Assembly (NCBI GenBank): GCA_002898575.1
Contig: BEHT01000004.1
Coordinates: 1 to 64,000 of the forward strand
Length of the DNA: 64,000 bases
Source: a bacterium HR17
Lineage (GTDB): Bacteria > Armatimonadota > Fervidibacteria > Fervidibacterales > Fervidibacteraceae
Reading direction: 5' to 3'
Position numbers and translations under genes: made by a program. This document shows positions 1-64,000 of the stretch, in pieces. The notes below the pieces were generated by a model. The model saw only the letters and a list, made by a program, of their open reading frames with translations. It had not been told where the DNA came from and ran no database searches. Each line of letters begins with the position of its first letter. Position 1 is the stretch's first letter.

Positions 1-1524
1 TTCGTTGGGTCGCGCGTCTGCCAACAACCTGCGGGCACGGTCGGTGTCAACGGCAAAAGTGCGCACTTCGGTGCGCGGGCGTGTGACCCATGCGACATAC
101 TGCGCCATCGCCGCCATCGCCCGCACAGCGTCTTCAGGGAAGGTGTAGCAGGGGACACCGTTGGCTTCCAAAATTCGCACGCCCGCCGAGACATCCACGA
201 CACCCATGAAGCAAGCGAGGACGGGTTTGCGGCGGCGTTGTGCGGCGCGGGCGATGACTTGCGCGATGGCTTCAATGTCTGTCATCGCTTGAGGCGTTAG
301 TAGCACGATGACCCCATCCACATGGTCATCGTCCAGCACGGCGTTGAGAGCAAGGTCGTAGCGGTCGCTTTGCGCGTCACCGATGAGGTCAATGGGGTTG
401 TGCAAGGCGGCGTGAGGCGGGAGTTGAGCGCGCAAGCGTTGCAAAGTTGTATCGCGCAACTGCGCCAATTCCAACCCGTAACGGACACAGGCATCCGTCG
501 CCATGATGCCCGGACCGCCCGCATTGGTGATGATAGCGGCACGCCGCCCTTTGGGGAGGGGTTGGTGCGCGAAAGCGATGGCGTACTCAAACAGGTCTTC
601 CACCGTGTCCACACGCAGGACGCCCGATTGCGTGAAGATGGCATCGTAAACTTCGTCGCTGCCCGCCAGTGACCCCGTGTGGGATGCGACGGCACGGGCG
701 CCAGCAGGGGTGCGCCCCGCTTTGAGCGCCAGGATGGGTTTGCGGTGCGTGCCTTCACCCGTGATTTCCCGCGCTAACTCCAAAAACTGGCGTCCGTTCG
801 CTAAGTCTTCTACATACAACAGGATGACCCGCGTTTGCGGGTCACGCCAAAGATAGGCGAGAAAGTCGTTCTCAGTGACATCGGCTTTGTTGCCGAGGCT
901 GACGACTTTGCTGAAGCCGATGCCTTGCCCTTTGGCGTAGTCCAACACGGCTGTGCACAGCGCCCCGCTTTGGCTGACAAAGGCGATGTTGCCATGCGGC
1001 GGCATCTCTTTGGCAAAGGACGCATTGAGGCGCACGGCGGAATCCGTGTTGATGACGCCCAAACAGTTCGGCCCCACAAGGGCGATCCCGTAGCGGTGGG
1101 CGATATCCGTCAGCTGCTTTTCCAACGCCGCACCTTCCGCACCCGTCTCTTTGAAACCCGCCGAGATGACGACAACACCTTTGATCCCCTTTTGCCCGCA
1201 TTGCTCCAACACTTGCGGGACAAAGGGTGCCCGCACGATGACGACGGCGAGGTCAATCGGGTCGGGAATGTCCAGCACTGTCGGATACGCCCGCACCCCG
1301 CACACGGATCTTGCGTTAGGGTTGACAGGGTAAACGACGCCTGTGAACCGACCTTGCAACAAGTTTTGCAAAACGGCGTAACCGACGCTGTCTTCCCGGC
1401 GCGACGCACCGATGACGGCGACCGACTGCGGTTCCAAGATGGGGCGCAAATCCCGAACGCCGCTGATCGCTGACTGAACTTCCGCGACCATGTTCACCAC
1501 CCCGCGCAACAATTGTTGGGACAT
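1..1524 (-). CDS. ADP-forming acetyl/acyl-CoA synthetase (partial, 3' end outside window)
   Basis: The frame is open from 1524 to the window edge, giving 508 codons without a stop. The N-terminal CoA-binding Rossmann domain shows PQSVAVIGASRREDSVGYAV. It is followed by the succinyl-CoA-ligase-like region with ALVGPNCLGVINTD and NIAFVSQSGAL, and by the second CoA-ligase-like domain with ASHTGSLAGSDEVYDAIF. This is the order of ADP-forming acetate-CoA ligase, which interconverts acyl-CoA plus ADP and Pi with acid plus ATP. A C-terminal ATP-grasp domain would lie beyond base 1. ATG at 1524 has a weak ribosome site; ATG at 1491, preceded by GGTGGTGA, is an alternative start. Substrate is not readable from sequence. 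Confidence 0.88.
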   Translation of the reverse strand, partial: MSQQLLRGVVNMVAEVQSAISGVRDLRPILEPQSVAVIGASRREDSVGYAVLQNLLQGRFTGVVYPVNPNARSVCGVRAYPTVLDIPDPIDLAVVIVRAPFVPQVLEQCGQKGIKGVVVISAGFKETGAEGAALEKQLTDIAHRYGIALVGPNCLGVINTDSAVRLNASFAKEMPPHGNIAFVSQSGALCTAVLDYAKGQGIGFSKVVSLGNKADVTENDFLAYLWRDPQTRVILLYVEDLANGRQFLELAREITGEGTHRKPILALKAGRTPAGARAVASHTGSLAGSDEVYDAIFTQSGVLRVDTVEDLFEYAIAFAHQPLPKGRRAAIITNAGGPGIMATDACVRYGLELAQLRDTTLQRLRAQLPPHAALHNPIDLIGDAQSDRYDLALNAVLDDDHVDGVIVLLTPQAMTDIEAIAQVIARAAQRRRKPVLACFMGVVDVSAGVRILEANGVPCYTFPEDAVRAMAAMAQYVAWVTRPRTEVRTFAVDTDRARRLLADARPNE

Positions 1525-1593
1525 TTCTACTTTGCCGCAAGGGGACGCAAGTCGTGTCAGGACGCTTTTGACCTTGGTGCGAGGTGAGCGAGG

Positions 1594-2565
1594 ATGACGC
1601 GTCAATGGTTGAAGTTGCGCCTGTTTGACCCTCGCGATGGCACGACGATTGTCCCGCCGCCAAAGGAAGGGCAGGGAAATTGGGCGGGAGCCCCCAGCCT
1701 TTGGCATGACGACGCCGGTGATCTATGGCTTGTCTATCGGTTGCGCCGCCCGCATCCGTCGCGCGGTTATTTGCTTCGCATCGCCCACAGCCGTGACGGC
1801 GTGCGTTTTGAGACCGTTTGGGAAATGCGCAAAGAACAACTGGGCACGGAAAGTCTGGAACGCTGCGCACTGGTGCGCTCGGAGGATGGACGCTGGCGGC
1901 TGTTCGTCAGTTTCGTGGACCCTACAGACCGCCGCTGGCGCATTGATGCCTTAGAGGCGCCATCGCCCGATCGCTTTGACCCCGCTCAAAGGTCAACAGT
2001 GTTGACGGCTGATATGGCGGGCGTGGAAGGCGTCAAAGACCCGGTGCTTTACCGCATTGCCTCTCTGTGGCTAATGTTCGTCAGTTTCTCTCCGACACCG
2101 CCCCAAGTTACTGACGAATTGCGCCAGCGCTTGCATGCGACAGGCGATGTGTTTGCGACGGGATTGTCCCGCAGCGCGACAGGGCTGGCGGTGAGCGATG
2201 ACGGTAAAACTTGGCATTGGCAAGGCGAAGTCTTCAGCAACCGCAAAGGCGCGTGGGACAGTTACGCGGGGCGCATCACCGCTATCGTCGCTGTCCCGCC
2301 AGCCTTCGTGGCGTTTTATGACGGCAGCAAGAGCGTAAGCGAAAACTACGAGGAAAAAACAGGAGTTGCTGTCAGTTTTGACCTGCGACGGTTTGAGCGC
2401 ATGAGCCTGAGTGCCCCTGCATTGGTGTCACCTTACGGGACAGGGGCGCTGCGTTACATGGATGTTTTGCCGATGGACGATGAGTGGTGGTGTTACTACG
2501 AGTTTTGTCGCCCCGACGGTAGCCACGAACTGCGGCTCAGCCGCATGGGCGCGCCCCGCTGGTAA
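1594..2565 (+). CDS. Five-bladed beta-propeller glycosidase-like protein (GH43/GH32/GH130-like)
   Basis: This 323-residue protein has no signal peptide. It contains repeated blade motifs typical of five-bladed propeller glycosidases: APSLWHDDAGDLWLVYRL, AHSRDGVRFE, EDGRWRLFVSFVDP, GVKDPVLYRIASLWLMFVS, AVSDDGKTWHWQGEVF and DEWWCYYEF. The pattern of a short acidic turn followed by a W/Y-rich strand is shared by GH43, GH32 and GH130, so the family and substrate stay open. It starts at ATG 1594 behind GAGGTGAGCGAGG and diverges from the CoA synthetase. A hairpin repeat lies just after its stop and separates it from the convergent acpS. It is probably an intracellular enzyme acting on oligosaccharides. 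Confidence 0.7.
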   Translation: MTRQWLKLRLFDPRDGTTIVPPPKEGQGNWAGAPSLWHDDAGDLWLVYRLRRPHPSRGYLLRIAHSRDGVRFETVWEMRKEQLGTESLERCALVRSEDGRWRLFVSFVDPTDRRWRIDALEAPSPDRFDPAQRSTVLTADMAGVEGVKDPVLYRIASLWLMFVSFSPTPPQVTDELRQRLHATGDVFATGLSRSATGLAVSDDGKTWHWQGEVFSNRKGAWDSYAGRITAIVAVPPAFVAFYDGSKSVSENYEEKTGVAVSFDLRRFERMSLSAPALVSPYGTGALRYMDVLPMDDEWWCYYEFCRPDGSHELRLSRMGAPRW

Positions 2566-2580
2566 TAGGAGAGAAACCGT

Positions 2581-2606
2581 TCGGAGGGCGGTTCTCCTGA
2601 ACCGCC
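2581..2606. repeat. Single hairpin unit of the interspersed repeat family
   Basis: The unit begins TCGGAGGGCGG and folds into a hairpin with stem GGCGGTT/AACCGCC around a CTCCTG-type loop. Similarity to the right half of the full elements at 55.2 and 60.5 kb continues to about 2635. It lies between the convergent stops of the propeller glycosidase and acpS, so it may end transcription from both sides. That role is inference. Confidence 0.75.
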
Positions 2607-2643
2607 GCAAGAAAAAGTCGGCGTGCAAAAACGGCGTATACGG

Positions 2644-3024
2644 TCAACTTTCCAGCACACAAAAAGCGACGGCGTCGTCGCGGGTGTGCGAGAGCGACAG
2701 CCACACATAACGAACGCCTAACCGTTGTGCCCATCGCAACGCCCCGTCCCGTAACAGTGCTGTCGGTTCACCCCACAGCAAATGCACGACGCAAATGCTC
2801 CGCCAAGTTACCCCTGCTGCGAACCCCGTCGCTAAGGCTTTGGCAACAGCCTCCTTCGCCGCCCAGCGCGCTGCCAAGTGCGGAAACGGGTCGGCAAACT
2901 GCTGACAGTAAGCCATCTCTTCATCGCAAAACACCCGCCGCAGAAACCGCTCACCATAACGCTCCGCCATTGCCCGCACCCGTTGCACATCCACGATGTC
3001 CGTGCCGACACCGACGATCGCCAT
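2644..3024 (-). CDS. acpS: Holo-[acyl-carrier-protein] synthase
   Basis: This 126-residue protein transfers 4'-phosphopantetheine from CoA to acyl carrier protein. It has the family signatures: GVGTDIVDVQRV at the N-terminus (Mg-binding Asp), FPHLAARWAAKEAVAKALATG in the middle (Trp-x2-Lys-Glu-Ala), and LSLSHTRDDAVAF near the end. Length is normal for AcpS. ATG 3024 follows AAGGTGA at good spacing. It is the last gene of the thrS-infC-rpmI-rplT run, 72 bp after rplT, so it is probably co-transcribed. Confidence 0.95.
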   Translation of the reverse strand: MAIVGVGTDIVDVQRVRAMAERYGERFLRRVFCDEEMAYCQQFADPFPHLAARWAAKEAVAKALATGFAAGVTWRSICVVHLLWGEPTALLRDGALRWAQRLGVRYVWLSLSHTRDDAVAFCVLES

Positions 3025-3096
3025 CCATCGTCACCTTGCCGCTTGCGTTCTCTCCCGCCAAGGTCAACAAAGGCAAATTATCGGACATTTTATTTA

Positions 3097-3474
3097 TCAC
3101 GCCACCCTGCTTCCTACCTTGGCTGTGAGGGCTTCCTTCGCCTTGGTGGCGAGGACGGCGAAGGCGTCAGGGTCGTTGACTGCCAGTTCTGCCAGCATCT
3201 TGCGATTGAGCGTAATGCCTGCCAACTTCAAGCCGTGCATGAATTCGTTGTAACGCAACCCGTTGAGCCGGGCGGCGGCGTTGATGCGGACGATCCACCA
3301 GCGGCGCATGTCGCGTTTGCGTTGGCGGCGGTCGCGATAGGCGAAGTTCAACGCCCGAATGACCGCCTCTTTGGCGCGGCGGAAGACGACACTCTTCAAC
3401 CCCCAATACCCTTCCGCCATCTTCAGCCATTTTTTGTGGCGACGGCGGGTCACTGTTCCCGCTTTGACACGCAT
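3097..3474 (-). CDS. rplT: 50S ribosomal protein L20
   Basis: The 125-residue sequence is a full-length L20: [20 protein letters not shown] at the N-terminus, YAYRDRR-like [18 protein letters not shown], and [23 protein letters not shown]20 binds 23S rRNA early in 50S assembly. In many bacteria it also represses its own operon; no L20 leader site could be recognised here. It lies 47 bp after rpmI in the conserved infC-rpmI-rplT order. Confidence 0.98.
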
Positions 3475-3521
3475 CAGCGTTCACCCCGTTGCCAGTAGGG
3501 TTAGTGGTTACCGAGCGTTGT

Positions 3522-3725
3522 TCAAACTTGTCCAGGCAGCAAGGCACGCAGGGCGCGCTCGTAGCCTTTGGGCACTTCCACCATGCGGCGCAAATCGCGC
3601 TGACGGCGTTTGGACTTTCTAAGCATGTAATGTTGCCCGCCGACGCGCTGGCGGAGCACCTTACCGCTGCCTGTGATTTTGAACCGTTTAGCCGCAGTCC
3701 GTTTCGTTTTGGCGTGCTTTGCCAT
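3522..3725 (-). CDS. rpmI: 50S ribosomal protein L35
   Basis: The 67-residue protein has the L35 pattern KTKRTAAKRFKITGSGKV at the N-terminus, then HYMLRKSKRRQRDLRRMVEV. Its length and its place between infC and rplT are standard. ATG 3725 follows AGGGGCTTTAGA, a modest ribosome site. Confidence 0.97.
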   Translation of the reverse strand: MAKHAKTKRTAAKRFKITGSGKVLRQRVGGQHYMLRKSKRRQRDLRRMVEVPKGYERALRALLPGQV

Positions 3726-3798
3726 TCTAAAGCCCCTCCAATGGCTGGTGGGATGGGTGAGCCGAAGGCAAAAGGATAACGCAAAACGGGCAAAAGGG

Positions 3799-4473
3799 CT
3801 ATTGGTCGCTGCTGACGGCTTCTATCACCTTCGGCGCGTCAGGTTGTGACGGCGCAGGCGGTTGAGCCGACGGCGTCGGCGGTTGGGACGGCGTTGAGGG
3901 CGGTGGCGGCGCCCCAGTGGCGGCTGGGCGCACCCCTTCCGTCGGCTTCTTCATCTCCTTGCGGGGTGCTAACAGCAGCGACAAGACATTGCCCTGATGC
4001 TGAATGGGGCTTTCCACAACGGCTAAGTGGCTCAATTGCTCGGCAAAGTGGCGCAATTTCGCCTCGCCCAAATCCATGTGTGCCGCCCAGCGTCCCCGCA
4101 CCTGCATGAAGACTCGCACCCGATGCCCTTCTTGCAAAAACTCCTCCGCACTGCGGACACGATGCATCAAATCGTGCTCACTGATTTGAGGCGTCAGGCG
4201 GATTTCTTTGAGTTCCTTGTGGTGCTTGCGGGCTTCTTTGGCACGCTTCTGCTGCTGATACTTGAACTTTCCGTAGTCCATGATACGGCAGACAGGCGGG
4301 CGGGCATGGGGAGCCACTTCAATCAAGTCCAACCCCTTAGACCGCGCCAACCGCAACGCATCGCGGGTATCCATCACGCCCAATTTCTGCCCGTTTTCGT
4401 CAATGACCAAGACCCGAGGGATGCGAATTTGCTCGTTCACCCGTAACTCCCGTCGTTCGTCCCTGTCAGCGAT
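3799..4473 (-). CDS. infC: Translation initiation factor IF-3 with non-canonical AUC start and Pro-rich tail
   Basis: IF-3 binds the 30S subunit and rejects wrong start codons. The body shows NEQIRIPRVLVIDENGQKLG, GLDLIEVAPHARPPVCRIMD, YGKFKYQQQKRAKEARK and KEIRLTPQISEHDL. The first conventional start is GTG 4438-4440, but it has no ribosome site. Eleven codons upstream, in the same frame, an ATC at 4473-4471 follows GGAGGTG with a 7-nt spacer. IF-3 mRNAs classically start at AUU, AUC or AUA, which lets IF-3 repress its own synthesis, so ATC is chosen. The last ~45 residues are rich in Pro, Ser and Ala and have no counterpart in ordinary IF-3. Full length is then 224 residues. Confidence 0.93.
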   Translation of the reverse strand: MADRDERRELRVNEQIRIPRVLVIDENGQKLGVMDTRDALRLARSKGLDLIEVAPHARPPVCRIMDYGKFKYQQQKRAKEARKHHKELKEIRLTPQISEHDLMHRVRSAEEFLQEGHRVRVFMQVRGRWAAHMDLGEAKLRHFAEQLSHLAVVESPIQHQGNVLSLLLAPRKEMKKPTEGVRPAATGAPPPPSTPSQPPTPSAQPPAPSQPDAPKVIEAVSSDQ

Positions 4474-4480
4474 GGTAGTT

Positions 4481-4487
4481 CACCTCC
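4481..4487 (-). promoter_or_regulatory. Shine-Dalgarno site fixing the AUC start of infC
   Basis: The minus strand reads GGAGGTG here, 7 nt before the in-frame ATC at 4473. No comparable site precedes the downstream GTG at 4440. This spacing is the main argument for the AUC start. Confidence 0.75.
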
Positions 4488-4508
4488 AAAAAAGTTTTCC
4501 GCCCTTCC

Positions 4509-4799
4509 CTACGCCACAGCGACACACCGAGTAACCCCGCACCGCACATTGGGCGACACCTCGCCGCCCGTGATTGCCTCGCCGGCATGAAAAACTGGCA
4601 CCTCTGTCAGGGATTTGTAAACAGCCGCGGCGACGCGTTCGGGGTCAATGAGCCTGATCTCTTTTGCGCCGCTCATAAAGTGTTCCCTCAACGCCTCCTT
4701 GTCCGCCAACCCGCATTGGCGCCCGTCGTCGGGCAGCCGCCCAAATCCCTCCTCCGTCATCTTGCGCTTCACGACAGGCGCTTCTGCCACGCGTATCAC
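4509..4799 (-). CDS. Small protein of unknown function between thrS and infC
   Basis: The 96-codon frame starts at GTG 4799, which overlaps the thrS stop in a GTGA arrangement typical of translational coupling. It ends 22 bp before the infC ribosome site. The product has an acidic/basic N-terminal half (PVVKRKMTEEGFGRLPDD) and a segment EIRLIDPERVAAAVYKSLTE, with no membrane segment or motif I recognise. In most bacteria thrS and infC are directly adjacent, so this is either a lineage-specific gene or a chance frame kept open by high GC. Confidence 0.45.
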   Translation of the reverse strand: MIRVAEAPVVKRKMTEEGFGRLPDDGRQCGLADKEALREHFMSGAKEIRLIDPERVAAAVYKSLTEVPVFHAGEAITGGEVSPNVRCGVTRCVAVA

Positions 4800-6724
4800 T
4801 CCTGCTCCATTGTCGGTGGCTTCAGTTGCGGTTTGATCCAGTCTACAAATTGCTCCACTGTCATCGTCCCTAAATCCTTACGCCCGCGCTCGCGCACCGC
4901 TACCCTGCTCGCCTGCGCCTCACGGTCACCGACGACCAACATGTAGGGGATTTTGCGGGCTTCGGCGGCAAAGATTCGCCCCGCAACTGGCTCACTTTTC
5001 GCCACCACTTCCACGCGTACCCCTTCCGTTTGCAATCGTTCGGCAACCTGCATCGCGTACGGCAAATGACGCTCGGCGATCGGCAACACCGCCACCTGCA
5101 CCGGCGCCAGCCAAACAGGAAACGCCCCCGCATAATGCTCCGTCAACACCGCTATGAACCGCTCTATTGATCCAAACAGCGCCCGATGGACCATGACGAC
5201 CTTGTGCTCTTTGTTGTCGGGTCCGACATAAGTCACTTCCAGCCGTTCAGGCAGGTTGAAGTCCAACTGGATGGTGGAACATTGCCACCGCCGTCCCAAC
5301 GCGTCGCGCAAAAAGAGGTCAATCTTCGGTCCGTAAAACGCCCCGCCGCCGATATCCAGTTCGTAGTCCAAGCCCAACTCTTGGGCGACTTCCCGCAACT
5401 CCCGTTCCGCTCGCTCCCACCCTTCCAGCGTCCCCGCAAATTTGCCCTCCGGGCGCGTGGCAATTTTGACCTCAAACACCCTGAAGCCAAAGGCGCGGAG
5501 CATGAACAAAGCGAATTGGACAGCCCTTTTCACCTCGTCCTTCACTTGGTCGGGCGTGCAAAAGATATGGGCGTCATCCTGCGTGAACCCGCGCACCCGA
5601 AGCAACCCGTGCAAGACGCCCGACCGTTCGTATCGGTAAACCGTCCCCAATTCGCATAACCGCACGGGCAGATCGCGGTAACTGCGCGTCTGCGTCTTGT
5701 AGATGGTGATGTGGAACGGGCAGTTCATCGGCTTGAGCAAATACTTGTGGGCTTCCACCTGCATCGTCGGGAACATGAACTCACTGTAAAGGTCCAAGTG
5801 ACCGCTGCGGCGCCACAGTTCATCGCGGGCGATGTGGGGCGTGAAGACCAGTTGGTAGCCGCGCTTGAGATGTTGTTCCCGCCAAAAGTCCTCAATCTGC
5901 TTGCGCACCAACGCCCCGTTGGGCAGCCAAAGCACCAAGCCTGAGCCGATGGTCTCGTCAACGACGAACAAATGCAACTCGCGCCCTAATTTCCGATGGT
6001 CACGCCTTTGCGCCTCCTCAAGGCGCTGCAGATACTCTTGTAGTTGCGCTTCCGTCGGAAAGCAAGTCCCGTAAATGCGCTGCAGCATCGGATTGCGCTC
6101 GTCACCCCGCCAATAAGCCCCCGAAGTGCTCAGCAACTTCAGCGCTTTGATGCGCCCCGTGCTGGGCACATGTGGACCGCGACAAAGGTCAACGAATCCG
6201 TCTTGGCGGTAAAAACTCACTGTCTCCCCTTGTAAACCTTCAAGGATTTCCAGTTTGTAAGTTTCACCCATGCGTTGCAACAACTGGCGTGCTTCCTCTT
6301 TGCTCAGTTCCAATCGTTCCAGCGGGTAGTCAGCCGCCACAATTTCCCGCATCTTTTCCTCAATGCGCGCCAAGTCCTCCGGCGTGAACGGGCGCGGGAC
6401 ATCAAAGTCGTAGTAGTAGCCGTCCTCAATGGGGGGACCGATGGCGAGTTTGGCTTCGGGAAAAAGTTCCTTGACCGCTTGGGCAAGAATGTGCGCCGTC
6501 GTGTGCCGATAGGCGTCACGGGCAGGTGGGTCGTCAAAAGTCAAAAAAACCAACTGCACTTCGCCCTCAGGTAACGGGCGAAACAAGTCCCACACTTGCC
6601 CGTTGACTTCTGCCAACAAAACCTCGTCCTCCCGCTCAGGCTGCCAATCCCGCAACACTTGCAAGGGCGTGACCTGTTGGGCGTAAGTGCGCTGGCTGCC
6701 GTCGGGCAGTTTAACCGTCACCAT
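4796..6724 (-). CDS. thrS: Threonyl-tRNA synthetase
   Basis: The 642-residue class II synthetase charges tRNA-Thr. Domains are in the usual order: TGS (MVTVKLPDGSQRTYAQQVTP), the editing domain with HTTAHILAQAVKELFP and later GPHVPSTG, the catalytic core with the zinc-site Cys in LLKPMNCPFHITIYK, motif 2 region RYERSGVLHGLLRVRGFTQ, motif 3 region MVHRALFGSIERFIAVL, and the anticodon domain from about PVWLAPVQVAVLPI. ATG 6724 lies downstream of AAGGAGGG. No T-box leader is evident in the short space before it. It leads the thrS-infC-rpmI-rplT-acpS run. Confidence 0.98.
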   Translation of the reverse strand: MVTVKLPDGSQRTYAQQVTPLQVLRDWQPEREDEVLLAEVNGQVWDLFRPLPEGEVQLVFLTFDDPPARDAYRHTTAHILAQAVKELFPEAKLAIGPPIEDGYYYDFDVPRPFTPEDLARIEEKMREIVAADYPLERLELSKEEARQLLQRMGETYKLEILEGLQGETVSFYRQDGFVDLCRGPHVPSTGRIKALKLLSTSGAYWRGDERNPMLQRIYGTCFPTEAQLQEYLQRLEEAQRRDHRKLGRELHLFVVDETIGSGLVLWLPNGALVRKQIEDFWREQHLKRGYQLVFTPHIARDELWRRSGHLDLYSEFMFPTMQVEAHKYLLKPMNCPFHITIYKTQTRSYRDLPVRLCELGTVYRYERSGVLHGLLRVRGFTQDDAHIFCTPDQVKDEVKRAVQFALFMLRAFGFRVFEVKIATRPEGKFAGTLEGWERAERELREVAQELGLDYELDIGGGAFYGPKIDLFLRDALGRRWQCSTIQLDFNLPERLEVTYVGPDNKEHKVVMVHRALFGSIERFIAVLTEHYAGAFPVWLAPVQVAVLPIAERHLPYAMQVAERLQTEGVRVEVVAKSEPVAGRIFAAEARKIPYMLVVGDREAQASRVAVRERGRKDLGTMTVEQFVDWIKPQLKPPTMEQE

Positions 6725-6808
6725 GTGCGAGCGTTTCCCTCCTTACGGCACGCTCAAGTTTAGCGCAACCAACCAGGCAACTCCTCCCCTACCCCACTTT
6801 CCACCCAT

Positions 6809-9088
6809 TTATCGGCGGGTCAACCCGCTGAGCGCCCGTAGATGTTCCATTTCACTCAAGACAAAGCGAGGCGCAGGATACCGCATCGGTTTGCCTAACC
6901 GTTCCGCCAGCGTCATCAGCACACGCCCCAACGACCGTGCGCCCGCTGGCGGTTCAACGGCACGCCGCACCGCTTGCACTGTCCCCGCCCAGTTGGTGTA
7001 ACTGCCATTTTTCTCCACGAAGGTCAAATCGGGCAAAACAAGCCACGCCTTTTCCGTCAACCGCGTCCGCACCGATGCGCTGACGACGAGATAAGGGGCT
7101 TGTCCTAAGGCATCAACCACTGTGGTGGGCAATTCGTGAACGGGCGACGGGTCAACAGCCCACACCAATTGCAATTCGCCCCGCTTACAGGCTTCCAACG
7201 CGCTGTGGACATCGTGTCCCCGTTGTGGCGGCGTCCCGTTGCCCCACAGCCGCTGCAACACCAACTGCATCGCTTCGTCGCTGACCGGGCGCAAACCGGG
7301 CAGGTAGTCGGGCACCAGCCCCGCTTCCATACAGCCCCGCGCATTGGCGTGGTGAAGGGCGTAACACACTGCGTCCCAGTCAGGCTTGACGAGATGTTGG
7401 CGCAATTGCAGCACGGTCTCTGGTGCGATCGGCTGCGGGTCGTCGCTGGATGCACAAATGACGACGGGGCGCTGTGCCTTTGCCAACGCTTCCGCAATTT
7501 CAGCGAGCGTTGCAGGCGCAACACCTACCGCATGAGCAGGCGGATAACTTTTTGCTCCCGCCAGCGCATCGGCCAACGCACGGGCAAACCCGTCCAACCC
7601 TTGATCCCCAGTTCCCACATTTTCCAGCCACTTCCACGCCCACCGCTTCATGCGCGGCTTGTCTTCTGTCACACCGACGACGATGAGTTTGGCGTTGCGC
7701 TTCTTGACTGCTTGCAAAATCCACAGCCACGCAAGGGGCAGGTGGCGGTAAATGTTGCAGCCTAAGATGAGCGCGCAATCGGTCTTTTGCAAGGCGTAAA
7801 CGTCCACGCCTGACCCGACTTTGCCTCCCTGCCGCACCAATTCGCTGACCAACGGGTCGCGCTCCATAAAATCCACGCTGCCTGACCCGACGACGCTGCG
7901 GGCAAACCGTTGGAACAGGTAGGCTTCCTCATTCGTCATCGCCGCTGTCCCCAAAAACACCGTCTCATGCCCCGCACTTCGCATCATCGCCGCCAACGCA
8001 TCTAACGCCCGCTCCCAACCGACTTCCTGCAATGCGCCGTTGACCCGCAGCAGGGGCGTGACGATGCGGTGCTCCGGGTGTGGGTAGCGTTGCTCAAATC
8101 GCCCGATGTCACACATCCAAAGGTCATTGACGCGCAAGTTTTCGCCGGCTGGCACAAACCGCACGGGGAAGTTGAAACGGCAATCGGCGAAGATGCTGCA
8201 ATGGATGGGGCACTTGGGACAAACGGTTTCCGTGCGCTTCAGTTCCCACGGACGCGCCGCAAACCGATACTGCAAACTCGTCAGCGCTCCGACGGGACAG
8301 ATGTCAATCACATTGCCCGAAAAGATGTTGTCCAGTTCCTCACCCTCCGCGACCGCGATGTAGCTCCACCAACCCCGTTCTACCTGCTCCAACTGCTTTT
8401 CGCCGACAATTTCGTCGCAGAAGCGGATGCATCGCTTACACATGATGCAGCGCTCACGGTCAAGAGCGATATAGGGGCTGATGGGCAGAGGTTTCACAAA
8501 GGTGCGTTTTTGTTCAGTGAAGCGCGAATAAGGACGCCCTTGCACGAACGCCGCATTTTGCAGGGGGCATTCGCCCCCCCGGTCACACACGGGGCAATCC
8601 AGCGGGTGGTTGATAAGCAGAAACTCCATGACCGCGCGCCGCGCCGCTTCCGCTGCCTCACTCTTGACCTTCACGACCATCCCGTCACTGACCGGCATCA
8701 CGCACGACGGCTGCGGCTTGGGCATCCATTGAATGACAGGGTTGCCTTGCTCATCTGTTGCGATAGTCCCGTCAGGGTTGCGCCGAGGCGTGCCGACCTC
8801 CACGAGACATTGTCGGCACACACCGACCGGCTCAAGGCGTGGGTGATAGCAAAAATGCGGGATGTCAATGCCCAGCATCTTGGCAGCCTCAATGATGAGC
8901 GTCCCTTCAGGCACCTCTATCGTTTGCCCGTCAATCGTGACCCGCACCTTTTTCCCTTCCGGCGGCAGTTCCCGGCGCCGCAAACCGACCGTCGTGCCCG
9001 CCAAGATGTTGGCAGGGATTTCCTTCTCCAGCGGCACCTTACCCCAAAACGCCTTGACTAACTCGTCCCATGTCAAATAACCCGCCAT
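6809..9088 (-). CDS. nuoG: NADH-quinone oxidoreductase subunit G
   Basis: This large iron-sulfur subunit of complex I passes electrons from NuoF towards NuoB. A 2Fe-2S ferredoxin-like domain has Cys at about 80, 91 and 94 (HFCYHPRLEPVGVCRQCLVE). The N5 site is HPLDCPVCDRGGECPLQN with its His ligand, followed by RCIMCKRCIRFCDE. The C-terminal part is a degenerate molybdopterin-oxidoreductase fold, with an N7-like site at CPKCPIHC. ATG 9088 follows GAGGTGACAAAA; the ATG six codons upstream lacks such a site. About 40 residues precede the ferredoxin domain. It should follow nuoF but is separated from it by a 7-kb block on the other strand. Confidence 0.96.
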   Translation of the reverse strand: MAGYLTWDELVKAFWGKVPLEKEIPANILAGTTVGLRRRELPPEGKKVRVTIDGQTIEVPEGTLIIEAAKMLGIDIPHFCYHPRLEPVGVCRQCLVEVGTPRRNPDGTIATDEQGNPVIQWMPKPQPSCVMPVSDGMVVKVKSEAAEAARRAVMEFLLINHPLDCPVCDRGGECPLQNAAFVQGRPYSRFTEQKRTFVKPLPISPYIALDRERCIMCKRCIRFCDEIVGEKQLEQVERGWWSYIAVAEGEELDNIFSGNVIDICPVGALTSLQYRFAARPWELKRTETVCPKCPIHCSIFADCRFNFPVRFVPAGENLRVNDLWMCDIGRFEQRYPHPEHRIVTPLLRVNGALQEVGWERALDALAAMMRSAGHETVFLGTAAMTNEEAYLFQRFARSVVGSGSVDFMERDPLVSELVRQGGKVGSGVDVYALQKTDCALILGCNIYRHLPLAWLWILQAVKKRNAKLIVVGVTEDKPRMKRWAWKWLENVGTGDQGLDGFARALADALAGAKSYPPAHAVGVAPATLAEIAEALAKAQRPVVICASSDDPQPIAPETVLQLRQHLVKPDWDAVCYALHHANARGCMEAGLVPDYLPGLRPVSDEAMQLVLQRLWGNGTPPQRGHDVHSALEACKRGELQLVWAVDPSPVHELPTTVVDALGQAPYLVVSASVRTRLTEKAWLVLPDLTFVEKNGSYTNWAGTVQAVRRAVEPPAGARSLGRVLMTLAERLGKPMRYPAPRFVLSEMEHLRALSGLTRR

Positions 9089-9645
9089 TTTTGTCACCTC
9101 AGGCAATGTCGTCGCTCGGAGTGCCTTTCAAATACTGCCACAGCTTTACCCTTTGCGTTGTCCGCTTATGCCTCCACTCCGCCGTGTTTGCCCCTGCCCA
9201 GGCGCACCCGCCACTGCTTCCTGCAAATCGCCCACCGCCTCACCCACGCGGTTTAACCGGCGGATATAATGGCGCAACTCGTGCGCTATGCACGCCGGGG
9301 CTGGTTCTGTTGTTAGCGCCCATATCCTCAGCTGCCATCACCGGATGGCACAAAGTTACATCGCATCGGCTCAGCACCCTCTTCGGCAATGGCGCTCGGT
9401 TGCTGCGAGGCGGTGGTGAGCGACAGCCCCGGTCGCCGTCCTTGACGCACCGCACCAGTGGCTCTTTCGCCGATGACCGTTCTTTGCCCCGATGCCTCCA
9501 ACGCTGCCTTGCCGATTGAGCATCGCAGCCAACCATTTTTGCGCACTATCCCCAATTTCTCAGGACTTAGGTGGTTGACACCATCTCTTTCGTATGGCAA
9601 AGTTGGGGCGATAAGGTTTTGGCTTACAAGGAGCGTGATGTTTGC
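9089..9645. other. Intergenic region between nuoG and the first inserted glycosidase gene
   Basis: About 550 bp hold the upstream regions of two divergent genes. A TATAAT hexamer lies at 9265-9270 on the plus strand with no convincing -35 box. Several short frames are open but lack ribosome sites and recognisable products. I see no clear promoter for nuoG on the minus strand, although it would need one, being cut off from nuoF. Confidence 0.6.
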
Positions 9646-12600
9646 GTGGTGCGCGTAAGTGGGTTTGTGGCTGCGGCGGTGACGCTGGTTTGTTTGTTCG
9701 CTTCAACACAAGTTTTTCGCTTCTCCGATGACTTCTCTCAATACCCCATTGGCAGCGTCGGCGAACCCAACTGGGATGTCAACCACATCGGGTTTGAAAT
9801 TCAGGATGGGAAATTGGTCGCCGAAATTGCTGGGGGACGAGGAAACGCTGTGTTGACAAAAGCACCAATCGGCAGGGTCGTCACTGTTGAAGCGATCGTG
9901 ACCGTCCATCGCGCAATAACTTCCGCTTGGAAAATCGCCGGCGTGGGAATTTACCTTGACGAACGCAATTTTTGGCATGTAGCCCTCGTTGAATCTCCTG
10001 ATACTCAAGGCAAAAAGCACTTCGCTGAGTTGCACGAAATGCTTGACGGGGTCTGGCTTGCCGAGGGTTTGGAATCGACTCGCTTGACAACAGAGGCGGA
10101 CACTGGCGGTTTTGATTGGCAGTATGAGCGCCCATATCGTTTGCGCCTAACTCTCACCAAAGAGCGCATCATCGGTGAAGTTTTTGCGTCGGATGGAACT
10201 TTGCGTTACCGACGCGTTTACAAGTTTGACAACAAAGCCGTGACTTTCGGACGACCGATGTTGAGTTGCTACGGCTTCGTTGCTTCCTTTGACGATGTTC
10301 AAGTGGAGGTGAGTGAGGTGGTGCCTGAACCGAAAGAGCAACGCAAAACTTATCCTCCTTTCGTTTCTCGTCCCTCGCCCCACGCCCCTCGTCCCAGAAA
10401 ACCCACAGGCTTTTTCCGAACCGAGCAAATCAACGGCGTTTGGTGGCTCATTGACCCGAACGGCTACCCGACTTTGAGTATCGGCACTGACCATGTCAGT
10501 TACTTCGTCCACTGGTGTGAGAAGTTGGGCTGTGCTCCTTACCACGAAAATGTCAAGCGAAAGTATGGGAGCGAAGAGGCGTGGGCAAAGGAAGTAGTGA
10601 GAAGGTTACTTTCTTGGAACTTCAATGTTTTGGGTGCAAACAATTCTGTCAAGGCTCGCTATCAAGGGTTGGCTCACACGGAGTTTTTGAGTTTCGGCAG
10701 CGATTTCGCTTCCATCGCCGACATTGTCCCGAAAGTTCACTGGACTGGTTTCCCCGATGTCTTTGACCCTCGCTTTGAGCGGTTCTGCGACTTGCGAGCG
10801 AAACAGCGCTGTGCTCCAAACCGCAATGACCCTTGGCTTTTGGGCTACTTCTTGGACAACGAACTTGAATGGTGGGGCAAATCGGGACGACCTTGGGGAA
10901 TGGCGGAAGAGGCTTGGAAGAAGCCACCAAACCGCCCTTGCAAGCAAGCGTTAGTGCAAATCGTGGGGGAATTTTATCGCAACGACATCAATGCCTTCAA
11001 CTCCGACTTTGGGACAAAATTCAGCAGTTTTGAAGAGTTACTGCACTCACAAGAACCAACCCAACCACTCACAGAACGAGGGCAAAAAGTGCTGATGGCT
11101 TTCGTGAGAGAAGCAGCGGAGCGTTACTTCCGCATCACCGCTCAAGCCATCAAAAAGCATGACCCCAACCATCTGAACTTAGGTTGCAGGTTTGCTTGGG
11201 ATGCACCTGAACCTGCATGGGAGATGGCAGGCAAATACTGTGATGTCGTTACTGTCAACCTTTACCCTTGCATTGATTTGGAACGAGGTGTTGTGCTCGC
11301 CATTGAAGAACACTTGCGCAAGCGATACGAAATTTGTAAGAAACCTATCATCGTGACTGAATGGAGTTTCCCTGCTTTGGATGCGAAAGACAGTCAAGGT
11401 AGACCGCTCCCTTGCAAACACGGTGCTGGGATGAGAGTTGACACGCAGGAGCAAAAGGCTCGTTGTTACGCTATCATGCAGCGAACGCTTTTCTCGCTCC
11501 CGTTCGTCGTCGGTTCACATTACTTCATGTGGGTTGACGAACCCGCGTTGGGCATCTCAAGCACTTTCCCTGAAGACAGCAACTATGGACTTGTCAACGA
11601 AGCCGACGAACCTTATCCCGAACTGACGGCGATGGCGACGAAGGTGAACGCACAAATGGTCGCTTTGCATGTAGGCAAGACAGCGGAATTAGAAGTCACC
11701 GTTACAGCGGGCAAAGATAATCAAATCATTGTCAAGTCAGCGAATAAAGGGGCAGTATCGGCGGATTTCACTCTGGAAATCTGGCTCAATGGCAATCGGA
11801 CGGAGCAGAAGGTAACACTCAAGCCTAAAACGGAGCGAACCATAGCGTTGCCTGTATCTCCAAAATCCGACCGCTATGCAACTTATTGCATCGCCATTTG
11901 TGACCCTGAAGGTCAAGTGGTTGAGCGCAACAAAGCGAACAATATCGCAGAACTCGTTTTGCCGCCGAAGGGGAAAGGCAAGCAAGTTTGCGCTGTCGTT
12001 TGTAATCCGACGAAACAACTTTTGCAAAATGTGACCGTGACGATCCCCGTTGGGCAGCGGGTCAGTAACCTTGACGACATTGTCGTGCGCGATGCCGATG
12101 GCAACATAGTGCCATCCCAAGCAGACCCCAAATCAGGTCTGCTTACCGTCCTGCTTTCTGCCCTGAAGTCTTACAGTTCCGTCACTCTTTGGCTGGAGCG
12201 ACAAAAGGGGTTGAAATTTGAAATTCCTTTTACGGCTTTCCATGCAGCGAAAGGTGAAGGTTTCAACATTGAGACGCCTTTGCTCCGCCTCCTTAAAAAC
12301 GAACCCGACGGAGACGCTTTTGACCGAATTTACTTGCGAGGGGTGGAAGCAGCCGAAATTGAACTGGGGAGTTTCACTCCACTGATTTGGCAAGTTGTCG
12401 CTGGGCAAAACTTGTGGGTGAAACCTGACAGGGTTGAAAAGTTTGAAGTTGTGGAAGTCGGTCCAGCAAGGCTCGTCGTGGACATAGTTTTTGTCAAGGG
12501 ACAAGGAACGAAGGGAAAAGGAGGGGTGATAACGGAGTTCGGGAAAGGCGGAAATTTTGAACCGTTGAGAGCAGAGCCACAACCTTTCAGGTGCGCCTAC

Positions 12601-13068
12601 AGGTTCACTTTCTTCCCACAGCAACCTTTCTTCCTCGTTCAGTGCCTTTGGGTTGAAAACACGGGCAGGTATGATTGGCAATGGAGAGGCTATTACCACT
12701 ACACACTCTCGCAAATTGGAGGCAATGGCAGCGATGACGAAGTTGGCGGACCCAATGTGCCCAATTATTGGCTTGCGTTCGCTTCTTGGCGTGACCCGAA
12801 ATTGAAAGTGCATTATGGCGTCGTTCCATTGCAGGAAGACGAACGGCTTTCTGTCTACTTCTGGAAAGACGAAGGCGGAGAGCAGCATCCTGATTGTCAC
12901 CGCAAGCTAGAGTTGACTTTGAAAGCGGGTCAGCGTTGGCAGCCGCAAAAACCTGAACCCATTGTTGCCGTTTTTGAGGTTCGCGAAACCGAAGAGGACC
13001 CACGCCCATGGAGCAACTTGATTCAGACCTTGAAAGCGTGGTCAAAAGTTGGCACAGCAATGTTTTGA
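9646..13068 (+). CDS. Secreted multidomain glycosidase-like protein (clan GH-A, agarase/GH50-like core)
   Basis: The 1140-residue protein starts with a signal peptide (MVRVSGFVAAAVTLVCLFA). A LamG/DUF1080-like beta-sandwich (about 24-205) is followed by a Pro/Ser/Arg linker made by a heptamer tract, then a TIM-barrel core (about 253-680) opening with GFFRTEQINGVWWLIDPNGY, which resembles GH50-type agarases. The likely acid/base is Glu406 in YFLDNELEW and the likely nucleophile Glu572 in IIVTEWSFP. A CARDB-like domain (about 682-772) and a long beta-rich C-terminus follow. GTG 9646 lies 12 nt after AAGGAG; an in-frame GTG at 9571 would put 25 residues before the signal peptide and is less likely. 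Substrate is unknown. Confidence 0.75.
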   Translation: MVRVSGFVAAAVTLVCLFASTQVFRFSDDFSQYPIGSVGEPNWDVNHIGFEIQDGKLVAEIAGGRGNAVLTKAPIGRVVTVEAIVTVHRAITSAWKIAGVGIYLDERNFWHVALVESPDTQGKKHFAELHEMLDGVWLAEGLESTRLTTEADTGGFDWQYERPYRLRLTLTKERIIGEVFASDGTLRYRRVYKFDNKAVTFGRPMLSCYGFVASFDDVQVEVSEVVPEPKEQRKTYPPFVSRPSPHAPRPRKPTGFFRTEQINGVWWLIDPNGYPTLSIGTDHVSYFVHWCEKLGCAPYHENVKRKYGSEEAWAKEVVRRLLSWNFNVLGANNSVKARYQGLAHTEFLSFGSDFASIADIVPKVHWTGFPDVFDPRFERFCDLRAKQRCAPNRNDPWLLGYFLDNELEWWGKSGRPWGMAEEAWKKPPNRPCKQALVQIVGEFYRNDINAFNSDFGTKFSSFEELLHSQEPTQPLTERGQKVLMAFVREAAERYFRITAQAIKKHDPNHLNLGCRFAWDAPEPAWEMAGKYCDVVTVNLYPCIDLERGVVLAIEEHLRKRYEICKKPIIVTEWSFPALDAKDSQGRPLPCKHGAGMRVDTQEQKARCYAIMQRTLFSLPFVVGSHYFMWVDEPALGISSTFPEDSNYGLVNEADEPYPELTAMATKVNAQMVALHVGKTAELEVTVTAGKDNQIIVKSANKGAVSADFTLEIWLNGNRTEQKVTLKPKTERTIALPVSPKSDRYATYCIAICDPEGQVVERNKANNIAELVLPPKGKGKQVCAVVCNPTKQLLQNVTVTIPVGQRVSNLDDIVVRDADGNIVPSQADPKSGLLTVLLSALKSYSSVTLWLERQKGLKFEIPFTAFHAAKGEGFNIETPLLRLLKNEPDGDAFDRIYLRGVEAAEIELGSFTPLIWQVVAGQNLWVKPDRVEKFEVVEVGPARLVVDIVFVKGQGTKGKGGVITEFGKGGNFEPLRAEPQPFRCAYRFTFFPQQPFFLVQCLWVENTGRYDWQWRGYYHYTLSQIGGNGSDDEVGGPNVPNYWLAFASWRDPKLKVHYGVVPLQEDERLSVYFWKDEGGEQHPDCHRKLELTLKAGQRWQPQKPEPIVAVFEVRETEEDPRPWSNLIQTLKAWSKVGTAMF
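10368..10395. repeat. Degenerate heptanucleotide tract inside coding sequence
   Basis: Four consecutive heptamers fit the pattern WCGYCCC. They encode the Ser/Pro/Arg-rich linker just before the TIM-barrel core of the host protein. The tract aligns with 14498-14525 in the next gene at 26 of 30 positions, counting two bases before it. Confidence 0.7.
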
Positions 13069-13244
13069 ACTCACGGAACAAAACCGCGATAGGAACGCTT
13101 TCAATCGCGACGGCTCCGCACTTTAATAAGAACGGATTCAAATGCGACAGGTAACAAAGAACAAGTGCGCGGAAGCGACATGCTTTTGTAGGAGGACTTT
13201 AGTCGCGGCGGCAAGTCAGCCACAGTCACGAGGGGTGATGGCGA

Positions 13245-16200
13245 ATGAGTTCCAAACCTCGGCTTTTAGCAATTTGCTTGGTGATCGGGCTTGGAACGCG
13301 GTTGATAGGAGGTGGCACTATGGCTCAAGGTATTTTGAGATTGAGCAACTTGAAAGTTGAACAAGTGACCGCCCGACCGAACCTTGTTCCCAACTGCAGT
13401 TTTGAGCAGGTTTCAAGCGGTGGTACCCTTATCGGTTGGCAGTGGGACAAAAGGAACACAGACTCAACTTGCACGGTTGACGAAACGCAGGCTCGCAGCG
13501 GTAAGCGCTCCCTCAAGTTCATCAACAACACCCCTTTTGGTGCCCATGTTTACGGGACACTCTGGCTGGCTGAACCAATTCGCTTGCAAGCAGGTAAACC
13601 TTACACGCTGAGCGCATATATCAAGTCTGATGACCCTGGCATCGCTTGGATTGGCGGAGGAGCCAATTGGCAATTTCGGCTCCGCATACCGCCAACTCAA
13701 GGCAAGTGGCAACGCATCAGCATGACCTTCGTCCCGTCGGAGCGGGACACCAATTTCGTGCTGCGAATTGTCACCGAAAGTCCGACAAAAGGTTTTTGGG
13801 TTGACGATGTGAAATTAGAGGAAGGCAACGAGGCAACTTTCTGTCAACCCTACGACGAACGAGTTGTTTTAGAACCGACTCAAATTGAGCGTAATGTTGA
13901 AGGCGATGGCGAATTCACTCTCACCTTTGACCTGTTTCTACCTGAACCTTTGCCGAAGGCGCTTTTCAGGGTTCAAATTGGACGAACCAACTTCTTGCAA
14001 AAATCGCTCCCGCTTCAGCAAGGCACATGGCGTGTTCTTGTCAAGGGTGAAGCGGTCGGGGTTGACGATTCGCCGAAAATGCTCACCTTGCAACTCTTTG
14101 ACGGTAGCAAGAGGATTGCGAGTGCTGAAACCATTGTTCGCTTCTTTTCCCCGCAAAACGCTTCGTCCCGCCTGAACTCGCTGCGCCGGAAACTGTCTGC
14201 GCTCAAAAGCCGACTTGACAGTTTGAAAGGTAAAGGCATGGACATCAGTTACCCGTTGGTCACTTTCACCGTGCTTGAGAATTTCGTCAACTACGCTGAG
14301 GAAGACCTCAAACACAGCGAAACACGACGAGCCTTCATGCAAATTTCCGACATGGAAGCGATGGCGAAAAGGTTGGAACGAGAGTTGAGCGAAGCGCTGG
14401 CTGGCAGAAGAAACTTCCCTGAGGTCCCGAGATGGACGGGAACCGAACGACCGAAAGTCGTTGGGCCTTCATTTGTTGCCCCAGTTACCTTTCCATCTCG
14501 CCCTTCGTCCCTCGCCCCTCGTCCCGTTTTCTTCGTCGGCTACGGTCACTTTGGGCAAGTTCGCGCTGACATTGAAAAGTTCCCTCGCTACGGCATCAAC
14601 ATAATCCAAATTGAGTTCGGACCAAACAGCGTTTTCCCAAGTGAAGGGGTCGTTTCCGAAGAGCCGATTCGCGAGACTCTTTCCGTCCTTGACAGGGCCG
14701 CGAAAGCAGGGGTTGCTGTCAACCTGCTCATTAGCCCACACTATTTTCCCCGATGGATGCTGGAAAAATACCCGCATTTACGAAAGCGCCGTGAGGGTTT
14801 TTTGCAGTTTTGTCTGCACGCCCCTGAAAGCCAGGATTTGCTCAAGCGTTACATCGCCAAAGTAATCCCGCCACTCAAAGACCACCCTGCACTGCACAGC
14901 ATTTGTCTGACTAACGAACCAGTTAACGCTGAAGAGCCATGTGAGTTTGCCCTTCGCGATTGGCACGATTGGCTTCGCAACCGACACGGAAACATTCAAA
15001 CTCTCAACAAAAGATGGGGAACTAACTTTGCTCGTTTTGAAGACATTCCTTTGCCGAACCCGCTTAATCCGACCCTCCCTCCAAGTCCCCAATCCATTGA
15101 ATTTGTTCGCTTCAACCAAGAGTGGTTCGCAAACTGGCATAAGATGCTCGCCGATGTAATCAAAGCAATTGCCCCCGACTTGCCCGTTCACGCAAAAGCG
15201 ATGACTTGGACAATGGTCAATGACCCTGATGTGCGCTATGGTGTTGATGCTGAACTTTTCGCTTCCTTCAGCGACATCAACGGCAACGACAGCGTGAACT
15301 TCTATTCGCATGGCATCGGCGAGTTCGCTCAAGGCTGGCTACTCAACGCGATGGCATACGACTTGCAGCGGTCTGTCAAGGACGCCCCAGTCTTCAATAG
15401 CGAAAACCACATCATCCCCGACCGTGAGACCAGATATGTTCCGCCAGAACACATTCGTGCCGCTTTGTGGCAAGGCGCTGTTTACGGGCAGAGCGCGACG
15501 ACAATTTGGGTGTGGGAACGAACTTTTGACCCTAAAAGCGATTTTGCGGGCAGCATCATGCACCGCCCTGCATGTGCAGAAGCAGCTGGATTGACTTGCC
15601 TTGACTTGAACCGACTTGCGGAAGAGGTAACAGCGCTCCAAAAAGCGCCAGCACAAGTCGCTATCCTTCACAGCGTTTCATCTCTCGTCTGGGACGGCGG
15701 TCGCTACACCGATTGCCGAAACAAACTTTACACAGCGTTGACTTTCACAGGTGTCAAGGTCGGGTTTGTCACAGAGCGGCAGTTGGAACGGGGAATTGAG
15801 CCTGATGTTCCCGTCCTGTTCGTTCCGAACATTGTCCACCTTTCAGATGCAGCCTTTGAAACTCTAAAGCACTACAAAGGTCATATCGTCCTCGTCGGAA
15901 ATGGCAACCTGTTAAGCCGAAACGAGTATGGAATAGCGAGGAACACAGGACAATGGGCACAAAGCAAAGCGGAGCAAATTGGGTTTGAATGCGGCAGGAC
16001 AAGTTGGCGTGACCTTTGGCAAGCCCTTTCAGAGAAGTTGAAAGCGTTAGGCGTTAAACCACTTGTGGAGGTTCGTGATGAAAAGGGAGCACGAATTTGG
16101 GGCGTTGCTTGGAGATGCGTTGAAACGCCAAGAGGCGTTGTCATTAACCTTTGCAATTACCGACACGACCCAGTGAAAGTGAGATTGTGGAGCAACGGAG

Positions 16201-16295
16201 AGAAAATCACGGGTATAGACTTGCTCGGTGGCGAGAAGTTGCCGAGAAGTTTCACCCTCTCACCTTTGCAAATTCGGCTCTTGCTGGTCAGGTAA
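13245..16295 (+). CDS. Secreted glycosidase-like protein with CBM4/9-type module and GH-A (GH42-like) core
   Basis: The 1016-residue protein has a signal peptide (MSSKPRLLAICLVIGLGTRL). A carbohydrate-binding jelly-roll (about 46-199) begins NLVPNCSFEQ and ends GFWVDDVKLEEG, as in CBM4/9-type modules. After a second beta domain and a helical segment, a TIM-barrel resembles GH42-type beta-galactosidases: YFPRWMLEKYPHL, acid/base Glu558 in LTNEPVN and probable nucleophile Glu720 in FNSENHIIPD. A glutamine-amidotransferase-like region with PDVPVLFVPNIVHLSD follows, as in GH42. ATG 13245 follows GAGGGGTGATG. It sits 176 bp after the first block gene on the same strand. Catalytic assignments come from motif position only. 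Confidence 0.75.
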   Translation: MSSKPRLLAICLVIGLGTRLIGGGTMAQGILRLSNLKVEQVTARPNLVPNCSFEQVSSGGTLIGWQWDKRNTDSTCTVDETQARSGKRSLKFINNTPFGAHVYGTLWLAEPIRLQAGKPYTLSAYIKSDDPGIAWIGGGANWQFRLRIPPTQGKWQRISMTFVPSERDTNFVLRIVTESPTKGFWVDDVKLEEGNEATFCQPYDERVVLEPTQIERNVEGDGEFTLTFDLFLPEPLPKALFRVQIGRTNFLQKSLPLQQGTWRVLVKGEAVGVDDSPKMLTLQLFDGSKRIASAETIVRFFSPQNASSRLNSLRRKLSALKSRLDSLKGKGMDISYPLVTFTVLENFVNYAEEDLKHSETRRAFMQISDMEAMAKRLERELSEALAGRRNFPEVPRWTGTERPKVVGPSFVAPVTFPSRPSSLAPRPVFFVGYGHFGQVRADIEKFPRYGINIIQIEFGPNSVFPSEGVVSEEPIRETLSVLDRAAKAGVAVNLLISPHYFPRWMLEKYPHLRKRREGFLQFCLHAPESQDLLKRYIAKVIPPLKDHPALHSICLTNEPVNAEEPCEFALRDWHDWLRNRHGNIQTLNKRWGTNFARFEDIPLPNPLNPTLPPSPQSIEFVRFNQEWFANWHKMLADVIKAIAPDLPVHAKAMTWTMVNDPDVRYGVDAELFASFSDINGNDSVNFYSHGIGEFAQGWLLNAMAYDLQRSVKDAPVFNSENHIIPDRETRYVPPEHIRAALWQGAVYGQSATTIWVWERTFDPKSDFAGSIMHRPACAEAAGLTCLDLNRLAEEVTALQKAPAQVAILHSVSSLVWDGGRYTDCRNKLYTALTFTGVKVGFVTERQLERGIEPDVPVLFVPNIVHLSDAAFETLKHYKGHIVLVGNGNLLSRNEYGIARNTGQWAQSKAEQIGFECGRTSWRDLWQALSEKLKALGVKPLVEVRDEKGARIWGVAWRCVETPRGVVINLCNYRHDPVKVRLWSNGEKITGIDLLGGEKLPRSFTLSPLQIRLLLVR
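14498..14525. repeat. Degenerate heptanucleotide tract inside coding sequence
   Basis: Four heptamers of the TCGYCCY type lie in the linker directly before the TIM-barrel domain (product SRPSSLAPRP). This is the same placement as the tract in the preceding gene, just before the catalytic core. Confidence 0.7.
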
Positions 16296-16366
16296 ATGGT
16301 CGCGCAGCTTTTGGGTATGCCTTTTTTGCTTGCAGCGCTAATAATTTTGTCCATCGGATCAGTGGA

Positions 16367-16632
16367 TCAGTCACCTGCCAAGCAGCGCATTCCAGCGACC
16401 GCTACCAAGTTACAAGTGAGCTGCCTTTTGCCCCCTAAGATGTTGCCATTAACGACTAACACTTGCACCCGTCGCTCCAATTCCTGTATTTTTTTGTCGC
16501 AGCTGTTTAGTCCGCCTGCGCAAGTTTTTCCTATGCTCTAGGTAACGCTTGAAAGCGGCATACACGAACGGGCTGACAACGGGCAACCCAATCACGACGA
16601 AAAATGACGAGCACTGCCGCCCATTCTTCCAC
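16367..16632 (-). pseudogene. Remnant of a small membrane/coiled-coil protein gene after nuoF (two frameshifts)
   Basis: A GTG at 16632 follows GGAAGGTG with a 6-nt spacer, only a few bases after the nuoF stop. Read with one base removed from the A5 run at 16600-16604 and one from the T7 run at 16489-16495 (plus-strand view), the product is continuous: a membrane segment (AAVLVIF then VVIGLPVVSPFVYAAF), a basic stretch (RYLEHRKNLRRRTKQLR) and a coiled coil (KIQELERRVQVLVVN). The layout resembles PspB-like small membrane proteins, but I claim no homology. As written, both runs break the frame, so it is either decayed or affected by homopolymer errors. Confidence 0.55.
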
Positions 16633-16650
16633 CGGGCACACCTTCCAGCA

Positions 16651-17940
16651 TTATGCGTGGATGCCGTTGCCATTCATTTCTTCAGGACAACGCTGATGGC
16701 GGACATGGAACTCGAAGTCTGCTGGAGCGATGCGGAGCGCTGAGAGCAACGGGTTGGGTGCGGTGTCGCCCAAAAGACAGAAGCAGTTACCGACCATCTG
16801 TTTGCCGACACTTTGCAGCAACTCAATGTCTTCAGGGCGTGCATGTCCATTGTGGAAGCGTTCCAACACTTTGACAAGCCAATAAGTGCCTTCGCGGCAC
16901 GGCGTGCATTTGCCGCAGGATTCACGCATGTAAAACTTCGTCAACCGCAGCGCCACTTTGACCATACAGGTGCCCTCAGCGATGACAACAACCGCAGCGG
17001 ACCCCGCGAAGGAACCTGCTGCCATGATGGACTCAAAGTCCATTGTCACTTTCAACGCTGTCTCCCGGTCAAACATCGGTGCCGATGAACCGCCGGGGAT
17101 GACCGCTTTGATTTCTCGCTCACCTACGACGCCGCCGGCATACTCAATTAAGTCCCGTAGGGCGATATTAAGCGGGAACTCGTAAACGCCAGGGCGATTG
17201 ACGTGCCCACTGACAGCAAACAGACGGGTGCCGGGGCTGCGTTCTGTGCCCCACTGCCGATACCATTGCGGACCGTTGAGGATGATAGGCGGGACACGGG
17301 CTAAAGTTTCGGCGTTGTTGATGACGGTCGGTTGTCCGAAAGCCCCTTTAACGGCGGGAAACGGCGGGCGCATGCGGGGCTCACCCCGATTGCCCTCCAG
17401 CGATTCTAACAGCGCCGTCTCCTCACCACAAATGTAAGCGCCTGCCCCCCGATGCAGCACGATGTCACAGGAAAAGTTACTGCCTGCGATGTTCTTGCCT
17501 GCAAAGCCGCGTTCGTAGGCTTGCTGAATGGCACAGCGCATGATGTGATAGGCTTTGCCAAATTCACCTCGTAGGTAAACGAACACTTTTTCGGCTTGGA
17601 TGGCGTAAGCAGCGATGAGTGCACCTTCAAGGATAGCGTGGGGGTCGTTCTCCAAAATAAGGCGGTCTTTGAAAGTGCCCGGCTCGCTTTCGTCGCAATT
17701 GACGCAGATGAACTTGGGGAAGATGTTTTTGGGCACGAAACTCCATTTGACTCCTGTCGGGAAACCGGCACCGCCGCAGCCGCGTAATCCCGACGCTTTC
17801 ACGACTTCAATCACTTCGTCGGGTGTCATATCCGTGACAACTTTGCGCAGCGCTTTGTAGCCGTCGTGCTCCATATAAACGGCGATGTCTGTGCTGTTTG
17901 GAATTCCGACGCGTCGCTTAACGATCAGCACTTCCTGCAT
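16651..17940 (-). CDS. nuoF: NADH-quinone oxidoreductase subunit F
   Basis: This 429-residue subunit binds NADH and FMN and starts electron flow in complex I. Motifs seen: SGLRGCGGAGFPTGVKWSF (NADH/FMN loop, about 50-68, with Cys where Arg is most common), GAGAYICGEETALLESLEG, and the N3 cluster ESCGKCTPCREG with the fourth Cys in GNCFCLLGD. ATG 17940 has GAGGGGTGA upstream; a GTG three codons earlier sits too close to it. The gene is isolated: nuoE lies 11 kb upstream and nuoG 7.5 kb downstream, with opposite-strand genes between. It therefore needs its own promoter, possibly in 17941-18078. Confidence 0.96.
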   Translation of the reverse strand: MQEVLIVKRRVGIPNSTDIAVYMEHDGYKALRKVVTDMTPDEVIEVVKASGLRGCGGAGFPTGVKWSFVPKNIFPKFICVNCDESEPGTFKDRLILENDPHAILEGALIAAYAIQAEKVFVYLRGEFGKAYHIMRCAIQQAYERGFAGKNIAGSNFSCDIVLHRGAGAYICGEETALLESLEGNRGEPRMRPPFPAVKGAFGQPTVINNAETLARVPPIILNGPQWYRQWGTERSPGTRLFAVSGHVNRPGVYEFPLNIALRDLIEYAGGVVGEREIKAVIPGGSSAPMFDRETALKVTMDFESIMAAGSFAGSAAVVVIAEGTCMVKVALRLTKFYMRESCGKCTPCREGTYWLVKVLERFHNGHARPEDIELLQSVGKQMVGNCFCLLGDTAPNPLLSALRIAPADFEFHVRHQRCPEEMNGNGIHA

Positions 17941-17987
17941 GAGCGTCACCCCTCATCTTTCAGTGCGTCGCTTCCGCTTTTGTTCTC

Positions 17988-18016
17988 TTTACATGCTCCT
18001 ATGATTAGGTTATAAT
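17988..18016 (+). promoter_or_regulatory. Sigma-70-type promoter of the DNA methyltransferase gene
   Basis: TTTACA at 17988-17993, a 17-bp spacer, and a perfect TATAAT at 18011-18016. The methyltransferase start is about 60 bp further on. Transcription would begin near 18023, inside the 38-bp repeat. The hexamers also overlap the upstream region of divergent nuoF. Confidence 0.7.
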
Positions 18017-18018
18017 GG

Positions 18019-18056
18019 TAACAGCATTAGAGCCAAAAGGCAATGGCGCGAGAAGT
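18019..18056. repeat. 38-bp direct repeat, left copy, bounding the restriction-modification module
   Basis: It matches 20343-20380 at 32 of 38 positions in the same orientation, with the core AAAAGGCAATG identical. It lies just after the -10 box of the methyltransferase promoter. The two copies enclose exactly the methyltransferase and endonuclease genes. Confidence 0.8.
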
Positions 18057-18078
18057 TTTTGTTTTGAGGTGAAAAGAG

Positions 18079-19446
18079 TTGGCGGAATCTGAATCGCTAT
18101 TCATCGTGCGGGAAACGGCACAACCCTACCTTTTTGCCCCTAAACCGTTGGTGACCGCCCATCCGTTGGATGTGTCCAAGTTGGGCACCTTTCAAGATTG
18201 CCTGCGGGCGCCGGTGCATCGCTGGTTTAAGTATCCGGCTGGCTTTAGTTACAAACTTGTGGAAACACTGATAGACGAGTTTCGGCTGAACCACACTCAT
18301 TGGATTTTAGACCCCTTTGTTGGCTGTGGGACAGTGAATGTTGTTGCAAAACTAAGGGGTGTCAACGCTGTCGGTATTGAAATCCACCCTTTCGTGCATT
18401 GGGTCGCAAAGGTGAAATGCTTCTGGGAATTTGATATGGAGCGGCTTCGTCGTGATTTGATGGAATTGCTGCGAACGGTTCGCCAACCACCGGACAATGT
18501 CTTGCAGGAGCAGGACTTGAGCGAGTTCCCGGAATTGGTTCACAAATGCTTCTCTGAACAAAATCTGAGGAAACTTAAATTTGTGCGAGATACCATCAAT
18601 GCTTTTGACCTCACGCCTCAAGAGCGTGACCTGTTTTTGTTAGCTTTGGCGGATACTTTGCGAACGGCGACGAGAGCAGGCGCGGGCTGGCCTTACATCG
18701 CGCCGTCAGAATATCACGAAAAGCGGGAACGCGATGCTATCTCTGTTTTCTGTGAAACAACGCAGATGTTTTTCCAAGACTTACTGGAGGTTCGTTCGGC
18801 GCAAGCGAAAGTGGAAGTCACCTGTAAGTTGCTCCTACAGGATGCCCGTGAAACCTATCCACTAAGTGATGAATGTGTGGATTTAGTTGTTACATCGCCA
18901 CCCTACTTAAATAATTACGATTACGCTGACCGAACCCGTTTAGAACTTTACTTTTTCGGCTGGGCAAAGTCGTGGCGCGACATAACAGAACAAATTCGCG
19001 ACCGTCTTATTGTCGCTGCCACGACACAAGTGAGACGCACTGAATTTAGTACTGAACCACTGAGTCCCCAACTGCGTGACCTTTCCCACATTGTTTATTC
19101 GCAACTGCGGGACAAAGTGACACAATTAGAGCGAATGAGAAGGCTTAAGGGTGGCAAAAAGAGTTATGACTTAATGGTGGCAGGTTACTTCAATGACATG
19201 GTAAAAGTGCTGTATCAAGTTTATCGTGTGCTCAAGAGCGGGGCACCGCTTGTGTTAGTGCTGGGTGATAGTGCACCTTACGGCATCCATATCCCGACCG
19301 ACCGCTACTTAGGTGAACTGGCATTGGGTTTAGGCTTTCGTCGTTACACGATTCAAACCCTACGCCAACGCGGTGGAAAATGGCGGGATAACCCCCAGCG
19401 GCACAAAGTTCCACTGCGTGAGGTTATCTTAACGGTCTGGAAGTGA
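18079..19446 (+). CDS. Site-specific DNA methyltransferase (restriction-modification system)
   Basis: The 455-residue protein carries the AdoMet-binding motif DPFVGCGTVNVVAKLRG at about 78 and the catalytic motif TSPPYLNNYDYADRT at about 272. The SPPY form is common in N4-cytosine and some N6-adenine enzymes, so the methylated base is not decided. The order, AdoMet site first and SPPY later, with about 190 residues between, leaves room for a recognition region. TTG 18079 is used as start because GAGGTG lies 7 nt upstream; no better ATG exists. The endonuclease gene follows after 7 bp, and a good promoter precedes it. Confidence 0.88.
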   Translation: MAESESLFIVRETAQPYLFAPKPLVTAHPLDVSKLGTFQDCLRAPVHRWFKYPAGFSYKLVETLIDEFRLNHTHWILDPFVGCGTVNVVAKLRGVNAVGIEIHPFVHWVAKVKCFWEFDMERLRRDLMELLRTVRQPPDNVLQEQDLSEFPELVHKCFSEQNLRKLKFVRDTINAFDLTPQERDLFLLALADTLRTATRAGAGWPYIAPSEYHEKRERDAISVFCETTQMFFQDLLEVRSAQAKVEVTCKLLLQDARETYPLSDECVDLVVTSPPYLNNYDYADRTRLELYFFGWAKSWRDITEQIRDRLIVAATTQVRRTEFSTEPLSPQLRDLSHIVYSQLRDKVTQLERMRRLKGGKKSYDLMVAGYFNDMVKVLYQVYRVLKSGAPLVLVLGDSAPYGIHIPTDRYLGELALGLGFRRYTIQTLRQRGGKWRDNPQRHKVPLREVILTVWK

Positions 19447-19453
19447 TGGACTC

Positions 19454-20264
19454 ATGGCGATGGAAGTTGCTAACCCTGGCAGCGCTTTGAGCGAAGCCAT
19501 TGGTAGCCTTCTGGAGGCGGAAATTCATCGCCTTTTGCGCCCTATTGCTGAACAGTATGGAGCAATTTATGTCACTACGCCTAAGCAACTGAATGAAAAA
19601 AAAACGTAGGAAACTGATTCTGACCGACCAAGACGGCAATGACTACGAAGTGGATGCAGTCATTGTCAACAGGCGTTTTCAACCTCTGGTTCTATTAGAA
19701 TCCAAATACATCCGCTACAAAAAACACAACCGTGATAAAGCCAGTTGGATTTGCACGGCCCACACAAAACTGAAGCAGAAGTTTCCAACAGTGCGCTGTT
19801 CTATCGCTGTGCTGATGGGCAGCTGGAGCAAACCGTCTAAGCGACTTTTAACAAGTTTTGGCGTCACACTTTTTGAAATCGGCTTTGATCGCATCTGCGA
19901 TATTTTGTCGCAATTTGGTGTCAACTACCGATGGTCAGAGAAAGACAGACAGGCAGCGATGGAAGCGTGGCGTCGGTTTAATATGCTCAATGAAGAAGAT
20001 AAAATCCAAATTGCTAAGACGCTTATCGCTGACATCTCAGCAAAATTACAAGAAGCGTTAAAACAAGCCTTGGACGAAAGCACACCTCGTCGTGTGCAGA
20101 AGGTAACAGTGTTCGTGAGCACTAACCGAGGCGAGAGTTTCATTTTCACTTTTAACTCTGTTCAGCAAGCTACTCTGTTCCTTCGCGAATTTGATGAGAC
20201 AATTCATCTGGACACAACCAGAGCCCCCACTCTCATTAAGCCATCACCAGAAAAGCGTGAATGA
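19454..20264 (+). pseudogene. Restriction endonuclease gene split by a frameshift at an A9 run (PD-(D/E)XK type)
   Basis: ATG 19454 opens a 51-codon frame (ALSEAIGSLLEAEIHRLLRP) that stops at TAG 19607. The rest of the protein continues in the +1 frame from the A9 run at 19596-19604 to 20264. Removing one A joins both parts into about 269 residues. The joined product shows Asp67 in YEVDAVIV and Glu82-x-Lys84 in LVLLESKYIRYKK, the PD-(D/E)XK nuclease pattern, followed by a helical C-terminal half. Position right after the methyltransferase supports a restriction enzyme. Switching by A8/A9 length change, transcriptional slippage, true decay, or a read error are all possible. A second ATG at 19593 could only give a truncated protein lacking the N-terminal helix. 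Confidence 0.7.
19596..19604. repeat. A9 homopolymer at the endonuclease frameshift
   Basis: Nine A residues sit exactly where the two reading frames of the endonuclease meet. Eight would give one continuous frame. Runs of this length are prone to replication and transcription slippage. Confidence 0.85.
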
Positions 20265-20342
20265 CCAACACAAGTGAGAATATGGCACGCACGATTAGCC
20301 GAAAGGAGTGGAGGAGCAACTAGTGCGGGTGAATGACAATTG

Positions 20343-20380
20343 TAACAACATCAGAGCAAAAAGGCAATGTCGCAATAAGT
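20343..20380. repeat. 38-bp direct repeat, right copy
   Basis: Partner of 18019-18056, with 32 of 38 bases identical. At the place aligned to the left copy's TATAAT it has GACAAT, so the promoter is not conserved. It lies 79 bp after the endonuclease stop and 68 bp before the next glycosidase gene. Confidence 0.8.
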
Positions 20381-20448
20381 GAAGACAGTATCACGAAGAC
20401 AATATGGGTTGCGCAATGACCGTTGATTTCATGGAAGGAGCGACAACG

Positions 20449-23400
20449 ATGGGGATCATAAGCATCCTCGTTAGCTTTTTGATTTCGCTGCCAAATAGTG
20501 TTGCCGCATTAGAGGTAGCGTCAAGGGTTGTGGAAAGTTTTGACTGGTGCGCCTGGGATTCTGTGTGGAGCAAAGCGGCGGGACAGGTCTCAATTGTTGG
20601 CGAACATTCCCCTGACCTGCCCGATGGCAAAAGCATGTGCATTGAAGTTCACTTCTCCAGCAGAGGTTTTGAGTGGTTCTCTGTCAAGCCCTCTAAGCCA
20701 ATTTGGATTCCCGGTGAAGCGAAAAGTGTCACCGTTCGCTACAAAGTTAACTCAACAGGTTACACGATCGCTCTGGAATTCCTTGACGGATGGGGAAGGG
20801 CGGAGGTTAACGGGAGACGGCTAAGTTGGGTTTTGCCAGTGAAAACCGTCGGTCAATGGCAAACCGAAACTTTCGCCGTTCCAAACGATTGGCGTCGCCC
20901 CATCGCTATCGCTGGCTTGAATATCCACAACTGGGACAGGCAAAGTGAAGCCTTTACCTTGACCGTCCTGATTGACCAAATTGAAGTTAAAACGGACTTG
21001 TCGGCGACCGACCTGCAAACGGGTTTGCCAAAATCTTGGCGCCCTGCCCCTAACGAGAGGGACGGAAGGAAACTCCAACCACCACCTGTTTCGCTTCTAC
21101 GAACCGAACTGACGAGTTCTGCAGCGAACCATGTTTTTGCTGGCGAAAAACCGACCATCGTTTTCAGGCTTTGGGATTGGCTGTCGCAACCGAGGCATGG
21201 AAAGATTGACTTGAAAGTCTTTGATTTCGCTGGCAAAGAAGTATTCAGCGAGCAACGAACGGTAAATCCGTCTGGCTACATTGAAGAGGCTTTCGCGCTC
21301 CCTTTGAAGCGCTTTGGCTGGTATCAAGCGAAAGCGACCTTGACAATTAGCGATGGAACGGAACGCTCCGAGCAACTTGCATTCGCCTTCATCCCACCAC
21401 CGCGAGAGTTGACAGAAATTGAAAAATTGGTTTCACCTTACGGGTTGAATGTTCATGGCGGGCGCGAGAGGTTGGCAATTGAAACTTTTCGCAAGGTTGG
21501 AATCGTTTGGTTCCGTGACTATGCCTTCGGCTTTGAAACCATGAAGCAGGCGAAAGGCGATGGTCGATTTGACGGTTGGCCTTGGTATCACCAACTCTTA
21601 TGGCGTTACCAAAAGGCAGGGGCAAAATTGCTCGCTTGTTTGCAAGGTGCTATCAAGCGACCAAAGATACAAGATGGGAAATTGTCAAGCGACATCGGTC
21701 CAGATTTGGATTGGCGCCATGAAATAGCAACGATTATCGCTGCCTTTCCGCAAATTACTCACTGGGAACTTGACAACGAGTATGACTTCCCGCAGGAGAA
21801 CAGGAACGCAGAAGAGCAGATCAATTGGGCTAACTATCGGGTGTTTCACAAAGCATTTGCTGAAATAGTTGACGCAATTGGTGGTGGGACCTTAGTAGCC
21901 GTTGAACAAGGGCAGGCGGGAATTTTTCCCGATCGCATCAAGCCGTGCGTTGAGAGCGGAGATTTTGAGCGCATCAAAGTTGTCAATGTCCATCACTACT
22001 GCGGTGCCGATGCGCCTGAACTGAACATCGTGAATTTCAATCCAGCCGAAGGCGTAAGCCGAGAAGTGCGTTTGTTCTTTGATTTGCTTCGTGAGGCTAA
22101 GCAGACATCCATAAGTGACAAAAAGCAACGACAACTTTGGCTGACCGAGTTTGGTTGGGACACCCTTGCAGGTCATGTCGTTTCGCCCTTTGAGCAAGCA
22201 GTTTACCTGCAACGAGGTTGGCTTTTAGCCCTTGCTGCGGGGGTTGACAAAGCCTTTTGGTTCTACGACTTTGACTCTCCTGAGCCAAAGCAGTTTTTTG
22301 ACGGTTGTGGGCTTTTGACCGCTGACGGTCAACCAAAACTCGCTCTTTGCGCTCTTGCTGCCTTGACCAACATGCTCCCAACACCCCGATACATTGGCGA
22401 CTGCAATGCTGGTGCAGGCACACAAGGTTTCGTCTTTGAGACCGATGGCAAATTGGTGGCAGTTTTGTGGTCAGTTGAGAGAGATGTCGGTCCCGTTGTC
22501 AACTTTGAGTCGGGACAACTTTACGATTTCCTCGCCAATCCCCTTGACAATAGAACTCAAAGGCTCAGCCGAGCACCTATCTTCGCTGTCGGAATTTCCC
22601 GTGATGACCGCTGGTTCAAACAAACGGCTTACAGCCTTGACACTCCACAACTTACCGTCGCTGCTGCAGGTGACAATTTCCCAATTCGCGTTCAAATTCT
22701 CAACAATCGCAATCGCGAAATAAACGCAACGGTGCGTGTCGTCGCACCAAAAAGCTGGCTCGTTGACAGGTTGGAAGCAAATGTCAAGGTTCCAGTGAAC
22801 TCTCAAGCGAATGTTGCCTTTAATGTCACTGTTGCACAGGGCGAACCCGAAGGTTTCCGCGAAGTACTTGTTGTTGCCGAGGAGAACGGTCAAAGGTTGA
22901 AAGAGATGAGAGCGAAAGTGTTGATCACAAAGCCAGTGACTCTCAAAGTTTTTCCGATTGAAGGCGAGCCTGGACAAACGAAAGTCAAAGTCCAAGTTGC
23001 AAACAATTCGCTCCGAACCCTTAAAGGCGTCTTGCGATTTCTGTTGCCGAAGTCTTGGCAGGTCATCCCGAACTCGGTGAACATTGAGGAATTAAAACCC
23101 AGTGAAATAAGAGAGATTGCTGTTAACCTGACATGGTCACCCGAGTGGCAGTTAGGCGAAAGCGCCCAAGTGATTTTTGGGACACTTGAACGGGCAATCG
23201 CTTCTGAGTTTATGGTCCCGCCGATTTTTCAAGTTCACAGGGCACCAAAAGTTGAACTTGACGGAAAGTTAAACGAGTGGGGCGAAAAATGGGCCGTTCC
23301 TTTTTGGTTGCTCCGATCAACTTTCGGCGAACCCAATGTCCGTCTGTTTTTGGCTTGGTCGTCAGAAGGACTTTATATCGCAACGGAAGTCCGCAATTCA

Positions 23401-23835
23401 ATTGTCAAGGTGTCTGACCCAAGAAGTTTTTGGACGGGTGATTGCATTGAATTGTTCGTTGACACCCGCAATGATAAGCGACCTCGTTCCTTTGAACCCG
23501 GCGATCATCAGTTTTGGTTTGTGCCTTTAGTTGATGAAGGGCGTGTTTATGTCGGACAGTGGAAGCGGGGAAACGAAATCCCGCAGACCCTCTATGACTT
23601 ACCTGAAATCAAAAGCGCTGCAAGGAAAACGAACGATGGATACATCGTTGAAGTTTTGCTGCCGACAAAATACCTTCACGGCTTCAAACCACAAGTTGGA
23701 GCAAAACTCGGCTTAAACATCAACTTGACAATTCATAGTGAACGGGGTGCACGAGAAGTTTACTGGCACCGTCAAAAAGATTTGGGCGTTCTGCGCTCGC
23801 CACACCTTTGGGGCACAGTGGAGTTGTTTGATTAA
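20449..23835 (+). CDS. Secreted glycosidase-like protein with GH-A core and C-terminal CBM9-like domain
   Basis: The 1128-residue protein has a signal peptide (MGIISILVSFLISLPNSVAA). A beta-sandwich follows (to about 185), then a TIM-barrel from about 320 with YGLNVHGGRERLAIETFRKV. The likely acid/base is Glu444 in WELDNEYDF and the likely nucleophile Glu567 in WLTEFGWDT, as in clan GH-A (GH5/GH39-like). Two Ig-like beta domains and a CBM9/DOMON-like module (about 928-1127) opening VELDGKLNEWGE complete it. ATG 20449 follows AAGGAG with an 8-nt spacer; the in-frame ATG 15 codons upstream has no such site. Base composition is AT-richer than the nuo genes around it. Substrate is not identifiable by eye. 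Confidence 0.78.
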   Translation: MGIISILVSFLISLPNSVAALEVASRVVESFDWCAWDSVWSKAAGQVSIVGEHSPDLPDGKSMCIEVHFSSRGFEWFSVKPSKPIWIPGEAKSVTVRYKVNSTGYTIALEFLDGWGRAEVNGRRLSWVLPVKTVGQWQTETFAVPNDWRRPIAIAGLNIHNWDRQSEAFTLTVLIDQIEVKTDLSATDLQTGLPKSWRPAPNERDGRKLQPPPVSLLRTELTSSAANHVFAGEKPTIVFRLWDWLSQPRHGKIDLKVFDFAGKEVFSEQRTVNPSGYIEEAFALPLKRFGWYQAKATLTISDGTERSEQLAFAFIPPPRELTEIEKLVSPYGLNVHGGRERLAIETFRKVGIVWFRDYAFGFETMKQAKGDGRFDGWPWYHQLLWRYQKAGAKLLACLQGAIKRPKIQDGKLSSDIGPDLDWRHEIATIIAAFPQITHWELDNEYDFPQENRNAEEQINWANYRVFHKAFAEIVDAIGGGTLVAVEQGQAGIFPDRIKPCVESGDFERIKVVNVHHYCGADAPELNIVNFNPAEGVSREVRLFFDLLREAKQTSISDKKQRQLWLTEFGWDTLAGHVVSPFEQAVYLQRGWLLALAAGVDKAFWFYDFDSPEPKQFFDGCGLLTADGQPKLALCALAALTNMLPTPRYIGDCNAGAGTQGFVFETDGKLVAVLWSVERDVGPVVNFESGQLYDFLANPLDNRTQRLSRAPIFAVGISRDDRWFKQTAYSLDTPQLTVAAAGDNFPIRVQILNNRNREINATVRVVAPKSWLVDRLEANVKVPVNSQANVAFNVTVAQGEPEGFREVLVVAEENGQRLKEMRAKVLITKPVTLKVFPIEGEPGQTKVKVQVANNSLRTLKGVLRFLLPKSWQVIPNSVNIEELKPSEIREIAVNLTWSPEWQLGESAQVIFGTLERAIASEFMVPPIFQVHRAPKVELDGKLNEWGEKWAVPFWLLRSTFGEPNVRLFLAWSSEGLYIATEVRNSIVKVSDPRSFWTGDCIELFVDTRNDKRPRSFEPGDHQFWFVPLVDEGRVYVGQWKRGNEIPQTLYDLPEIKSAARKTNDGYIVEVLLPTKYLHGFKPQVGAKLGLNINLTIHSERGAREVYWHRQKDLGVLRSPHLWGTVELFD

Positions 23836-23938
23836 AAACACAGGTCTATCTCGTGCTGACAAAATTTCTCGGCAGGATGTAAGACCCTGCCTTACTTCAC
23901 GACGACAGCGAGAAATTGGGCAAAAGGAGGTTGAAACG

Positions 23939-24691
23939 ATGAGACGGCGCGAGTGGTTGCAGTTGGGCAAGAGCCTCATCTTCGCTGTGACGGCGGCGCA
24001 GTTGGGCGTGGCACAGCAGCGAACAAAGAGCAAGCAAATTTATGTGCTCGTTTGGTCGGAGCGAACGGAACCGAAAGAGCATTACCCAGAAGGTCACAAC
24101 GGCGTTATCGCTGCTTTCCTGAACAAAGACCCAAACATCAAAGCAGAGGCGGTCAGCATTAACGATCCAGAGCAAGGTTTGCCTTCTGAGAAGTTACAAC
24201 GGTGCGATGTTTTGATTTGGTGGGGGCATGTCCGACATGGTGAAGTGCGGGATGACATTGTTGACAAAATTGTCAAGCGAGTGAAAGATGATGGGATGGG
24301 CTTCATTGCCCTTCATTCGTCCCACTACGCAAAGCCGTTCCAACGGTTGCTCAACGCCCCAGGGCATCTTGGTGGAGTTGGTCATGGTCGCGAAGAGTAC
24401 ATTTGGGTCGTCGCCCCAAACCATCCCATCGCAAAAGGCATTTCGCACTTCACCTTGCCCGACGAAGAGTTTTACGCCGAACCGTTCCAAGTCCCTCAAC
24501 CCGAAACGGTTGTCTTCATCTCAACTTTCGGCTCGGGTCATTGGTTCCGAAGCGGGTTGACTTGGAGCGTAGGCAAAGGGCGAGTTTTCTACTTCCGACC
24601 AGGACACGAAACTTTACCAACGATGAAAGACGAGCGAGTGCTTAAAATCATCCGCAACGCCGTTTATTGGTGCGCTCGCCGCAACCCGTGA
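23939..24691 (+). CDS. ThuA-like (trehalose-utilization family) protein with Tat-type signal
   Basis: The 250-residue protein starts MRRREWLQLGKS, followed by a hydrophobic stretch: a twin-arginine type export signal. The mature part is a class I glutamine-amidotransferase-like fold typical of ThuA: QIYVLVWSERTEPKEHYPEG, CDVLIWWGHVRHGEV, FIALHSSHYAKPFQRL, PNHPIAKGISHF and GKGRVFYFRPGHET. ThuA proteins are linked to sugar oxidation and catabolism, but the biochemical role is poorly fixed. ATG 23939 follows AAAGGAGG. It belongs to the same-strand sugar-degradation cluster. Confidence 0.88.
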   Translation: MRRREWLQLGKSLIFAVTAAQLGVAQQRTKSKQIYVLVWSERTEPKEHYPEGHNGVIAAFLNKDPNIKAEAVSINDPEQGLPSEKLQRCDVLIWWGHVRHGEVRDDIVDKIVKRVKDDGMGFIALHSSHYAKPFQRLLNAPGHLGGVGHGREEYIWVVAPNHPIAKGISHFTLPDEEFYAEPFQVPQPETVVFISTFGSGHWFRSGLTWSVGKGRVFYFRPGHETLPTMKDERVLKIIRNAVYWCARRNP

Positions 24692-24749
24692 AACGACTGA
24701 CTTGCGTTCAAACAACCGTCAATTCAAACTTCAGTTGGAGGTGGCGAAA

Positions 24750-25391
24750 ATGGGATTTAGGTTGCAGGAAGGTCAGAAGGTGGTTTTTATCGGGGACAGC
24801 ATCACCGACTGCGGTCGGCGCGATATCGCTCCACCGTTAGGCAACGGCTATGTGAAGTTCGTCTCAGACTTGATTGCTATTCGCTATCCCTCCCTTTCGC
24901 TAACGACTGTCAACAAAGGCATCAGCGGCAATACAGTTGCTGATTTGCGTGAGCGTTGGCACGATGATGTCTTAACACTCAAACCCGATTGGGTTTCCGT
25001 GCTCATCGGTATCAACGATGTCCACCGCACTTTACGCAACGAACCAACAGCAGTTCCACCCGAACGCTACGAGCAACTTTATCGTGAGTGCTTGACACTT
25101 ACGAAGGAACGAACAAGTGCTCAACTCGTGTTGATGGAGCCGTTTTACATCAGCACCGATACGGAAACGAATTCGTGGCGGACGGAAGTTTTGCGGGCAT
25201 TGAACGATTATCGCCAAATTGTTCGCAAGTTAGCGAGTGAGTTTGATGCCGTCTTTGTCCCGCTGCACGATTTGTTCCAAGAGCAATTACGATACCGTGC
25301 TGCCGATATGTTTTGTCCCGAACCCGTTCATCCCAACGCTGTCGGGCATTTGCTCATTGCCCACGCATGGTTGACAGCGATGGGTTGGTAA
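24750..25391 (+). CDS. SGNH/GDSL hydrolase (probable carbohydrate acetylesterase)
   Basis: The 213-residue enzyme has the four SGNH blocks: VVFIGDSITDCGR (Ser nucleophile), NKGISGNTVADLRERW (Gly), VSVLIGINDVHR (Asn), and CPEPVHPNAVGH (Asp/Glu-x-x-His). It has no signal peptide, so it probably acts in the cytoplasm. ATG 24750 follows GGAGGTGGCG. Relatives remove acetyl groups from pectic and other polysaccharides. Its neighbour, a GH106 rhamnosidase, makes deacetylation of a rhamnose-containing glycan an attractive but unproven role. Confidence 0.9.
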   Translation: MGFRLQEGQKVVFIGDSITDCGRRDIAPPLGNGYVKFVSDLIAIRYPSLSLTTVNKGISGNTVADLRERWHDDVLTLKPDWVSVLIGINDVHRTLRNEPTAVPPERYEQLYRECLTLTKERTSAQLVLMEPFYISTDTETNSWRTEVLRALNDYRQIVRKLASEFDAVFVPLHDLFQEQLRYRAADMFCPEPVHPNAVGHLLIAHAWLTAMGW

Positions 25392-25481
25392 TTTCACTGC
25401 CCATCGCTTATGAGCGTGGGATAGGAGACGCAGGGTGTAGGAACGAGGTTCGGCAAGTTGACAAGTCATGAAATCGACAGG

Positions 25482-25537
25482 GCGGTAGATCGGTAGTTTG
25501 GCAGATGGGCAAATTGGCAATTGGCGAATGGACAATT
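25482..25537. repeat. Degenerate short-unit tract (about 7-bp period)
   Basis: The segment repeats variants of GGCAAATT and GGCAATT with a rough 7-8 bp period, for example GGCAAATTGGCAATTGGCG. It is noncoding and looks like a decayed short tandem repeat. Confidence 0.5.
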
Positions 25538-25624
25538 TTGGGGCTTGCGTTCCGCGCCACTCTTACCACGACTCAGTTATACTTGATAGCATTGGGACTT
25601 GCCCCTGGTGACTGTAAGATTTCA

Positions 25625-25657
25625 AAAGACCGTCACCCATGAAGGGCGATGGTCTTT
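25625..25657. terminator. Hairpin after the SGNH hydrolase gene, possible terminator
   Basis: AAAGACC at the left pairs with GGTCTTT at the right, with further pairs inside (one G-U, one mismatch) and the loop ATGAA. The arms carry A and T runs at their ends, which suits a bidirectional intrinsic terminator, but no long T tract follows. Confidence 0.45.
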
Positions 25658-25661
25658 GTAG

Positions 25662-25682
25662 CGTCGGGATGTATTCCCGACG
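25662..25682. repeat. Perfect 8-bp-stem inverted repeat
   Basis: CGTCGGGA and TCCCGACG flank a 5-base loop, 4 bp after the preceding hairpin. It could be an operator or a second transcript hairpin for the downstream gene. Nothing further can be read from it. Confidence 0.5.
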
Positions 25683-25714
25683 ATCGGTGCTTTAGAAAAG
25701 GGGCTGCGTTGAAT

Positions 25715-25818
25715 GGTCAGAGGGCGGCTTTTCTGAGCCGCCGAAAATGGCATGAACACCATAAGGGCGCGTCAGGAGACGCGTCCTCCGAGGCACTGTC
25801 AGAGGAAAATTCAACAAA
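25715..25818 (-). repeat. Long hairpin repeat element, inverted copy
   Basis: Read on the minus strand it follows the elements at 55.2 and 60.5 kb from TTTGTTGAATT through the two hairpins. Stems are GACGCGT/ACGCGCC (one mismatch) and GGCGGCT/AGCCGCC. It is the most diverged of the three full copies. Confidence 0.8.
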
Positions 25819-25833
25819 GCAGAGGTGATGGCG

Positions 25834-28800
25834 ATGTGGATGAAGGTGAAAGTTGCAGCGGTGTGGTTTGCTTTACTGTCAGTCATTTCGTTTTGCAAGG
25901 CGCAAGTTTCGCCTACCGCACTTCAGCGATCCTTCCGTCAACCGCCTGCGTCCGCCAAACCTCACACTTGGTGGCATTGGGTTAACGGCAATGTGACGAA
26001 GGAAGGCATCACTGCTGATTTGGAAGCATTGGCGAAAGCAGGCATCGGTGGGGTGCAACTGTTCAATGTTGATGTTGGGGTGCCGAACGGTCCCGTCAAG
26101 TTTTTCAGCCGTGAATGGTTTGACTTGTTCCGCCACGCTGTTCGGGAAGCAGGGCGATTGGGTCTTGAATTTTGTGTCCACAACTGTGCTGGTTGGTCAA
26201 GCAGTGGCGGTCCTTGGGTCAAACCCGAACACGCAATGCAAATGGTCGTGACGAGCCAGATCCAAGTTAAAGGTCCCATGAAGTTCGCTGACAAATTACC
26301 TCAACCTGAAACCCGAGCAGGTTACTACCGTGATATCGCGATCCTCGCATTTCCGACACCAAAGGGAAACTTGAGAATTGAAAACTTACGAGCAAAAGCA
26401 GCATACGAGCGAGCCAACAACATCGTGCCTGCAAAAGGTGTTGCTGCTCCGTCTGAAGCAGTTATCAAACTTTCGTCCATCGTAGACTTGACAAACCGCT
26501 TACAACCCGATGGTCGGTTGGATTGGGAAGTGCCAGAAGGTGATTGGACGATTTTGAGAATTGGACACACGCCGACAGGCAAAGATAACCACCCTGCACC
26601 TCAAGAAGGGCGTGGGCTTGAAGTTGACAAGATGAGCCGTGAGGCGTTGGATGCTTTTTGGAAAAGTGCAATTGAACCGTTGTTGAGGGAAGTCGGTCCC
26701 CTCGCAGGCAAGGTTTTCAACAATGTGCTTGTTGACAGTTACGAAGTCGGCTGCCAAAACTGGACGCCAAAGTTCCGAGAGGAGTTTCGCAAGCGGTGCG
26801 GTTACGATTTGCTGCCTTATTTGCCTGTCTTGGCAGGTTATGTCGTTGAGAGCGTTGAGGTCAGTGAGCGATTCCTTTGGGATTACAGGCGAACTATCGC
26901 CGACTTATTTGCCGAGAACTACTACGGCTATTTCGCTGAACTATGTCGGAAAAATGGTTTGCTCTTTTCAACTGAACCGTATGGCAACGGTCCCTTTGAA
27001 GACCTTGTTTGTGGTGGGCGTGCTGACATCCCGATGGGTGAGTTTTGGGTTGGGACAAATTGGGGCATGGAAACTTGCAAATTGGCTGCGTCCACTGCCC
27101 ATGTTTACGGGAAACCAATAGTCGGCGCTGAAGCATTCACTGCGACACCTGAGCACGGTCGTTGGAGCACTCACCCTTACATGCTCAAAGCGATTGGCGA
27201 CCGCGCTTTTTGCGAAGGTATCAATCGTTTCATCTTCCACACAACCGCACACCAACCTTGGTTCAATGTCCTGCCTGCCATGACGATGGGACCTTGGGGC
27301 TCTCATTTTGGACGAACTCAAACTTGGTGGGACAACGCAAAGGCTTGGATTGATTACCTGACCCGTTGTCAATACCTGCTTCAACAAGGCACTTTCGTCG
27401 CTGACATCTTGTTCTTCGTCGGCGAACACGCTCCAAATTCCGCACCATACAGACCTGACTTGAAAGCGAAAGGTTACGACTACGATGCTTGCCCGACGGA
27501 AGTGTTAATGCGAGCAAGGGTGCGCAACGGTAAAGTTGTTTTGCCGAGTGGAACGAGTTACGAGGTTTTAGTTTTGCCCGATTCGGACGCCATGACACCT
27601 CAAGTTTTGCGTAAAATCCGAGAACTCGTCTCTGCAGGCGCAACAATTATCGGTCCCAAACCGACTCGCTCACCGAGTTTGCAAAACTACCCGCAATGCG
27701 ACGCAGAAGTGCAAAAGTTGGCGAACGAAATTTGGGGCAAATTGAACGGCAAAACCTTTACGGAGCGAAGTTACGGCAAGGGCAAAGTTTGCTGGGGCAA
27801 AGCGGTTGAGGATGTTCTGGCTCAAAAAGGTGTCAAGCCCGATTTTGAATTTAAAGGTAGCGGGTTTGCCTCAATCGCTTGGATTCACCGACGAATCGGC
27901 AATCTTGACATTTACTTCGTCGCTAACCAACGGGAACGATGGGAGACTGTTGAATGCACCTTCCGAGTGAGAGGGAAAGTTCCCGAACTTTGGCATCCCG
28001 ACTCAGGAGAAATTGAACAGGCGACCGCATTTGGGGAGAGGGATGACCGCATCACTGTTTTGTTGCAATTGCCTCCTTACGGATCGTTCTTTGTTGTCTT
28101 CCGATCGGACAGAAAACCCATTGATGCAGTCGTTTCCTTTCAACGAAATGGCACAAATGCTTGGTTGCCAGAACGAGCACCGACAAAGAGACTTGAAATT
28201 CGGAGGGCAATTTACGGCGTCCTGAACGATCCGAACAGGTGCGTGGATGTGACGAAGCAACTTCAAGCGATGGTGCAGGATGGGGAACTTGTCGTTCAAG
28301 CCAGCAACGCTATCGCTGGTGACCCTGCTCCTTTCGTTGTCAAGCAGTTGCGAGTTGACTATGCCGTAGACGGTGAGGAACGAACGGTGATTGTGCGTGA
28401 AGGTGAGGTGCTGCAAATTCCTGAGGGCACAAGAGTGCTTGCTCGCTTTCCTGCCGATTTGAGGGTGAACGAGAAAGGGCAAGTTGAATTGGTGGCGTGG
28501 CAAAGTGGCGTTTACGAAATCAAGACCCGCACTGGCAAGAAGCGAACAATAATGGTCAAGTCCGTCCCAGAACCGCTGGCGTTGGACGACAATTGGGAAG
28601 TTCGCTTTCCGCCAAATTGGGGCGCACCTGAGGTTGTGAAGTTTGAGCGGTTGATTTCGTGGTCGCAACATCCAGATGCTGGCATCCGTTACTTTTCAGG
28701 CACAGCAACTTATGTGCGCGAGTTTGAAGTCCCGAAAGACTGGCTCGGTGAAGGTAAGGTTATCGTGTTGGATTTGGGCGTCGTTCGGCATATCGCTGAA

Positions 28801-29151
28801 GTGCGAATTAACGGCGTCGCATTGGGTGTCCGATGGACCCCCCCGTTCCGATTTGAGATCACAAAATTTGTCAAGCCCGGTAGGAATCGGCTTGAAGTGC
28901 GGGTGACGAACACTTGGGTCAATAGGTTGATCGGCGATGAGGAATTGCCTGACGATTGCGAGTGGCACTCCGACGGCAGATTGATGGCGTTCCCTCAGTG
29001 GTTCGTTGAAGGCAAACAGCGACCGTCAGGGCGACTGACTTTCACAACTTGGAAGCACTATCGCAAAGGCGCTCCTTTGGAAGAAGCGGGGTTGCTCGGT
29101 CCAGTCCGTATCATCGTTGGATCTCGCCACCCATTGCAAACCCAACGATGA
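25834..29151 (+). CDS. GH106-type alpha-L-rhamnosidase, secreted
   Basis: The 1105-residue protein has a signal peptide (MWMKVKVAAVWFALLSVISF, cut near CKAQ). The start of the mature protein, PHTWWHWVNGNVTKEGITAD, then LEALAKAGIGGVQLFNVD, is the GH106 signature. Further family-like stretches are EFCVHNCAGWSSSGGPWV, NVLVDSYEVGCQNWTPKF and LFSTEPYGNGPFED. A C-terminal galactose-binding-like jelly-roll (about 913-1043) shows YVREFEVPKDW and AEVRINGVALGVRW. GH106 enzymes release alpha-linked L-rhamnose from rhamnogalacturonan and related glycans. Several ATGs are in frame; ATG 25834 best fits the AGAGGTG site. It is the last gene of the plus-strand block before nuoE. Confidence 0.88.
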   Translation: MWMKVKVAAVWFALLSVISFCKAQVSPTALQRSFRQPPASAKPHTWWHWVNGNVTKEGITADLEALAKAGIGGVQLFNVDVGVPNGPVKFFSREWFDLFRHAVREAGRLGLEFCVHNCAGWSSSGGPWVKPEHAMQMVVTSQIQVKGPMKFADKLPQPETRAGYYRDIAILAFPTPKGNLRIENLRAKAAYERANNIVPAKGVAAPSEAVIKLSSIVDLTNRLQPDGRLDWEVPEGDWTILRIGHTPTGKDNHPAPQEGRGLEVDKMSREALDAFWKSAIEPLLREVGPLAGKVFNNVLVDSYEVGCQNWTPKFREEFRKRCGYDLLPYLPVLAGYVVESVEVSERFLWDYRRTIADLFAENYYGYFAELCRKNGLLFSTEPYGNGPFEDLVCGGRADIPMGEFWVGTNWGMETCKLAASTAHVYGKPIVGAEAFTATPEHGRWSTHPYMLKAIGDRAFCEGINRFIFHTTAHQPWFNVLPAMTMGPWGSHFGRTQTWWDNAKAWIDYLTRCQYLLQQGTFVADILFFVGEHAPNSAPYRPDLKAKGYDYDACPTEVLMRARVRNGKVVLPSGTSYEVLVLPDSDAMTPQVLRKIRELVSAGATIIGPKPTRSPSLQNYPQCDAEVQKLANEIWGKLNGKTFTERSYGKGKVCWGKAVEDVLAQKGVKPDFEFKGSGFASIAWIHRRIGNLDIYFVANQRERWETVECTFRVRGKVPELWHPDSGEIEQATAFGERDDRITVLLQLPPYGSFFVVFRSDRKPIDAVVSFQRNGTNAWLPERAPTKRLEIRRAIYGVLNDPNRCVDVTKQLQAMVQDGELVVQASNAIAGDPAPFVVKQLRVDYAVDGEERTVIVREGEVLQIPEGTRVLARFPADLRVNEKGQVELVAWQSGVYEIKTRTGKKRTIMVKSVPEPLALDDNWEVRFPPNWGAPEVVKFERLISWSQHPDAGIRYFSGTATYVREFEVPKDWLGEGKVIVLDLGVVRHIAEVRINGVALGVRWTPPFRFEITKFVKPGRNRLEVRVTNTWVNRLIGDEELPDDCEWHSDGRLMAFPQWFVEGKQRPSGRLTFTTWKHYRKGAPLEEAGLLGPVRIIVGSRHPLQTQR

Positions 29152-29321
29152 AACTTTAATCGCGTGAATATCATGAACATGGCAATCCAATCACCCGTGT
29201 CACCAACTCCTTGACCGAGCAACATTACTTCTCTTTTCATTTTGGGAGCGAGTTGGCTTAATAGTAGCGCTGTTTCAAGCAAATCACAGCAATCCACGAA
29301 CGCAAGGTGTATCGCTGCCCG

Positions 29322-29840
29322 TCATTGCCCTTGCCCGATCAACGCTTGAGCGCCATTGCCGTAGCGTTGGCGCAATTCGGCGATGATTTGTTCTACCTTG
29401 TCAGGCGTTACTTTTTCCAGCAACTCTACTGCGTTGACCAGCAACACAGGGGCTTTGTCGCAGGCGGCGAGGCACTCAAACTCTTCCAGCGTGAACAAAC
29501 CGTCGGGGGTGGTTTCGCCGACTTCGACACCCAGCACCTCTTTCAGCTTTTGCAGCGTCTTATCTGCACCCCACAGCAGGCAACTGATGTTCGTGCACAG
29601 CATCAGTTGGCACTTGCCGACAGGGTGGTCGTGAAACATCTCGTAAAACTTGATGATGGCTTCTACGTGCACGGGCGTCGTATCTGCCAGGTCGGCGATT
29701 TCGGGCACTGCCTCGTGTGGGATGTAACCGAACCGCTCTTGCACCAGCCACAGCAACGGCATGATGGCTGCTTTCCGCTGCGGATATTGGGCAATAATGC
29801 GTTCGGCTTCTTGACGCATCTCTTCGGTGAGCACTGCCAT
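29322..29840 (-). CDS. nuoE: NADH-quinone oxidoreductase subunit E
   Basis: The 172-residue subunit carries the thioredoxin-like 2Fe-2S domain of complex I. Ligand cysteines are seen in LCTNISCLL and in FECLAACDKAPVLLVN. The N-terminal helical bundle has AIMPLLWLVQERFGYIPHEA and HVEAIIKFYEMF. It follows nuoD after 75 bp. Normally nuoF comes next; here an 11-kb plus-strand block intervenes and converges on its 3' end. Confidence 0.96.
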   Translation of the reverse strand: MAVLTEEMRQEAERIIAQYPQRKAAIMPLLWLVQERFGYIPHEAVPEIADLADTTPVHVEAIIKFYEMFHDHPVGKCQLMLCTNISCLLWGADKTLQKLKEVLGVEVGETTPDGLFTLEEFECLAACDKAPVLLVNAVELLEKVTPDKVEQIIAELRQRYGNGAQALIGQGQ

Positions 29841-29915
29841 CGGTCAACACACCTCGCGCGTTTCGGCGATCTCTGTTGTTATTCCTTCAAGGGCGGGTGG
29901 GAATGCGTGTCCTCG

Positions 29916-31100
29916 TCACCGGTCCACCTCACCCATCACAGGGTCAAAACTGGCAAGGATGGCGATCAAGTCGGCGATGAGGTGCCCTTCAGCGGCGATG
30001 GGCAAAGCGTGGACATGGATAAACGACGGCGCTCGCACATGCATCCGATAAGGTTTCTCGCTGCCGTCGCTGACGATGTAAAACCCGACTTCTCCCCGCG
30101 CGCTTTCCACTGCCGCGTAGGCTTCTCCGGGCGGGACGGGGTAGCCGCGACTGTAAAACAAAAAGTGGCGGATGAGCGCTTCCATGTCTTTGTCCAAGCG
30201 GTCTTTAGGCGGAGGTGTCGCCCACGGATGGTCTGCCAAGACGGGACCGTTGGGCAAGTTCTCCATAGCCTGCTGAACAATTTTCACGCTCTCCAACATC
30301 TCGCGCATTCGCACCCAGTAGCGGGCGAAAGTGTCACCGTCCGTTTCCGTCACGATGTCAAAATCAAAGTCGTCGTAGGACGAATAGGGCATCGTTCGGC
30401 GCAAGTCCCACGCCACGCCCGATGCCCGCAAGCACGGTCCTGTCACGCCCCACGCGATCGCATCTTCGGGCTTAATGGTCCCGACACCTTTGGTGCGTTC
30501 CAACCAAATCGGGTTTTGGCTGATGAGTTCGTCCAACTCTTGCCATGCTTGCGGGAACTCCCGTAAAAATTGGCGACATCGGTCTATCCAGCCGTCGGGT
30601 AGATCGTAACGGACACCGCCAGGGATGATATAGGAGTAAGTCAACCGCGCCCCGCACAGCATCTCAAACAAGTCCAAAATTTTCTCCCGCTCCCGAAAGC
30701 AGTAGAAAAACGCGCTAAGAACACCCAACTCCAACCCCGTCGTGCCTAACCACACCAAGTGGCTGGCGATGCGCTGCAGCTCGGCGACGATGACTCGCAA
30801 ATACTGCCCCCGCTTGGGCGGCTCAATCCCCAGCAACTTTTCCACCGCCAACGAATAGGCGAAGTTGTTCGTCATCCCTGACACATAGTCCAAGCGGTCG
30901 TTGAGCGTGATGACCTTGTGGTAGGTTTTGAACTCCGCTTCCTTTTCAATGCCTGTATGTAAGTAGCCAATGACAGGTTCCACATCCAGCACCGTCTCGC
31001 CTTCCAGCGTCAACAGCAACCGCAGGACGCCGTGCGTGCTGGGATGTTGTGGACCCATGTTGATGGTCATCGTCGCTTGCGTCCGTTCCACCGTTGCCAT
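29916..31100 (-). CDS. nuoD: NADH-quinone oxidoreductase subunit D
   Basis: The 394-residue 49-kDa-type subunit helps form the quinone site next to cluster N2. Clear motifs are NMGPQHPSTHGVLRLLLTLEGE, VIGYLHTGIEKEAEFKTYHK, DYVSGMTNNFAYSLAVEKLLG, GVTGPCLRASGVAWDLRRTMPY and ARGEVGFYIVSDGSEKPYRM. It ends with the usual GEVDR. It lies 6 bp after nuoC and is separate from it; there is no NuoCD fusion. Confidence 0.98.
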   Translation of the reverse strand: MATVERTQATMTINMGPQHPSTHGVLRLLLTLEGETVLDVEPVIGYLHTGIEKEAEFKTYHKVITLNDRLDYVSGMTNNFAYSLAVEKLLGIEPPKRGQYLRVIVAELQRIASHLVWLGTTGLELGVLSAFFYCFREREKILDLFEMLCGARLTYSYIIPGGVRYDLPDGWIDRCRQFLREFPQAWQELDELISQNPIWLERTKGVGTIKPEDAIAWGVTGPCLRASGVAWDLRRTMPYSSYDDFDFDIVTETDGDTFARYWVRMREMLESVKIVQQAMENLPNGPVLADHPWATPPPKDRLDKDMEALIRHFLFYSRGYPVPPGEAYAAVESARGEVGFYIVSDGSEKPYRMHVRAPSFIHVHALPIAAEGHLIADLIAILASFDPVMGEVDR

Positions 31101-31106
31101 TGGGCA

Positions 31107-31640
31107 TCACCATTCCTCGTAACGCTCTTCGGTTGTCCCAAGCGACATCCCTGGCTGCCAAAAGAGCGGAAAGTCTTTGCGCAAGGGGTGCCCCGGAAAT
31201 TCGTCGTAAGTCAGGATGCGTTTTAGGTTGGGATGCCCTTCAATGCGCACGCCGAACATGTCCCAAATCTCCCGCTCGTAGGGGTTGGCGCTGGGGTAGA
31301 TGGGGCAAACCGTCGGCACCCACGCATCATCGCTACGAACCTGCACCTTTACCCGCAACCGCACCCGTTGCGACAGCGACAGCAAATGGTAAATGACTTC
31401 AAAGCGCGGTTCGCCCCGCAGTGGGGCGTAATCCACTGCTGTCGCATCCACCAGCATCTCAAACCGCTCTTGATCCCGCAGGTAACGCATTGCATCCGAA
31501 AGCGCCTCCCGGCGCACCGTGACGGTCAATTCTCCGTTGTGCACCTTGATGTCTTCCACAGCGTCGGCGTCTAAGTGCTCCCGCAACCGTTCGGCAATTT
31601 CTGTCAAGCGGTCAAGGGATCGGTGATGCACTTCTGCCAT
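31107..31640 (-). CDS. nuoC: NADH-quinone oxidoreductase subunit C
   Basis: The 177-residue 30-kDa-type subunit shows DATAVDYAPLRGEPRFEVIYHL, PTVCPIYPSANPYEREIWDM, FGVRIEGHPNLKRILTYDEF and GHPLRKDFPL, all classical. It belongs to the peripheral arm of complex I. It lies 21 bp after nuoB in the operon. Confidence 0.98.
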   Translation of the reverse strand: MAEVHHRSLDRLTEIAERLREHLDADAVEDIKVHNGELTVTVRREALSDAMRYLRDQERFEMLVDATAVDYAPLRGEPRFEVIYHLLSLSQRVRLRVKVQVRSDDAWVPTVCPIYPSANPYEREIWDMFGVRIEGHPNLKRILTYDEFPGHPLRKDFPLFWQPGMSLGTTEERYEEW

Positions 31641-31661
31641 CGCGCTCCTTCCCTCCCCCTC

Positions 31662-32285
31662 TCACGGGACTTCACGCCGGCGATGTTCACCGACACGCTC
31701 GCGACGGATTTTCTCCTGCAACTTCAGGATACCGTCAATGACGGCTTCGGGGCGTGGCGGGCAACCCGCGATGTAAACATCCACCGGCACGACCATGTCC
31801 ACGCCTTGCACGATGGCGTAGTTTTGAAACACGCCGCCGCATGACGCGCAAGTCCCCATTGCGATGACCCACTTGGGATTGGGCATTTGGTCGTAGATGC
31901 GTTTGAGCACGGGCGCCATCTTCCACGAGCAGCGCCCTGCCACGATCATTAAATCCGCCTGACGCGGCGAACCCCGAAACACCTCTGCTCCGAACCGCGC
32001 CACATCGTTGCGGGAAGCGACCATCGCCATCATCTCAATGGCGCAACATGCCAACCCGAAAGTCGCCGGCCACAATGAATTAGCCCGCGCCCAATTGACC
32101 AACGCTTGGACGGGATTGACCCGCAAAAATTCCTCCAACTTCGCCAGCAACACATTGCGCCCGATCACTTGGCGCATTTCTTCGTCCACGCCCTCATCTT
32201 CCAACATTTCTCCAGTTGCTTGGGCGGGGGGAGCGATGACCAATTCCCGTCCGTCAATCGTGGTCTTGACGACGCTAACCTTCAT
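31662..32285 (-). CDS. nuoB: NADH-quinone oxidoreductase subunit B
   Basis: The 207-residue subunit carries the N2 4Fe-4S cluster: [12 protein letters not shown] gives the paired Cys, [15 protein letters not shown] and [17 protein letters not shown] the others. It has an N-terminal extension of about 50 residues before [19 protein letters not shown]. Its ATG overlaps the nuoA stop by 4 bp, which indicates translational coupling. Confidence 0.98.
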
Positions 32286-32755
32286 CGCACTTCGCCTCCT
32301 ACAGGGACAGCAGGTTGGTGGGGCTCAGCGGACGCGATTCGGGTGGGCTGTTCAACAGGCGGGGCTGGCGCCTCCGGTTGCTCCTGCTCCCACCATTCCC
32401 ACTCAAACGCACCCGTGCGCAATAGGTAGATGTAGCCGACGACCAGAATGCCCAAAAACACCGCCATCGCCGTCAGCGCCGCCGTCCCCAACTCACGGTA
32501 AACGACCGCCCATGGGTAGAAGAAGACGACCTCCACATCAAACACGATAAACAGCATGGCAATGACATAGAACTTGATGGGGAAACGCTGCCGGGCGTCA
32601 CCGGCGGGCTCGTTGCCGCACTCATAAGCGACCACTTTGCTCCGTTTCGGTTTGGCTTCCAACAGTCCGATGATGTGCGATAACAACAACATGCCTGCGG
32701 CAACAAGCACCGCCAGCACAATAGCGACACCGATTGGGATGTAGTGTGCCAACAT
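32282..32755 (-). CDS. nuoA: NADH-quinone oxidoreductase subunit A
   Basis: The 157-residue membrane subunit has three membrane segments and the family pattern [20 protein letters not shown], then [21 protein letters not shown] Pro/Glu-rich C-terminal tail of about 35 residues is longer than usual. ATG 32755 follows AAAGGAGG; an upstream in-frame start ten codons earlier lacks a site. It is the first gene of the nuo run and diverges from a Crp/Fnr-type regulator. Confidence 0.95.
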
Positions 32756-32785
32756 AGCGTTGCGCCTCCTTTGATGCCGCCGCAA

Positions 32786-32791
32786 ATTATA
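32786..32791 (-). promoter_or_regulatory. Possible -10 box of the nuo operon
   Basis: TATAAT on the minus strand, about 30 bp before the nuoA start. No clear TTGACA lies at the right distance upstream, so it may depend on an activator or be a chance match. Confidence 0.45.
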
Positions 32792-32835
32792 ACCCGCTGC
32801 CTGCTGCCATGCATGTTAGCGGTAGGTGGTTCACT

Positions 32836-33498
32836 GTGTCGGACAGGCTATTGACATTGCTACGGCAGTATGGGGTAACGGTGCAGCCAATGCGATGGAA
32901 CGCTGGCGAGTTGATTTTTGCGAGGGGTGACGCAGCGCGGCATTTGTTCATCGGAGCGAGCGGGTGCATTCGGCTCTATCGCCTCACAAGCACGGGCAAG
33001 GAAGCCGTCGTGCGGTGGTGCAGCGTTAACGACTTGTTTGGTGAAGAGTGTCTTGTTACGCCCTACCGCATCAACTCCGCAGAAGCCGTCACCGCGAGCA
33101 CGGCATGGTGCATCGCAAAAGAGGATTTGGAGATCGCGACGGCTAAACACCCGCTAATAGCCCGCCAGTTGCTGCTTGCCGTAAGCGACGCGTTACGGGT
33201 CACTGAGTTGGTCGCTACAGCGTTATCGGAAGAGATTCCGCAACGCATTCGGTGCGCTATTGAATGGCTGCAGCAACGGGGCGGTTTGACCCGCCAAGCC
33301 GGTTTTCTCGTTTTACCCTTCACCCACGCCCAGTTGGCGTCCCTCATCGGCACCTCGCGAGAGTGCGTCACCGTTCACCTCAAGATGCTCCAAGACAGCG
33401 GCGTCCTTCTCACACGCCGCAGAAGCATCGCCGTGCGCCCTGAATGGCTCGGGGCAGCGCCGGCAGCGTTCAAAGCGGTCCCTGAGCCACTGCCTTGA
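32836..33498 (+). CDS. Crp/Fnr-family transcription regulator
   Basis: The 220-residue protein has a cyclic-nucleotide-binding-like beta-roll (GELIFARGDAARHLFIGASG, CIRLYRLTSTGKEAVVRWCS, DLFGEECLVTPYR), a long dimer helix and a winged helix-turn-helix near the C-terminus (THAQLASLIGTSRECVTVHL). GTG 32836 follows AGGTGG at 6 nt; the ATG nine codons upstream has no site. The Cys residues do not form the Fnr 4Fe-4S pattern. It diverges from nuoA, with about 80 bp between, so respiratory genes are its obvious candidate targets. Confidence 0.88.
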   Translation: MSDRLLTLLRQYGVTVQPMRWNAGELIFARGDAARHLFIGASGCIRLYRLTSTGKEAVVRWCSVNDLFGEECLVTPYRINSAEAVTASTAWCIAKEDLEIATAKHPLIARQLLLAVSDALRVTELVATALSEEIPQRIRCAIEWLQQRGGLTRQAGFLVLPFTHAQLASLIGTSRECVTVHLKMLQDSGVLLTRRRSIAVRPEWLGAAPAAFKAVPEPLP

Positions 33499-33506
33499 CG
33501 CCCATG

Positions 33507-34265
33507 TCACTCTTTCACCGCCACGACGATCAGACGCGGGCTGTCCCAGGTGTAAAGGTGCCCATCGTAATCGCCCAGCAACTCCGTTACCCGTAGACCG
33601 ACCCTTTCCGACATCCAGCGCAACTCTGCGGGGGTGTAGGCTCGCACCGAAAAGCGACGCTCGTACCGCACACCGTCGCGCGTCACCATAACCCACAGCG
33701 TTTCCACGCGCCCGCTGAGGTGGTCAAAAGTGCGCTCTTCTAAAACGAGCCAGCCTTCATCGGCGGCGTGCCACTCGCGCGCCTGAAACTGACGCACCAA
33801 GCGGTCGCGGTTGATCACATCCAGCAGCAGTTTGCCGCCCCGCTTCAGTGCTACAGCGACCCGTTGGAGGACTTTGGCGTCCTCGTCCTCGCTTTCTAAG
33901 TAGCCGAACGAAGTGAACATGTTGATGCAGGCGTCAAACTCGTCAGCAAATTCAATGTCGCGCATGTCGCAGCGAATGAAGGTAACCGGTAACCTTTCCT
34001 GCTCCGCTCGCTGTCGGGCGGCGTAAAGCAAGGCTTCGGACAAGTCCACACCGACGACTTGAAAGCCGCGGCGTGCCAGTTCCAAACTGTGCCGCCCTTG
34101 CCCGCAGCACAAGTCCAGCACCCGCGTCCCTTTCGGCAGTTGCAAGGCACGGACGATGAAGTCTACCTCGCGCTGCACTTGTTCTGGCGCTTCCATCCGC
34201 CGATACGCCCGCAGATACAGGTCATCAAAAAACTCGCGATACCAATGGGTCATAGGGCTTGTCAC
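33507..34265 (-). CDS. Class I SAM-dependent methyltransferase
   Basis: The 252-residue protein has the AdoMet motif GTRVLDLCCGQGRHSLELAR, motif II acidic residue in VVGVDLSEALL, and motif IV region FDACINMFTSFGYL. The C-terminal half is a beta-rich domain ending SPRLIVVAVKE, as in the family that begins WYREFFDDLYLR. The substrate is unknown. Its stop converges with the Crp-like gene, 8 bp away. Confidence 0.85.
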   Translation of the reverse strand: MTSPMTHWYREFFDDLYLRAYRRMEAPEQVQREVDFIVRALQLPKGTRVLDLCCGQGRHSLELARRGFQVVGVDLSEALLYAARQRAEQERLPVTFIRCDMRDIEFADEFDACINMFTSFGYLESEDEDAKVLQRVAVALKRGGKLLLDVINRDRLVRQFQAREWHAADEGWLVLEERTFDHLSGRVETLWVMVTRDGVRYERRFSVRAYTPAELRWMSERVGLRVTELLGDYDGHLYTWDSPRLIVVAVKE

Positions 34266-34292
34266 CCTTCAGAGGCGACCGACGGCTCGCCC

Positions 34293-34754
34293 CTATTGGG
34301 GGTTCAAGGCTGCGCGGTTGCGGTGCGCCAACCATCGCACGAGCACAGCGTCCAACGAAAATTGTCCGGGACCTGCCAGTAGCAGCAGCAGTGCAACCGT
34401 CCAGTAGACTGCCGCCAACTCGTAAGCGGGTTGCCCCGGAAGACCGACGAAGGGATCACCTTTTGACAAATGCGTCCAGATGGCGACGGTCATCGTCGCA
34501 AGGATGCCCAACGACGCCAGCGGCGTCAGCAACCCTAAGATCCACGCCAGCCCGCCGCAAAACTCTGAGATCGCTGCAAGGGCTTGCAAGAGGCTGGGGA
34601 AGGGCGCGTTCGGTCCCATCCAACCGAAGGGGTTTTGAATTTTTCCCCAACCGTGATGCAGGAACGCTAACCCTGCCACGACCCGTAAGACGAGCAACGC
34701 TACTGCGAACCGTCCCGTGACAAGGGGGACCAACGCAGCCAGCCACTGGGGCAT
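34293..34754 (-). CDS. DoxX-family membrane protein
   Basis: The 153-residue protein has about four membrane segments. The DoxX signature is visible as VVAGLAFLHHGWGKIQNP and in SEFCGGLAWILGLLTPLA. Family members are integral membrane proteins of uncertain, often redox-related, function. ATG 34754 follows GAGGTGACC and lies 6 bp after the dienelactone hydrolase stop, so the two are likely co-transcribed. Confidence 0.88.
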   Translation of the reverse strand: MPQWLAALVPLVTGRFAVALLVLRVVAGLAFLHHGWGKIQNPFGWMGPNAPFPSLLQALAAISEFCGGLAWILGLLTPLASLGILATMTVAIWTHLSKGDPFVGLPGQPAYELAAVYWTVALLLLLAGPGQFSLDAVLVRWLAHRNRAALNPQ

Positions 34755-34760
34755 ATAGGG

Positions 34761-35543
34761 TCACCTCGCGGCGCCGCGCGCTTTGCCTTTCAAATGGGTG
34801 TCCAAGAAGGCAAAAATCTCCTGCCATGCCTTCTGTGCCGCCTCAGCGTTGTAGCCCCGTTGGTTGGCGGGGTTCATGAAGGCATGTCCGACACCTGGGT
34901 AAATGTGGATGGTGTGCACAACGCCCCGCTTTTGCAGCGCTTTTTCAAACGCTCGCACCGTCTCCACTGGGATGCCCCGATCCCGATCGCCGAAAATGCC
35001 CAACACCGCTGCCTTAAGCGGTTTCAACCCTTCAGCGTCGGTCACGACGCGCCCGTAGCAGACCACACACGCTGTGACATCAGCGTTGAGCGCCAATTGC
35101 AACGCGTAACCGCCCCCCATGCACCAACCGATCACTCCGATGCGCTGAGGGTTGACAAAGGATTGCTGGCGCAAGTAAGCGACGGCGGCTTTCAAATCCC
35201 GCAAAGCGCGGTCTTCGGGTAACCCCCGACTTAACTCGTGCGCCAAGTCAGGCGTCGCAGCGGTTTTCCCGCGATACAAATCCACTGCCAACGCCACATA
35301 ACCGTGTTCAGCAAACCGGCGGGCGTTTTCTTTGATCCAATCCACCAACCCCCACCATTCGTGGATGACGACGAGAGCGGGAAATGGACCTTTGCCCTTT
35401 GGGCGCGCCAAGTAGCCCGAGACCGTTTCATCGCCGCTACGGTAATGCACCGTCTCAACGACGATGCCCTGTTGCGCGACGGCACACATCGCCCCGCTCA
35501 TCACCAGCACCGCTACGCCAATGCAAGTGCACCATTGACGCAT
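34761..35543 (-). CDS. Secreted dienelactone hydrolase family protein
   Basis: The 260-residue alpha/beta hydrolase has an N-terminal signal peptide ending near CAVAQQ. The catalytic triad is apparent: Cys141 in GVIGWCMGGGYAL, an Asp in GIFGDRDRGIP, and His220 in IYPGVGHAFMNP. VVIHEWWGLVDWIKENARRF is the family's oxyanion region. Members hydrolyse dienelactones and related esters; the periplasmic substrate here is unknown. It sits upstream of the DoxX gene. Confidence 0.9.
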   Translation of the reverse strand: MRQWCTCIGVAVLVMSGAMCAVAQQGIVVETVHYRSGDETVSGYLARPKGKGPFPALVVIHEWWGLVDWIKENARRFAEHGYVALAVDLYRGKTAATPDLAHELSRGLPEDRALRDLKAAVAYLRQQSFVNPQRIGVIGWCMGGGYALQLALNADVTACVVCYGRVVTDAEGLKPLKAAVLGIFGDRDRGIPVETVRAFEKALQKRGVVHTIHIYPGVGHAFMNPANQRGYNAEAAQKAWQEIFAFLDTHLKGKARGAAR

Positions 35544-35593
35544 TGCCTTTCACCTCCTCGTCGCATTGTGCGCTTTCGGTGTGCGCGGTAACT

Positions 35594-36460
35594 TCAATAA
35601 CCGCCGGTCGGCAACCCGATTTTGAGCACGGCGATGCCGACAGCGACACCTGCGCCCACTATCGTGGCGCTCAATTGCCCTGCGACTTGCGCCCACGCAG
35701 GCAAGCGCTGGCTAATGGGTGCAAAACGCACCCAACCGGCGACCGCTGCCAGCCACAAAAAGGTTGCCGATGCCAACGGCAATTCGGCATAGAAAACGCC
35801 GTTGACCGTGACGCCAAACAGCAACACGGCGACGACGCTGACGGCTCCCTTTGCCCACGACCATTGCCGCTGCCATAACCCGAACGCGAACGCTGCCCCC
35901 GTAACCGCTGCAAGGACGCCCGCCAGTTGGCTGATAGCGGCTGTGTGGGCGATGAACAAAGCGGCGCTGCCCGCTGTCGCCACCGTTGACCATGAGATTG
36001 GTAGCAACACACCTGTCTGCCGTTCTGCTAACGCGTCCATCGCTAACCACAGTGCCGTCAGTGCCATCCCCAAGCCGATCGCCCACGCGATTTTTGCGCC
36101 TATCGTCAACGACGCTGCCGGCAACAGCAACACTGCCACTGCCCCAACGCTGACCGGCAATCGCCACATCGTTTTGAGGACCGTCGGTAAGGTCGGGAGA
36201 TGATCAAGGGCACTGAGCATCGCCACAAGCAGCGCCGACAAAGGCAACCACCCCTCAACGGAATGGGGAACGAGTGGCAGCGTCCCTGTGACTATCCGAT
36301 GTCCGACAGCGTAACCGGTCGCCAACGCAATGCCCGTCAGCCACGAGCGGAACGCCCACTGTTTAGGTTTCGTGGCGAGCGACGCTATCGCCAAAATGGT
36401 GATCGCTGTCGCCGCTGGCGGCAGGCTCAGCGTGAGCGCTGACTTTAGGAGAAAGGTCAT
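35594..36460 (-). CDS. Polytopic membrane protein of unknown function
   Basis: The 288-residue protein is almost entirely hydrophobic, with about eight to nine predicted membrane segments separated by short charged loops (for example LATKPKQWAFRSW and DHLPTLPTVLKTMW). It is rich in Ala, Val, Leu and Thr. I recognise no family motif. It lies between the dienelactone hydrolase and YceI genes on the same strand. Confidence 0.7.
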   Translation of the reverse strand: MTFLLKSALTLSLPPAATAITILAIASLATKPKQWAFRSWLTGIALATGYAVGHRIVTGTLPLVPHSVEGWLPLSALLVAMLSALDHLPTLPTVLKTMWRLPVSVGAVAVLLLPAASLTIGAKIAWAIGLGMALTALWLAMDALAERQTGVLLPISWSTVATAGSAALFIAHTAAISQLAGVLAAVTGAAFAFGLWQRQWSWAKGAVSVVAVLLFGVTVNGVFYAELPLASATFLWLAAVAGWVRFAPISQRLPAWAQVAGQLSATIVGAGVAVGIAVLKIGLPTGGY

Positions 36461-36535
36461 GGGTCGTCACGCCCATGCGGCGTTTTCCGAATGCCTCGGT
36501 GTGCGACATTTTGCAGGCGCATCAACATGAAGCCC

Positions 36536-37111
36536 CTACTTTTTGATGCCCATGATGGCGACCGTCAGGGTCACTTCGTCGGCAGCGATGTTCATCAAGC
36601 CCTTCATCCCAAACTGGCTGCGACGGATGACAAAGGTCGTCTCAAAGCCGATGACCTGCATACCCTTGAAGTTTTTGCCTTCCCCGACCTTCGTCACAGT
36701 GACGGTGATAGGGCGCGTGACACCGTGCAGCGTCAAATTGCCTGTCACTCGGTAGCGGTTTTTACCGATGGCTTGGATGCGTTGGCTCTTGAAAGTGATG
36801 GTCGGGAACTGTTTGGTGTTTAGAAAATCGGGGCTCTTCAGGTGCTTATCTCGGTCGGGCACGCCCGTATCCAAACTGTCGGCGTTGACGGTGATGGTAA
36901 CGGAACTCTTGGCGGGATCTTTGTCCACGATGAGCGTGCCCTTGATGTCAGTGAAGCGCCCGTAGACGAACACCGCCCCCGCTTGGGCGACATTGCGGCA
37001 GCGGAAGAGGACAAATGAGTGGGCGGGGTCAACTTCGTAAGTCTCCGCTGCCGCGACCGTCACCGCTGCAATAAGGCTCACAAGGATGCTCCCGATGCAC
37101 CGACGACGCAT
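36536..37111 (-). CDS. YceI-family lipid-binding protein, secreted
   Basis: The 191-residue protein has a signal peptide (MRRRCIGSILVSLIAAVTVA). The YceI beta-barrel follows: YEVDPAHSFVLFRCRNVAQA, FTDIKGTLIVDKDPAKSSV, SPDFLNTKQFPTITFKSQRI, VTGNLTLHGVTRPITVTVT and FVIRRSQFGM. These lipocalin-like proteins bind polyisoprenoids such as quinone precursors in the periplasm. ATG 37111 follows GAGGAGG; 25 codons upstream of it are open but unlikely to be translated. Confidence 0.94.
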   Translation of the reverse strand: MRRRCIGSILVSLIAAVTVAAAETYEVDPAHSFVLFRCRNVAQAGAVFVYGRFTDIKGTLIVDKDPAKSSVTITVNADSLDTGVPDRDKHLKSPDFLNTKQFPTITFKSQRIQAIGKNRYRVTGNLTLHGVTRPITVTVTKVGEGKNFKGMQVIGFETTFVIRRSQFGMKGLMNIAADEVTLTVAIMGIKK

Positions 37112-37228
37112 AGCGACCACCTCCTCACGCGGGAGTGGCAAAATCTTTGAGCACACCCGCTGAACACCGCAGAAAAATAAGCACACTTCGCGGCATATGT
37201 CTGTGAGTTGCCATACAAAGCGGGCAGG

Positions 37229-40200
37229 TTATGCTGACTTCGTGCGCACGATCCGCACCGCATCGCGCCCCAGCAGTGCCATCAACTGTTGGCACAGTCG
37301 TTGCGTGAGCCGAACGCGAATGGGTAGAGCCCGCACTTTGTTCGTTGCCCCTTGCTGGATGACAACCTCCACAGGCGTTTCCCCTGGCGATTGTGTCAGG
37401 GCAACTTTCAGCCGGTCTGCCATATCTTTGGGCAAGGTCGCCGGCAAGTAGAGGCGCAAACGCAGTGTGGAATCGGCGCCAAGGGTGTCGTCAACGGAGC
37501 GAACGGTAGCAGGCTTGGCGGTTGAATGGGGCAATGCTTTGACGCTTCCTCCGTCGGCAGAACAAGGAGGCGGCGGGCTATGGGCAGGCGCGAAATCACC
37601 GCGTCTGTGCACTGCTGCACCGTTGCCGTTGAATGTTCGGGCATGTCCGTTGGCTGACGCCGAGGGCGCCATGGAGCCACTCGGCGCATCGTCCAATGAG
37701 AAACGCTCTACCAAGCGGGGATTTAGCCGCACGACCAATTGGTGGTCCTCTTCGTCCTCATCGTCGCCGTGCCGGACAATTTCATCCACGCGCACTATGC
37801 CTTCCAGGTAGAGCAGTGCGTCCTTTTCAAACAAGTGGGCGAACTGCTGGTAACCGTCACCACTGAGGACGACCTCGGCTTCGCCGCCCGTGTGGTCTTG
37901 CAGTCGGGCGAACATCAAGGGACGGTTTTGGCGGTCCACCAACAGACGAACTGCCACGACCATGCCCCACACCCGCACCAACGCTCCTGGTGTCACGGTG
38001 ACCAATTCATCCAACCCGTGGGTGATGCGGTGAGCGACCAATTTGTACCCCTCTTGTATCGGGTTGGCGGAGAGAAACACGCCCAACAACTCCCGTTCCC
38101 ACTCCAGTTTTTGCCGCAAGGGCACATCCGCCACATCGGGAAGCAACAACGCCTGTAGGGGTGCGGCGGGAGATTCGCTGAACAACGCCGTTTGCCCTAC
38201 AGCCGGTGCCGCGCTTTTCCCCGCTTGCTCCCACAGCAATTCCAGCGCCTGCAGCAGCTGATGGCGGTTAGGGTGGAGCGGATCAAAGGCGCCGACTTTG
38301 ATCAAACACTCCACCGCTGCGCGGGTGACGGCACGGTGCGGACGCACCCGCCGCAAAAAATCGGCGATATCGGCGAACGGACCACCTTCGTCCCGCACCC
38401 TCAAGATCGCTTCAACGGCGTTGTCACCGACATTTTTGATCGCGCCCAAACCGAAGCGGATAGCGCGCTGCCCGCCGTGTTCCTCAATCGCAAAGTCGTA
38501 ATGGCTGCGATTGATGTCGGGCGGCAAAACAGGGATTTTCATCCGCCGGCACTCTTCCAGACCGATGACGATCTTGTCGCGGAAGTTGCGGTTGGCTGAC
38601 AGAAACGCTGTCATGTATTGCACGGGGTAATTGGCTTTGAGATACGCCGTCTGGTAGGCGACGAGGGCGTAAGCCGCGCTGTGGGACTTGTTGAACGCAT
38701 ACTGGGCGAACGCCGACATGCGCTCCCACAGTTGCTCCGCTGTCTCCTTGGGGACGCCGTTGTTGACAGCACCTTCAAGGAACAGTGGGCGCATCTTTTC
38801 CATCAGGTCAGCTTTCTTTTTGCCCATCGCCCGCATCAAGATTTCCGCCTGCGGCATGGAAAACCCCGCCAGTTCGTTGGCGATTCGCATGACTTGCTCT
38901 TGGTAAAGCATGACGCCGAAAGTGTCCCGTAAGATCGGTTCCAACTTCGGGTGCAAATATTCAATGGGTTCACCGTGTCGGCGTCGGACAAAGACGGGGA
39001 TGTCCTCCATCGGTCCAGGGCGGTAAAGGGCGACCAAGGGCACGAGGTGTTCAAACCGATCTGGGCGCAGGTCCCGCAGCAGTTTGCGCCATCCTTGCTT
39101 CTCCATCTGGAAGACCCCAACGGTGTGCCCCTCGCTCAGCATGGCGTAGGTCTTGGGGTCATCCAACGGTAGTTTGTTTAGGTCAATCTCCACACCATCC
39201 GTCTGCCGAACGAGGGTGATGGTGCGTCCGATAATGGTGGAGTTGCGCAACCCCAGAAAGTCCATCTTGACCAAGCCGACTTTTTCTACCGAAGCACCGT
39301 CGTATTGGGTGATGACGCCCCCTTCATGTCCCCGTTGCAATGGGACGAGTTCTATCAGCGGGCGACTGCCGATGACGACACCGCAAGGGTGCGTGGACGC
39401 ATGGCGCGCCAACCCTTCAATGGCTTTGGCAGTATCCAACCAGTTACGCACGCGTTCGTCGCTGCCGTAAAGTTCCCGTAACTCAAAGACCATTTCCAGC
39501 GCGTCCGCCAAACTCAATTTAGGCGGGATCAATTTCGCCACGCGGTCAACGGTTTGCGGGTCAATTTTCAAAACGCGTCCGCTATCGCGAACGGCGGCAC
39601 GGGCTTGGAGCGTCCCGAAAGTGACGATTTGCGCCACATGGTCGTCGCCGTATTTGCGCCGCACATACGCGATGATTTCGTCACGGCGGTCGTCGGGAAA
39701 ATCCAAGTCAATGTCGGGCGAAGTCTGCCGTTCAGGGTTCAAAAAGCGTTCAAACATCAAGCCGTATTTGAGCGGGTCAATGTTGGTAATGCCCAAGACA
39801 TAACTGACCATGCACCCTGCCGCACTACCCCGACCGGGTCCGACCAAGATGCCTTGCGAACGGGCGTAATGCACGATGTCCCAGACGATAAGGAAATAGC
39901 CGGCGTAGCCTTTCTGGCAGATGACTTGCAGTTCGTAATCCAACCGCTTTTTGACCTCTTCCGACGGCTCGGGGTAGCGCGAGGGGAGCCGTTCGTAGCA
40001 TAACTTGCGCAGAAACTCTTCGGGCGTTAAACCGCCGGGCACTTCGTAACGCGGCATCTTGGGTTCACCCAGCGGCAACCGACAGTTACACCGTTCGGCG
40101 ATTTCTACCGTGCGTTCCATAGCGTCCAAGTGGTCAGGAAACAGTTGCTGCATCTCCGCGGCGGACTTGAGGTAAAACTCACGGCTTTTGAAACGGAAAC

Positions 40201-40909
40201 GGTCCTCCTCTTCCAGCGACTTGCTGCCCGTGTTGATCGCCAACAAGACATCTTGCGCTTGCCAATCTTCCGCACGGACATAATGGACATCGTTGGTGAC
40301 GATGAGCGGAATGCCCAATTTGCGGCTCATGGCAACTAAGGCTTCATTGACCTTACGCTGCTCAGGGATGCCGTGATCTTGCAGTTCCAAGAAGAAGTTG
40401 TCGCGACCGAAGATGTCGCGAAACTCACAGGCAAGCCGTTCCGCAGTCGGCATGTCATCGCGCAGGATGGCGCGGCAGATAGGGCTGGCGAGGCAGGCGC
40501 TGGTGGCGATCAAACCGTCGTGATATTGCGCCAGCAATTCCTTGTCAGCACGGGGCTTGTAATAGAACCCCTCCAAGTGGGCTTTGCTGACAATTTTGAT
40601 GAGGTTGGAGTAGCCGACCTCGTTTTCGCAAAGCAACAAGAGGTGATAGGCTTCCGCGTGTTGGCGTGATCCGCGATCAAAACGGCTCTTGGTCGTGTAG
40701 TAAATTTCGCACCCCAGCAGCGGTTTAATTCCCGCTTCCGTGCAGGCTTCGTAAAACTCCACGACGCCATACATGACGCCGTGATCGGTCAGCGCCAAAG
40801 CGGGCATTTCCAAGTCGCACGCTCGGCGGACCAAATTTTTGATGCGTCCGGCGCCGTCCAGCAGACTGTATTCGGAGTGAACATGCAGGTGGACAAAGTT
40901 ACACCTCAT
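37229..40909 (-). CDS. dnaE: DNA polymerase III alpha subunit
   Basis: The 1226-residue replicative polymerase opens with a PHP domain (FVHLHVHSEYSLLDGAGRI, LALTDHGVMYGVVEFYEAC). The palm follows with GPGRGSAAGCMVSYVLGI and the catalytic PDIDLDFPDDRRDEI, then LYQEQVMRIANELAGFSMPQ and AFNKSHSAAYALVAYQTAY. Near the C-terminus are an OB fold (VRVWGMVVAVRLLVD), a low-complexity linker and a small C-terminal domain (LRLYLPATLPKDMADRL). ATG 40909 follows GGTGAG and precedes MRCNFVHLH. It follows the GspF/zinc-finger fusion by 50 bp. Confidence 0.97.
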   Translation of the reverse strand: MRCNFVHLHVHSEYSLLDGAGRIKNLVRRACDLEMPALALTDHGVMYGVVEFYEACTEAGIKPLLGCEIYYTTKSRFDRGSRQHAEAYHLLLLCENEVGYSNLIKIVSKAHLEGFYYKPRADKELLAQYHDGLIATSACLASPICRAILRDDMPTAERLACEFRDIFGRDNFFLELQDHGIPEQRKVNEALVAMSRKLGIPLIVTNDVHYVRAEDWQAQDVLLAINTGSKSLEEEDRFRFKSREFYLKSAAEMQQLFPDHLDAMERTVEIAERCNCRLPLGEPKMPRYEVPGGLTPEEFLRKLCYERLPSRYPEPSEEVKKRLDYELQVICQKGYAGYFLIVWDIVHYARSQGILVGPGRGSAAGCMVSYVLGITNIDPLKYGLMFERFLNPERQTSPDIDLDFPDDRRDEIIAYVRRKYGDDHVAQIVTFGTLQARAAVRDSGRVLKIDPQTVDRVAKLIPPKLSLADALEMVFELRELYGSDERVRNWLDTAKAIEGLARHASTHPCGVVIGSRPLIELVPLQRGHEGGVITQYDGASVEKVGLVKMDFLGLRNSTIIGRTITLVRQTDGVEIDLNKLPLDDPKTYAMLSEGHTVGVFQMEKQGWRKLLRDLRPDRFEHLVPLVALYRPGPMEDIPVFVRRRHGEPIEYLHPKLEPILRDTFGVMLYQEQVMRIANELAGFSMPQAEILMRAMGKKKADLMEKMRPLFLEGAVNNGVPKETAEQLWERMSAFAQYAFNKSHSAAYALVAYQTAYLKANYPVQYMTAFLSANRNFRDKIVIGLEECRRMKIPVLPPDINRSHYDFAIEEHGGQRAIRFGLGAIKNVGDNAVEAILRVRDEGGPFADIADFLRRVRPHRAVTRAAVECLIKVGAFDPLHPNRHQLLQALELLWEQAGKSAAPAVGQTALFSESPAAPLQALLLPDVADVPLRQKLEWERELLGVFLSANPIQEGYKLVAHRITHGLDELVTVTPGALVRVWGMVVAVRLLVDRQNRPLMFARLQDHTGGEAEVVLSGDGYQQFAHLFEKDALLYLEGIVRVDEIVRHGDDEDEEDHQLVVRLNPRLVERFSLDDAPSGSMAPSASANGHARTFNGNGAAVHRRGDFAPAHSPPPPCSADGGSVKALPHSTAKPATVRSVDDTLGADSTLRLRLYLPATLPKDMADRLKVALTQSPGETPVEVVIQQGATNKVRALPIRVRLTQRLCQQLMALLGRDAVRIVRTKSA

Positions 40910-40959
40910 GGCTCTCTCACCCCTCACCACGACCTACGACCGAACCCGTCAGAGGTGTG

Positions 40960-41844
40960 TCAAGCGCCTTCGTCAGGCTTGGGCAGAATTTTGATGCGTT
41001 CGTCTTCCGATGGTGCCGTGTCGCTCAGGTAGATGACCTGCCCGCGCGGGCGCCAAAGGGTTTCCTGTTGGGGCATGGTGTCAGAGGTAGCCATTTCCGC
41101 GTCGCTCCTTGGTGAGTTGACCTCTACGGGTTGATCAGCCAGTGCGGCTTGGTGCTCCCGCAAGATTTGCACGCTGCGTTGGACGCAATCGGCGCAAATC
41201 CACACCCCTTCGCCAGGGATAAGCGTGCCGGCGACACTTTCTGGGCGCCCGCAAAAGTTGCACCGCACCAATCGCGGCGGTCGGTAGCGTGCAACGACCA
41301 AGGTCAAAGCGAGAACCATGACGCCAATCAGCAAGACAATGTTGGGTCCAAGATAGGCGCGGGGCAACCACCCTGTCAAAGTCACATACCACAACCCCGC
41401 CACCATGAGCAGCACGGTACTGATGACAAGGGCGGCGCCCAACACCAACGGACGCAGTTGTTCCACGAGAACCTCCCAATTCAACGATGCCGATGGGGTG
41501 TCTGCAGCGAGCGAGAAAACGCGCGCTTCCCGTTCTAAATGCTCGGCGAGTTTCAGCATGATCTCGCCTAAGATGCCCTCGCGCTCCCCTTGCCGCACGA
41601 GGCTGATGAACAGAGGTGAGAAGTAGTGAGGGAAACGGGCAAAGGCGTGGGCGAGGCTGCGCCCTAAAGAGAGGTCTTGTGCGATGCTGTCCAAAACCGC
41701 CACCAGTTGCGGGTTGTCCGTTTGCTTGCGCAACACCGCGATGCCTTGAAAGGCATCCACGCCCGCCGACAAGATGGCGCTGAACTGCCGGCAAAAAATG
41801 GCTAATTCTGTTCGGCTAATGCCCCGCGGGCTCGCCGGCGTCAT
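40960..41844 (-). CDS. GspF-like domain fused to membrane segments and a ClpX-type zinc finger
   Basis: The 294-residue protein has a single type II secretion F domain (about 10-110: LAIFCRQFSAILSAGVDAFQ, RSLAHAFARFPHYFSPLFI, LVRQGEREGILGEIMLKLAE). Two membrane segments (about 133-155 and 167-186) follow. Then comes CNFCGRPESVAGTLIPGEGV with WICADC, a C-x2-C-x18-C-x2-C finger matching the N-terminal zinc domain of ClpX. The ~75-residue tail is acidic. Normal GspF has two F domains. ATG 41844 follows GAGGGGGG. It sits between efp and dnaE, away from any pilus operon. Function is unknown; the finger could mediate dimerisation or protein contacts. Confidence 0.8.
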   Translation of the reverse strand: MTPASPRGISRTELAIFCRQFSAILSAGVDAFQGIAVLRKQTDNPQLVAVLDSIAQDLSLGRSLAHAFARFPHYFSPLFISLVRQGEREGILGEIMLKLAEHLEREARVFSLAADTPSASLNWEVLVEQLRPLVLGAALVISTVLLMVAGLWYVTLTGWLPRAYLGPNIVLLIGVMVLALTLVVARYRPPRLVRCNFCGRPESVAGTLIPGEGVWICADCVQRSVQILREHQAALADQPVEVNSPRSDAEMATSDTMPQQETLWRPRGQVIYLSDTAPSEDERIKILPKPDEGA

Positions 41845-41867
41845 CGCGGTCGCCCCCCTCGTGGGCA

Positions 41868-42440
41868 TTATCGTTCGGTGCGCACCCGTTCCACATATCG
41901 CCCCGTCCGTGTGTCCACGCGGATGATATCGCCGATGTTGATGAACAGGGGCACTTGAATGACCGCCCCAGTTTCCAAACGCGCCGGTTTTGTCCCGCCC
42001 GAAGCGGTATCGCCCCGCACGCCGGGGTCCGTTTCTGCGACCGTGAGTTCAACGGTCGTCGGCAATTCCACCAAGAGAGGTCGCTCCTCGTGGAAGATAA
42101 GGGTCACTTCGGCGCCGTCCTTGAGGAACTGTGCGGCGTCACCGACTTGATCAACGGTCAAAGTCACTTGGTCGTAAGTCTCCATGTCCATGAAGACAAA
42201 TTCGTCCCCTTGCCGATAGAGGAACTGGAAGGGACGCCGTTCCACGATGGCTTGTTCAAATTCCTCGCCGGCGCGGAAGTTGCGTTCAATGACATTGCCC
42301 GACAGCAAGTGTTTCAGACGGGTGCGAACGTGGGCACCACCCCGACCCAACTTGACATGTTGGGCTTCCAACACCATGTAAATTTCCCCGTCAATCAGCA
42401 CCGTGATCCCCGGTCGAAAGTCGTTCGTGGAGATCGCCAT
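41868..42440 (-). CDS. efp: Elongation factor P
   Basis: EF-P rescues ribosomes stalled at proline runs. The 190-residue protein has the KOW domain (FRPGITVLIDGEIYMVLEAQ), two OB domains and the C-terminal signature region IQVPLFINIGDIIRVDTRTG, then RYVERV. The loop tip that is modified in other bacteria reads HVKLGRGGAHVRT, so Arg33 stands where Lys is usual, and Leu replaces the common Pro. It lies directly after atpD, where atpC would be expected. Confidence 0.96.
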   Translation of the reverse strand: MAISTNDFRPGITVLIDGEIYMVLEAQHVKLGRGGAHVRTRLKHLLSGNVIERNFRAGEEFEQAIVERRPFQFLYRQGDEFVFMDMETYDQVTLTVDQVGDAAQFLKDGAEVTLIFHEERPLLVELPTTVELTVAETDPGVRGDTASGGTKPARLETGAVIQVPLFINIGDIIRVDTRTGRYVERVRTER

Positions 42441-42526
42441 TGCCGTCCTGCCTCCTTAGCATCCGGTTGTCCGTCCACTCGCTATTGTGCGGTCGGTCGG
42501 CGCGGGGCGTCAAGGCGTAGCGCCGG

Positions 42527-44900
<2,374 letters not shown>

Positions 44901-45044
44901 CGCCGTTCACTCCGCCCGTTTCTTCGGTCTGTCAGACATTCTGCGCTGTTATTCCCGTGCAATCGGCAGATCCAACCGCCTTTGGGCCCAAAAGTGTCCC
45001 GACAGCGCCCTGCTTTCCACCGTTTAACCCCAGAGAATCCATTG

Positions 45045-46631
45045 TCACGATGCGGCGGCGAGTTGCGTCGGTGCTGACGCTTCCTTGCGTGCGGCGACGA
45101 AGTGTTCTTTGAACTCTTGCACGGCTTTGTGCATCTTCTGCTCCGTTTCGGCGGAGAAGTCCTTGGTCGTCTCAATCTCGTGGACGATTTCGGGGTAGCG
45201 CTCCCGCACCCACGGCAGGAACGCCTTTTCAAAGGGGCGCACCCAGTCGGCGGGCATGTCATCCAAGTAACCGTTGATGCCTGCAAAGATGATGAGCACT
45301 TGCTCCCAAAGCGCCATCGGTTGGTATTGGTCTTGTTTGAGGACTTCAACGAGCCGTTCGCCACGAATTAACTCCCGCCGCGTCACTTCGTCCAACTCGG
45401 CGGCAAATTGGGCGAACGCCGCCAACTCAAAGTAGCGCGCCATGTCCAACTTCAACCGGCGCGCCACCTTTTTCATCGCCGGATATTGCGCAGCGCTCCC
45501 GACACGCGAAACGCTGATGCCGACATTGATGGCGGGGCGAATGCCCGCATAGAACAGGTCAGGCTCAAGGTAAATCTGCCCGTCCGTGATGCTGATGACA
45601 TTGGTCGGGATGTAGGCGCTGTAGTCGCCCAGTTGCGTTTCAATGACGGGGATAGCGGTCAGTGAACCCGCCCCTAATTCGTCGCTCAGTTTTGCCGCTC
45701 GCTCCAACAACCGCGAGTGCAGGTTGAACACATCGCCTGGATAGGCTTCGCGCCCTGGGGGACGGCGCAACAACAACGAAACTTGCCGATAGGCTTGAGC
45801 GTGTTTGCTTAGGTCGTCGTAAAAGATGACGGCATGCATCCCGTTATCGCGGAACCACTCGCCCATCGCACAGCCGGCGTAAGGAGCGATGTATTGCAGC
45901 GATGCAGGCTCGCTGGCAGACGCGGAAACGACGATGGTGTATTCCAGTGCGCCGTAGCGTTCCAGCGTTTCCACGACGCTTTTGACGGTGCTTTGTTTTT
46001 GTCCGATGGCGACATAGATGCAGTAAACGGGGTCACCCGCTTCGTGGAAGCGCTTTTGGTTGATGATGGTGTCCACGATGATAGCGGTCTTGCCCGTTTG
46101 GCGGTCGCCCAAAATCAACTCCCGTTGCCCGCGCCCGATGGGGATCATGGAGTCAATGGCTTTCAGCCCCGTCATGACAGGTTCCTTGACGGGTTGGCGT
46201 TTGACGACGCCGGGGGCTTTGACTTCAATGCGCCGAAACTCCTTGGCGGTAATAGCGCCTTTGCCGTCCAGCGGTTGCCCGACAGGGTTGACGACCCGCC
46301 CCAGCAACTCTTTACCGACGGGCACTTCCACGACGCGCCCCGTGCAGCGGACCTCATCGCCTTCACGGACGAACTGGTCAGGACCGAGCAGAACGATGCC
46401 CACGCTGTCCATCTCCAAGTTCAGGGCGATGCCGTAGAATTCGCGCCCCAATCGCTCACTGGCTTGCGGGAAGTAAAGCAGTTCGCTTGCCATCGCCCCT
46501 TGCAATCCGTAAGCGCGGGCGACACCGTCGCCGACCTCAATGACATAGCCGATGTCGGTCATCTCAATGACTTTTTCAATACCTTCCAGTTCCTGCAGCA
46601 GCACGCTGGTGATTTCCTCAGCACGAACCAC
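45045..46631 (-). CDS. atpA: F1 ATP synthase alpha subunit
   Basis: The 528-residue subunit shows the non-catalytic nucleotide site [60 protein letters not shown] and the family signature [20 protein letters not shown] 46631 is the start: GGAGGTGA lies 8 nt upstream. A gap of about 144 bp separates it from atpG. Confidence 0.98.
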
Positions 46632-46708
46632 CTTTAGGTCACCTCCGTCTCAGTTCACCCTTAGTTCACTTGACACCTGACGGTTTACGGGCGCACAGCG
46701 GTGTGCGC

Positions 46709-47347
46709 TTACAGAGTATTTTGTGATTGCCCTGTCCCTGTTGTCCCTTGCGGGTCGTTGAAGGCGGCTTCGGCTAAAGGGGTTTCAGCAGGGACGACGA
46801 ACACTTGCCGCAGCCGCTCACGGATGCGCTCCAAGTGCCCCCGCAAACTCAAGTCCAACAGTTTGTCGCCGACGATAATGCGCATGCCGCCCACGATGGA
46901 CGGGTCAACTTTCTCCCTGAGAAGAACTTTTTTGCCCGTGATTTCTTGCAAACGCCGCACGGTCATAGCCCGTTCCGCCTCGGTCAACGGGACAGCGCTG
47001 GTAACTTCTGCAACCACCTCGCCCCGATATTCGCGCACCACATCGGTGAAGACGCGAACGATATGGTCAAACGCTTCAACGCGTTTGTGCTTGACGACGG
47101 CGAGCAAAAAGTTGAGCGTGACGGAAGAAACACGCCCTTCCAAACGCCGCCTCAAACGCTGGGCTTTTTCGTTGAAAGGCACCAACGGCTGCGCCAAAAA
47201 CTTCAGCAATTGCGGGGAGCGGTTGAACATATCCGCCAGCGCTTTGACTTCCGCTTCCACACGCTCCAACTCGCCGGCTTTGACAGCCGCGTGCAAAAGG
47301 GCAACAGCGTAGCGCCGTGCCTTCCAACCGCTCAGAACTTTCGCCAA
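46709..47347 (-). CDS. atpH: F1 ATP synthase delta subunit
   Basis: The 212-residue peripheral-stalk subunit has RRYAVALLHAAVKAGELERV near the N-terminus and the OSCP signature region VTSAVPLTEAERAMTVRRLQ, then DPSIVGGMRIIVGDKLLDLS and LRGHLERIRERLRQ. A Thr/Gly/Gln-rich tail of about 25 residues is extra. It joins the F1 head to the stator. Confidence 0.95.
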   Translation of the reverse strand: MAKVLSGWKARRYAVALLHAAVKAGELERVEAEVKALADMFNRSPQLLKFLAQPLVPFNEKAQRLRRRLEGRVSSVTLNFLLAVVKHKRVEAFDHIVRVFTDVVREYRGEVVAEVTSAVPLTEAERAMTVRRLQEITGKKVLLREKVDPSIVGGMRIIVGDKLLDLSLRGHLERIRERLRQVFVVPAETPLAEAAFNDPQGTTGTGQSQNTL

Positions 47348-47371
47348 GACATTCCCGCCTCCTTAGCGGTG

Positions 47372-47452
47372 GGGAGGGTGAGCCTTCCACCGCACTTATC
47401 CCTCACGCTCCCAAGCAAGGGGGTGAGGGTTCGTCGGGAGACTCACCCTCCC
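47372..47452. repeat. Nested inverted repeats between atpF and atpH
   Basis: Outer arms GGGAGGGTGAG (47372-47382) and CTCACCCTCCC (47442-47452) are perfectly complementary. Inside them CCCTCAC (47400-47406) pairs with GTGAGGG (47423-47429). The transcript could form a long two-tier hairpin within the ATP synthase operon. Confidence 0.7.
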
Positions 47453-47461
47453 GATATGGGC

Positions 47462-47998
47462 TCAGTGAGTGACGCGGCGCTGCAGTTCCTTTTCCAAGAT
47501 GTCGTTGATGAGTTCGTGGTGGGCGGTACGGTCAAGGCTGCGCTCAATGAGTTTCTCAGCTATCCGCACCGCCATGTCCACCACATAGTCGCGCAACTCC
47601 ACCATGAGTTTCTCCCGCTCCAAGGCGATTTGCTCTTGGGCGCGCTGCAGGAGGCGTTCCGCCTGCTCACGGGCATCGGCGAGCAAGGCGTCACGGGCTT
47701 GATAGGCTTGCTGCATCGCCTCTTGCAAGCGGGCACGGGCGTCCTCTTCAATTTGGGCGAGGCGCTGCTCGTATTCCGCCCGCAGCCGCTCCATCTCTGC
47801 GCGCTGGCGGTCGGCGTCCTCTAAGGCTTTGCGCACCCGCTCCTCCCGCTCGCGAAAGATTTGCTGAACGGGCGCAAAGGCGAACTTGCGCAAAAGCCAA
47901 TACAAGATGAGAAACGCGACCGCCTGCGACGCTATCCACTTCCAGTCTTTGGGCAGGTATTCGGCGATATTGCCCAAGAAATCCAGCGGTGCGGTCAT
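47462..47998 (-). CDS. atpF: F0 ATP synthase subunit b
   Basis: The 178-residue subunit has one N-terminal membrane segment (WIASQAVAFLILYWLLRKFA) and a long charged helix (REREERVRKALEDADRQRAE) that forms the stator stalk. ATG 47998 follows GGTGACACTCC. It lies 13 bp after atpE. Confidence 0.95.
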   Translation of the reverse strand: MTAPLDFLGNIAEYLPKDWKWIASQAVAFLILYWLLRKFAFAPVQQIFREREERVRKALEDADRQRAEMERLRAEYEQRLAQIEEDARARLQEAMQQAYQARDALLADAREQAERLLQRAQEQIALEREKLMVELRDYVVDMAVRIAEKLIERSLDRTAHHELINDILEKELQRRVTH

Positions 47999-48011
47999 GG
48001 AGTGTCACCGC

Positions 48012-48299
48012 CTACTTAACGAATGTCTTCGCCAGTTCCATGACTTGCTCAACGCCAGGCAAACGCCCTTGAATGACGAAAAAGCTCACCAGCACATAGA
48101 TGACCAGCGATTCAATCAACGCCAGACCCAAGATGAGCGAGAAACGGATATCGCCTGCCGCTTCGGGTTGGCGGGCGATGCTTTCTACAGCGGCAGCGGC
48201 TGCACGGGCTTGGGCGTGCGAGGCGAATATCACCGCTAACGGCAAGCCCAGCCCAACTGCCAGCGCCAGTGCGGCAAGGTAGGCACCTAACGCACCCAT
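48012..48299 (-). CDS. atpE: F0 ATP synthase subunit c with sodium-type ion site
   Basis: The 95-residue hairpin protein forms the rotor ring. Helix 1 leads into the polar loop VESIARQPEAAGDI. In helix 2 the ion-carrying Glu63 lies in LIESLVIYVL. Gln30 sits seven residues before the AVES motif, the place of Gln32 in the sodium-binding ring of Ilyobacter tartaricus; Ser64 and Tyr68 match Ser66 and Tyr70. ATG 48299 follows AAGGAGGG; a longer frame upstream adds a charged stretch that does not fit the family. Na+ coupling is inferred from these residues only. Confidence 0.93.
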   Translation of the reverse strand: MGALGAYLAALALAVGLGLPLAVIFASHAQARAAAAAVESIARQPEAAGDIRFSLILGLALIESLVIYVLVSFFVIQGRLPGVEQVMELAKTFVK

Positions 48300-48357
48300 C
48301 CGACCATCCCTCCTTGACACAGTTTCGCGGGGGCGAAGTGATTCGCCCCAACTCTTT

Positions 48358-49224
48358 TCACGGGTGATGCGCCACCCCTTCGTGGGCAGCGTTGTGGGCT
48401 TCCCCATGTCCTTCATGGTGTGCCACGAACAAAGCGATGTAAACAGCCGTCAGCGAGCTGAACACGAACGCTTGAATGAACGCGACCAACACATGTAACA
48501 GCACGACGGGCAACTGAAAGGGCATCGGCACCTGCGCCCACGACGGCAAAAACCCCAGCGCCTTCACAGCCGTGATGCCCAGTAAGGCGAACTGGTAGAT
48601 CACTGTGTCCTCACCGAAAATGTTGCCGAACAAGCGGATGGACAGCGAAATGAGTTTGGACACTTCGCCGATTAAGTGCACCAACGGCGCTAAGGTGACG
48701 ACATTGAAGATGGCGTTGACCAGCGGGTTCGGGAAGGGGCGGTCCACATAGTGCAGCAGGTAGTTTTTGAAGCCCAACTCCTTGATGGCGACGGCGTGGA
48801 CGATCGTCAAGGACGCCGCCGCCAAACCGATGGTGATGTAGGGATGCGCGGTCGGCGACATGAAGCCGGGGATGAGCCCGATGAGGTTGAGCAGCAAAAT
48901 GTAGGTGAAGAAACTGCCGATGACGGGCGCATATTTTTCGCCGCCAGGACCGATGGCGCTGCGGGCGAGCCCCTCAAAAAACTCCACCGCCATCTCCCAC
49001 ATCACTTGCCAGCGGCTGCGGGGCACGATGTCCAACCGCTGCGATAGCCACCAAAAAAAGACGACCAACCCGACCGCCACCACCAACGAAACGGTCAGCC
49101 AGTCAGGGATGCCCAGTATCTTGTAGACGCCGTGCAACCATGTCTCCTCAGGCGCAGAGACATGCATACCCGCACCGTGGGCGGCAGCTCCTCCATGGGC
49201 AACACCGTGTCCGACATCAGCCAT
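48358..49224 (-). CDS. atpB: F0 ATP synthase subunit a
   Basis: The 288-residue membrane subunit provides the ion half-channels. It has several membrane segments and the conserved Arg helix in SKLISLSIRLFGNIFGEDTV. GLIPGFMSPTAHPYITIGLA and the C-terminal VLLHVLVAFIQAFVFSSLTA are typical. Both ends are His/Gly/Ala-rich: the N-terminus (about 20 residues) and the tail VAHHEGHGEAHNAAHEGVAH. ATG 49224 is used. Confidence 0.96.
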   Translation of the reverse strand: MADVGHGVAHGGAAAHGAGMHVSAPEETWLHGVYKILGIPDWLTVSLVVAVGLVVFFWWLSQRLDIVPRSRWQVMWEMAVEFFEGLARSAIGPGGEKYAPVIGSFFTYILLLNLIGLIPGFMSPTAHPYITIGLAAASLTIVHAVAIKELGFKNYLLHYVDRPFPNPLVNAIFNVVTLAPLVHLIGEVSKLISLSIRLFGNIFGEDTVIYQFALLGITAVKALGFLPSWAQVPMPFQLPVVLLHVLVAFIQAFVFSSLTAVYIALFVAHHEGHGEAHNAAHEGVAHHP

Positions 49225-49298
49225 GCGTTATCCCACCTTTGCACCACGCACCGTCTGTGGGTTATGGCAGGAGTTGGTCGTTGCGACCTTAACAGCGT

Positions 49299-49730
49299 TC
49301 AAGGGCGCGTTCGGATGCGCCCCTTCGCTCGGTCACCGGCTTGATGGCTTTGCAGCGTGATGCCCAACGCCTTCAGCGTGAACACGACATGGGGCGTGGC
49401 GATGCCCGCTGCCAGTAACGCCCCATCAAAATAACGCAGCCGTGTAAGAAAGTAAAGGCCTGCGACCAACACAGCCCATTTTCCCACCATGAGCGGGACC
49501 GCCCAGCGTCGTCGCAATTTGACCTCACCAGCCGCACGAAAAGTTTGCGTCACAAACAACTCCGTGACTTTGATGAAACTCAGGCTGACCAACACGCCCA
49601 GCGCGTAGTTGACGACCCACTTGCCGTTCGCCGTCGTGCACAACAGCAGTGCCACCAACCCGCCGACAAGCAGCGAAGTCCTGTAAACGCGTTGCAAAAG
49701 CCCGAGATCGGTTGGCGAAGGGGTTGCCAT
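49299..49730 (-). CDS. Small membrane protein of the ATP synthase operon (AtpI-like)
   Basis: The 143-residue protein has about four membrane segments (SLLVGGLVALLLCTTANGKW, VNYALGVLVSLSFIKVTEL, VPLMVGKWAVLVAGLYFL). Topology and position just before atpB match ATP synthase subunit I, which helps c-ring assembly. Sequence identity is too low to name it firmly by eye. Confidence 0.7.
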   Translation of the reverse strand: MATPSPTDLGLLQRVYRTSLLVGGLVALLLCTTANGKWVVNYALGVLVSLSFIKVTELFVTQTFRAAGEVKLRRRWAVPLMVGKWAVLVAGLYFLTRLRYFDGALLAAGIATPHVVFTLKALGITLQSHQAGDRAKGRIRTRP

Positions 49731-49762
49731 AGCCTGTTCACGCCTCGCTCGTTAGAGCGCTT

Positions 49763-49987
49763 TCATTTTGACACCCGCAAGAGCATCCGCACCAGTTCCA
49801 CGGTGCCCGCCGTTCCGCCGACGATGACGCCGACGGCTTTGCCGATGGGGTCAACGCCGAAGCGTTTGTCCAGCCATGCGCCGACCAACCAGCCAAACAG
49901 CACCGCGCCGACCATGAAACTTCCTGCGGTCATCGCCACCATCCAGTCCATGCGGTGGCGGGGATTTTGTGGGTCAGGACGACCCAT
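49763..49987 (-). CDS. AtpZ/AtpI-family small membrane protein
   Basis: The 74-residue protein has two membrane segments: VAMTAGSFMVGAVLFGWLVG, then GAWLDKRFGVDPIGKAVGVI. The G-x2-LD-x-x-F-x-x-x-P pattern is that of AtpZ-type proteins, which accompany F-type ATP synthases and have been linked to Mg2+ or Ca2+ transport. It precedes the AtpI-like gene by 32 bp. Confidence 0.82.
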   Translation of the reverse strand: MGRPDPQNPRHRMDWMVAMTAGSFMVGAVLFGWLVGAWLDKRFGVDPIGKAVGVIVGGTAGTVELVRMLLRVSK

Positions 49988-50019
49988 GATGGTTCACCTA
50001 CCTCGGCGGAATGAACGCC

Positions 50020-51924
50020 TCACGGTGCTCCGACAACGACGCGGCGGTCGCGTCGCGCCGCCCCCCATCGCATCGCCCCAATAATTGCCACGCCCAGCCC
50101 GACGCCGAGCCAAATGCCGTGCACCGTGCGCAGCAACGATAGGGCAATAGGCGAGTGGGCGTGGCTAAAAGTGTTCATGACGGATGCCAACCCGATGACC
50201 GCAGGCACAAGCAACCATTGCCCGATTTTCGCTTCCAAGTGAGTGCCCGTCAGGAAAAAGAACGCCAGCACCAAAGCGGGATGTCCCAGTAGGAACTCCT
50301 TGAAGCGTGGGCGCGCAATGAGCACATCTTCAAAGAGTGCCCGCAACTTCAACTCCCACGCAGCGACACCGACCGACGGTTCGTTGCCCGTGCGCATCAG
50401 CCAATAGGCGACAACGCTCGCCGCCACCAACAAGCCTATCGCTTGTCCCCAACGGATGGGCGCCGCGAGGAGAGCGCGCAAGTTGTCACTCGCGACCGCC
50501 CATCGCTCGCGGAGGGGCAATTCTGCTGTCTCCCACCACTGCGTCAAGGTCAGGGCAGCTACCACCAACAGGGGTAGCAGTTGGGACAACTTGACGCCCG
50601 AAAATTCGTCTACCTTTAGCCAAAAACGATGGTCAAAGAGCAGCGCCGCTTCCATCAGCGCGCAAGCGACCAGCACCGTAAGACAAGTCGCTACGCCCGA
50701 CGCGGTTCGTTTCCAGCGGTCAGCGCTGCGCAAGGTTTGTTGGTAACCCCACCAAATGGCGAGGAGCGGGGCAGTAACGGCTAACCCGAACGCGCCGATT
50801 TTCGCCGCCCACAAGGGTGCGACCCAGCGTAAGGCTAACCCTGCGGTGCCGAGAACCCCTACCACCACCCACTGTCGCTGATGCGTCATCGGGAAGAGAC
50901 ACCCCAGCACCCCGACCCCTGTCGCCGTCGCCCCCAACCAGACGAGCCACCACAACCACACGGGTGCCGTCGCTGCCGGTAGAGATGACGGTTGACCCAG
51001 TTCAAATCCCTCGCGCTCAAAGGCAGCGCGCAGCGCACTGAGGTAATCGCGAGCCGTCGCCACCGCATCGCCCTTCAAATGGAGCGGCACACGAATATAA
51101 CACAGCCGAGCGTTACGCTCTCGCACGGCACGGGTGAAACGGTCTATCAGTTCCGGCAGGGTGAAATTGGGCAATTCGCGGGGACTGACACTGTGGACAC
51201 GGACGACACGGTCAGCCAACCCTTTGGCTAAAGCGCGGTCGCCCTTCTGAGAAGTTAGTTCCAAAATGCCGACGAGGCACCCCGTTTGGCGCAAGGCTTG
51301 GGCGGCAGCGTCCAGCATCGTTCGGTAGCCGAACACTTCCTCACCGTCAAACATGACAGCGAACGCGCCGCACTGGCGCACTTCGTCCATCCAAAAGCGC
51401 ACACCGCGGTCGGTCAACCCCGGTGGGTTGGGCAAACGCGCCACGACACTCAAACCGGCGTCACGGACAGCGTCCGCCAATTGCCTGTCCAATCCCAGCG
51501 GCAGCGGTAAATCCAACAAATCCGCCGTGGGCAGGGTCAAAAACCACATAGCGCCGTGTCTTTGAGCGGCGGCAACTGTCACCCCCCACTGCTGCATCAG
51601 CGCGCGCCGCAACCGTTCCAATAGTTCAAGGGAGGGCGCTGCCAGCGTCGGCGGATTTGCGCTAACGACAAAAACTTTTCCGCTGGCGATCCAATCACGG
51701 AGCGTCTCCGCCGAAACCGCGACGGCAGTAACCCCCGCTTGACGCAAGTCTGTCAGAAGCGCCGGCAACGGGCGACCGCTGATGGCGCAGAGCATCCGCA
51801 CCTCCGCCCCATCTAGCGTCAGGGCAACGGTGCGGTAACGCCGTTCTATTTGCCATCGCCATCCAGCCAAAACGATTGCCACCCAGACGCCGATTAACCA
51901 GATGAACCGCAGACTTTGGTGCAC
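50020..51924 (-). CDS. DUF5693-type membrane protein
   Basis: The 634-residue protein has an N-terminal membrane segment, a soluble TIM-like domain (GRPLPALLTDLRQAGVTAVA, VRQCGAFAVMFDGEEVFGYR, RLCYIRVPLHLKGDAVATAR) and about ten C-terminal membrane segments. This layout fits DUF5693, whose function is unknown. GTG 51924 lies 7 nt after GGAGGGT; the ATG five codons upstream overlaps that site. It is the first gene of the ATP synthase run, 32 bp before the AtpZ-like gene, and diverges from the DUF1844 gene. Confidence 0.8.
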   Translation of the reverse strand: MHQSLRFIWLIGVWVAIVLAGWRWQIERRYRTVALTLDGAEVRMLCAISGRPLPALLTDLRQAGVTAVAVSAETLRDWIASGKVFVVSANPPTLAAPSLELLERLRRALMQQWGVTVAAAQRHGAMWFLTLPTADLLDLPLPLGLDRQLADAVRDAGLSVVARLPNPPGLTDRGVRFWMDEVRQCGAFAVMFDGEEVFGYRTMLDAAAQALRQTGCLVGILELTSQKGDRALAKGLADRVVRVHSVSPRELPNFTLPELIDRFTRAVRERNARLCYIRVPLHLKGDAVATARDYLSALRAAFEREGFELGQPSSLPAATAPVWLWWLVWLGATATGVGVLGCLFPMTHQRQWVVVGVLGTAGLALRWVAPLWAAKIGAFGLAVTAPLLAIWWGYQQTLRSADRWKRTASGVATCLTVLVACALMEAALLFDHRFWLKVDEFSGVKLSQLLPLLVVAALTLTQWWETAELPLRERWAVASDNLRALLAAPIRWGQAIGLLVAASVVAYWLMRTGNEPSVGVAAWELKLRALFEDVLIARPRFKEFLLGHPALVLAFFFLTGTHLEAKIGQWLLVPAVIGLASVMNTFSHAHSPIALSLLRTVHGIWLGVGLGVAIIGAMRWGAARRDRRVVVGAP

Positions 51925-52044
51925 GGTGTCACCCTCCATGATGCTTTCGGTCGGAGCGCGATTTTGTCAATGGGCGTCCGTTCACGACAAATCTGCCACA
52001 GACTGATTAAAGATGCCCAAAAACGGTCAGGGAGGTGTAGGGCT

Positions 52045-52398
52045 ATGGCAGAGCCTGAAACGCGCCATGTCAACGACCCAGCGGCACCGTCTCCCGACAC
52101 GACGGTGCCCCTTGCGGCGTTGGATGTCCCGCAGGCGTTGATGCTGTGCATCAGCCTGTTGGCTGAACTGGCGTGGCAAAAATTGGGGTTGCACATTAAC
52201 CCCGCTACCGGTCAAGTTCATGCCGATTTGCCTCAAGCCCGTTTGGCGATTGATAGCATCGCTGTTTTGATAGAGATGGTGCGAGCGCATGTGAGCGACC
52301 GCGACTACGAAGCGCTACGCACGCAGTTGATGAACCTGCGGCTCAATTACGCTGAACAGGCGCGCCGACACAGCGGCGCAAGCGGCGGTTCACCGTAG
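52045..52398 (+). CDS. DUF1844 domain protein
   Basis: The 117-residue protein carries the DUF1844 core: LDVPQALMLCISLLAELAWQ, then LPQARLAIDSIAVLIEMVRA and YEALRTQLMNLRLNYAEQ. The family is common in several phyla and often lies near fatty-acid or translation genes; its function is not known. ATG 52045 follows GGGAGGTG. The accB-like gene begins 55 bp downstream. Confidence 0.87.
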   Translation: MAEPETRHVNDPAAPSPDTTVPLAALDVPQALMLCISLLAELAWQKLGLHINPATGQVHADLPQARLAIDSIAVLIEMVRAHVSDRDYEALRTQLMNLRLNYAEQARRHSGASGGSP

Positions 52399-52453
52399 GG
52401 TGCGGTGCTATACTTCCACGCGGCGCGCCATCAAAGCAGGATGGTGATGACGG

Positions 52454-52906
52454 ATGAACTTGAACATGGAACTGCTCCACCAGTTGGTCAATTTGGTGCG
52501 AGACGCGCGCATCAGTGAACTGACCCTGCGGGTGGGTGACTGGCGTGTGACCATTCGCAAGGGAGCGCCTTTATCCGCGCCGCCGTCCTCGTCTACCGCG
52601 CGGCGGGCAGCGGGCGGGGCTCAATCTGACGAGGTCGCCCACGCACCGTCACCCTCATATGTGCCTGTCGTGTCCAGTTGGGTCGGGATCGTGCGACGGC
52701 AGCACAACGGCAAACCGCTGGTGCAAGTCGGCGACACTGTCCGCAAGGGGCAAACGGTCTGTTGGATTGACGCATTGGGCGTGCGCAACGAGGTGCGCGC
52801 CCCTGAAAGCGGACGCATCGTGGAAATCTTCGTAGAAGACGGGCAATCGGTGGAGTTTGGGCAGCAACTGATGCTGCTGGAGCCGCACGACAAGGGAGGC
52901 GAGTGA
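52454..52906 (+). CDS. BCCP-like biotinyl-domain protein lacking the biotinylation lysine
   Basis: The 150-residue protein has the layout of AccB: an N-terminal helix (MNLNMELLHQLVNLVRDARI), an Ala/Pro/Ser linker (about 38-70) and a biotinyl domain (about 71-145) with KPLVQVGDTVRKGQTVCWID and VRAPESGRIVEIFVEDGQSV. At the hairpin tip, where BCCP has EAMKMMNE, it reads DALGVRNE, so Gly109 replaces the lysine that carries biotin. It cannot be biotinylated there. It lies just upstream of accC. It may be a regulatory or structural relative, like plant BADC proteins, or an AccB that lost activity; a true AccB must then be elsewhere. Confidence 0.85.
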   Translation: MNLNMELLHQLVNLVRDARISELTLRVGDWRVTIRKGAPLSAPPSSSTARRAAGGAQSDEVAHAPSPSYVPVVSSWVGIVRRQHNGKPLVQVGDTVRKGQTVCWIDALGVRNEVRAPESGRIVEIFVEDGQSVEFGQQLMLLEPHDKGGE

Positions 52907-52910
52907 ACGC

Positions 52911-53261
52911 ATGCGGCGGGCGCAAACCTTAGCGGTCTTGTTGGTCGCCGCTCTCGTCATCGCCATCGGCGTCGCCCTCGTTTACTTCAACCGCCAAATG
53001 ACCGCAACACACGGCACCACCGCGCCGGCTCCAACGACTTTAGGGGCAGCGATGCAACGGGCGAAAGAAGTGGAGTGTCTGAACAACTTACGACAACTGC
53101 GCGCCGCAGTCCAGCAATACCGCGCCGTCAACGAGACGAATCCGCCCAACCTGCAAGATTTGCGAGGGGGCGTTCCGCCCGTTTGCCCGGTCACCCAAGT
53201 GCCTTACACTTACGACCCTGCGACAGGCACCGTGCGTTGTCCCCGACACCCTAACCTTTGA
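52911..53261 (+). CDS. Short membrane-anchored protein resembling a pseudopilin C-terminal region
   Basis: The 116-residue protein has one N-terminal membrane segment (TLAVLLVAALVIAIGVALVY) without the prepilin cleavage motif. Then come ECLNNLRQLRAAVQQYRAVN, DLRGGVPPVCPVTQVPYTYD and TGTVRCPRHPNL, a pattern seen after the helix of type II secretion G-like proteins. ATG 52911 lies 4 bp after the preceding stop, so it is co-transcribed with the BCCP-like and accC genes. Role unknown. Confidence 0.7.
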   Translation: MRRAQTLAVLLVAALVIAIGVALVYFNRQMTATHGTTAPAPTTLGAAMQRAKEVECLNNLRQLRAAVQQYRAVNETNPPNLQDLRGGVPPVCPVTQVPYTYDPATGTVRCPRHPNL

Positions 53262-53291
53262 AATCCAGCGCGAGTTGGCAGGTGAGAAGAG

Positions 53292-54641
53292 ATGTTCCGG
53301 AAAGTGCTGATTGCCAATCGCGGCGAAATCGCTATCCGTGTCATTCGGGCGTGCCGTGAGTTGGGCATCAAAACGGTCGCGGTTTATTCAGAGGCGGACC
53401 GCAATTGCTTGCATGTGCGGTTCGCCGATGAAGCGGTGTGCATCGGACCAGCGCCCGCAAAGGACAGTTACTTGAACATTCCCAACTTGATCAGCGCTGC
53501 TTTGCTCAAAGGCTGCGATGCGGTGCATCCAGGTTACGGGTTTTTGGCGGAAGATGCGACCTTCGCTGAAATTTGCGCCCGCTACAAAATCAAGTTCATC
53601 GGACCGCCGCCTCACGCCATTGAACTGATGGGCAACAAGAGCAAAGCCCGCCAGTTGGCACAGCAAGTCGGCGTGCCTGTGATCCCTGGGCGAGACCGTG
53701 TTGAGTCGGAACGGGACGCAGTGGAAGCGGCGCGTCAATTGGGTTACCCTGTCCTCATCAAAGCGGCAGCCGGCGGCGGCGGGAAGGGCATCCGCATCGT
53801 CCACAACGAGCAAGAGTTACTGCGCAACCTGTCCATCGCACGCACCGAAGCGGAAGCCGCGTTCGGTAACGGCGCCGTCTACTTGGAGAAATTTCTGGAA
53901 GAGCCCCGCCACATTGAGTTCCAAATCCTCGCCGACGAGCACGGCAACATCGTTCACTTGGGCGAGCGGGAGTGCAGTATCCAAACGGTGCGCCACCAAA
54001 AGTTGCTGGAAGAAGCGCCGTCCCCTGCCGTCACGCCTGCCTTGCGGGAGCGCATGGGGCGTGCCGCGATGCGCTTGGCTGCCGCTGCGGGTTACACCAA
54101 CGCCGGCACGGTGGAGTTTTTGCTGGACAAAAACGGCAACTTCTACTTCATTGAGATGAACACGCGCATCCAAGTGGAGCACCCCGTCACGGAAATGGTC
54201 ACAGGTATTGACTTGGTGAAGGAGCAAATCCGCATCGCCGCGGGCGAACGGCTGTCCGTTCGGCAAGTGGAAATGCGCGGGCACGCGATTGAGTGCCGTA
54301 TCACCGCCGAAGACCCCTACCGCAACTTCGCTCCCAACACGGGCGTCGTCCGCAATTTGGTGTTGCCTGGCGGTCCTGGCATTCGGTTGGACACGCACCT
54401 TTATGAAGGTTACGAAATTCCGCCTTATTACGACGCTCTGCTGTGCAAGTTAATTGCCCACGGACGCGACCGCAATGAATCCATCGCCCGCGCCCAACGC
54501 GCCCTCAGCGAGTTTTTTGTGGAAGGGGTCAAAACAACTGTCCCGCTCCATCAACGCCTGCTCGCTCACACCGCTTTCCGTCGTGGCGCCATTTCCACCG
54601 GCTTTCTCCCGCGCTTTCTGGCTGAAGAATTTGAAGGGTGA
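53292..54641 (+). CDS. accC: Acetyl-CoA carboxylase biotin carboxylase subunit
   Basis: The 449-residue ATP-grasp enzyme carboxylates biotin on its carrier protein. Motifs: [39 protein letters not shown], the Gly-rich loop [54 protein letters not shown] and the active-site [20 protein letters not shown]. Length is normal. The adjacent carrier-like gene lacks the target lysine, so its partner must be encoded elsewhere. ATG 53292 follows GGTGAGAAGAG. Confidence 0.97.
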
Positions 54642-54646
54642 CCCCC

Positions 54647-55087
54647 ATGCAGGGACGCCGCCACGCCCGTGAAATCGCCTTGCAAATGTTGTTTCAAGCC
54701 GATGTCGGCAATTTGCCCATAGACGAAGCGGTGGAAGTGACCCTCGCTGACGCGCCGGATCTGGACGAAAGCGTGCGACGATACGCGACGGCGTTGGCAA
54801 AAGGCGTCTGGGCGCATCGGGCAGAGTTAGACGCTCATCTGCGCGCCGCTGCGGCTCATTGGTCAGTGGAACGCATGGCGGCAGTGGATCGTAACCTGTT
54901 GCGCATTGCCCTCTACGAAATTTTGTTCGTGGACGATGTGCCCTACCGCGTCGCTATCAATGAGGCAGTTGAGTTGGCGAAAAAGTATGGCGGCGCTGAA
55001 TCGCGCCGTTTTGTTAACGGCGTGTTGGGCGCGATCACCCGCAAGTTAGGCTTGAGTGAGGGAAAAGACCGTCGGACAAATCCTTGA
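54647..55087 (+). CDS. nusB: Transcription antitermination factor NusB
   Basis: The 146-residue all-helical protein has RRHAREIALQMLFQADVG at the N-terminus, MAAVDRNLLRIALYEILFVD in the middle and VAINEAVELAKKYGGAESRR, then FVNGVLGAI, all diagnostic. It binds boxA RNA in rRNA transcription complexes. ATG 54647 follows GAAGGGTGA and lies 5 bp after accC. Confidence 0.96.
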   Translation: MQGRRHAREIALQMLFQADVGNLPIDEAVEVTLADAPDLDESVRRYATALAKGVWAHRAELDAHLRAAAAHWSVERMAAVDRNLLRIALYEILFVDDVPYRVAINEAVELAKKYGGAESRRFVNGVLGAITRKLGLSEGKDRRTNP

Positions 55088-55607
55088 CCACGCCGCCCAA
55101 CCGGCGGACGACCGAGGTTTTTGTGCCCTGCCGCTTGACACCGCTACCGGCATGGCAGTTGATGCAGCCTTGCGCTTTTGTTGAATTGTCCTTTCGGCAG
55201 TGCCTCGGAGGGCGCGTCTCCTGACGCGCCCTTATGTTTTCACGCCATTTTTCGGCGGCTCAGGAGAGCCGCCCTCCGAACGAACCCCATTTTTCAACAC
55301 CGCAGGGGTGATTGAGCCGACCATCGGCGAAAAAAATCCCCGCTTGCTCAAGGAGAGGAACACCCTGCAGGGCAAGGTCTTTGTGAGCCTCGGCGAATTC
55401 CCCAGAGGCGGGACAGGGATTTGGACAGACTTGATGTGCAATAGCGGTTCGTTCCGAGCACAAGTTGACCGCACGCGCGTAACGGGAACGGCGTAACAAG
55501 GCGTGACAGAATTTGCCCCGGCGAAAAATGATCTGAAGCAAGATTTCTGGCACCGGCTTGTCAGCAGGTTAACTTGTTGCGGTAGCGGCGACGGAGGTTG
55601 ACTTTGC
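55088..55607. other. Intergenic region between nusB and folD
   Basis: It holds a weak hairpin (CCGCC/GGCGG, 55093-55107) followed after some distance by a short T run (55118-55122), then the long hairpin repeat (55177-55288). The remaining ~320 bp show no gene: one plus-strand frame of 98 codons is open but begins inside the repeat. Confidence 0.7.
55177..55288 (+). repeat. Long hairpin repeat element
   Basis: About 112 bp. It contains two hairpins, stem GGCGCGT/ACGCGCC and stem GGCGGCTC/GAGCCGCC, enclosed by TCGGAGGGC and GCCCTCCGA, which pair as an outer stem. It is nearly identical to 60462-60574, both in the hairpins and in the joining sequence with TTATGTTTTCACGCCA. Confidence 0.9.
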
Positions 55608-56477
55608 ATGGCAGCAACTTTGTTAGACGGGCGCAGCGTGGCGCGACAACTTCGCGAGCAACTCAAAGAGCAAGTGGCGACTTTCGTCAGCGAGACGGGC
55701 GTGCAGCCGAAGTTGGCGACGGTGCTTGTCGGCGATGACCCTGCGTCCGCTGTTTATGTCGGGATGAAGCAGAAAGCAGCCCGCGAAGTTGGTATGGCGA
55801 CGGACGGGTTTCACTTACCGGCAGATGTCGGTGAAGCGGAGGTGGTAGCGCTCATTGAACGGCTCAATATCGACCCGACAGTGCACGGCATTTTGGTGCA
55901 ACACCCCTTGCCCCGTCACATTAACGAGCAGCGGGTCATGGCGACCATTCATCCCGACAAAGATGTGGACGGGTTAACGCCCCACAGTTTGGGCAGTTTG
56001 GCAGCGCGCCATCCCACATTCGTCCCGTGCACGCCGTTGGGCGCTTGGCGCTTGCTGGAACATTACGGCATCCGCGTGGAAGGCAAGGAAGCCGTCGTGC
56101 TGGGACGCAGCCGCATCAACGGTATGCCCGCCGCCCTGCTCTTTTCGCACCACAACGCCACCGTCACCATTTGCCACACCCGCACGCACAATCTTGCCGA
56201 GCATACCCGTCGTGCCGACATCCTGTATGTGTCCGTCGGCAAAGCCGAGTTCATCACGGCAGACATGGTGAAACCGGGCGCCGTCGTCATTGACACGGGC
56301 TACAACCGCTTGCCCGACCGCAAGAGCGATGTGGGCGATGTCCACTTTGACAGCGTCAAGGAGGTCGCCGGTTTCATCACGCCCGTCCCTGGCGGTGTCG
56401 GACCGATGACGGTGACGATGCTGTTGGCAAACACACTGCTGGCGGCGCAGCGGCTCGCGCGCCGCGAGGGGGCATGA
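55608..56477 (+). CDS. folD: Methylenetetrahydrofolate dehydrogenase/cyclohydrolase
   Basis: The 289-residue enzyme interconverts methylene-, methenyl- and formyl-tetrahydrofolate. Motifs: VLVGDDPASAVYVGMKQKAA (catalytic Tyr and Lys), GILVQHPLPRHINEQRVM, IHPDKDVDGLTPHSLG, the nucleotide site EAVVLGRSRINGMPAALL, and FITPVPGGVGPMTVTMLLAN. In most FolD proteins the nucleotide site reads GRSxxVGxP; here it is GRSRINGMP. ATG 55608 follows a GGAGG site. Confidence 0.97.
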   Translation: MAATLLDGRSVARQLREQLKEQVATFVSETGVQPKLATVLVGDDPASAVYVGMKQKAAREVGMATDGFHLPADVGEAEVVALIERLNIDPTVHGILVQHPLPRHINEQRVMATIHPDKDVDGLTPHSLGSLAARHPTFVPCTPLGAWRLLEHYGIRVEGKEAVVLGRSRINGMPAALLFSHHNATVTICHTRTHNLAEHTRRADILYVSVGKAEFITADMVKPGAVVIDTGYNRLPDRKSDVGDVHFDSVKEVAGFITPVPGGVGPMTVTMLLANTLLAAQRLARREGA

Positions 56478-56481
56478 AGCG

Positions 56482-57633
56482 ATGGCGAAACCGACGATTG
56501 GTATCGGGGTCGTCGGCTTCGGGTTGATGGGGCGCGTCCACACCTACGCATGGCGAGCCATTCCTCTGCTTTACGACGGCGCCCCGTGCGCCATCAAACT
56601 CGTCGGCGTGTGCGATGTCAACGAACGCACCGCCCAAGCAGGACTGGAGCAAGGCGGTTTCGCCTTCGCCACGACTGATTACCGTGCGTTGGTACATCAC
56701 CCCGAAGTGCAGGTCGTGGACATCTGCGTGCCCAACCGCTGGCACGGTGAAATCGTGCGGGAGGCGTTACGGGCGGGCAAGCATGTCTATTGCGAAAAGC
56801 CGTTAGCGTTCAGTTATGAAGAAGCGAAAGAGTTGGCGGCGTTGGCGAGGGAAGCGGCGGCGCAAGGCATCAAAACGCAGGTCGTCTCCGAGTATCGGTT
56901 CTTCCCTGCGACGATGAAGGCAAAGGAGTTGGCGCAGCGGGGGTTTTTCGGTCGGCTCTTTCACTTTCGCGGTTGCTACCTGCATTCAGGTTATGTTGAC
57001 CCCAACCGTCCACTGGAGTGGCGGTTGCGCAAAGACATCATCGGCGGCGGCGTGTTGGTGGATTTGGGCCCGCACCTGTTGGACTTGATGCTGTGGCTGC
57101 TGGACGGTCTTGACGAGCCTGTCGCCGTGTGTGGGACGACTGAAACCTTCGTGAAAGAGCGCCCGCTGCCTAACGACCCGGCGCAAAAAGCGCCCGTTGA
57201 AGTGGACGACGCAGCAGCCGCGTTGGTGCGGTTCCGTAGCGGAGCCTTGGGCTATGTGGAGTTTTCGCGGGTCGCGACGGGCACGGAAGACGAACTGCGC
57301 TTTGAAATGCACGGCGACAAAGGTGCAGTGGCGTTCAACCTGATGGAACCCAACTGGCTGTGGGTGTTTGACCGCACGCAACCCGCCAGCGAATGGGGCT
57401 TCAAAAAACTGTCAACGGTGCAAAAGTATCCGCCGCCAGCGGCTTACCCGTCGCCCAAGTTCACGCTGGGTTGGATGCGGTCGCACATTCACGCCCAGTT
57501 TTGTTTTCTGGACGCCGTCGTGAACGGTAAACCTGCTAAGCCTGATTTTGACGACGCCCTCAGGGTGCACGCCCTTATCGCCGCCATTTACCGTTCCGCC
57601 GAAACCGGTAGTTGGACTTCCGTCGCGTGGTGA
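56482..57633 (+). CDS. Gfo/Idh/MocA-family oxidoreductase
   Basis: The 383-residue NAD(P)-dependent enzyme shows a Rossmann fold (IGIGVVGFGLMGRVHTYAWR), VVDICVPNRWHGEIVREALR, the catalytic motif YCEKPLAFSYEEAKELAALA, and in the C-terminal domain IGGGVLVDLGPHLLDLMLWL. Members oxidise or reduce sugars and cyclitols; the substrate cannot be fixed. ATG 56482 lies 4 bp after folD, so the two are co-transcribed. Confidence 0.93.
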   Translation: MAKPTIGIGVVGFGLMGRVHTYAWRAIPLLYDGAPCAIKLVGVCDVNERTAQAGLEQGGFAFATTDYRALVHHPEVQVVDICVPNRWHGEIVREALRAGKHVYCEKPLAFSYEEAKELAALAREAAAQGIKTQVVSEYRFFPATMKAKELAQRGFFGRLFHFRGCYLHSGYVDPNRPLEWRLRKDIIGGGVLVDLGPHLLDLMLWLLDGLDEPVAVCGTTETFVKERPLPNDPAQKAPVEVDDAAAALVRFRSGALGYVEFSRVATGTEDELRFEMHGDKGAVAFNLMEPNWLWVFDRTQPASEWGFKKLSTVQKYPPPAAYPSPKFTLGWMRSHIHAQFCFLDAVVNGKPAKPDFDDALRVHALIAAIYRSAETGSWTSVAW

Positions 57634-57671
57634 GGCGTTGTGCCCCGCCCCAAACGCGCCGCAGAAAGATT

Positions 57672-58793
57672 TCAAGGGGCGACGACGGGTTTGAGGGCAT
57701 CGGGACCGAGGTGACCCCGCAGGGCGTCAGCGACTTGCGAAAGGTTCAAGCGGTGGGTCACGAGAGTTTCCACCGGCACCGGCGTCGTTTGCAGGAACCG
57801 CAAAGCGTCGCGGAATTGCCACCAAGGGTAAGCCCACACGCCCCGCACATCCAAGTCCTTGCGGCAAATCAGGTGAGGCGCTAACGGGACGGTGCCCGTA
57901 TCGGTAAAGTGTCCGACTTCCACGACCGTCCCGCCTCGGCACACCCCCTCCAGCGCCAACGCAAACGCTGCGGGCACTCCAGCGCACTCAAACACGACAT
58001 CGGCTCCCTCCCCATCGGTGCAGTCTCGCAGGTGTCGCAGGGCGATGTCCATTCCTTGCTCGCCGATAGGCACCGACACAACCACGGTGGCGCCCATCGC
58101 CCGCGCCATCGCCAACCGCATGGGGTTTGTGTCGGCGGCAATGATATGGTGCACGCCCATGCCCTTGAGGACAGCGACGACCAACAAACCGATGGTGCCG
58201 ACGCCGATGACCAGCGCCCGGCGCCCGATTTCCAACCCTTCGCCGATGACGGGAACGCCCGGCGCCATCGCCCGTTCCACCGCCCGCAGCGCCACTGCCG
58301 TCGGCTCCGTCAAGACGGCGCGCTCATCGGGCAAATCGTCGGGCACGACGAACAGGAACGAACGGGGTTGCACCCGCACGAATTCGGCAAAACCGCCGAA
58401 CAGATGGGGCGGCTCATCGCACCGGCGGAAGCCGTAAACGACGCGGTGACGGCAAAGGGTTGTGCGGTGGGGGTAGTTGAGGCAATAAAAGCACCGCCCA
58501 CACGGGGCACCGCTGGGCACAAGGACAACCCGCTGACCGTTTCTCAATGCGCCGCCTACGACGGTGACGGCATCGGCGGCGCCGTCTGTGACTTCCACGA
58601 CTTCAGCGAGGATTTCGTGCCCGGCGATGATCGGAAACGCCCACACCCCATGCCCCCAAAAGAGGTGCCGGTCTGTCCCACACACACCCGTCAACCGCAC
58701 CCGCAAGAGGATTTCACCGTCCTGCAGCGGGCGTTCAGGAAATTCCGCTATCGTCAACTGCTGGGGCGCGGTCATGACCATCGCCTTCGCCAT
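57672..58793 (-). CDS. Zinc-dependent alcohol/polyol dehydrogenase
   Basis: The 373-residue medium-chain dehydrogenase has the catalytic zinc region LTGVCGTDRHLFWGHG and IAGHEILAEVVEV, the structural zinc loop PCGRCFYCLNYPHRTTLC (three of the usual four Cys are evident with a fourth further on), and the NAD fold RALVIGVGTIGLLVVAVLKG. Relatives include threonine and sorbitol dehydrogenases. Start at ATG 58793 (MAKAMVMTAPQQLTI) sits 8 bp after the phosphatase stop; a longer upstream frame overlaps that gene and is not used. Convergent with the Gfo/Idh gene. Confidence 0.9.
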   Translation of the reverse strand: MAKAMVMTAPQQLTIAEFPERPLQDGEILLRVRLTGVCGTDRHLFWGHGVWAFPIIAGHEILAEVVEVTDGAADAVTVVGGALRNGQRVVLVPSGAPCGRCFYCLNYPHRTTLCRHRVVYGFRRCDEPPHLFGGFAEFVRVQPRSFLFVVPDDLPDERAVLTEPTAVALRAVERAMAPGVPVIGEGLEIGRRALVIGVGTIGLLVVAVLKGMGVHHIIAADTNPMRLAMARAMGATVVVSVPIGEQGMDIALRHLRDCTDGEGADVVFECAGVPAAFALALEGVCRGGTVVEVGHFTDTGTVPLAPHLICRKDLDVRGVWAYPWWQFRDALRFLQTTPVPVETLVTHRLNLSQVADALRGHLGPDALKPVVAP

Positions 58794-58801
58794 CCTTCGG
58801 C

Positions 58802-59416
58802 TCACCCCACTGTCAGGTGGCAGGTGTCGTTGAAAGTGACGAGTTCCGACCGTCCGTTGCGCACTTCCACGACCGTTAGGCTGCCGTTGTCCACCCGCAA
58901 GCGGGCGAAACTGGTCAGCGGCAACCGCAGCAGGACGCAAAGGGCGGCTTTCACGGAGCCGCTGTGCCCGACCACCAACGCGGTGCCGCTCGGTGTTTCG
59001 GTCAGGATGCGTTCAATGCCTTGCCTTACCCGTTCAAAAAGTTGCTCCAGACTCTCGCCGTCTGGCGGGGCAGGTAACAAAAAGGCAGCAACCCAACGGC
59101 TTAGGGCGTCCTGGTTCAACTCCGCAACCCGTTTGCCTTCCCATGTCCCGAAATGGCGCTCCATCAACTCCGGGAGCGGGACGATGGGCACTGCAGTGCC
59201 TGCCGTTTGCTGGACAATACGCGCCGTTTCTATCGCCCGTTGTAACGGGCTGGAAAAACACGCCGCGAGGGGTTCTCCCCGCAAACGCTGCCCAAGGGCT
59301 TCTGCGTGGCGACGCCCCGCATCGCTGAGCGGGACATCTTGCTGCCCTTGGATGTGTTCCGTTTCGTTCCAGATAGATGCACCATGCCGCACCAAGAGAA
59401 GCCGCACTGTCGGCAT
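58802..59416 (-). CDS. Histidine phosphatase (phosphoglycerate-mutase-like)
   Basis: The 204-residue protein has the phospho-accepting His in RLLLVRHGASIWNETEHIQG, the pattern DVPLSDAGRRHAEALGQRL, SSPLQRAIETARIV, the proton donor Glu in ELMERHFGTWEGKRV and the second His in ALVVGHSGSVKAAL. It removes phosphate from small molecules such as alpha-ribazole phosphate or sugar phosphates; the substrate is open. ATG 59416 follows AAAAGGACG. Confidence 0.93.
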   Translation of the reverse strand: MPTVRLLLVRHGASIWNETEHIQGQQDVPLSDAGRRHAEALGQRLRGEPLAACFSSPLQRAIETARIVQQTAGTAVPIVPLPELMERHFGTWEGKRVAELNQDALSRWVAAFLLPAPPDGESLEQLFERVRQGIERILTETPSGTALVVGHSGSVKAALCVLLRLPLTSFARLRVDNGSLTVVEVRNGRSELVTFNDTCHLTVG

Positions 59417-59436
59417 CGTCCTTTTCCCAACCCTTC

Positions 59437-60243
59437 TCAGCGCCGCCACAAGGTGCGCCATGCCGTATAAAAGTCGTCCGCCGTCACTTCCACCACCCGT
59501 TGGTTAACCTGCTTCACCCCTTCGTGCAAATATCCCCGCACATGTTCAGGGGCGGTGAATTCCACCCGCAGCGTTGTCGGGGAAGCGGGGCGATAGGGGG
59601 CGACTTTCGGCGGATATTGCACGACTTCAGCGACCGCCATCTCAATGCGCCGCCACGCTTCCTGCGGGGCAAGACAGCGCGCCGCAAAGCGGGTCAGCCC
59701 CTCCTTGACGCAAAGGGTCTTCACGCTGTCCCCCAAAATCGCTTCGGCTTCGCGGCAAGTCGCCGCATCACCGGTGACGAGCCACACGGGCACACCAAAA
59801 TGCCCGCAGACAGCGGCGCAAATGGCGATTTCGCCGACGACTTCCCCGTTGAGGGAAAAGTTGAGCCAACTTTCGCTAACGGTGTGGCTGAGCACGCCGT
59901 CGGGCGTGCCGGCTTTGGCGTGGAAGCCGAGAAAAATCGCCCCGTCGCAGCCGTCTTCCAGCGGGCGCGTGTAAGTCGTCCACGCCGCGCCCAGCACATA
60001 GTCGGCGCCTGGCTCCAACAATTCGGGAATGAGGTTGCGGAACGAGTGATCACCCCCAGCACCGTGACTGTCCACCACGACGATGTCTTGAGCGCCCGCC
60101 AGTTTAGCGCCTCGTACGGCGGCGTTAACTTCCTGCGTGATAAGCCGGCGCCCTTCCTCGTAGCGGCTGCGCCCTGCCAGCACCTGCTCCCAACTTGTGA
60201 CGCCACTGATGCCCTCCGCGTCCACCCAAATCATCACCCGCAT
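59437..60243 (-). CDS. M55-family D-aminopeptidase (DppA-like)
   Basis: The 268-residue protein matches the DppA fold: MIWVDAEGISGVTSWEQV with metal ligands Asp8 and Glu10, VVVDSHGAGGDHSFRN with His60, and IFLGFHAKAGTPDGVLSHTV with His108. These zinc peptidases cut D-Ala dipeptides and help recycle peptidoglycan peptides. It has no signal peptide. It begins a three-gene minus-strand group with the phosphatase and dehydrogenase. Confidence 0.94.
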   Translation of the reverse strand: MRVMIWVDAEGISGVTSWEQVLAGRSRYEEGRRLITQEVNAAVRGAKLAGAQDIVVVDSHGAGGDHSFRNLIPELLEPGADYVLGAAWTTYTRPLEDGCDGAIFLGFHAKAGTPDGVLSHTVSESWLNFSLNGEVVGEIAICAAVCGHFGVPVWLVTGDAATCREAEAILGDSVKTLCVKEGLTRFAARCLAPQEAWRRIEMAVAEVVQYPPKVAPYRPASPTTLRVEFTAPEHVRGYLHEGVKQVNQRVVEVTADDFYTAWRTLWRR

Positions 60244-60660
60244 CGTCGGTCACCCGATGAGCATTGTGCCACTTCACCGCATAATTGTTGACGGTGTGCC
60301 AACGCCGGTGAGGTGAACCGACATGCCATCGGCGGCTTGGCTGAGCGGGTTGTGCAAGCGACCCTTGCCCGTTTTGAAGCCGTCGGCGCACGGTTTTGAT
60401 TCTTTAGCCACCTACAACCCGTCGGTTATCCGTGTCGGTGGCAAATTTTCTGCTTTTCTGCTTTGTTGCATTTTTCCTTTCGGCGGTGCCTCGGAGGGCG
60501 CGTCTCCTGACGCGCCGTTATGTTTTCACGCCACTTTTCGGCGGCTCAGGAGAGCCGCCCTCCGACCGAACCCCTTGTCCTGAAAAGCCGCTCGCACTGG
60601 TGTAACCCCTTTTTTAAGCCTGCTGCCATCGTGCCCGTCCAGGTGAAAGGGCAGCGGGTG
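60244..60660. other. Intergenic region between the aminopeptidase and the sigma-factor gene
   Basis: About 415 bp hold the divergent upstream regions of both genes. The long hairpin repeat occupies 60462-60574. Nothing else was recognised; the upstream extension of the sigma-factor frame runs through the repeat and is not likely to be translated. Confidence 0.7.
60462..60574 (+). repeat. Long hairpin repeat element
   Basis: About 113 bp, with the same two hairpins and outer stem as the copy at 55177-55288 and only a few base differences, none of which breaks a stem. It lies upstream of the frameshifted sigma-factor gene. Confidence 0.9.
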
Positions 60661-61295
60661 ATGTATTTTACGGGCAACCTCTGGAACGGTGAATGGCGTC
60701 TTTACTATGGCGCCGCCGACACCTTTGTCGGGCTGGCGTCAACCCTTGACACCAACACCGCGTTGGACTCCGCAGCGGAAGCGGCAGTGGTCACGACATT
60801 GCGACAGTTCTGCGCGCGTCACCCCAACCCGCCCCACTTCAGCCGCCAAGAATGGCAGGAAGAGATGCTGTCGGTAGCGTGGGTCACCGCCATAGAAGCC
60901 CTGCAAATGTTTGACGAGCGCTTTGGCGTTCCAATGCCCTTGTTCATCCGACAACGCGTCTGGAACGCCCTGAAAGCCTTTTGGCGCACCGCGTGGAACT
61001 ATGGCGTCCACACGGTGCCCGCTCCCGCGTCGGAGGAAGGCGACACGGTGCCCCAAGATGAGCCTCCCCCCTCAGAGTTGCCAACGCCTGAGTCGTCCGT
61101 GGCGGCAGATACTTACGCCCTGCGCGACTTGGTCGCTCAACTGCCAGAGCGCGAGCGGCACATCATTGAACGCCACTTCTGGGCGAGGAGACTTTAACGT
61201 CCATCGCCAAAGACATGCGAATCAGCGTTGCCCGCGTCCATCGCATCAAAGAGCGCGCTCTCAAACGCCTCCGACATTGGTTGCAAAGGGTTTAA
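60661..61295 (+). pseudogene. Sigma-70-like factor with a -1 frameshift before region 4
   Basis: From ATG 60661 the frame encodes a region 2-like segment (EEMLSVAWVTAIEALQMFDE and FIRQRVWNALKAFW), an acidic Pro-rich spacer and ALRDLVAQLPERERHIIERH, FW, then stops at 61197. Region 4 continues in the -1 frame from 61182: GEETLTSIAKDMRISVARVH, then RIKERALKRLRHWLQRV, with stop at 61293. One extra G in the GGG at 61181-61183 would restore one protein of about 211 residues. The shift site is not a classic slippery heptamer. A sequencing error, a true null mutation, or regulated shifting all remain possible. Confidence 0.75.
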
Positions 61296-61376
61296 AAAAT
61301 GGCGCTTGGGTGCATTTAATAGATGGTGGAGAAAACCGCACACCGACCGAAACTACGAGAAGGAGGGTGCAAAGAG

Positions 61377-62294
61377 ATGCTTGGGGGACATTTGAGCCTG
61401 CGCGATGGCAGCCGTCTGGGACATGCGCCGAAGGGGTTCACGCTCATTGAGTTGCTCGTGGTGATTGCGATCATCGCCATTCTGGCGGCGATTCTGTTTC
61501 CCGTGTTCAGCCAAGCCCGCACCAAAGCCCGGCAAGCCAGCGATCTAAGCAACCTGCGGCAGATGGGGACGGCAGTGCAGATGTATTGCCAAGACTACGA
61601 CGAGTTTTGGGTGCCTATCGCCATTGATGTCGTGCCGGGTGTGCCTGGGACGGCGGTTTGGTGGCCGCGGTTGATTTACCCGTATGTGCGCAACGCCCAG
61701 ATTTTCCGGTCACCGCAGTTCGCCATCCTCTATACCGAGCAGGTCTTCAACTGGTTCAACGGTCCGGCGATGGTGCCCATCGCCGAACAGCGGGGCGGAC
61801 AGTGGGTGTTGCCTGTTTCGTATCAGGGCGTCAACGCCGCCTGCTGGTTGCCGCCCCACTGGCGGTGCTCCAACACGGCGTTTTTGGACAACCCCAACGG
61901 GGGGTGCCCCGAACGCCGCCACTACGGCATGTTCTTTCGCGAAAAGCCCGGTACGGGCAGTTTAGCGGAGGTCGTCCGTCCCGCCGAAACTCGCATCATC
62001 ACCAACGGCATTAACTTGGACGCGTGGCACCCCAGCCACTTTGACATCGTGGGCGATAACGGTGACTTTATCTGCGGCTTTACGACGATCGTTTACAATG
62101 TCAGCACTTCGGCATGGTGGGACGAGACTTGGAGCATTAACGATGCCGACCGATTGGCTCCCTTCCTGCGCATGGTCAATGTCACCTTTGCCGATGGGCA
62201 CGCCAAAGCGATGCGGTGGGGCACCGCTTGCCCCCATGAGTTCACCGTTCAGGACGACCAATTGGTGGATCCGTTGCCGCGCTGCCGACGATGA
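61377..62294 (+). CDS. Type II/IV prepilin-like protein (DUF1559-like)
   Basis: The 305-residue protein has a 20-residue leader ending in the prepilin peptidase motif, [20 protein letters not shown], followed by [20 protein letters not shown]. The C-terminal [15 protein letters not shown] is the typical ending of the family abundant in Planctomycetes and Armatimonadota. ATG 61377 follows AAGGAGGG. Such proteins are exported by type II or IV pilus-like machineries; individual functions are mostly unknown. Confidence 0.92.
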
Positions 62295-62322
62295 AGGTCG
62301 CTGTGAAAGGAGGGTAAACGCA

Positions 62323-62505
62323 ATGCGCAGAGCCATCCCTTTACCCGTTGCCATCGGCATTATTGTCGGGGTGCTGTTAATTGTTGGTGTCCTCTTTTGG
62401 CGGGCGCTCTTTAGACCGACAGTCGTAGAATTGAAACCTGAAGAGTTACCGCCTACGCTTAAACAACTCATGGGACCGTCGCCCAGTCAACGACCTCAGC
62501 GGTAA
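62323..62505 (+). CDS. 60-residue single-pass membrane protein
   Basis: ATG 62323 follows AAAGGAGGG at good spacing, 28 bp after the prepilin stop. The product has one membrane segment (PVAIGIIVGVLLIVGVLFW) and a polar tail with VVELKPEELPPTLKQLM. No family was recognised. The strong ribosome site and tight spacing argue that it is a real member of the prepilin operon, perhaps an accessory factor. Confidence 0.75.
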   Translation: MRRAIPLPVAIGIIVGVLLIVGVLFWRALFRPTVVELKPEELPPTLKQLMGPSPSQRPQR

Positions 62506-62544
62506 CGATTTCTGTGGCGTCATCATTAAAGTCTGTGAGCGGGT

Positions 62545-64000
62545 ATGGACGAGCGAGCGTCAGCGTCGGTTGTCAGACCGTTGACCATGGGCGCGCCGCA
62601 GGGCACATTGGCAGCGCCGCCCGTGCGGGCGGTGCTGCTCGGTTTATTGCTCGTCGCCCTGTTCGCTTACATCACGCCCTACAACGACTACGACCTCGCC
62701 AACACTTTCGTCGCGGGCAACTTGTTGCCGACCTCCAGCATGGTTGTGCTGCTGCTTTGTGTGTTCGTCCTCAACCCACTGCTGCGCCAATTTGCGCCCC
62801 GTTATGCGTTGCGCTCCCATGAGTTAGCCGTTTTGTGGGCAATCATCGTCGTCGCATCGGGCATTCCCGCTGCGGGACTGTGGCGCTACATCGTCCCGCA
62901 ACTGCCCAACCTGCTCTATCGCGCGTCTGCGGCTAACCGTTGGGACGAGTTGCTCATTCCCCACGCCCCCTCGTGGCTGGTCATCACGGACAAAGCCGCC
63001 GCCAAAGGGTTTTACGAAGGCACGGGCGGGCGCATCATGTGGGACGCATGGCTGCAGCCTTTGGCGTTTTGGTTACCGTTCGCCTTCGCGTTGTTCTTTG
63101 CTGTCTTTTGCCTCGCGACTTTGCTGCGACGGCAATGGATGGAGCGGGAGCAATTTACCTTCCCGTTGGTGCAATTGCCTTACGAGTTGACCCGTGAACC
63201 CGCTGCGGGTAAACGGTTGCCCCCACTGCTTTACAGCATGCCCTTGTGGGTCGGCTTCTTTGCGTCGGCGCTCCTGCACACCCTTTGCGGCTTGAACACT
63301 TATTTTCCGAGCGTCCCTGCCATTCGCCGCTTCCGCAGTTTGGGCGAATACATCGCCGGCTTCCCGTTTGATGCCATTGCGGGCACCGGCTTGCACATCT
63401 ACCCTGCCGCCATCGGGTTGACCTACTTGCTGACGACCGAAGTGTCGTTCAGCCTCTGGTTTTTCTATGCGCTGGAGCGCTTGCAACAACTCGTGTTCGC
63501 CTACTACGGCTGGTCGGGGTTAGGCTATTCGGCGACAGATTTCGTGCAGTATCAGCAAGTCGGTGCGGTGCTCGGTTTGCTGCTCATTATCGGTTACGCT
63601 GCCCGCCACCACTGGAAGCAAGTGCTCGCCAGAGCCCTGCCGTTCGTTAAAGCGCCCAACGGCGCGCCTGTTGACGACACCAACGAACCGCTGCCATACG
63701 CCGTCGCCTTTTGGGGCTTCATCGTCACGACCCTTGGGCTGTTTGCTGTTTTGGTGGCGCTGGGCATGAACGCGCTGTTAGCGGCGACGTTCCTCGTGAT
63801 GGCGTTCGGCTTCTACCTCGCTGTCAGTTGGATTGCGACCAACGGCGGGATGGTCATGGTGCAGATGCGGATTTTGCCCTTTGACCCTGTCGTCGCCCTG
63901 TTCGGGACGAAACGCTTTGACGCCCGCAGCATCCTGACGATGTGCCTGTTGCAGGAAGCCTTCACTTACGACCAACGAGAAGTTTTGATGCCGTCGCTGC
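62545..64000 (+). CDS. Large polytopic membrane protein, DUF6785-like (partial, 3' end outside window)
   Basis: The frame is open for 485 codons to the window edge. It encodes at least eight membrane segments with conserved-looking stretches such as YITPYNDYDLANTFVAGNLL, HELAVLWAIIVVASGIPAAG, WLVITDKAAAKGFYEGTGGR and FTFPLVQLPYELTREPAAG. This resembles the large DUF6784/DUF6785 proteins, related to OPT-type transporters, that are frequent in Armatimonadota. Start ATG 62545 has a weak site; ATG 62587 is an alternative. Function is unknown. Confidence 0.72.
   Translation, partial: MDERASASVVRPLTMGAPQGTLAAPPVRAVLLGLLLVALFAYITPYNDYDLANTFVAGNLLPTSSMVVLLLCVFVLNPLLRQFAPRYALRSHELAVLWAIIVVASGIPAAGLWRYIVPQLPNLLYRASAANRWDELLIPHAPSWLVITDKAAAKGFYEGTGGRIMWDAWLQPLAFWLPFAFALFFAVFCLATLLRRQWMEREQFTFPLVQLPYELTREPAAGKRLPPLLYSMPLWVGFFASALLHTLCGLNTYFPSVPAIRRFRSLGEYIAGFPFDAIAGTGLHIYPAAIGLTYLLTTEVSFSLWFFYALERLQQLVFAYYGWSGLGYSATDFVQYQQVGAVLGLLLIIGYAARHHWKQVLARALPFVKAPNGAPVDDTNEPLPYAVAFWGFIVTTLGLFAVLVALGMNALLAATFLVMAFGFYLAVSWIATNGGMVMVQMRILPFDPVVALFGTKRFDARSILTMCLLQEAFTYDQREVLMPSL

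Follow-up and report, generated by a model that had tools for sequence, protein, structure and literature searches.

Complex I genes are dispersed in bacterium HR17, and their arrangement is probably best explained as the break-up of an ancestral operon through insertion of horizontally moving genes. An ancestral nuoA-nuoN operon would be coming apart, and the window (the whole 64,000-nucleotide stretch analysed) would represent one stage. Glycoside hydrolase genes with their neighbours and a type II restriction-modification pair would have landed in the nuoE/nuoF and nuoF/nuoG junctions, opposing the operon. The nuo genes would have been left intact and ordered, with nuoF and nuoG now transcribed from the spaces before them, presumably from promoters of their own, and a working complex would still be assembled from the dispersed genes. 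The breakage is wider than two junctions, the remaining genes of the complex being at five more loci and pieces of it lying amid unrelated genes in relatives. The locus is an unusually clear example of a known process, not a new system, and at least some of the insert genes moved sideways.

Organization of the nuo genes and of the inserted blocks

Open reading frames and profile searches show that the seven nuo genes of the window all run on the minus strand, arranged as A-B-C-D-E, F, G. The canonical order and orientation and the isolation of nuoF, reported in the initial annotation, are thereby confirmed; the gaps measure 11,380 bases (nuoE-nuoF) and 7,562 bases (nuoF-nuoG), and nuoABCDE, nuoF and nuoG stay in their original order and orientation within 26 kb. 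It was also correct that the inserted genes run against the operon, as all eight main insert ORFs lie on the opposite, plus strand. The features are listed below; the likely ATGs of nuoA, nuoF and nuoG were read by eye from the sequence, and PF00507, PF01058, PF00329, PF00346 and PF01257 cover nuoA to nuoE.

6809-9106, minus: nuoG, isolated, likely ATG 9088 (TIGR01973 above cut-off)
9571..13068, plus: GH50-like enzyme with CARDB domain, divergent from nuoG (PDB 4bq2, E 1e-39; PF07705); GH50-like region at residues 324-702
13245..16295, plus: GH42-like enzyme with CBM_4_9 domain, convergent with nuoF (PF02449, E 5e-27)
16651-17949, minus: nuoF, isolated, likely ATG 17941 (PF01512, PF22461, PF10589; TIGR01959 above cut-off)
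18014..18056: 43-bp direct repeat, left copy, flanking the restriction-modification pair
18079..19446, plus: type II DNA methyltransferase, divergent from nuoF (PF01555; PADLOC PDLC03306, E 8e-76)
19454..20264, plus: type II restriction endonuclease-like gene, long frame 19593-20264 (PADLOC PDLC03541, E 8.8e-8)
20338..20380: 43-bp direct repeat, right copy, flanking the same pair
20404..23835, plus: 1143-aa protein with C-terminal CBM9-like domain (PF06452, E 1e-10); residues 298-663 similar to PDB 5jvk (phmmer E 3.5e-12)
23738..24691, plus: ThuA-family protein (PF06283, E 1.5e-28)
24702..25391, plus: GDSL-type esterase (PF13472, E 2e-27)
25825..29151, plus: GH106 alpha-L-rhamnosidase-like protein, 1108 aa, convergent with nuoE (PF17132, E 2e-225)
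29322..32755, minus: nuoA-nuoE unit, genes A, B, C, D, E
29322-29840, minus: nuoE (TIGR01958 above cut-off)
29916-31100, minus: nuoD
31107-31640, minus: nuoC
31662-32285, minus: nuoB
32282-32785, minus: nuoA, likely ATG 32755
32809-33498, divergent from nuoA: Crp/Fnr gene

NuoE, NuoF and NuoG align with solved complex I chains (PDB) across cofactor regions; nuoF retains its FMN, SLBB and 4Fe-4S domains and aligns to PDB 8e9g_F. The likely nuoG ATG at 9088 is preceded by a Shine-Dalgarno-like GAGGTGAC, present in two congeners too, and a -10-like TATAAT stands immediately 5' of the likely nuoA ATG at 32755. A two-hexamer consensus scan, in itself weak evidence, gave no minus-strand promoter-like site directly before nuoA, nuoF or nuoG. 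That the separated units must be coordinated some other way, as had been proposed, was a deduction; no shared element or conserved linked regulator was found. Exact 5-base inverted repeats and by-eye reading yielded no common upstream element among 19 complex I units of four genomes. The Crp/Fnr gene was considered as a shared regulator and rejected: nuoB of the sister genus also adjoins a Crp/Fnr-like gene, but the pair is only 27% identical.

The nuo locus in relatives and the dispersal of complex I

The window genome (G000) was compared with two congeners (G001, G002), a sister genus (G003), a member of another family (G004) and further relatives. Judged from gene order, the split arrangement is derived and not ancestral, because in G003 E, F and G lie in one cluster (A-C-D-E-[HEPN, nucleotidyltransferase]-F-G, one strand) and D-E-F stand together on one strand at 15 of 29 relative nuoF loci, G being included at 12 of those 15. 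Thirteen of the 29 loci were set aside, most of them as probable paralogs (NADH-module or hydrogenase), judging from the length of the frame and the adjoining genes. At locus L014 (G020), a nuoF-sized gene stands with G and has no nuoE within 1.5 kb, so that the separation of nuoE from nuoF may not be unique.

The congener assemblies reach just 61% and 63% completeness, and nuoD, nuoF and nuoG are cut by contig ends. The F/G junction is broken in both G001 and G002 and the E/F junction in G002. Congener nuoE is followed by DciA, Cpn60 and PEP carboxylase genes, and congener nuoF is faced by ThuA and DUF6785 genes. Before nuoG lies a divergent STAS/HATPase gene in G002, and an MFS plus a TPP-enzyme gene in G001.

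The initial annotation described the operon as split twice. Both interruptions are real, but H, I, JKL, M and N map to other parts of the genome, which makes this a dispersed complex. The complete A-N set of a 14-subunit complex I was found in the genome, with A-G in the window, H on contig C46, I on C59, JKL on C13, M on C41 and N on C33; M and N were assigned to this complex, and not to a second one, by their closer orthologs in G003. The set is spread over eight loci instead of the usual, though not essential, single contiguous operon, and 7 of its 13 junctions are broken. The adjacencies kept (A-B-C-D-E and J-K-L in G000; F-G, H-I and L-M in G003) all match the usual nuo order. In G002 the second complex has its L, M and N genes on three contigs, next to different neighbours. 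A 984-aa antiporter-like ORF, considered as a spare NuoM, was rejected as an Mrp-type antiporter (MnhB, MbhD, MbhE domains).

A general loss of gene order is unsupported, both runs checked (ribosomal and atp) having kept their order. atpB, F, H, A, G and D are in order within the window, and 25 of the 26 minus-strand ORFs in the ribosomal stretch of G004 lie in the same order on one strand in G000 and G003, the 26th being short and outside the run. An EF-G-like gene is found within the ribosomal run of G004, G000 and G003.

Composition and origin of the inserted genes

The blocks differ in composition from the rest of the genome, as had been claimed. Their GC is 0.50 and 0.51 vs 0.587 in a 216-kb sample (18 stretches of the same genome), and GC3 of the insert genes is 0.47-0.57 vs a sample median of 0.686 (157 mechanical ORFs). 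An AT content as high as that of the blocks is reached by none of 72 overlapping 11-kb stretches of the sample and by 13 of 396 overlapping 6.7-kb stretches. The shift falls near gene ends (200-base scale), and nuoF itself is slightly low (GC 0.557, GC3 0.63). The 60-base counts first offered for this difference (27 and 37 G+C) are exact, but a single 60-mer is weak evidence, since 5.8% of the window's 60-mers have 27 G+C or fewer; moreover, the 11341-11400 sample belongs to the F/G block, not to the E/F block.

Three of the inserts have congener orthologs of 75-85% identity: GH50-like (G002:C271; also G003:C24), GH42 (G002:C249; also G004:C143) and GH106 (G002:C34, 85%, truncated by the contig end). 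In G002 they are on three separate contigs, none beside nuo as far as the contigs reach, which fits piecemeal arrival. No ortholog of the restriction-modification pair, the ThuA gene, the GDSL gene or the 1143-aa gene was found in the sampled congener sequence.

Silent sites were compared as four-fold-site identity in excess of composition, over 47 reciprocal pairs between G000 and G002. The excess is 0.40 for the GH50-like gene (212 aa compared), 0.31 for GH42 and 0.32 for GH106, against 0.09-0.13 for nuoD, nuoE and nuoG and a median of 0.056 over the 47 pairs (two antisense ORF pairs, with excesses of 1.00 and 0.82, are not genes, yet are counted within the sets of 47 and 59 pairs). Against G004, of another family, the excess of GH42 is 0.32, the median of 30 pairs being 0.046; the GH50-like gene has no excess against G003 (0.02). 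On this measure, the GH50-like, GH42 and GH106 genes have moved horizontally: at silent sites they resemble their G002 orthologs much more closely than core genes do (GH42 also against another family), and their silent-site divergence is younger. The excess may in part reflect a GC shift of the core genes that the insert genes escaped. Recent import from outside the phylum is not supported for the three inserts: among 61 genomes, their closest relatives are within the same genus, family or order.

The proposal of stepwise acquisition thus holds in part. A horizontal silent-site signal is seen for 3 of the 8 inserts, and the congener copies are scattered; today's inserts, however, need not have been the first breakers, because in the congeners these junctions are likewise interrupted, yet flanked by different genes. 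The ten block ORFs scanned include no integrase or transposase, and no repeats bracket an entire block, the sole case being the 43-bp repeat around the restriction-modification pair. A hairpin repeat lies between the GDSL and GH106 genes, and its left half is matched 42 times in 510 kb of the window genome, with 0 matches in 141 kb of G002 and 0 in 172 kb of G003. It was rejected as an insertion mechanism, the nuo junction sequences being without a copy.

The restriction-modification pair and the 5' side of nuoF

The adjacent methyltransferase and endonuclease genes form a type II restriction-modification arrangement (PADLOC), and a consensus scan detects a promoter-like TTTACA-17-TATAAT at 17988-18016, upstream of the methyltransferase gene. 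The two copies of the flanking repeat are identical at 36/43 positions (local alignment score 51 vs a maximum of 28 in 300 shuffles). The PADLOC match of the endonuclease begins at profile position 52; a 51-aa frame from ATG 19454 stops in an A-run where the long frame starts, and this piece alone has no match. The interruption fits a broken gene, a phase-variable gene and an assembly error alike.

The pair adjoins nuoF in the window, and a HEPN/nucleotidyltransferase pair (0.9 kb) precedes nuoF in G003; the contigs of G001 and G002 do not include the 5' side of nuoF. The site directly 5' of nuoF might be a recurring landing place for addiction-type modules, which would sit on or beside its promoter and start operon break-up; a hard-to-lose neighbour gene would shield them from deletion, and they would give the stranded nuo gene a promoter. 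We regard this proposal as unlikely.

Alternative explanations

The operon could first have been broken when the genome of the genus ancestor was rearranged, the inserts coming later into open, non-operonic junctions. Such a sequence of events is possible, if doubtful. The junctions broken in G002 and G001 with unrelated neighbours speak for it, as do the 7 of 13 junctions broken in G000 and the scattered L, M and N of the second complex in G002; given the different junction neighbours of the congeners, a rearrangement may have been what first broke the operon. However, ordered and co-oriented pieces within 26 kb fit simple insertion, and repeated rearrangement is unlikely to leave such order. 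Insertion of horizontally moving genes is preferred here.

Selection might instead have favoured separate dosage control of E, F and G, the NADH module, by uncoupling them from the other subunits. Both junctions are inside this module, and the isolated genes are each preceded by a spacer of their own (137 bases for nuoF, about 480 for nuoG), but the dispersal of H, I, JKL, M and N, and of L, M and N of the second G002 complex, implies that the module was not singled out, and the search of the 19 units returned no shared upstream element. We consider this explanation very unlikely. Chimeric joins at the junctions are more improbable still: although the assembly has 75 contigs (96% complete, 2.6% contamination) and composition changes at the junctions, an artefact would take four joins, each between whole genes. 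Moreover, three insert genes have orthologs in a congener, and two other assemblies of the genus are also without normal adjacency at one or both junctions.

Comparison with known systems

Type II restriction-modification units that move and leave long target duplications are a known idea. The methyltransferase-endonuclease pair described here, between 43-bp direct repeats, resembles them, although the two repeat copies share 84% identity and an empty site was not found. Genes of one complex occur at several loci in Aquifex complex I and cyanobacterial ndh, as they do here. A published Aquifex study (PMC3879981) treats Nuo trees and dispersed ribosomal operons. GH50 enzymes of Fervidibacteria are proposed to have been passed on to archaea (PMC11079163). 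The GH50-like and other glycoside hydrolase genes of the window likewise have a transfer signal; here, however, transfer is within one order and the genes are inside a respiratory operon.

End states are the usual evidence for the loss of an operon, whereas in this lineage a single complex can be seen at different degrees of break-up: largely clustered in the sister genus, interrupted yet still ordered in the window and more widely scattered in the congeners, with two other large gene runs remaining in order. It offers a natural setting for asking whether co-transcription of complex I matters and where operon insertions are tolerated. Formation and destruction of operons are reported for phenylacetate genes (PMC2653477). 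As in the operon life cycle, with break-up by insertion and recombination, the operon is still found in relatives, other genes lie between intact genes and the parts disperse; in contrast, the same junctions are here broken in relatives with different contents, and the interrupted yet ordered stage is visible on one contig.

The split nuo locus

On the minus strand of the window, nuoA-E, nuoF and nuoG retain their usual order, with gaps of 11,380 bases (E-F) and 7,562 bases (F-G) that are both occupied by plus-strand genes. The three minus-strand pieces and two intervening blocks of the initial annotation are thus confirmed and, to the extent that this could be checked, the arrangement is no artefact. 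The cofactor regions of NuoE, F and G can be aligned with solved complex I chains. The main insert genes are as follows.

E/F block, plus strand, in order from nuoF to nuoE:
type II DNA methyltransferase
endonuclease-like gene (window 19454-20264)
1143-aa protein with a CBM9-like end
ThuA-family protein
GDSL esterase
GH106 enzyme

F/G block, plus strand:
GH50-like enzyme with a CARDB domain
GH42-like enzyme

The blocks were also said to be AT-richer than their surroundings, and this holds on a larger sample. Their GC is 0.50 and 0.51 and the GC3 of their genes 0.47-0.57, vs a GC of 0.587 and a median GC3 of 0.686 in 216 kb sampled over 18 stretches of this genome (157 mechanical ORFs). Among overlapping sample stretches, none of 72 at 11 kb and 13 of 396 at 6.7 kb are equally AT-rich; AT-rich patches also occur elsewhere, 12% of 216 one-kb sample bins having a GC ≤0.53. 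Elsewhere in the window, an ORF at 40960-41868 fuses a type II secretion F-like domain to a ClpX-type zinc finger; a 52% identical stretch adjoins the dnaE match in the sister genus (G003).

The nuo genes in relatives

Matches to nuoF were found in 58 of 61 genomes (our own and 60 relatives, including two of the same genus, one of the same family and one of the same order). Twenty-nine nuoF loci were surveyed with 1.5-kb flanks (13 were set aside, and one is that of G003); D, E and F are co-stranded in 15 of the 29, with G too in 12 of these. In G003, A, C, D, E, F and G lie within 8 kb on one strand, nuoB being elsewhere, and HEPN and nucleotidyltransferase genes stand between nuoE and nuoF (L129 11203-12015). 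This E/F junction is taken as real because the first NuoF residues are found on the far side of a 10-N run near the nuoF start.

The congener assemblies are fragmentary (G002 63% complete, G001 61%). After nuoE in G002 come DciA, Cpn60 and PEP carboxylase genes; ThuA-family and DUF6785 genes face the nuoF end, and a divergent STAS/HATPase gene precedes nuoG. In G001, MFS and TPP-enzyme genes precede nuoG. Therefore, none of the three species has an intact F/G junction and at least two lack an intact E/F junction, the flanking genes differing from case to case. A hairpin repeat of about 100 bp lies just upstream of nuoG in G002 (L132 8863-8970). In the same genome it recurs close to second-complex nuoL, with further copies in L133, L168, L170, L172 and L197 and, in another family of the order (G004), in L199 and L246.

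Dispersal across the genome

The genome holds two complex I sets. The 14-subunit first set is spread over eight loci, none at a contig end: A-E, F and G on the window contig, H on C46, I on C59, J-K-L on C13, M on C41 and N on C33. Six of 13 usual junctions are left. In G003, B, H-I, L-M and N of this set are on four further contigs, while no J or K was found. Genes next to nuoN are the same in our genome, G002 and G003, namely a conserved protein that matches no Pfam family (56% and 43% identity to our copy in G002 and G003, respectively) and beyond it a small gene read as rpsO; the separation of nuoN is therefore old. The second set comprises A-C-D-H-J-K-L-M on C63, B-I on C21 and N on C42; in G003 and G004 it is A-C-D-H-J-K-L-M-N plus a separate B-I pair, and in G002 three separate contigs carry L, M and N, next to different genes.

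In contrast, 25 ribosomal-run genes keep the same order in our genome, G003 and G004, and atpB, F, H, A, G and D are ordered in the window. These three genomes share an EF-G-like gene within the ribosomal run (L205 9957-12020, L206 10932-12986, L207 6151-8238), assigned by Pfam in our genome and by in-order match in the other two. In our genome this gene is followed, still inside the run, by tandem copies (L205 12080-12640) of a dispersed double-hairpin repeat that also occurs at window 25714-25823, 55177-55279 and 60457-60567 (fold z-score -3.6); its left half has 42 strict matches in 510 kb of our genome and no match in the samples from G002 and G003.

Origin and probable insertion of the block genes

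Orthologs of GH106 (85% identity), GH42 (77%) and the GH50-like gene (75%) lie on three different G002 contigs, with no nuo genes next to them within the contig stretches available; those of GH106 and the GH50-like gene are cut by contig ends. Four-fold-site identity in excess of composition expectation (95% bootstrap) is 0.32 (0.23-0.39) for GH106, 0.31 (0.24-0.38) for GH42 and 0.40 (0.23-0.57; 67 sites) for the GH50-like gene, vs a median of 0.056 over 47 reciprocal pairs (nuoG 0.13, nuoD 0.09, nuoE 0.09); core genes differ in GC between the two species, which lowers their silent identity, and the composition correction for this may be partial. Values above 0.2 are otherwise given by one antisense pair, a long repetitive protein (0.31), a pseudopilin-like pair (0.22) and second-complex nuoL (0.21). 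With G004, the GH42 excess is 0.32 (median 0.046 over 30 pairs); the GH50-like excess with G003 is 0.02, as expected of vertical descent. Our reading is that these three of the eight insert genes, the ones dated by silent sites, moved horizontally between members of the group once the species had diverged.

A 43-bp direct repeat (36/43 identical; score 51 vs at most 28 in 300 shuffles) brackets the restriction-modification pair and may mark insertion of the pair itself. Alternatively, it could be a shared leader; its copies also precede two gene starts. No repeat bracketing a whole block was found, and no integrase or transposase among ten block ORFs scanned. In the endonuclease-like gene the likely start codon and the main part of the gene are in different frames, with a switch at an A-run; a broken gene, phase variation and an assembly error are all possible. 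In two genera, addiction-type pairs adjoin nuoF (restriction-modification here; HEPN/nucleotidyltransferase, presumably a toxin-antitoxin, in G003), a suggestive oddity. Near the G002 GH50-like gene, a few genes away, are two methyltransferase-like genes and one endonuclease-like gene, so named from sequence (L255 1610-4658); these are possibly restriction-modification genes, again near a moving glycoside hydrolase.

The blocks oppose the operon, so that transcription from the nuoA promoter is unlikely to extend to nuoF and nuoG, and each of these probably has a promoter of its own. Consensus scans gave an 11/12 plus-strand promoter-like site before the methyltransferase gene and none directly before nuoF, nuoG or nuoA; a TATAAT is present before the nuoA ATG. 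Neither an upstream element common to the nuo units nor a conserved linked regulator was found. A need for special coordination of the split parts, as put forward in the initial annotation, is not supported.

The likeliest course would be stepwise insertion into gene junctions, leaving the nuo genes whole and ordered. Acquisition at gene junctions, as first proposed, thus finds support, but the dispersal is wider and the window holds just a part of it. That the operon was broken up by horizontally moving genes inserting at E/F and F/G appears to us quite probable, a confidence lowered slightly by the locus of a further relative (G020) and by the five undated insert genes, which count against it. 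The split nuo locus is a clear instance of a process already known.

Follow-up and report, generated by a model that had tools for sequence, protein, structure and literature searches.

How did a restriction–modification (R-M) gene pair come to lie between two copies of one short sequence in a genome of the Armatimonadota, at a locus with no transposase? In the window, by which we mean the whole stretch of 64,000 nucleotides of bacterium HR17 DNA that was analysed, a type II DNA methyltransferase gene and a type II restriction endonuclease gene stand between nuoF and a gene for a secreted glycosidase-like protein (Table 1). The initial annotation had read the arrangement as a self-contained insertion, marked by a duplicated stretch of target sequence.

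The gene pair and its direct repeat

The methyltransferase and endonuclease genes lie side by side, as in type II R-M systems, and the endonuclease frame is broken. Homologues of the methyltransferase that are 43–65% identical occur in Chloroflexota, cyanobacteria, Planctomycetota and Armatimonadota, and the endonuclease homologues adjoining a methyltransferase have one uninterrupted frame. Because these homologues read through where a run of nine A residues breaks the frame in the window, the endonuclease copy would be dead, slippage-dependent or mis-assembled, and owing to this frameshift the enzyme is probably off or made only by slippage. The run itself may be an assembly error, or a site of slippage or phase switching.

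The annotated 38-bp direct repeat was confirmed, with 32/38 identical positions (18019–18056 and 20343–20380), and could be extended to 43 bp with 36/43 identical positions in the same direction (18014–18056 and 20338–20380). The copies enclose exactly the two R-M genes, as had been stated, the endonuclease gene being frameshifted. Shuffles of the window gave 0 matches to the shared repeat pattern, and BLAST within the genome returned the pair with an E-value of about 2e-6. Of 750 random 2.2-kb intervals, none had flanks scoring 29 or more against each other, the value obtained for the repeat. A search for more genomic copies, which had been proposed as a check, gave a mixed answer: BLAST of the 3.15-Mb assembly found no third close copy, and more diverged relatives are present, dispersed through the genome.

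Table 1 Features of the R-M locus and its neighbours (window coordinates).
Feature	Position	Strand	Remarks
nuoF, NADH dehydrogenase subunit F-like, left neighbour	16651..17949	-	Complex1_51K, NADH_4Fe-4S
Left copy, assigned as ~74-bp IS5-family left end	17986..18059	+	Outer terminus 18059; predicted promoter outward into methyltransferase gene; repeat core 18014-18056
Predicted outward sigma-70-type promoter, TTTACA-17-TATAAT	17988..18016	+	11/12 match; predicted function
Putative IS outer terminus (terminal inverted repeat)	18047..18059	-	Minus strand reads AAACTTCTCGCG...; corresponds to 13-bp TIR of L084
Type II DNA methyltransferase	18079..19446	+	N6_N4_Mtase, PADLOC type II; motif DPFVGCGT then TSPPY; TTG start
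Type II restriction endonuclease gene	19454..20264	+	Frame broken at A9 run 19596-19604
Right repeat copy	20338..20380	+	Assigned as truncated IS5-family left end; without -35 half
Secreted glycosidase-like protein with CBM9 domain, right neighbour	20449..23835	+	Longer ORF from 20404

Identity of the repeat and its relatives

Among 291 genomes of the phylum, the sole other good match to the repeat lies at G017:C36:312–354, in a genome (G017) from another bacterial family. There the sequence forms the left end of an intact insertion sequence (IS), and the transposase gene starts about 12 bp further inward. This transposase matches the Pfam family DDE_Tnp_4 well above the cut-off, and its NCBIfam IS5 match falls under the curated cut-off. 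A perfect 13-bp terminal inverted repeat (TIR) closes both ends of the element (309–321 and 1375–1387 of locus L084), and one arm coincides with the end of our repeat. The left copy region, 17985–18065, is 80% identical to this left end over about 82 bp, a stretch that takes in the -35 and -10 elements and their 17-bp spacing. The left copy also matches the IS-end model with 64 bits and has 1 mismatch among the 12 terminal bases of the TIR; a TTGCGC core is common to the ends of related IS5-family transposase elements. On these sequence comparisons the repeat is identified as the left end of an IS5-family insertion sequence, consisting of the TIR and an outward sigma-70 promoter. An anonymous repeat is now replaced by an identified one.

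The predicted promoter, TTTACA-17-TATAAT, ranks first among the promoter-like sites of the window. The same layout is present in G017:C36 and C7, and near versions occur in G017:C9 and in the genome of HR17 itself (G000:C54). Its predicted transcript would start within the left copy, 50–60 bases 5' of the methyltransferase start, in agreement with the annotated overlap between this copy and the probable transcription start of the gene. The left copy thus probably supplies the methyltransferase promoter. The right copy retains the terminus and the -10 region and lacks the -35 region, and no plus-strand promoter was listed there. An inward promoter-like site, TTGCCT-17-TACAAT, is found in the right copy (window 20367–20339, minus strand) and is matched by TTGCCT-17-TACCAT in the left copy and in G017. 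This inward site is probably the promoter of the IS transposase, and in the left copy it would face nuoF.

The copies sit at a fixed spacing after the -10 element, which would suit an operator or leader-RNA element co-regulating the R-M genes with the glycosidase gene. Such a role is nevertheless very improbable, as the IS end is patchily distributed (in G017, absent from its congener G030), the sequence runs on into transposase genes, and neither an Rfam family nor an unusually stable fold was found. A common leader RNA was rejected on the latter two results.

A profile was built from both window copies, the G017 copy and four weaker matches, and the genome-wide counts given here rest on searches with it. 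At E ≤ 0.5 the profile gave 11 matches in the genome of HR17, 14 in its congener (G002) and 4 in G017, the seven strongest being the training sequences themselves and the remaining ones new, compared with 0–2 matches in each of 34 other genomes. In G017:C10 and G002:C44 the same end lies directly before transposase remnants, at the same position and with scores far above those of shuffles, and a short possible transposase remnant lies beside the IS end at G000:C54. The congener also carries a separate left-end subfamily (L145, L171, L164 and L158) with a TTTCAT -35 and a TAAAAT -10, some members having transposase starts attached. The initial annotation had named a common genome-wide motif as a finding that would speak against its reading; this is in part what was found, since the repeat belongs to a dispersed family of IS5-family left ends.

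By our count, 10 of the 13 readable solo left ends in the three genomes point into a gene start. Within this small sample (n = 13), the orientation suggests that IS left ends are kept as promoters, their activity being predicted. The two window copies might then derive from two independent IS insertions, each decayed to a solo left end that was kept as a promoter, one for the methyltransferase gene and one for the glycosidase gene, with the R-M pair merely lying between them. The solo ends elsewhere in the HR17 genome and its relatives, like the mobile promoters and IS outward promoters already known (PMC9208149), lend this reading some weight. However, we estimate that about six copies spread over 3.15 Mb would place two within 2.3 kb about 0.02 times by expectation, and the right copy lacks a -35 element. 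Independent insertions are accordingly considered unlikely.

Origin of the two copies

The observed arrangement consists of two fossil IS left ends in the same orientation, one on either side of the R-M gene pair. No complete IS or transposase was found at the window locus, and the term remnant is therefore used rather than IS. No transposase trace was found adjoining either copy, and nothing above shuffles was detected for the missing IS right end beside either copy or for IS homology upstream of the 43 bp of the right copy. No transposase of this IS5-type family remains anywhere in the HR17 genome, for which reason the element is called extinct there.

These results bear on a decayed composite, in which the R-M pair would have come to lie between two direct copies of an IS5-family element that both lost their transposase and right end. 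The two copies belong to one subfamily, point the same way and form the sole close pair in the genome, and IS-flanked as well as IS1- and IS5-linked movement is documented for R-M genes (PMC3031569). It is weakened by the right copy, beside which neither a right end nor a transposase remnant was found and no IS homology extends past the 43 bp, and by the loss of every transposase of the family from the genome. Composite transposons have IS copies at both ends with the outer ends intact, whereas left-end fragments only were found here. We regard this origin as rather unlikely.

Homologous modules were compared for bounding repeats. Direct repeats enclose 3 of 18 homologous modules, or 3 of 26 when more distant ones are included, as against 0 of 750 random intervals. 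The three repeat-bounded modules, the window one included, are flanked by three unrelated sequences, namely a hemL end, a pilin-like gene end and the IS5 end. In Microcoleus sp. FACHB-1515, the 3' end of hemL, 305 bp, is directly repeated at 93% identity on either side of a convergent methyltransferase/endonuclease pair (L068, 5528–5832 and 8229–8526), an arrangement that has the appearance of a textbook long target duplication. In G046:C71, the R-M pair is flanked by a 122-bp repeat, 86% identical, in which the end of a pilin-like gene is present together with its terminator (L173, 3467–3587 and 6431–6551). This repeat could instead stem from neighbouring paralogous pilin-like genes, and no empty site for the module was found in the congener of G046. 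None of the 16 loci with homologous modules or flanks carries the IS end, which would therefore be local sequence and not a part of the module; the repeat as an intrinsic module part was rejected, as homologous modules lack it. The R-M genes and the IS end were both searched for in viral contigs and phages, where neither was found, and in plasmids, where only distant ones were found.

The route we favour, unproven and just short of an even chance, is insertion of the R-M pair into a pre-existing IS end with duplication of the target. An ancient IS5-family element would have occupied the space between nuoF and the glycosidase gene, which are divergent, and would have been reduced by decay to its left end. 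The methyltransferase–endonuclease pair would then have inserted into the decayed end, duplicating about 43 bp of target. The left copy would have kept the whole promoter and would now initiate methyltransferase–endonuclease transcription, and the right copy, left with only the part that runs from the -10 element as far as the terminus, would have drifted. This route calls for a single insertion of the IS and a single one of the module. Two observations agree with it: IS homology is lost just upstream of the right copy, and homologous modules are bounded by direct repeats of differing sequence.

Two features of the copies count against target duplication. The left and right copies differ at 7/43 positions, and the left copy agrees with the IS terminus 3 bp beyond the point where the right copy stops. 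The left copy differs from the G017 copy at 5/43 positions (38/43 identical), so that a copy from another bacterial family is at least as close to it as the right copy is. There is therefore no sign of recent duplication; a duplication, if any, would date far back, and the right copy would have drifted since. As to the initial annotation, its view that the R-M genes are delimited by a repeat associated with mobile DNA is upheld, and its plain target sequence gives way to an IS end with a predicted promoter. The target duplication that it proposed gains support at the level of the module family and is unproven at the window locus.

Empty sites were sought in related genomes. The nuoF locus of the same family and the nearest glycosidase homologue carry no repeat copy, but their surroundings differ, and no syntenic empty site was found. 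The nuoF homologue in G003, 81% identical, sits between other genes, the G002 sequence ends within nuoF, and no close glycosidase homologue was found within the genus. In the same-family genome G003 (C19; L081, 9204–10016), a gene pair judged by eye to be of the HEPN/nucleotidyltransferase type separates nuoE from nuoF, so that there too a small two-gene module appears to have entered upstream of nuoF.

Relation to known systems

Nobusato et al. (2000) are said to have reported R-M genes that duplicate a long stretch of their target on insertion. For R-M genes, target duplications that are long and of variable length are on record (PMC3874152). The window locus resembles such insertions in that directly repeated local sequence bounds the unit, that there is no transposase, and that homologous modules are bounded by other sequences; unlike them, its repeat is an assigned IS end, only 43 bp long and 84% identical. 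IS-flanked R-M systems, in which IS5 is among the elements shown to take part (PMC3031569), likewise have their R-M genes flanked on both sides by IS copies in direct orientation, whereas only end fragments, without transposase and without right ends, are present here. As with IS outward and mobile promoters (PMC9208149), an outward -35/-10 pair in an IS left end lies upstream of unrelated genes, but the ends here are fossils and not whole elements, and their promoter activity is predicted. Each ingredient is already known, and their combination in this genus adds a new instance.

One locus thereby joins three known themes: IS ends as portable promoters, transposase-free movement of R-M genes, and direct repeats that recur around a single R-M family. 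The repeat-bounded modules (3/26, against 0/750 controls) form a tractable set for testing insertion with long target duplication. A wider picture, possible but doubtful at present, is that IS5-family elements now extinct in this genus of the Armatimonadota persist through their left ends, with transposase and right end gone, as dispersed, ready-made promoters, and that incoming modules such as R-M pairs may gain expression by inserting into, and duplicating, such an end.
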